A stretch of DNA of 21,675 nucleotides, taken from NCBI GenBank assembly GCA_024741835.1, contig JAENRP010000364.1, positions 1 to 21,675 on the forward strand, in the 5' to 3' direction. Both the position numbers and the translations under genes were made by a program. The notes beneath the pieces were generated by a model. That model made no database searches. It was not told the DNA's origin and saw only the letters and a list, made by a program, of their open reading frames with translations. The stretch is from Diplocarpon mali (Eukaryota > Ascomycota > Leotiomycetes > Helotiales > Drepanopezizaceae). Below, piece after piece: positions 1 to 21,675 of this stretch (the stretch's first letter is position 1; each line of letters opens with the position of its first letter).

Positions 1-740
1 ATTAGATATATTAAGATAATTACTTAATTTTCCTACTATTATAATTAAATTAGTAAAGATATTATCAAATCTCTACTTAAGTAAAAGCTTTGCAAATCTT
101 AGGAACTCCTTATTAAAGCTTTTAAATCTGAATTTTAAAAGTTTAATAAATAATAGATTTATAATACTTTAGCCTTCTTAAAGGAGTTTATTCTTATTAC
201 TTATACTATTAAGGAATTTAAAAACTACTATTAGACCTTTACTTAAGTATTAAATACCTTAATTAATTAGAAGATTCTTAGTAAAGTTGAAAGAGGACGC
301 CTTCTCTTATTTAAATTACTTACTAGCCTTTAAAATAAGATTATTAAAACATTTTAGAATTAATAAGCGTAACTTTATAACCTACGCTTAATTTAAAGAC
401 TTCTTAGCCTTTATATTAAAATCAGATCTTAATAGAAAAGGATAATTAAAGCAATAAAAAAGGAGAAAGAGCCTACTTCCTCCTTTATTAAAGATCTTAA
501 AAGCCTAGTATAAGAATATTCAAAGGCTTTAAAGGTTATTAAAGAAGTAAAAAGAAATCTAATAGTAATTCCCTTTACTTATAGTCTTAGCTTAAGAGTA
601 AAATCTACTTTAAAAATTAAGGAACTTAAAGCTTAGTTTTCTAAACTCTATATCTAATATTTAAAAACCTTAATTAAAGGCCTTCTTTAAGAAACTTATT
701 ATATTCCTTAGTTTAAAGATCAATAGGCTTTAAAGGGTAA
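1..740 (+). pseudogene. gag remnant of gypsy copy A, RIP-degraded
   Basis: This is the capsid-coding part of an LTR retrotransposon, broken by many in-frame TAA/TAG codons. The reading frame is that of the codon starting at base 112. It parallels element B gag at 7966 onward over more than 460 bp with a net difference of one codon. Shared landmarks are the AGGAACTCCTTATTAA-type block (about 100-116 against 7956-7971) and the AAATCAGATCTTA block (419-431 against 8271-8283). A palindrome copy at 577-599 occupies the same site and phase as the copy at 8428 in B. The window starts inside this gag. It is non-coding today; assignment rests on homology to B within the window. Confidence 0.75.
577..599. 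repeat. Palindromic element copy 1 (in gag A)
   Basis: 23-bp imperfect palindrome, RIP-eroded arms ACTTATAGTCT and AGCTTAAGAGT. In the gag A frame it reads TYSLSLRV. Same site as copy 8428 of element B. Confidence 0.8.
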
Positions 741-1013
741 AAACTAATACGCGAATCTTAAATACTTAAATCTAGCTTCCTTTAAATTAAATTAATAAGT
801 TGCTACTTTAAAAAGGTATAATAATTATATATAATTATATTAAAGAAATTCTTAAATCATTAGTTTAATTTTATATAAAGCTTGAATTTTCTTCTTTTTA
901 ATAGGGTCGCCTCTTAAGTTAGTTAGGATATATATGCTCAAGATTACTTAAATTATTTCCGATTTCTTCTTTAAATTACAATTTGATAAGCTTTGCCAAT
1001 TTTCGAGCTTTTA

Positions 1014-1036
1014 ACTTATAGGCCTAGCTTAAGAGT
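1014..1036. repeat. Palindromic element copy 2 (3' region of A)
   Basis: Arms ACTTATAGGCC and AGCTTAAGAGT around a central T. Lies between the end of pol and the LTR; apparently absent at the matching place in B. Would read TYRPSLRV. Confidence 0.8.
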
Positions 1037-1129
1037 CGCGGTACTAAAGAAGGAAAGAAGTTTTATTTAATTGTTTATTACCTTACCTTCCTTTTTTCCT
1101 CCTCCCTTTACTTATTTTTCTGAAAATCT

Positions 1130-1152
1130 ACTTATAGGCCTAACTTATAAGT
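1130..1152. repeat. Palindromic element copy 3 (3' region of A)
   Basis: Arms ACTTATAGGCC and AACTTATAAGT; both arms carry the TAT variant. About 94 bp after copy 2. Confidence 0.8.
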
Positions 1153-1333
1153 TAAAAAAAAACCCCTTTTTCCTCTTTTCTATCTTTACGACTTTAGGTA
1201 TTAACTTTACTTATACTTATTATTTTTATAAATCAGAATTAATATTCTCAATTTATAAAAGGCTTATATTCTTTACTAATAGTAGCAAGAGCTACTACTT
1301 AAGTTAATTAAGGTATATATAAAGACTTAAAAG

Positions 1334-1566
1334 TAGAGGATCTTATAATATAAGTTATATAGTTAGTTAAGGACTAAGGAGGAGGTATATATAAGACTAC
1401 TATTATACTTAAAGATAGCGCGTAATACTAAATACCTATTCTACCCTTAATTAGTAAATTATCCTAGTTCTTATCTTTAAAGAGCCCGCTTATAGTACTT
1501 CCTCCCTTTGTTCTTTGGTCTTTACGTAGGCCTATTTGTATCTTCTCTGCCTTAGTCCTTTATTAG
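1334..1566 (+). repeat. 3' LTR of copy A (matches LTR at 6514-6746)
   Basis: About 233 bp aligns end to end with 6514-6746. The anchor AGAGCCCGCT is identical at 1481-1490 and 6661-6670. The next ten bases differ by exactly three TpG-to-TpA changes (TATAGTACTT here, TGTGGTGCTT there), a textbook RIP signature. The start reads TAGAGG where B has TGGATAGG, so the canonical TG terminus has been converted to TA. The right boundary is set where similarity ends (TATTAG) and is good to a few bases. Confidence 0.65.
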
Positions 1567-2341
1567 CTTGTTTTTTTCGACCCCTTACTTACTCCGTTTT
1601 GCAAATAGAAACTTACCTTCAATTTCAATTTAAAAAAAAAATAAAAATAAAAAATTCCCTATACCCTCGCGTTGCTAGCATAAGCGGCTGCCTAAAGCAG
1701 TATATTAACCTCTCTCTTCCTAACTCTCTTCCTTTCCCTTATAAATACTCTATAACTCCCTTTTTATACTATTCGCTTTTGTCGACTACTTATCGATAAC
1801 TCTCTTTATACTTTTTAAATACTCTCTCTCCCTTTTAAAATACTTAAACCTAACTCGACTATTCGAAAACCCCTTTTTATAAACAAGTCTTTAAAGCTTT
1901 CTTATACTTATCAACCTATACTCGTCGACCTTCCTTATACTCTTCGAAATTCCTTACTCCTCCCTCCCTCTTTATACTTAAGTATAAACTAAAGGACTTA
2001 TATATATATATATAAAGACTTAATTAGCCTTAATAGGTTATATTATACTATTTAAGACTAAGTCAACTTTAGCAAAGTAATAAGCTTTAGACCCTTGGAC
2101 TCTACTTCCTTAGATTTACACTATACCCCTTCTTATATAACCTTATTATAACTTCTAATTAGTAAAGAGACGTAATCCTAAAGTAAAACCTTCTTTCTTA
2201 AGATCTATAAACCTATAATACCTTAATATATACTCTATTAGAAGGCTTTAAGAACGTATATAGCTCTACTTATACTAATCTTCTCCCTTTTAAATAGGTC
2301 ACTATTTGGCATTAGGTCCTTTTAAATTAAATTAAATAAAA
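1567..2341 (+). other. Non-coding, pyrimidine-rich stretch before gag of element C
   Basis: No supported gene. On the + strand this stretch is full of CTCTCTCC, CCTTTTCC and TTTATACT runs (about 1700-1980), then a short TATATATATATATA tract near 2001. This is the composition expected of a fungal promoter or 5' untranslated leader, and it immediately precedes the gag frame of element C, so part of it may be that element's LTR and leader. No second LTR copy was found to prove it. Short ORFs here, such as the 87-codon one at 1536-1799, have no recognisable protein character. Confidence 0.45.
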
Positions 2342-2417
2342 TAGAAAGAGTTAGTACTTAAGACCTTTAATCTTATACTACTTAAGAGGAGTAAAAGGTT
2401 AACTGCACCTCTATCCT

Positions 2418-2465
2418 TAGGCCTTACTGCTATTAGTTCTATAGGCCTTACTGCTACCTTTAGTT
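2418..2465 (+). repeat. Two-copy 24-bp tandem repeat in gag C
   Basis: TAGGCCTTACTGCTA begins at 2418 and again at 2442, giving a 24-bp period. In the gag C N-terminal frame it encodes an eight-residue repeat of the type (S)xGLTAxx. It could be a small in-frame duplication in the disordered Gag N-terminus. Confidence 0.6.
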
Positions 2466-2524
2466 TTAGAGATATTCCCCCTTTTAAGCCTACTTAAGAA
2501 GAAACCTCTTTAAGTATAGATTTT

Positions 2525-2547
2525 ACTCTTAAGTCTAGCTTATAAGT
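2525..2547. repeat. Palindromic element copy 4 (in gag C)
   Basis: Arms ACTCTTAAGTC and AGCTTATAAGT. In the N-terminal gag C frame it reads TLKSSL-stop-V. Confidence 0.75.
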
Positions 2548-4313
2548 AGATTTTTAAAATACCTTATTACTATCGATTGAAGTTAAGGAAGAAGACGCAC
2601 TTTCCTTAATAATATCTACCCTTACTATAATAGCCCCTTTCTTTTTAGCGGCCTAGTAGGCTGAGATTGCGAACCTTATTAGCGCTGCTATAGCCGCTGC
2701 TCTTTAAAACAACGCTGCCGCCCTCTCTTCCTTAAGTGCTAGCCCTTAAAACGCTTAATCCCTTATGGCCGACTTGCTGCCTCCTTTAAACTACTACCTC
2801 TTAATTATCCGACCTTTAATCTTAGCTATTGACCTTTACTAAATCAAGTACCCTTTAAACCATTTTAATAACTATTTAAGCGAAATACCTATAATACTTG
2901 AAAAATAGCTATAAAGGTATTCATTTAAAAGTACTTAAGCAACTTTGCTTTAAAAGAGGATTAGATAATAGCTTACTTTAAGTATATAATAAGTAAAGCT
3001 TAAAACCTAATCTTATAATATATAGATCCTATCTTTGCTAATAATTTTATATATACTACTAATGTCCTTAAGGTCTTAGATTAAAGGTTCTTTAATTATA
3101 ACTATATTTAATCTACTAAGGTTAAATATAATAAGCTAACTATAGGTTTAATATTATATAATAAGTTCCGATCCAAATTCGTTACTCTTATTATAGCTAA
3201 TAAGATCGATTAGACTTGCTAATTTAATAATATGTATAAAAAGGTCTCCTTAGCCTTAAAGAACGACTTTTAAATAGAGAAGTATAAAATGAATAACGAT
3301 TATACTACTTTAGACAAATTCCTAGCTATTGCGGACCGTAAGGCCTGTAATATTAAGTAAGAGAAGGCCTATAACGCTTAATAAGTCTCTTTTGCTATCG
3401 CGTTCTTCCTTTTAAAGGACCGCGTCTTTAGTATATTAAAAAGAGAGTCCTAGAGACCTATAGCTATAGCTACCTCCTTAGCTCCTTATACTTATTCCCC
3501 TTTACTAGCAGCCCCTTAAGAAAGGTCTACTAGCCTAAAGCCGTCCTTTAGTCTTTGCTATAACTGCAAAGCCTTTAGTTATTATATAATAGACTGCCTT
3601 AAGCTAAAGAGATAGGGCGAGTTTATAATAGCTAAAGTTAAGATGGAAAACGACTTACTATTAAAAAACTGCTTAGTTATAATAAAGACTCTAACTATAG
3701 TATAGGTTATAATTTATAAAAAGACTTAGATTTTAATTCCTACCTATTAATAAGTGGCCGCTAATTCTTAATTCTTATAAAACTAGCTTGAAATAGATTA
3801 TTTATTAAAATAGTTACTTATATTAATAGTAGAGCTAATATTTTCGGTATTATTAAGACGTCTTTAGTATATTAGCTCTTTTAAAGACTTAGGGTGAAAT
3901 TTATTAAACTGCTTTAATTAATTACCTTTATTAGCTATAATAGCCTTAAAGGAGAAACCATTCGATTTGCTATCTTACTTACTTTAATAATTGATAGGCG
4001 ATAAATAAACTTCCCTTTTTTAATTATAAGCTTAAGAGCAACCGATATCTTAATTAGTAAGAAGTTCCTAAAGTACTTTAACTTTAAATAGTCTTATAAA
4101 AAGGGAAAGAATTATATCTTTTAGCTTAAGGATATACCTATTATCCTTTACTTCAATTATTATATATTAATAGACCTCTCTTAGCTAATAAAACCCTTAA
4201 TAGCTTAAAAAGACATTAATTATTAAGCAGTTATGATAGACGCTAAGGATAAAGACCTAAGAATGGCCTAAGCCTAGCTTTCTATATTAGTAGGTAAAAA
4301 CGCTTTAAATTCC

Positions 4314-4336
4314 ACTCGCAGGCCTAGCCTATAAAT
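4314..4336. repeat. Palindromic element copy 5 (after protease C)
   Basis: Arms ACTCGCAGGCC and AGCCTATAAAT. In the protease frame it reads TRRPSL-stop-M. Confidence 0.8.
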
Positions 4337-4358
4337 GGCCTTTGCGAACTCGAATTCT

Positions 4359-4381
4359 ATTCTTAAGCCTAGTCTATAAGT
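4359..4381. repeat. Palindromic element copy 6 (after protease C)
   Basis: Arms ATTCTTAAGCC and AGTCTATAAGT. Same phase as copy 5, 45 bp away; reads ILKPSL-stop-V. Confidence 0.75.
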
Positions 4382-4579
4382 GGCTTCTTATAGATCTAAA
4401 GATAGTAGTTTCTTTAAAAACGTAAAAAGAGATCTGAACTATATAAAGAAGGCCTTATTAAAAGTATTAGACTCTTTAACCCCTCTTTTAATAAAAAGGA
4501 ACGCTTTTATAAAATCAGCTTATTAAATCAGCTTAATTTTAGCCTTAGCAATCAGCGCCCTTTACTACTACTTTATAAT

Positions 4580-5136
4580 TGTTGGTACGCAGATTCCTAT
4601 GCAGGAGGCAAGCTGCCCTTGTTCCTAGGGTCATCCTATATAGCTATACCATATGCGATATAAGGGGTTTCGTATGTATTTCAGACGGCTATTTAGCCAG
4701 AGGACTTTAGAAGGATATTTATATACGGCTAGGAGGGACTATAGGAAGGAAGATATTTATAGGTATAAAGGTACTATCTCAGTTATATAAAGATAGACAG
4801 ATATTATAATAGATTCTTTTTAATAATAAGTACTTAATTATATTTATATAAATATCGATTACTAGTATAGAACCTATACTAATTAGTAGTAGCACCTTTA
4901 CTATAGATAGTAAGGTTATTAAACTAAAGAATTCTTTCTTGATTTAAAGAGTACTTGATTGTATTTCCAGCTTACCTTAAATACTAACCCAAATGTATAA
5001 AGTAATATTAGTTACTATTAAAGGGGAAAAGGCGAAAGGTACGCGAATTTAAATAGAGTTATTACTTTAAAGGTAGATACTATCCTCTTTTACCTGCGTT
5101 TTATTATATATTATAATTAGAGTAAAACTAGAGTGC
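4580..5136 (+). repeat. Candidate 5' LTR of element D
   Basis: A non-coding stretch starting TGTTGG and ending near ...GAGTGCA at 5136, so it has TG...CA ends like an LTR. It contains CpA- and TpG-bearing sequence near its start (4580-4660) that contrasts with the TpA-saturated DNA to its left. No partner LTR is present to confirm it. Its right end is placed only from the CA dinucleotide before the inverted repeat at 5137. Confidence 0.35.
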
Positions 5137-5152
5137 AATCGGTATCCCGATT
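5137..5152. repeat. Perfect 6-bp inverted repeat at LTR/leader border of D
   Basis: AATCGG, a four-base loop TATC, then CCGATT form a perfect short stem. It is bracketed by an exact 10-bp direct repeat TTATAATTAG at 5111-5120 and 5151-5160. It lies where a primer-binding site would be expected, but it does not begin with the TGG that complements a tRNA CCA end. Confidence 0.5.
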
Positions 5153-5209
5153 ATAATTAGATAATAGTATAATAATATATAAAATATAACTATATTAGAC
5201 TTCTTTCGG

Positions 5210-6512
5210 ACCCTATTAGAGCGTAGAGCAATATTCGGACAATATTAGGAAATAATTAAAGGGAGACTATTAATGCCGCTTAATCTAAGGTAACCCTAGA
5301 TACTAAGGGACCTCGAAAGGGATATAAGACCTTAGGAGGATCAACTTAGCAAAAAGGCCCTTAGACTAAAAGACCTATATATAAAGAACTTTCGAAAGAT
5401 ACTATAAGATAGCAAAAGGAGAGGGTTATACCTTACTAAGGACTTTTAAGAGGAGTTTTAAGATTGGATAGTTAGCGATTTTAAATTGCTAAATAAGGAC
5501 GTTTAATAACGCCTAAGGGACGACCTTTAGTACTATAGAGTATACATTTAATATAAGAAGGGCGTTTCGATCGATTAGGCACTTTTTAATATAGTATATT
5601 AAAAAGGGAATAAGTAGTTAAAAGATCAGCTAGAATTATAGACTTAAGAAGTACTAAACTCAATTATAGCACAATCTCTAAGATATAAAATAAGGTCTAC
5701 TTTAGAATTTGCCGAATTTATACAAATAAGTAAGTTATCTACTTAAAGGGTTACTATAGCTAAATAAGAGATACTACGCTAAGACTCGCTTCGGCAAAGA
5801 CACCTTAGATATAATAATAATACTTTGCAAGACAACTTATATAAAGCGGATACTTTAAGATAAACAACCGAACGATATAACCTTAAAAGAATACTATATT
5901 AATCCTAATTAGGACGAACCTTAGTTATATAATACCTAGAGATCCTAAATCTGATACTAATACCGCCGATCTAACTAAAAGATAGATTATTACTACCCTT
6001 TACTATAAGAAGGGGTTTAAAAGCGCTTCTAGACTTAAATTAGAGTAACGCTTAACTATCCTAGTATATTATAGAACCTTTGACTTCAGATTAGGCTAAA
6101 ACTCTTATAAATCTAAGTAAGATATATACTAAGGAAACTTAATACTTAAGTAGGAAAGATCACTTTAATAAAAAGCTTTATATATTTGCCGATTTATACT
6201 AAAGAGCCTTTATAAACTAGAGTATATAGTATAAAGCGTTTCCTTCTATACTATAAAACTCAGCCTTAACCTACTACTATTAGTACTTATAAAATAAGAA
6301 CTTTAAGTTTGCCAACCTAGTAGAGGCCATTTAGGCCAATTACAAGACCGAAGAGAGAAGTAGTAGATTCCTAAGGAGGTGGTTTCGGCTGACATTTAAC
6401 CTATTCTAATAAGAAGACTATCAAAGGGGGAAACCGATCCTAACCTAACTTAAGAACTATACTAAGGAGCTGCAAAACTTGCAATTAGGCCTATATACTA
6501 TGGAGACCTGAG
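5210..6512 (+). pseudogene. gag of element D, RIP-degraded and 3'-truncated
   Basis: A single reading frame (phase of base 5210; first ATG at 5273) carries a Gag-like protein of about 410 codons with many TAA/TAG codons and no detected frameshift. The C-terminal block, around KNYTKELQNLQLGLY (about 6452-6496), resembles the conserved capsid region of a fungal gypsy Gag group where the run L-x-x-L-R-x-L-Q-L-G-L precedes a cysteine-containing segment. That downstream segment is missing because the LTR of element B starts at about 6514. The N-terminal half is charged and helical in character. Family placement rests on the capsid block only. Confidence 0.6.
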
Positions 6513-6513
6513 A

Positions 6514-6746
6514 TGGATAGGTCTTATGATATATATCATATGATCGACGCAGGACAGTAGGAGGATAAAATGGCCATCTTCTATATATAGAGATAGCGCG
6601 TATCGCTATAGTACTGAATATACCTTATACTTAGGACTTGTTCCTAATATCTTATTTAAGAGAGCCCGCTTGTGGTGCTTCCTCCTTTTGTTTTTAGGTC
6701 TTCCCTTAGGCCTATTCTTATATTATCTCCCTCTAGTTTTATATTA
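6514..6746 (+). repeat. 5' LTR of element B
   Basis: Matches 1334-1566 over its whole length. It starts TGGATAGG, retaining the TG end lost in copy A, and ends near TATTA, probably a former CA. It contains an inverted repeat ATAGCG (6593-6598) / CGCTAT (6604-6609) around a five-base loop, which could fold in the transcript. Upstream lies the truncated gag of element D; downstream the leader of B. Confidence 0.65.
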
Positions 6747-6758
6747 GTGACCTACGCA
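6744..6758 (+). other. Possible primer-binding site of element B
   Basis: TTAGTGACCTACGC directly follows the LTR and would read TTGGTGACCTACGC before a single TpG-to-TpA change, giving the TGG expected opposite a tRNA CCA end. The specific tRNA was not identified, so this rests on position and the inferred TGG. Confidence 0.3.
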
Positions 6759-7689
6759 AGGACCGATTTCTTAAGATTTCCGTCCTTATACGACCTTATT
6801 AATCTCTTGGTTCGCAGATAAGAGACCGGCCTTTTGAAGAATACGTCTTTAAAACACTTATAGCATTTTGATCGACTTTAAAACCCTTATCCTTAATCGC
6901 CTAGTTACTTGGAACTGTCGATTTTCATTTAGCAACTATTAATAACCTTAGATTTTCCCTTTTTAACTCTGCTTTAAAAACCCCTATTTTCTTCCTTAAC
7001 TCTGAGATTTTCGGAATTTTCGGCTTCCTAGTATGAAAAGTTTGGCGAATCCTATAATAGCAATCTTAAACAGCAGTGGTTTCGAGTACTTAAGTAATAC
7101 TAAGTGTAAATTCCAACTGGAAGTGCCTCCTTAGAATCTTTAGAAATCCGAATCTGATAATTCAGCCGCCTCGGCTTAATAGAACTCTAAAAATTGCCTC
7201 GGAATCGTCTTCGGAGACCCCTTTATTCTAAGGACTAATGGGAATTGGCCTAAAGGCTAAGAAGAATCTTGAATATAAACCTTATTTTAGAAATTGGTCC
7301 TTAATTAGGTAAACCTTATCTTATTGCGATTAGTCGCAACGCTCCTATTAGCTGTTTAGCACTTACTTAAAATCTCTTAGCAAACTCGGATTAAACTTTT
7401 AGCAGAATCCGGAATTCTACTCTTAAGCCTAGCCTACGAGTAGGAGGATAAAAAGACGTCCTTAAATAACTTAGGACTGCTACTTACTTTTTTAATATCA
7501 ATATTAGAAAATACTAAAAATAATAATAATTTTGAACTTTTTACTAACCCTTTGTTTGAATCTTTTTAAACTCGTCTTAGTCACTTTGAGATTGACTCGG
7601 ATTTTGAATATTCTTTAAGCCCTTTTGAATTTCGAAGTACTCCTCTTAGCAATCAATCTTATAATATTAAAGCTTCCCCTTTGCCTCTT
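6759..7689 (+). other. Leader of element B; gag start uncertain
   Basis: About 900 bp between LTR and the first ATG of the gag frame. No separate gene is seen. A palindrome copy is at 7419-7441. From about 7441 the gag phase runs on with only RIP-type stops and a protein-like composition, including an Asn run from (AAT)n near 7525-7540. The original gag start may therefore lie upstream of 7690, with its ATG lost. The 80-codon ORF on the - strand at 7705-7947 is a shadow of gag. Confidence 0.5.
7419..7441. repeat. Palindromic element copy 7 (leader of B)
   Basis: Arms ACTCTTAAGCC and AGCCTACGAGT. Upstream of the gag ATG and out of the gag phase. The bases before it (GGAATTCT) resemble those before copy 6 (CGAATTCT). 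Confidence 0.85.
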
Positions 7690-8427
7690 ATGGATTCTAT
7701 TAACTTAGACAGTTAGTATAAAACGATAATGGCCGCATTTAAGGCTATTACTAGTCACTTTCCCCTTCCTAGTTCCCTTGGTGCTCCTCACTTTATAGGC
7801 GCTAATATTACTGATTTCCTTAAGTAATATAAGGAAACTTATTACGATTTTGGTATTGTATAAGAGGATATGATTTCTCAACTTCCTTGCTACTGTGATC
7901 ATATAAGTAAGGATATTATTAAGTCCCTTCCTAAATAGAAAACTCATGGTTTATAAGAACTCCTTATTAAGGCCCTCAAATCTGAATTTTGCGAATTTGA
8001 TAGATAGTAGATTCGCGATACCCTAGCTTTCTTAAAGGAATTTGTTCTGGTCACTTGTACTCTTAAGGAACTTAAGAACTACTATCGGACTTTTACTTGT
8101 ATATTAAACACCTTGATCAGCTAGAAAATACTTAGCGAAGTTAAAAGAGGCCGCCTTTTCTTACTTGGATTACCTACTGGACTTTGAAATAAGATTATTA
8201 AGCATTTTAAGATCGATAAGCAAGACCTTATAACCTTTGCCTTATTTAAGGAATTTGCGGCCTTTGCTTTAAAATCAGATCTTAGTAAGAGAACTATTAA
8301 TACTATAGAATAGGAAAAAGCCCTTACTCCCTCTTATACTAAAGACCTTAAGAGCCTGGTCTAAGAATACTTAAAGGCTTTGGAAGTTATAGAAGAGGTA
8401 AAGAAGAACCTAGTAGTTATACCTTTC

Positions 8428-8450
8428 ACTCGCGAGCCTGACCTAGGAGT
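8428..8450. repeat. Palindromic element copy 8 (in gag B)
   Basis: Arms ACTCGCGAGCC and GACCTAGGAGT, extended to TTTC before and GAAA after. In the gag-pol frame it reads TREPDLGV, between the capsid region and the Cys-rich segment. Confidence 0.85.
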
Positions 8451-9789
8451 GAAATCCAACCTTAGAATTAAGGAACTTAAGACCTAATTTATAGAACTCC
8501 GAATTTAGAGCTTGGAAATTAGGATTAATGATCTCTTATAGGAAAAATAGCATATTCCTCAATTTGGTAATAGGCAAAACTCGGCTACTATAAGCTAATA
8601 TAGTAGTTCCTATTACTAGACTCCTGCTTCTTATCATTCGGAATAACCTACTAATATAAGAACTCAACAGTTGACTAAAGAAGGAGAAATTAATCCTAAC
8701 TAGCACTCTGCTAATATTAATACTATAGGATACTAAGGGAATAGCAATAGAAGACGACTAACCTATAACTTTTATAATAATGAAGAACCTAATTGCGCTT
8801 TATATAAGTATTGTAACGATTGCCCTCTTTTCCTTCGTTTTATTAACACTAGGATTATATATATTAATAAGTATGGGATGCTTTGCATTAGAGATCTTAG
8901 GCTAGAAGCTATCCTTGTTAAAAAGCACCAGAATCGCTTATAGTTATAGACTATTCAAACGATAATATATAGTATAAAATGGGATGAGAATTTGGTCGAA
9001 TAATAGCGTATTATAGATATGAATGCTAAAATTCCAACTTATATATATATAGGTCCAATTAGCAACCTACCTAAGGGAGTTCTTAAGGACCCGGCTTCTG
9101 ACCAAATAGCTATAGAAGTTAGAGGCATCTCTATCTTAAGGTAGGTTAATAATAACGTATCTGCTGATATTAATGCTGCTTTTATATTTAGAAACCCTTA
9201 GAATACTCGACGCCCTTTTAGATCTACCACTCCTTTAATACTAATAAAACTAGCCAAAGTCCAGAAATCAATGCGTGCAACTTAGGAATCTTAATATAGA
9301 GTCCAAACGCTAAAAGATACCTAATAATCTAGAACTGTAGTAGACGAGGATGAAGCCGATATAGCAGACGAATTGATCAAAGATGTAATAGACAAAGATA
9401 GCTCTAAGCTTAAAGATTAAGAAGTTGAAGTTATTACGCGGACCCTTAACCTTAAGTGAAAGAGACAGATATTAAAACAGAAGAAATTTGTTAATAAATA
9501 CGCTAGTTCAACTATAATAGAGAAAGCTATAGAGAATGTCATAGCTTAGCAAATTAACCTTACGTTTAAAGACTTATTTGGTTTGATTAGACGCTTTGAT
9601 AAAGTGCTAAGAAAGCATATCTTAGTTGCCTTTAAAGATTTGAATGATAATAAGGAAATAGAAATTATAATGCAAAAGAACTTTAAGAAGTACTTAGCCT
9701 TAATCAAATGTCTTTAGATTGCAAAAGACAAAGGAACCTAGAGGTACTATAATATTATAGCGATAGCTTTAACATCTTAGAATATCAAT

Positions 9790-10200
9790 CGAAATTGTTT
9801 AGCAGTTGCAATAAAAAGCCTTATTATTATTTATTCTATAGAAGAATTAGTTAAAGCAAAGGCTCTGATCGATTGTGGTTTAGAAGTTAATATAATAATT
9901 AGAAAAGTGGCAGAAATGGCTCGATTGATAATCGTTAGCGATTGACTCCTTATTTATTCGATTGTCTTTAGATCGAAATACAATTTTAATAGATAGGTGA
10001 AAAATGTAAAGGTTAAAGTCAAAGGAATCGTTAATTATACTGACTTTCTAATGATAGAGAATTCCTTAAATAACATTCTTTTAAGAATGCCTTTTATTTT
10101 AGAATCTTAGCTAATATTTAACTATCTTAGAGATAGGCTTATAAAAGCTAGCCTTTAGAATACGGATCGATCCTTAAAAGGACAAATGGTTGTCGCAGGA
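9790..10200 (+). pseudogene. Protease domain of element B
   Basis: Retropepsin region in the gag-pol frame. The catalytic motif reads ALIDCGLEVNII with D-C-G at 9871-9879, where Asp-Ser/Thr-Gly is usual; the change to Cys is not a simple RIP product. About 200 bp on, NNILLRMPFILES (about 10069-10107) matches the family's hydrophobic 'L-L-L-G-x-P-F-L' strand. One further stop codon follows directly at 10108. Confidence 0.65.
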
Positions 10201-10392
10201 GATATAGCCGAATTCTAGAATAAGGTTTTAGGAAACGATTAGCCAGCATGAGGGCTAGGCTTGATGCTAGTGAAGGAAGGCACCTAGCGAGGAGTTATGG
10301 CGAAAGAAAGAAAAAAGAAAAATAAGGTGGAAAAGAGAGTTCGTTTTACAAATTTCGATAATTCACCAATCATTTTGAAAAACCCAAAAACC

Positions 10393-10415
10393 ACTTATAG
10401 GCCGGACCCGCGAGT
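10393..10415. repeat. Palindromic element copy 9 (protease-RT linker)
   Basis: Arms ACTTATAGGCC and GACCCGCGAGT, followed by GAAAA. In frame as TYRPDPRV, between protease and RT. Confidence 0.85.
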
Positions 10416-10899
10416 GAAAAATAATAAAATTACTAATAATATTTCCATTTACGCACTTTAAATTAATAACTTAGAAAATCTTTTATTTGTTTTTAAAAAG
10501 GAAAATTCGGACCATTTTGCAGGATTTGATAAAAAAGGAAAGAAGTAAAGAAGTATAGTACTAGCTAATATTCGAATTATATATAAAAGCAAGGCCGATA
10601 AAGTACAACTAGTGGATTAGGGAATCTCTAATGGCTCGAAGCCTAAAGGACTGGACGATTGGTTTAAATAAGATGAGAAGCTTCGACCTCTAAAGCTAGG
10701 TGGCAAATTCGACAAGTTTATTATAAGCAGATTTTCTAATAAACCTATCGGATATCGGCTAATAAAAGAACGTTTCAATATACTGAAAATTGGAGATGAT
10801 TTAATAGAATAAGAACGCGAACTACTTTATAAAACCTTGATAAATCGAGAGGACGCCTTAGCTTTTGACTAGATAGAACTTGGCCAGATTCAAAAAGAG

Positions 10900-11640
10900 G
10901 TTATACCTTATATTAAGATTAAGATAATACCTTACGAAGCCTGGCAAGAGAAAACATTCGGGGTCCCTAAAGCTCTTTAAGAAAAGGTAATCGAAATGTT
11001 AAAGGATAGGCTAAAGCAAGGTGTTCTTGAGTTCTGTAATAGCCCTTATAGAAACAAATGGTTCCTAGTTGCTAAGAAAGAGAAGGGAACTTACAGACTA
11101 ATAATAGTAGTAGTAGAGATAAACCGAGTAACTGTTAAGGATGCCAACGTTCCTCCGAATATAGATGAGTTCTTAAATGAATTCGCAAGATTAACCCGCA
11201 GCTCTCTTATTAACTTCTTCTCTAAATATAACCAATTCATTCTTAATATTAAATTAAGAGATATAATAGCAATTCAAACCCCTCTTAGGCTACTTCGAAT
11301 AATAAGATTACCTTAAGGGGCTATAAATTCGATCACTCAATTTGTCTAAGTAATCTATAAAATACTAGTAGATTATATACCTAATATTGCGCTCTCTTAT
11401 ATAAACGATATAGGAGTAAAAGGATCAAGATCATTCTATAATTACAAAGAAGTTCTCCCTAGTATACGACGATTTATAATAGAATACATTTAGAACCTGG
11501 ACTAAGTGCTTATACGATTCGAAAGGGCAGGAGTAACGATTAGTCCGAAGTTATAATACTATCTCCTATCGATAGAAATTGTTAGTTTTATTACTAATTC
11601 TAATAGCCGAAGTCCTTAGAGGGCTAAAGTACTCAAAATC
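10900..11640 (+). pseudogene. Reverse transcriptase domain of element B
   Basis: Clear Ty3/gypsy RT fingers and palm: RLKQGVLEFCNSPYRNKWF (from about 11008) and the following DANVPPNIDEF region are strongly family-like. The active site, normally Y/F-x-D-D, reads Y-I-N-D: the first Asp codon is AAC at 11404-11406. That is a GAC-to-AAC change on a CpA/TpG-type target, and it removes a metal-binding carboxylate. Confidence 0.85.
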
Positions 11641-11849
11641 GACAAATGGAAAAGGTGTAATAACGTGGTAGAAGCTCGCGCGTTTATTAGAGTTATAGTA
11701 TACTATCGCATTTAGATTAAGGATTTCGCTAAAAAGGCAGCACCTATTTACTCCTTATTTCGGAAAGGGGCTGAGTTTTAGTAGGAGGAACCTTAAATAG
11801 AGGCTATAAGACAATTGAAGTAAGCGTTGCTTAAAGCGCTATATCTGAT

Positions 11850-12215
11850 TAAAATAGACTATAAAGCCGACGCTAGGCCAATCATACTAACAGTTAACGC
11901 AAGCTTAATCAAATAGGGTGCCGTCCTTTAATAAACTGATAGCTAATAGAAAAGACATCTAGCTCGCTTTGAAAGTGGTCTTTAAAATCTAGTAAAGACA
12001 AAGTATAATACTACTAAACGGGAATGTAGAGGCGCCTTAAAGGCGATAAAAAAGATAAGAAGCGACCTTTATAGTACTTACTTCATCTTTAAAACTGATG
12101 CTAAAGTGCTAATGGAATAATTGAATAGAGCTATAAGCGACCTACTAAGAGCCTTGCTAATGAAATGGATTACTTAGATAAGATTAATAGACTTTGAAGT
12201 CAAATATATTCTAAG
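11850..12215 (+). pseudogene. RNase H domain of element B
   Basis: The opening block reads V-N-A-S-L-I-K-stop-G-A-V-L, where the family has V-D-A-S and G-W-G. The catalytic Asp is Asn (AAC 11896-11898) and the Trp is TAG. KTKYNTTKRECRGALKAIKK (about 11995-12054) matches the central helix with its catalytic Glu retained. The end block around FEVKYILRMKNTAADGLL (about 12195-12248) keeps the late Asp in the 'N-x-x-A-D-x-L' motif. Confidence 0.8.
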
Positions 12216-12359
12216 AATGAAAAATACTGCTGCCGACGGCCTTTTAAAAAGAACTCGTCTCTACCCCTTTAATTTAATTAAAGAAGACGAAATAGATATT
12301 AATAAGTGGGTAGAGAACGAAGTTGGTTATCTATTAATATATCGCCTTAAAGGGACTCG

Positions 12360-12382
12360 ACTTGCGAGCCTGGCCTGCGAGT
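12360..12382. repeat. Palindromic element copy 10 (RNase H-integrase linker)
   Basis: Arms ACTTGCGAGCC and GGCCTGCGAGT, one of the least eroded copies. It is the only copy inside a frame that is in a different phase; the polyprotein frame reads LASLACEL across it. Confidence 0.9.
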
Positions 12383-12559
12383 TGAGTGAGAGAATTTTAT
12401 CACCTAACTACTTAAATGACTTTAAAAAAATCGTAAAATTTTTAATTACGCTTAGACGATTAAAGACAGTTGCTTTTAAAGATTTTTAGAAATTTAAAGC
12501 TAAAGCTCTGATTTATCTAGTGCGAGAAAGACGATTATTTAAAAGGAGCAATAACTCAT

Positions 12560-13300
12560 TCCTTATACGACTCTGCTTAGACGATGAAAAACTAAGGGCT
12601 AAGGCTATCTAGGATATTTATAAAGAAACTGGCCACTAAGGAGCTAAGTCCACCTACCACCGACTCTTAAGGAAATTCTTTTGGAAAGGTTCTTTTAAAG
12701 ACTGTAAAGCCTTTGTGAAAAGTTGCGTCCCTTATTAGAAACGAAAACCTAATTATAAAGAGAATCCCCTATTCCTAACCTAGCTATTAGGCCTTTTCTA
12801 TAAAGTCAGTCTTAATATTATACAAGTACTAATAATCGAAAATGGGATTATATATTTTGTTTTAGCAAAGGAAGACCTATTAGGATGGCCTAAAGGACGA
12901 CCTTTAAGATCTACTAACTCTGAATCTATTGTAAAGTTCCTTTAGGAAGACGTAGTCTATTGCTATAGACTTTTTGGCAGACTAACTATTAATAGAGGCT
13001 TTAAAAATAAAGGAGTAGTTGAAGCTTTTTCGCGAAAATATAGCATTAAACGGGTTCAAATCTTAGCGTATAACTCGAAAGCTAATAGAGTAGTAAAGCG
13101 AGGATATTGCGATATTCTTAATAGGCTATCTAAAGTTATCTATAGAGGATTTAAAAATTAGATAAAACACTTTTATAAAATACTCTTTGCTTATTAAATG
13201 ATAATCTATAAACTAACTAGAGTTATACCATTTTTCCTTATCTATAGCAAAGAGGCATAGCTCCCTTTTAAATCCTGATAGCCTATTTGGAGATTGTTTA
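12560..13300 (+). pseudogene. Integrase domain of element B
   Basis: The N-terminal HHCC region is visible around KETGH (about 12625-12639) and SCVPY (about 12721-12735), where the second Cys has become Tyr. The catalytic DD35E triad is destroyed: first Asp is Asn (12814-12816), second Asp is Asn in RLTINRG (12991-12993), and the Glu is Lys in RVVKRG (13096-13098). All three are G-to-A changes. The spacing of 35 codons between the second Asp and the Glu positions fits gypsy integrases. A C-terminal tail typical of the group (KGTFAANRLKRFY, about 13627-13665) follows. Confidence 0.85.
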
Positions 13301-13794
13301 ATTATAGTCAAATTTAGAACCGTTCCGATTTGCTAGCGATAAGATGCTGATAACTTAAGCTTTAAGATATGGATATAGAGGAAATCATTCTGCGAAAGAA
13401 ACAATATTAGGAAAAAGCTAAGGAAGCGTAGGCTGCTTCCAAAGTACTTAAAACGCACCCTATTTGAAAAGATAATCTTATCCTAATCTATAATATTATA
13501 AGAAGTATTAATATATCCGCAGATACTAAACTTAATTATCGATAGCTTAGTCCATTTAAGGTTAAGTCCAAGTAGGAAGAAAAGGGATACTATTCTCTTT
13601 AGGAACTTGATAAAGTCGATATTAAAGGAACCTTTGCAGCTAACCGACTAAAGCGCTTTTATTAATGCAACTAGACCTTATTCCCCTTAGAAGACGAATC
13701 AGAAATTGATATAACCTCCGAATCTTTTATAAGAACTAACGGCGATATAAGCAATTTTGAACCCTTAGATAAAGACTAAGATTTTTCCAATTTG

Positions 13795-13817
13795 ACCTAT
13801 AAGCCGGTCCTGCGGGT
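13795..13817. repeat. Palindromic element copy 11 (C-terminal tail of pol B)
   Basis: Arms ACCTATAAGCC and GTCCTGCGGGT. In frame as TYKPVLRV, after the integrase domain. Confidence 0.8.
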
Positions 13818-13911
13818 AAAGAATATTAAAATACCTAACTAATTGCGACCTTAAGTTATTATTCTTAAAATATCCGAAGAACGCAAGCGGGAATATTAAA
13901 CGATTTCCTAG

Positions 13912-14212
13912 CCTATTAATTGTCTTACCTTCCTCTAATCCTTATTTTTACATTTTTAATAAGGTCGCCTCCTTTATTATTTAGGATATGGATCTTTTAA
14001 GATCACCTTAAATTCCTGCCTACTCTAACTTATTTTACATTCTTGATATTAGCCTTTAATTATAATATTCCTATTACTTTTCTTAAATAATAAATAAAAA
14101 AGTCCAATTTCCTTAATATATATATAGTAAACCTATTGCAGCTTATATGCCCTTTTAATTCTTATACCCTATTGAACTCTCTTATTTATACTCCCTATCT
14201 TTTATAAGTAAT
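13912..14212 (+). other. 3' end of element B and 5' flank of P1
   Basis: Bases to about 14060 align with the 3' internal region of copy A, including the GGTCGCCTC block. The remaining 150 bp is AT-rich with a TATATATATAT tract near 14119 and a C/T-rich run (ACTCTCTT, ACTCCCTATC) just before the ATG at 14213. It could be a core promoter and leader of P1. No LTR is recognisable. Confidence 0.5.
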
Positions 14213-15058
14213 ATGCCTTTAAAGAACTCACAAATGGTTTTATCTACTGCAATAGGAGATAAATAAGTACTAGTTACAAACTTCTCTTAGGATAGTAGAG
14301 CTATTGCATTATTGGAGAGCTTCAAATCGACCTACGCAGCCTTAGGAGATATAGAGTAATAAAAACTCCTTTTAGCTTATGCGAATGCTATTAGCAACCT
14401 TTCAACCTAGGTGGCCCTTGGAATTCTCTAATTTGACGACTTCCTAATTAAAGAATTGAGACTAAAGGGAATCTTTAAAGAGGAATTCTTAGCTGACGCA
14501 GATCAATATATAACCTTGGCCGACACTTTCAAAACGGACTAAGATAAAAGGGAAGAATCTATTTAACGATTAGATAATTTAGCCACTAATAAGAGAGGAC
14601 TCCTGTTTCATTTACGTTTCCTAATAAATATTAATTCTAATAATAGAAGGCGAATGTTGTTAAAAATTCTTAAGGAAAATACTCTTATAGCTAAAGCTAT
14701 TTAAATTCTCAATTTCTTTATCATTTAAAAAGGAGTAGCAAAATTCCAAGGCAATCGAATTCGCGGTCGCAGATTTGTAGGCCTATCTAATATAGTACTT
14801 ATAGTAGCTGATAGAGCTATAAAAAGATCAAATTGAGCTATAGATATTACCCTACCTAATAGCACTATTATTAATATACTAGGGCTCTGCGCTTCTGCTT
14901 ATAGGTTGCTTATTTTAAGAGAAAACTGGACTCTTATACTAAAGTTTAAACGAGATTTCTTTAATAATAAAGAAGAGAATTGGTTATTTATGGTTAAGCT
15001 TACTTTGAAATTTGCCTCTTAGCCTAAAGATATAATAAGCGCTAAACTATGTAATTTG

Positions 15059-15081
15059 ACTCGCGGTCCTAGACTAGGAGT
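15059..15081. repeat. Palindromic element copy 12 (P1 codon 283)
   Basis: Arms ACTCGCGGTCC and AGACTAGGAGT. In frame as TRGPRLGV; same site as copy 15 in P2, both preceded by NL. Confidence 0.85.
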
Positions 15082-16444
15082 TAGAAACGAGAATTTTAAA
15101 ACTAGACCTAACTTGCCTCTTGCTAAAATGATTCTAGAAACCGCTGCCGAATAGACTGCTTAAACGCTTAGCGTAGCCTCTTTAGAATTTTCAGAATCTT
15201 TAAAGGACTTTCCTTTAGCTAAACGACTAATTTTAGCTCAACCTCTAAGAAGGATAGATCGTTCGATAGCTACCTTAGCTGATTTGCAATTTGAAACTAA
15301 AGGATTATAGGCTCGCTTAGACTCCTTCCTTAACAACTTAAAGGAGCTAGTTCTTAACTTCTTTATATCTATATGCAACCGATTTAGAAACGATAATATA
15401 GGGGAAGACCCTATTCCTCTTACTCTAGAGATAACTAAAAGAGCTATTAGATAAATTCAATAGCTTATCCTAAATGAGTTCGCCCCTACGGATATTGTTT
15501 AATTCTTTAATAATTGCAGAAGTTAAGAACCTAGTCTCTTAAATGCCAAGCGGGACTATTTTATCTTATAAGAAAGAGAACGCAAAGAGGAATCTATTAA
15601 TTAGAACATTTATAATTATAGCAATATGCCTTAATCGGTTATTCTCAACCTCGAACTTAGAGAACAATATAATATTTAGGTATCCTTTGTAATAAAAACT
15701 TGCTTTCAACAGTATCTTCCTAGCGTAGGAATCGAAGGGAGAAGACTTTGCGACCTTTATATTCGCTCTCTTTCGGTTTACTATAGTCTTAATTATAAAG
15801 GATTTGATATTAATAAAACTATTAAATACCTCGAACTTCTTTACGCAGTAGAAGATATCGATCTTTTTCTAATCTACCTTAATAATCAGTTCTTTATCTC
15901 TTTAAGGATATACAAATCTAACCTATTAATAATAGAGGCATCTCTAAGTGCTGTAAAATTCAGGGCTAATCCTAAAGCCTTAAAGGCATTAGAGCCGATT
16001 GAATAGGACAATTCCTTCTTATCTATATTGCTAAATAATAAATAGTAAGAGGAAATAGAAGAAGAAGGGTCAATTGTGATGCCTAAACCCTTTGGATACC
16101 GCTTCTTAATCGACAATTTTACTACTGATAATAGTGCTTTTATAGGTATATTCCTTTCTATTATAAGATAAGAAGCAGAGATGTATCTTTATCACTTTTG
16201 CCCTATGGATAGCGCGACCTTTATACCTTCTTATTTTCTTTATAATATAATGTTCAGTCTTACTTAATAAGTCCTTCGAATGTACTATGGACTCTACCTC
16301 TTAGTTATAATAGTAAGAAGTGGAAGAACCTATTAGCTTATGGCCTACCCTGAACCTCCCTAATTGATTGGCCTTGGTCTTTATAATTAAGTCGTTTTAA
16401 TAAAGAGAGATATAAGTACTACTAATAAAGAAATTCCGATTTTC

Positions 16445-16467
16445 ACTCGCGGTCCTGGCCTATAAGT
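16445..16467. repeat. Palindromic element copy 13 (P1 codon 745)
   Basis: Arms ACTCGCGGTCC and GGCCTATAAGT. In frame as TRGPGL-stop-V; same site as copy 17 in P2. Confidence 0.85.
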
Positions 16468-17329
16468 CAATTTTATTAGAAAGTAAGTCTTAGATTATCA
16501 GATCCTACCGATCGGATAAGGGCTAGCTTTTAAAAGCCTTAATAGGTAGGTCGGCTCTTAGTCGAATATGAAACTTACTCTATCTGCGAAGAAGATAAGT
16601 CGATAGACTTCCTAGGCACTCGATTTAAAATCTCAACTAGCTCAAATGATTATAAAATTGAAGCGAAAGGAGATCTTGCGACCTATTACTAATAATAGCA
16701 ATCCAATTATAGTAATAATAAAATAGGGACACCTTCTTAAAATGCTTTTAGACAATCCTTATAGGATTGGTAGTTTCATGGCCTTTTGCAATAACTATAT
16801 GGCTATTTGCAATAAGAATACCTTGGAAAATGAGATTCGAATCTCCGACCTTGTCTTTTCAGTCTCTACTTTAGAGCAACCTCTAGTACCTCAATAGATT
16901 AATATAAGTAGGACTACTATACCTTTCAAGGCAGCTTTTCATCTTAAGAACTGCGGCAGCCTCTTTAAAGCCATTGTTAGTCGACGCTCTTAAATAGATC
17001 CATCGGTTATAATCAAAGTATAAGAGTTGTTTCTTCTTAATAAAGACGAATTGAAAATCCACCTTATAAAATATAATTAAAAGCTCTTCAATGCCCTTAT
17101 TAAGGCCTAGACAAATGTTATAAATACTAAGTCGCTTCTTTATAGACTTAAGTCTTAGGAATAATGCGATAAAGTAAATGCTATCTAAGAGCCTAATGTA
17201 TTAATTAATAAAGGCATTATTATAAGAAAATTCGGAAAAGAGACAAACCGAGATGCTAGTATAGTATTAGACCCTGATTTGGGAACCAATCCCCTGTTTT
17301 TACCCTTAAGTTTAAAAACGCTAAGACTG

Positions 17330-17352
17330 ACTCGCAAGCCTAGCCCGCGAGT
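17330..17352. repeat. Palindromic element copy 14 (P1 codon 1040)
   Basis: Arms ACTCGCAAGCC and AGCCCGCGAGT. In frame as TRKPSPRV; same site as copy 18 in P2. Confidence 0.85.
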
Positions 17353-17530
17353 AAGGTTGGACTTGGCTGGCTTAAGCCTATAAGAAGGTTCGGATGAACC
17401 TCGGTCACCAAATCTAGGAGTACTAATAGAAGATCCTTTAAGAGAGGTCCTTAAAGCTAAGAAATCGCTAAGAAATGAGAACTAATATAAAAGAAGAAGA
17501 CTCCGAAGTAACAATAGAACTAACAATTGA

Positions 17531-18089
17531 GTCGATTTGATCTAGAGAATTATAGTCTACCCCTCCTTTGAAAACCATTTGGAGAAATTGCGAATTAGAT
17601 ATTGAATTTTTTTAGGATTATCTACTTTCTATATACCTATACCTTTTTGTTCTCTATTTATTATTCTATTCTATATATATTCTTTACTCTACTTTGTTCT
17701 TTATATAATCTACCCTTTGATTATTTCCTTTGTATGCAACTTTCTAACGCTTACCTTTGAAATGTTATCCTTACCTTTGAAGAATTATTATTTACCAATT
17801 GTAGGTCCTTATATGCGTTATACCCCACTTTTGTTCCTACTTCCAAGCTTATTATACCTACTTTTCCTTTGTGCACTAGCGCGATTCCAAACTCTATAAA
17901 TAAGCCTCTCCCTGTATAACGATTTTACCTTTTTACTTTCTCTATAACCCTACTAGACCTATAATACTAGTACTACTACTATTATCTTTCTATTATCAAT
18001 CTTTTCTAGTATAGGCCTCCTATATTGTTAATCTTTTTTAAATAATCATCTTTTCGTTTAAAGCTACCCTTCCTACCGACTAATTTATT
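17531..18089 (+). other. P1-P2 spacer, pyrimidine-rich
   Basis: Non-coding by the evidence available. From about 17620 the + strand is rich in C/T runs with several TATA-like tracts (TATATATATTC near 17671, TTATATAATC near 17701) and ends with a C/T-rich leader before the ATG at 18090. This is consistent with a fungal promoter for P2. The 60-codon ORF at 17717-17899 is hydrophobic only because it translates a pyrimidine-rich strand. Confidence 0.5.
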
Positions 18090-18977
18090 ATGGCACTACT
18101 AAGCTCAAATAAGAAAGCCATACCTAAGAAGAATATGTCAGTTGTTGCCTTAGGCAGCAAGTCAATAAATACTACTAGCAATAAGCTAATATTAGAGGGT
18201 GGCTTTTTATAAGAGGATAAGTTACTAAGATTATTAGAAGATATAGTAAGCACTTATAGAACATTAGGTAAAATAGAATAATAGGTATTCCTAAACTTAT
18301 CTATTAAAGTATTAAACTATAGAATCTCTACAGTTGAAGAAGGATTTTTAAGCTTTGATGATTTTCTTAAGAATAAGCTTAAGACAAAGGGAATCGATTG
18401 TGAAAAATTCTTATAGGAATATTAAGGGTATATTAATTCAATTGATCTATTTCAGAAGAATCGAGATAAGAAAAATAAGTATATGAAAAGGTTATTGCAG
18501 TTTATAAGTAGTACCTATAGTATACTTTTTCAAATACACTTTATAACTGATATCACCGCTAATAACGCCTTGCAGGGGCTTAGCAAAATTTTTAAGATAT
18601 ACTAACTAGTGGCAAAGGCTATATAGGTATTGAATCATTTCACTATTTAAAAGGGTATGAAAAAGCTATAGGGAAATAGTGCGCAAGGTAGAAAATTTGT
18701 AGGTTTCTTAAGTACTATTGTCCACTCCGCCATTTAGACTATAAAGGATAGCCCCTCCTAGTATGATAATATTGCGTTGCTAGACTAAATAGTTCTAGAT
18801 ACCCTCAGTTTGCAATAGTTATAATATGGTTTACTTATTGTAAAGGAAAAGATGATCTATCTAACTAAGTATACTATAAACTACTTTAATAATAAGATAG
18901 AAAGATAGGAGTTTATTATACCTGCTACTTAAAAAATGCTACCACCTTTGGAAGATTCAATTAATAAGCAAAATTTG

Positions 18978-19000
18978 ACTTATAGGCCTGGCCTATGGGT
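18978..19000. repeat. Palindromic element copy 15 (P2 codon 297)
   Basis: Arms ACTTATAGGCC and GGCCTATGGGT. In frame as TYRPGLWV. Confidence 0.85.
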
Positions 19001-19163
19001 AGAAGTACTATGTGAAGAGGATGTCTTTAAGCTGGAGGTACTTATAATACCTGGAACTCAAATAGCTAACTATTGCGATTACTAATCATCAGACTTAAAC
19101 GAGTTTGATTCACTATCTCTAGAGATGCCTTAAACACTTAGAATACTAGTAGTAAAGAAGTTG

Positions 19164-19186
19164 ACTTGTAAGCCTAGCCTACGGGT
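19164..19186. repeat. Palindromic element copy 16 (P2 codon 359, P2 only)
   Basis: Arms ACTTGTAAGCC and AGCCTACGGGT. In frame as TCKPSLRV. No corresponding copy in P1. Confidence 0.85.
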
Positions 19187-20393
19187 TAGAATATATAACA
19201 ATATAGACTCTAAAGATGATCTGACGGACGAAGAGAATAACCCTATTACTAATATAATAGAAATTTTTGATAATATTAAAAAGGATATAGCCGATATTAT
19301 GCAAACCTTTTCCGAAGACTTGTAAAAATTTGTTTTAAAATTCTATAAGTCAATAATAAAGCGTTTGAAAAAGGAAGGTTAAGGAGAAGTTTTACTAGCA
19401 TAAGAAGCGATAGCAAAAGCTATTAAATAAATCATAAAGCTATGATAAGACGAATTTTCTATAGATAATATTATACATTTCTTTATTAAGTATAAGAAAT
19501 CGAAGGGCGACTACTATATCCTTAAAGAAAAGCCAGAAAATAGCATAATAATCATATCTATAGAGTACTATAAAGTTCCCTTTAACATTAAGATAATACT
19601 TTAATATAGCGATAGATTTAAGATTGCAGTAATACTAAAGATGAAGATACAATTGAGCAAATTTATAATAAGGATGTTCAAAGACTTCAGTTTCGAAAAA
19701 TTTTGTACTTTATATAAACGATAATATGTATAATATTATAGGCTGATAATAGTGTCTTTAATTAATAAGCAAGTTTCCTCTAATATATATAAATTTTGCA
19801 CTGCACCTAACCTAAAGTTGTTTTTACTATACCTAGGGAATTATGCAATTATGGCTATTGGCAATAGAATAGCGAGCTAGGTTAAGAAAGATATATTATT
19901 AGGTTTCGCTAAGTTTAAGGTAAAGCCTAAAGCTTTGAAATTATTTTATAATATCGCCTGGACTCCCGCCTAGTATAGTGCTATATTGACTAATGATAAC
20001 CTAATATTACTCTATAGCAAAGGTTTTTTGAATATGCTTAAATTATTTAGCTGCGCTTTTTTAAGTACTGTATATACGTATAGTCACGGTAATTGTAGAA
20101 AGAATTCATTTTTAATAATAGTATAAAAGGAGCTAGAAATGTATTAATACTATTTCCAGACCTCAAACAAAAAGCCAAGCCCCCCCTCTGCCTTCCTTTA
20201 TAATATGACTTATAGCTTAATATAGCAGACCTTGAGGATATACTATAGTCTGTATTTTAGTGCTCTATTAACTTATTATAATTCTTCACATAAGCTAGTG
20301 GCGTATCCTAAGCTTATACAATTTATAGGTATTAACTACCATTTGCGAATTATTTCTACTAAGATTAACGCTAATACAAGATTCGTAAGATTG

Positions 20394-20416
20394 ACTCCTA
20401 GGCCTGGCTCGCGGGT
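20394..20416. repeat. Palindromic element copy 17 (P2 codon 769)
   Basis: Arms ACTCCTAGGCC and GGCTCGCGGGT, flanked by TTG and CAA so the palindrome extends to 29 bp. In frame as TPRPGSRV. Confidence 0.9.
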
Positions 20417-21215
20417 CAATCCACCTAATAATAGAACTATTGACTACTACGTAATTCCAGCAGCCAAACAATCGACCGGAGAATTTATTATATAGGAAAA
20501 GTCTTATAAGTTATTTATACTTATACCCTATCGCCTTAAGAACTCTTAATAGATCTTATTAAATCTGGCATAGAGCGCAGCTTAATAAAAAGAATTAAAC
20601 ACTAAGGATAGAATAATTCTAAAGGAGTATATCTTTAATAAGACTACTCCATTCTTAGTATTTATAAGACAAGGCACCTTTATTAACCTAGATTCTAATA
20701 GAAAACTTAGAAAAGGTGGTTTTCTCGCTATTAGCAATAACTATATAGAAGTTATTAGCAATGAATCACTTGAGAATGGCGCTAATTTAAAAGAATTTAT
20801 TATCGATTTTATCCGTATAAAGAAACCAAGCATAGTAAGATAGAGTATTGCCAAAGAAGCCTTAGCCAAGTTTCGTACAACGCTTGGTATGATAAAAGGT
20901 AGTCTACTATCAGACGCTTTTATAAGAAGACGATTATAGAATGATCTATTGGTAGTAATAACTATAAAGGATTTGTTTGCAAAAGATATGTCTCAGCTGA
21001 TAGTATATCTAAAGAAGTACAAATAAGAACTTTTTAAAGATTTTGCTAGTACCTAGAAGCTGGTTTAATAACTAGAGCTACAGTTGTATAGCAATAAGTC
21101 TTGGATAAAGACTAAGGATATAGATAACAATATCGAAGCTAATAATATGATTAATAAGACAATACTCCTTGAGAAGTATAGCACTAAGAAGCCTTATATA
21201 AAGACACTTGATATA

Positions 21216-21238
21216 ACTCCTAGGCCCGGCCCGCAACT
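21216..21238. repeat. Palindromic element copy 18 (P2 codon 1043)
   Basis: Arms ACTCCTAGGCC and GGCCCGCAACT around a central C. In frame as TPRPGPQL. Confidence 0.85.
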
Positions 21239-21333
21239 TGATCTATCAAAGGGCAAGGCTAAAGAAGTAGTATCTATAGAATCTCCTGCTTCCCCCTCTT
21301 CTATCATCGACAATTCCCTTAAGGATGATGACG

Positions 21334-21350
21334 ATAATAATAATAATAAT
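21334..21350 (+). repeat. (AAT)n microsatellite in P2
   Basis: An uninterrupted run of about six AAT units encoding consecutive Asn after an Asp-rich run (GATGATGACGAT). Confidence 0.8.
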
Positions 21351-21554
21351 GCTATTATATAAGTCTCTCTTCCTATTAGCAGAAGCCGTTATACTATACT
21401 AGCATTCGTAAGGAGTATAGAAGCTCCTGCCATACTGAGACCTGCCTTATCGGATACTAATAGCAATGCTATAAGAAGAAGTGGTCGTTCGGCGAAGAGA
21501 GTATTATCTAGTAATAGTTTTCCCTATCCTTTAAAGAGAACTAAGGAAAACTGA

Positions 21555-21675
21555 CGCTTAGGTTGGTTCTATTTTGATTGTTTTTTTTTTGCGATTCTAT
21601 AGCTTATTTGTTTATTTTGCTGGTTTCTTTTTCTAACTCCTAGGCCCGGCCTATAGGTGAAAAGCATATATATAA
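21555..21675 (+). other. 3' flank of P2
   Basis: A non-coding tail with a T10-type run near 21580-21590, a T-rich stretch, and one palindrome copy at 21636-21658, 81 bp after the P2 stop. No gene is seen before the window ends. Confidence 0.5.
21636..21658. repeat. Palindromic element copy 19 (3' of P2)
   Basis: Arms ACTCCTAGGCC and GGCCTATAGGT around a central C; the left 16 bases are identical to copy 18. Lies outside the P2 frame. Confidence 0.85.

What the first reader, a model, noticed from the sequence alone, without database searches (positions are those of the whole stretch)
577..21658. A dispersed 23-bp palindromic element with 19 copies across unrelated sequences
The same GC-rich imperfect palindrome occurs at 577, 1014, 1130, 2525, 4314, 4359, 7419, 8428, 10393, 12360, 13795, 15059, 16445, 17330, 18978, 19164, 20394, 21216 and 21636. 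Every copy is exactly 23 bp: an arm of the ACTCGCRGGCC type, one central base, an arm of the GGCCYRYRRGT type. Outer bases often extend the symmetry (TTTC/GAAA, TTG/CAA). It is found in gypsy gag and pol of two different families, in a pair of unrelated long frames, and in flanks. Ordinary homology cannot explain this; a mobile or convertible short palindrome can. Nuclear GC-palindromes of this kind in a fungus are not something I can match to a described family; mitochondrial GC clusters and Rickettsia palindromic elements are the nearest analogies.
Basis: partly seen in the sequence, partly recalled or inferred. Interest (0 to 1): 0.92.

Follow-up and report, generated by a model that had tools for sequence, protein, structure and literature searches.

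The report
Mobile 23-bp palindrome in fungal retrotransposons
A tiny, almost perfectly mirror-symmetric 23-letter DNA sequence sits, usually without disturbing the reading frame, at many separate places in the jumping genes of one plant-associated fungus; it looks like a very short mobile element, a kind known from mitochondria and some bacteria but not one that I could find described in a fungal nucleus.

Summary
All 19 sites are where stated; 18 fit one 23-mer, ACTC[S]CGG[K]CC-N-GG[M]CCG[S]GAGT, once C>T/G>A decay is allowed (0 in 40 shuffled windows). The window lies in a 49.4-Mb fungal genome, Diplocarpon-like by protein matches. The undecayed form occurs there 382 times, control 0. Of 40 regions read around undecayed sites, 37 are LTR retroelements (labels partly by eye): linkers between polyprotein domains, leaders, 3' ends. 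Thirteen window copies lie in one giant gypsy element with two extra ORFs. Flanks carry a decayed direct repeat: at 7 bp, 85 of 196 positions agree against 67.4 (7 of 5000 shuffles), one site per homologous position; a 10-bp repeat is as strong (4 of 5000). Either length keeps the frame (30 or 33 bp). No empty site was found inside the genome; homologues elsewhere, mostly unnamed, lack the sites where comparable. The core diverges no slower than its flanks. Best reading: a passenger mobile palindrome spread among retroelements; what moves it is unknown.

The parts
577..599 (.). palindrome copy in a gag fragment of a second, truncated giant-gypsy copy; same site as 8428
1014..1036 (.). palindrome copy just after a stretch (837-988) that matches the end of the giant element's pol region; presumed non-coding
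1130..1152 (.). palindrome copy, presumed non-coding
2525..2547 (.). palindrome copy in the gag N-terminal part of gypsy2; perfect 7-bp flanking direct repeat AGATTTT (2518-2524 and 2548-2554)
4314..4336 (.). palindrome copy, PR-RT linker of gypsy2 (first of a tandem pair, 45-bp step)
4359..4381 (.). palindrome copy, PR-RT linker of gypsy2 (second of the pair)
7419..7441 (.). palindrome copy upstream of gag of the giant gypsy element (5' leader, or another phase if translated); core ungapped in 30 of 30 fetched copies
8428..8450 (.). palindrome copy in gag, reads TREPDLGV; present in 30 of 30 fetched copies (window included)
10393..10415 (.). palindrome copy upstream of the RT region of the giant gypsy element, reads TYRPDPRV
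12360..12382 (.). palindrome copy in the RNase H-integrase linker; the one coding copy read in another phase
13795..13817 (.). weakest palindrome copy (3 non-RIP mismatches), after integrase, reads TYKPVLRV
15059..15081 (.). palindrome copy in ORF-A, position equivalent to 18978 in ORF-B
16445..16467 (.). palindrome copy in ORF-A, position equivalent to 20394 in ORF-B
17330..17352 (.). palindrome copy near the C-terminus of ORF-A, probably equivalent to 21216 in ORF-B (judged by eye; the alignment places it elsewhere)
18978..19000 (.). palindrome copy in ORF-B; intact relatives read TRGPGPRV here
19164..19186 (.). palindrome copy in ORF-B, absent from ORF-A
20394..20416 (.). palindrome copy in ORF-B; intact relatives read TPGPGSRV
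21216..21238 (.). palindrome copy in ORF-B; flanks TGATATA / TGATCTA (6 of 7 identical)
21636..21658 (.). palindrome copy downstream of the ORF-B stop; the contig reads N from 21676
10252..13980 (+). context: decayed gypsy pol (RT_RNaseH, Integrase_H2C2) of the giant element
14195..17527 (+). context: decayed ORF-A, no Pfam family found
18063..21551 (+). context: decayed ORF-B, no Pfam family found; the homologue search returned four proteins, all of Diplocarpon coronariae

Best explanation
It is a mobile, non-autonomous 23-bp insertion sequence, little more than two 11-bp inverted halves around one free base, that was inserted at many separate sites of LTR retroelements (Ty3/gypsy and, by eye, Ty1/copia) of a Diplocarpon-like fungus. 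Insertion at a staggered cut, with some preference for N-R-A-W-T-Y-N, duplicated a few target bases: 7 is my choice, 10 is statistically as good; either adds a whole number of codons (30 or 33 bp). Insertions survived where a Pro/Gly-rich peptide, T-R/P-G-P-G-P-R/G-V, is tolerated: linkers between polyprotein domains, leaders and 3' ends. The retroelements then multiplied with it, RIP decayed it, and at some sites it expanded in tandem. SHOWN: dispersion, near-palindromic core with preferred asymmetry, retroelement setting of the sites read, shared reading phase, tandem changes. SUPPORTED STATISTICALLY: the flanking direct repeat. INFERRED: insertion before the present families multiplied. UNKNOWN: the enzyme. 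My guess is spread during reverse transcription, or an integrase or endonuclease acting in trans, because the copies read lie in retroelements and no longer element with the same ends was found.
For: 382 sites within 2 mismatches, reversed control 0. 40 regions read (42 of the 50 places listed): 37 in LTR retroelements, 3 unclassified (labels partly by eye). One site per homologous position, 28 sites: direct 7-bp identity 85 of 196 against 67.4, 7 of 5000 shuffles; strictest 24 sites 73 of 168 against 58.1, 12 of 5000; inverted relation below expectation. Earlier overlapping sets; sham sites reach the 7-bp value in 0 of 150 sets. 13 of 14 coding window sites in one phase, p=6e-6 (homologous sites taken once, about 9 of 10, own reckoning). 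One 45-bp unit more or less: L009/L012 against L010/L014. Relatives lack the sites where comparable. Core not more conserved than flanks in 30 gag copies. Half-sites: 52 of 69 look like decayed full copies, the other 17 against 12 control hits.
Against: No clean empty site in this genome at any site tested. The repeat is weak per site: 7 of 7 only at 2525, whose undecayed relative L121 matches 4 of 7; it falls to 53 of 2000 under one grouping. Length 10 is as strong in every set where it was tried and is unexplained; in the finest grouping other lengths rise too (z up to 3.0). Linkers of relatives are too variable for a clean absence test. 23 bp is very short for a transposase that must pair two ends (recalled). 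The parent search covers undecayed half-sites only.
Confidence: 0.55

Rival explanations
1. An RNA element of the retroelement genomic RNA: the hairpins act in packaging, dimerisation or template switching and are kept by selection in several retroelement families.
For: Folds as a 10-bp hairpin with a 3-base loop, -19 kcal/mol, z -5.2 in perfect form and -15.4 with the usual mismatch; the sites read lie in LTR retroelements; many copies along one element of at least 14 kb.
Against: The commonest arm arrangement carries a mismatch at pair 5/19 (23 of 29) and pair 9/15 does not co-vary clearly; the core diverges at least as fast as its flanks in 30 gag copies; homologous elements lack it where comparable.
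Confidence: 0.13
2. A conserved peptide, for example a flexible or protease-cut linker, selected as protein; DNA symmetry is a by-product.
For: 13 of 14 coding window sites in one phase; positions at domain junctions; peptide preserved in intact D. coronariae proteins.
Against: Also in presumed non-coding places (1014, 1130, 21636, copia-like 3' end); phase exception at 12360; relatives' linkers have unrelated sequence.
Confidence: 0.11
3. Spread by slippage, tandem duplication and unequal exchange or RT template switching between retroelements from one ancestral palindrome, without a true insertion reaction.
For: Arrays with steps of 45, 48, 54, 61, 66 and 72 bp; paralogues that differ by exactly one 45-bp unit; confinement to retroelements among the sites read.
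Against: Most sites have unrelated flanks outside the core (34 classes at the middle grouping; 28 by hand), so copying would have to carry only the core; short direct repeats are not expected.
Confidence: 0.18
4. A repeated binding site for a host or element-encoded DNA-binding protein.
For: Near dyad symmetry and dispersion.
Against: Preferred asymmetry, divergence of the core as fast as its flanks, coding positions in one phase.
Confidence: 0.03

Closest known systems
Mobile palindromic GC clusters of yeast mitochondria (GC42; PMC4478555, passages read)
   Same: Very short GC-rich palindromes, many copies, non-autonomous, merging and shuffling of units, mover undecided.
   Different: Mitochondrial; 42 nt with an AG target doublet and absence sites with a single target; stems under constraint. 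Here nuclear, 23 bp, in retroelement coding linkers, a 7- or 10-bp repeat, no clean empty site found, core not constrained.
Rickettsia palindromic elements (recalled; no paper on them read)
   Same: Palindromic insertions in frame in unrelated protein genes.
   Different: Recalled as about 100-150 bp and bacterial; here 23 bp, eukaryotic, seen in retroelements.
PARCELs (PMC2996958, abstract and outline read)
   Same: Coding repeats with dyad symmetry in tandem arrays, in some taxa tied to mobile elements, thought to be mobilised within genomes.
   Different: A 25-residue amphipathic domain in bacteria and eukaryotic microbes; this is an 8-residue Pro/Gly-rich peptide.
MITEs (recalled)
   Same: Inverted repeats with a target duplication, non-autonomous.
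   Different: Far shorter, no internal sequence, no parent element found among undecayed half-sites.

Membership tests
Mitochondrial GC clusters | GC-rich palindrome, dispersed in AT-rich DNA | tested here: met
Mitochondrial GC clusters | resides in a mitochondrial genome | tested here: not met
   49.4-Mb assembly, hits on many contigs, beside decayed LTR retroelements
Mitochondrial GC clusters | absence sites with a single target | tested here: not met
   none found in this genome at the sites tested
Rickettsia palindromic elements | in-frame insertion in unrelated protein genes (recalled) | tested here: met
   gag, PR-RT, integrase end, ORF-A, ORF-B in one phase, RH-IN in another; all within retroelements
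Rickettsia palindromic elements | sequence relation to RPE families | not tested
   only exact undecayed 23-mers were sought in prokaryote genomes: 0
PARCEL | 25-residue amphipathic repeat motif | tested here: not met
   peptide is 8 residues, T[RP]GPGP[RG]V; definition from the abstract
MITE | terminal inverted repeats | tested here: met
   two 11-bp halves
MITE | fixed-length target site duplication | tested here: inconclusive
   7 bp: 7 of 5000 shuffles; 10 bp: 4 of 5000
MITE | autonomous parent with the same ends | tested here: inconclusive
   52 of 69 half-site hits end in TA or CA as decayed full copies would; 17 others against 12 control hits, their surroundings not read; decayed parents not excluded

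The most novel reading that the evidence does not exclude
The smallest known nuclear mobile element: a 23-bp near-palindrome that moves with a short target duplication of the right length (7, perhaps 10), so that every insertion is a whole number of codons and gene-safe, and that lives as a hyperparasite inside LTR retrotransposons, perhaps copied by their own reverse transcription.
Probability: 0.32. Interest if true: 0.9.

Novelty: new variant of a known kind. Interest (0 to 1): 0.72.

Why it matters
If true, short mobile palindromes are not limited to organelles and endosymbiotic bacteria, and a selfish sequence can be small enough and rightly sized to add a harmless short linker wherever it lands in a gene. 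It would be a natural case of in-frame sequence gain in polyprotein linkers, and would make the old question of how GC clusters and palindromic coding elements move testable in a nuclear genome with hundreds of copies and several related host species.

Tried and rejected
Rejected: chance (0 in 40 controls); presence of the exact undecayed 23-mer in prokaryotes or catalogued viruses (0 matches in each collection); extension of the palindrome into the flanks; a longer parent with the same ends (undecayed only, surroundings not read). A search for copies with GC-rich flanks, meant to find host genes, gave 12 places, all with the flank of one giant-gypsy site. Empty sites: flank comparison among fetched loci gave tandem-step differences, slipped T-runs and small indels, no gap of zero. 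LTRs of the giant element could not be delimited: in the window contig and in C253 the sequence after the last palindrome reads N, and in C223 and C507 the contig ends there. Literature: searches listed nothing that I recognised as a nuclear fungal element of this kind (listings only, open-licence papers); the main texts of PMC5628827 and PMC11527701 have 0 occurrences of the stem 'palindrom'. P0017 and P0046 carry TREP-type peptides that align with ordinary linker sequence and are not counted as copies; P0004 (833) and P0006 (905), each 6 of 8 residues, are undecided. P0018 and P0025 could not be used at the PR-RT site because residues seem spliced out of their gene models. Rows dropped before counts: 5 of 29 classes (two poor matches, L019:1761 and L058:1438, the latter in host-like DNA; three of the same families); L058:1438 again.
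Full report
WHAT WAS CHECKED. All 19 coordinates hold a 23-mer. The window is AT-rich, has no ORF of 150 aa or more in the standard code, and its frames are broken mostly by TAA and TAG, as expected from repeat-induced point mutation (RIP; established knowledge). Allowing C>T and G>A, 18 of 19 sites fit ACTC[S]CGG[K]CC-N-GG[M]CCG[S]GAGT with at most one other change; 13795 has three. At that threshold the scan finds no other site in the window, 0 in 40 order-2 controls and 1 in the reversed window. An earlier, narrower consensus recovered 13 of the 19, and 0 in 20 controls.

THE GENOME. The window is C364:1-21675 of a 49.4-Mb assembly of 676 contigs. A decayed gypsy pol found beside one palindrome matches Diplocarpon coronariae proteins at 88%, so the source is a Diplocarpon-like fungus; I did not identify the species. 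The undecayed 23-mer with up to 2 mismatches occurs at 382 places, reversed-pattern control 0. Exact matches in the viral contig collection and in the prokaryote genome collection: 0 and 0. Twenty 3-kb stretches at positions fixed beforehand gave 1 good site, in an AT-rich stretch, and none in the 17 stretches with GC 0.43 or more; the loose control gives 0 to 2 in the same length, so only the absence of many copies is informative. A later scan flagged one poor match in host-like L058, which I take as chance.

WHERE THE COPIES SIT. One search lists 50 places; I fetched 40 regions that cover 42 of them. 37 regions lie in LTR-retroelement sequence: 19 in one copia-like 3' end after the RNase H reading frame, 5 in copia-like gag-protease, 1 in a copia integrase-RT linker, 1 in another copia-like 3' end, 4 in gypsy2 linkers, 7 in the giant gypsy element; three (L094, L103, L104) are unclassified. 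Pfam supports gypsy for the pol frames and a retroviral SH3 domain, just below its cut-off, for L101; the other copia labels are by eye. Thirteen of the window copies, 7419 to 21636, belong to one giant gypsy-like element: gag and ORF-B hits lie 12.37-12.49 kb apart on the same strand in 17 pairs from two lists of 40 hits each.

READING FRAME. In coding places the core is read ACT-CGC-GGG-CCN-GGC-CCG-CGA-GT or its reverse, peptide T[R/P]GPGP[R/G]V. 13 of 14 coding window sites are in this phase (12360 is not), p=6e-6 against one third; the host frames were set by me and from relatives. Homologous sites (ORF-A/ORF-B, tandem pair) are not independent; counted once I get about 9 of 10 (own reckoning). 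Of four intact D. coronariae relatives of ORF-B, three keep the peptide at the same four places and P0045 at three, its third region being absent from the protein model.

INSERTION SIGNATURE. Flanks of distinct sites were compared with shuffled partners. First sets: 84 of 168 identical at 7 bp against 62.8, 0 of 1000 (24 of 29 classes used); 80 of 161, 0 of 2000 (23 of 24 classes); without the three best sites 62 of 140 against 49.3, 22 of 5000. After 20 new loci one grouping weakens it to 53 of 2000; average-linkage groupings give z 3.9, 3.7 and 2.9. A 37-site set gave 118 of 259 against 96.1, 1 of 5000, but it held duplicates. The test that I rely on has one site per homologous position: 28 sites, 85 of 196 against 67.4, 7 of 5000; with ORF-A/ORF-B homologues and a tandem copy dropped, 24 sites, 73 of 168 against 58.1, 12 of 5000; the inverted relation is below expectation, 62 against 72.6. 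Sham sites reach the 7-bp z in 0 of 150 sets. Against this, 10 bp is as strong in every set where it was tried (4 of 5000 in the strict set; sham 0 of 150), and in the finest grouping other lengths rise as well. Both 23+7 and 23+10 are whole codons. The best cases are 2525 (7 of 7) and 21216 (6 of 7). The seven bases tend to N-R-A-W-T-Y-N.

EMPTY SITES. Inside the genome none was found. gag 8428: 30 of 30 fetched copies filled, the window's own included. Site 2525: 40 copies scored of 173 candidates, the window included; 39 align over query and subject spans of equal length, one (C68) is 15 bases shorter, so a clean 30-bp absence is not seen (letters not read). Pairwise flank comparison of fetched loci: 2054 with gap 23, the others tandem steps, T-run slippage and small indels. 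Predicted empty-site patterns: one search gave 119 hits against 86 control, and the printed ones are nearly all filled right flanks or background; one search gave 2 against 7 control. Outside: eight relatives of the giant pol (32-48% identity, sources unnamed) show no such peptide at the pol sites where they align (10393 is not covered by P0048 and P0051), and none of the 39 proteins of that search holds it at 6 of 8 residues. P0004, P0005, P0013, P0017 (unnamed) and P0015 (Drepanopeziza brunnea) lack the gypsy2 PR-RT array. These linkers are variable, so this is absence, not a clean empty site.

TANDEM STEPS. gypsy2 RNase H-integrase linker: two copies in L009, L012 and D. coronariae, one in L010 and L014, difference exactly 45 bp, three in L093. 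Other arrays step by 45, 48, 54, 61, 66 or 72 bp; most are multiples of three.

CONSTRAINT. In 30 gag copies pairwise transversions in the core are 0.0161 against 0.0000 in 200 flanking bases (8428) and 0.0456 against 0.0339 (7419); transitions are also higher. So the core is not conserved beyond its surroundings after insertion; its CpG content may add RIP. Of 29 undecayed representatives 23 have G in one arm and C in the other at position 5, 5 have G in both, 1 is decayed there (not all independent): copies mostly descend from an asymmetric sequence rather than arising each as a perfect palindrome. The RNA folds at -19 kcal/mol in perfect form and -15.4 with the usual mismatch.

MECHANISM. 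I take it as a passenger insertion sequence. Shown: dispersion, context of the sites read, phase, asymmetry, steps. Supported statistically: a flanking direct duplication, 7 or 10 bp. Inferred: insertion before the present families multiplied. Open: the enzyme.

KNOWN KINDS. Nearest in behaviour are yeast mitochondrial GC clusters, with AG target doublets, merging and shuffling (passages of PMC4478555); the in-frame habit resembles Rickettsia palindromic elements (recalled); PARCELs are coding repeats with dyad symmetry (abstract of PMC2996958). It fails at least one tested feature of GC clusters and of PARCELs, so I file it under none of them. My searches listed no nuclear fungal case that I recognised; only open-licence papers were searched.

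Noticed in passing
window 7419-21658 and further: A giant gypsy-like retroelement (at least 14 kb) with two extra, distantly paralogous ORFs of about 1100 aa (ORF-A, ORF-B) after pol; no Pfam family above cut-off; the homologue search returned 4 proteins, all D. coronariae.
   Followed up: partly
flanks of the distinct sites: Direct flank identity also deviates at length 10 (spacing 33), spread over all positions; unexplained.
   Followed up: partly
L101, L110-L120: A copia-like integrase-RT linker holds a variable array of palindromes with Asp/Ser/Asn-rich spacers, differing between copies.
   Followed up: partly
C253:39299, C223:72450, C507:23005, window end: The assembly reads N or ends just after the last palindrome of the giant element in four copies, perhaps at the LTR.
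   Followed up: no
L094, L103, L104: An unclassified repeat; L094 and L103 hold two palindromes 123 and 129 bp apart.
   Followed up: no
P0004 residue 833; P0006 residue 905; P0017 residue 241: Peptides like a decayed copy in gypsy proteins of unnamed source; DNA not available.
   Followed up: partly
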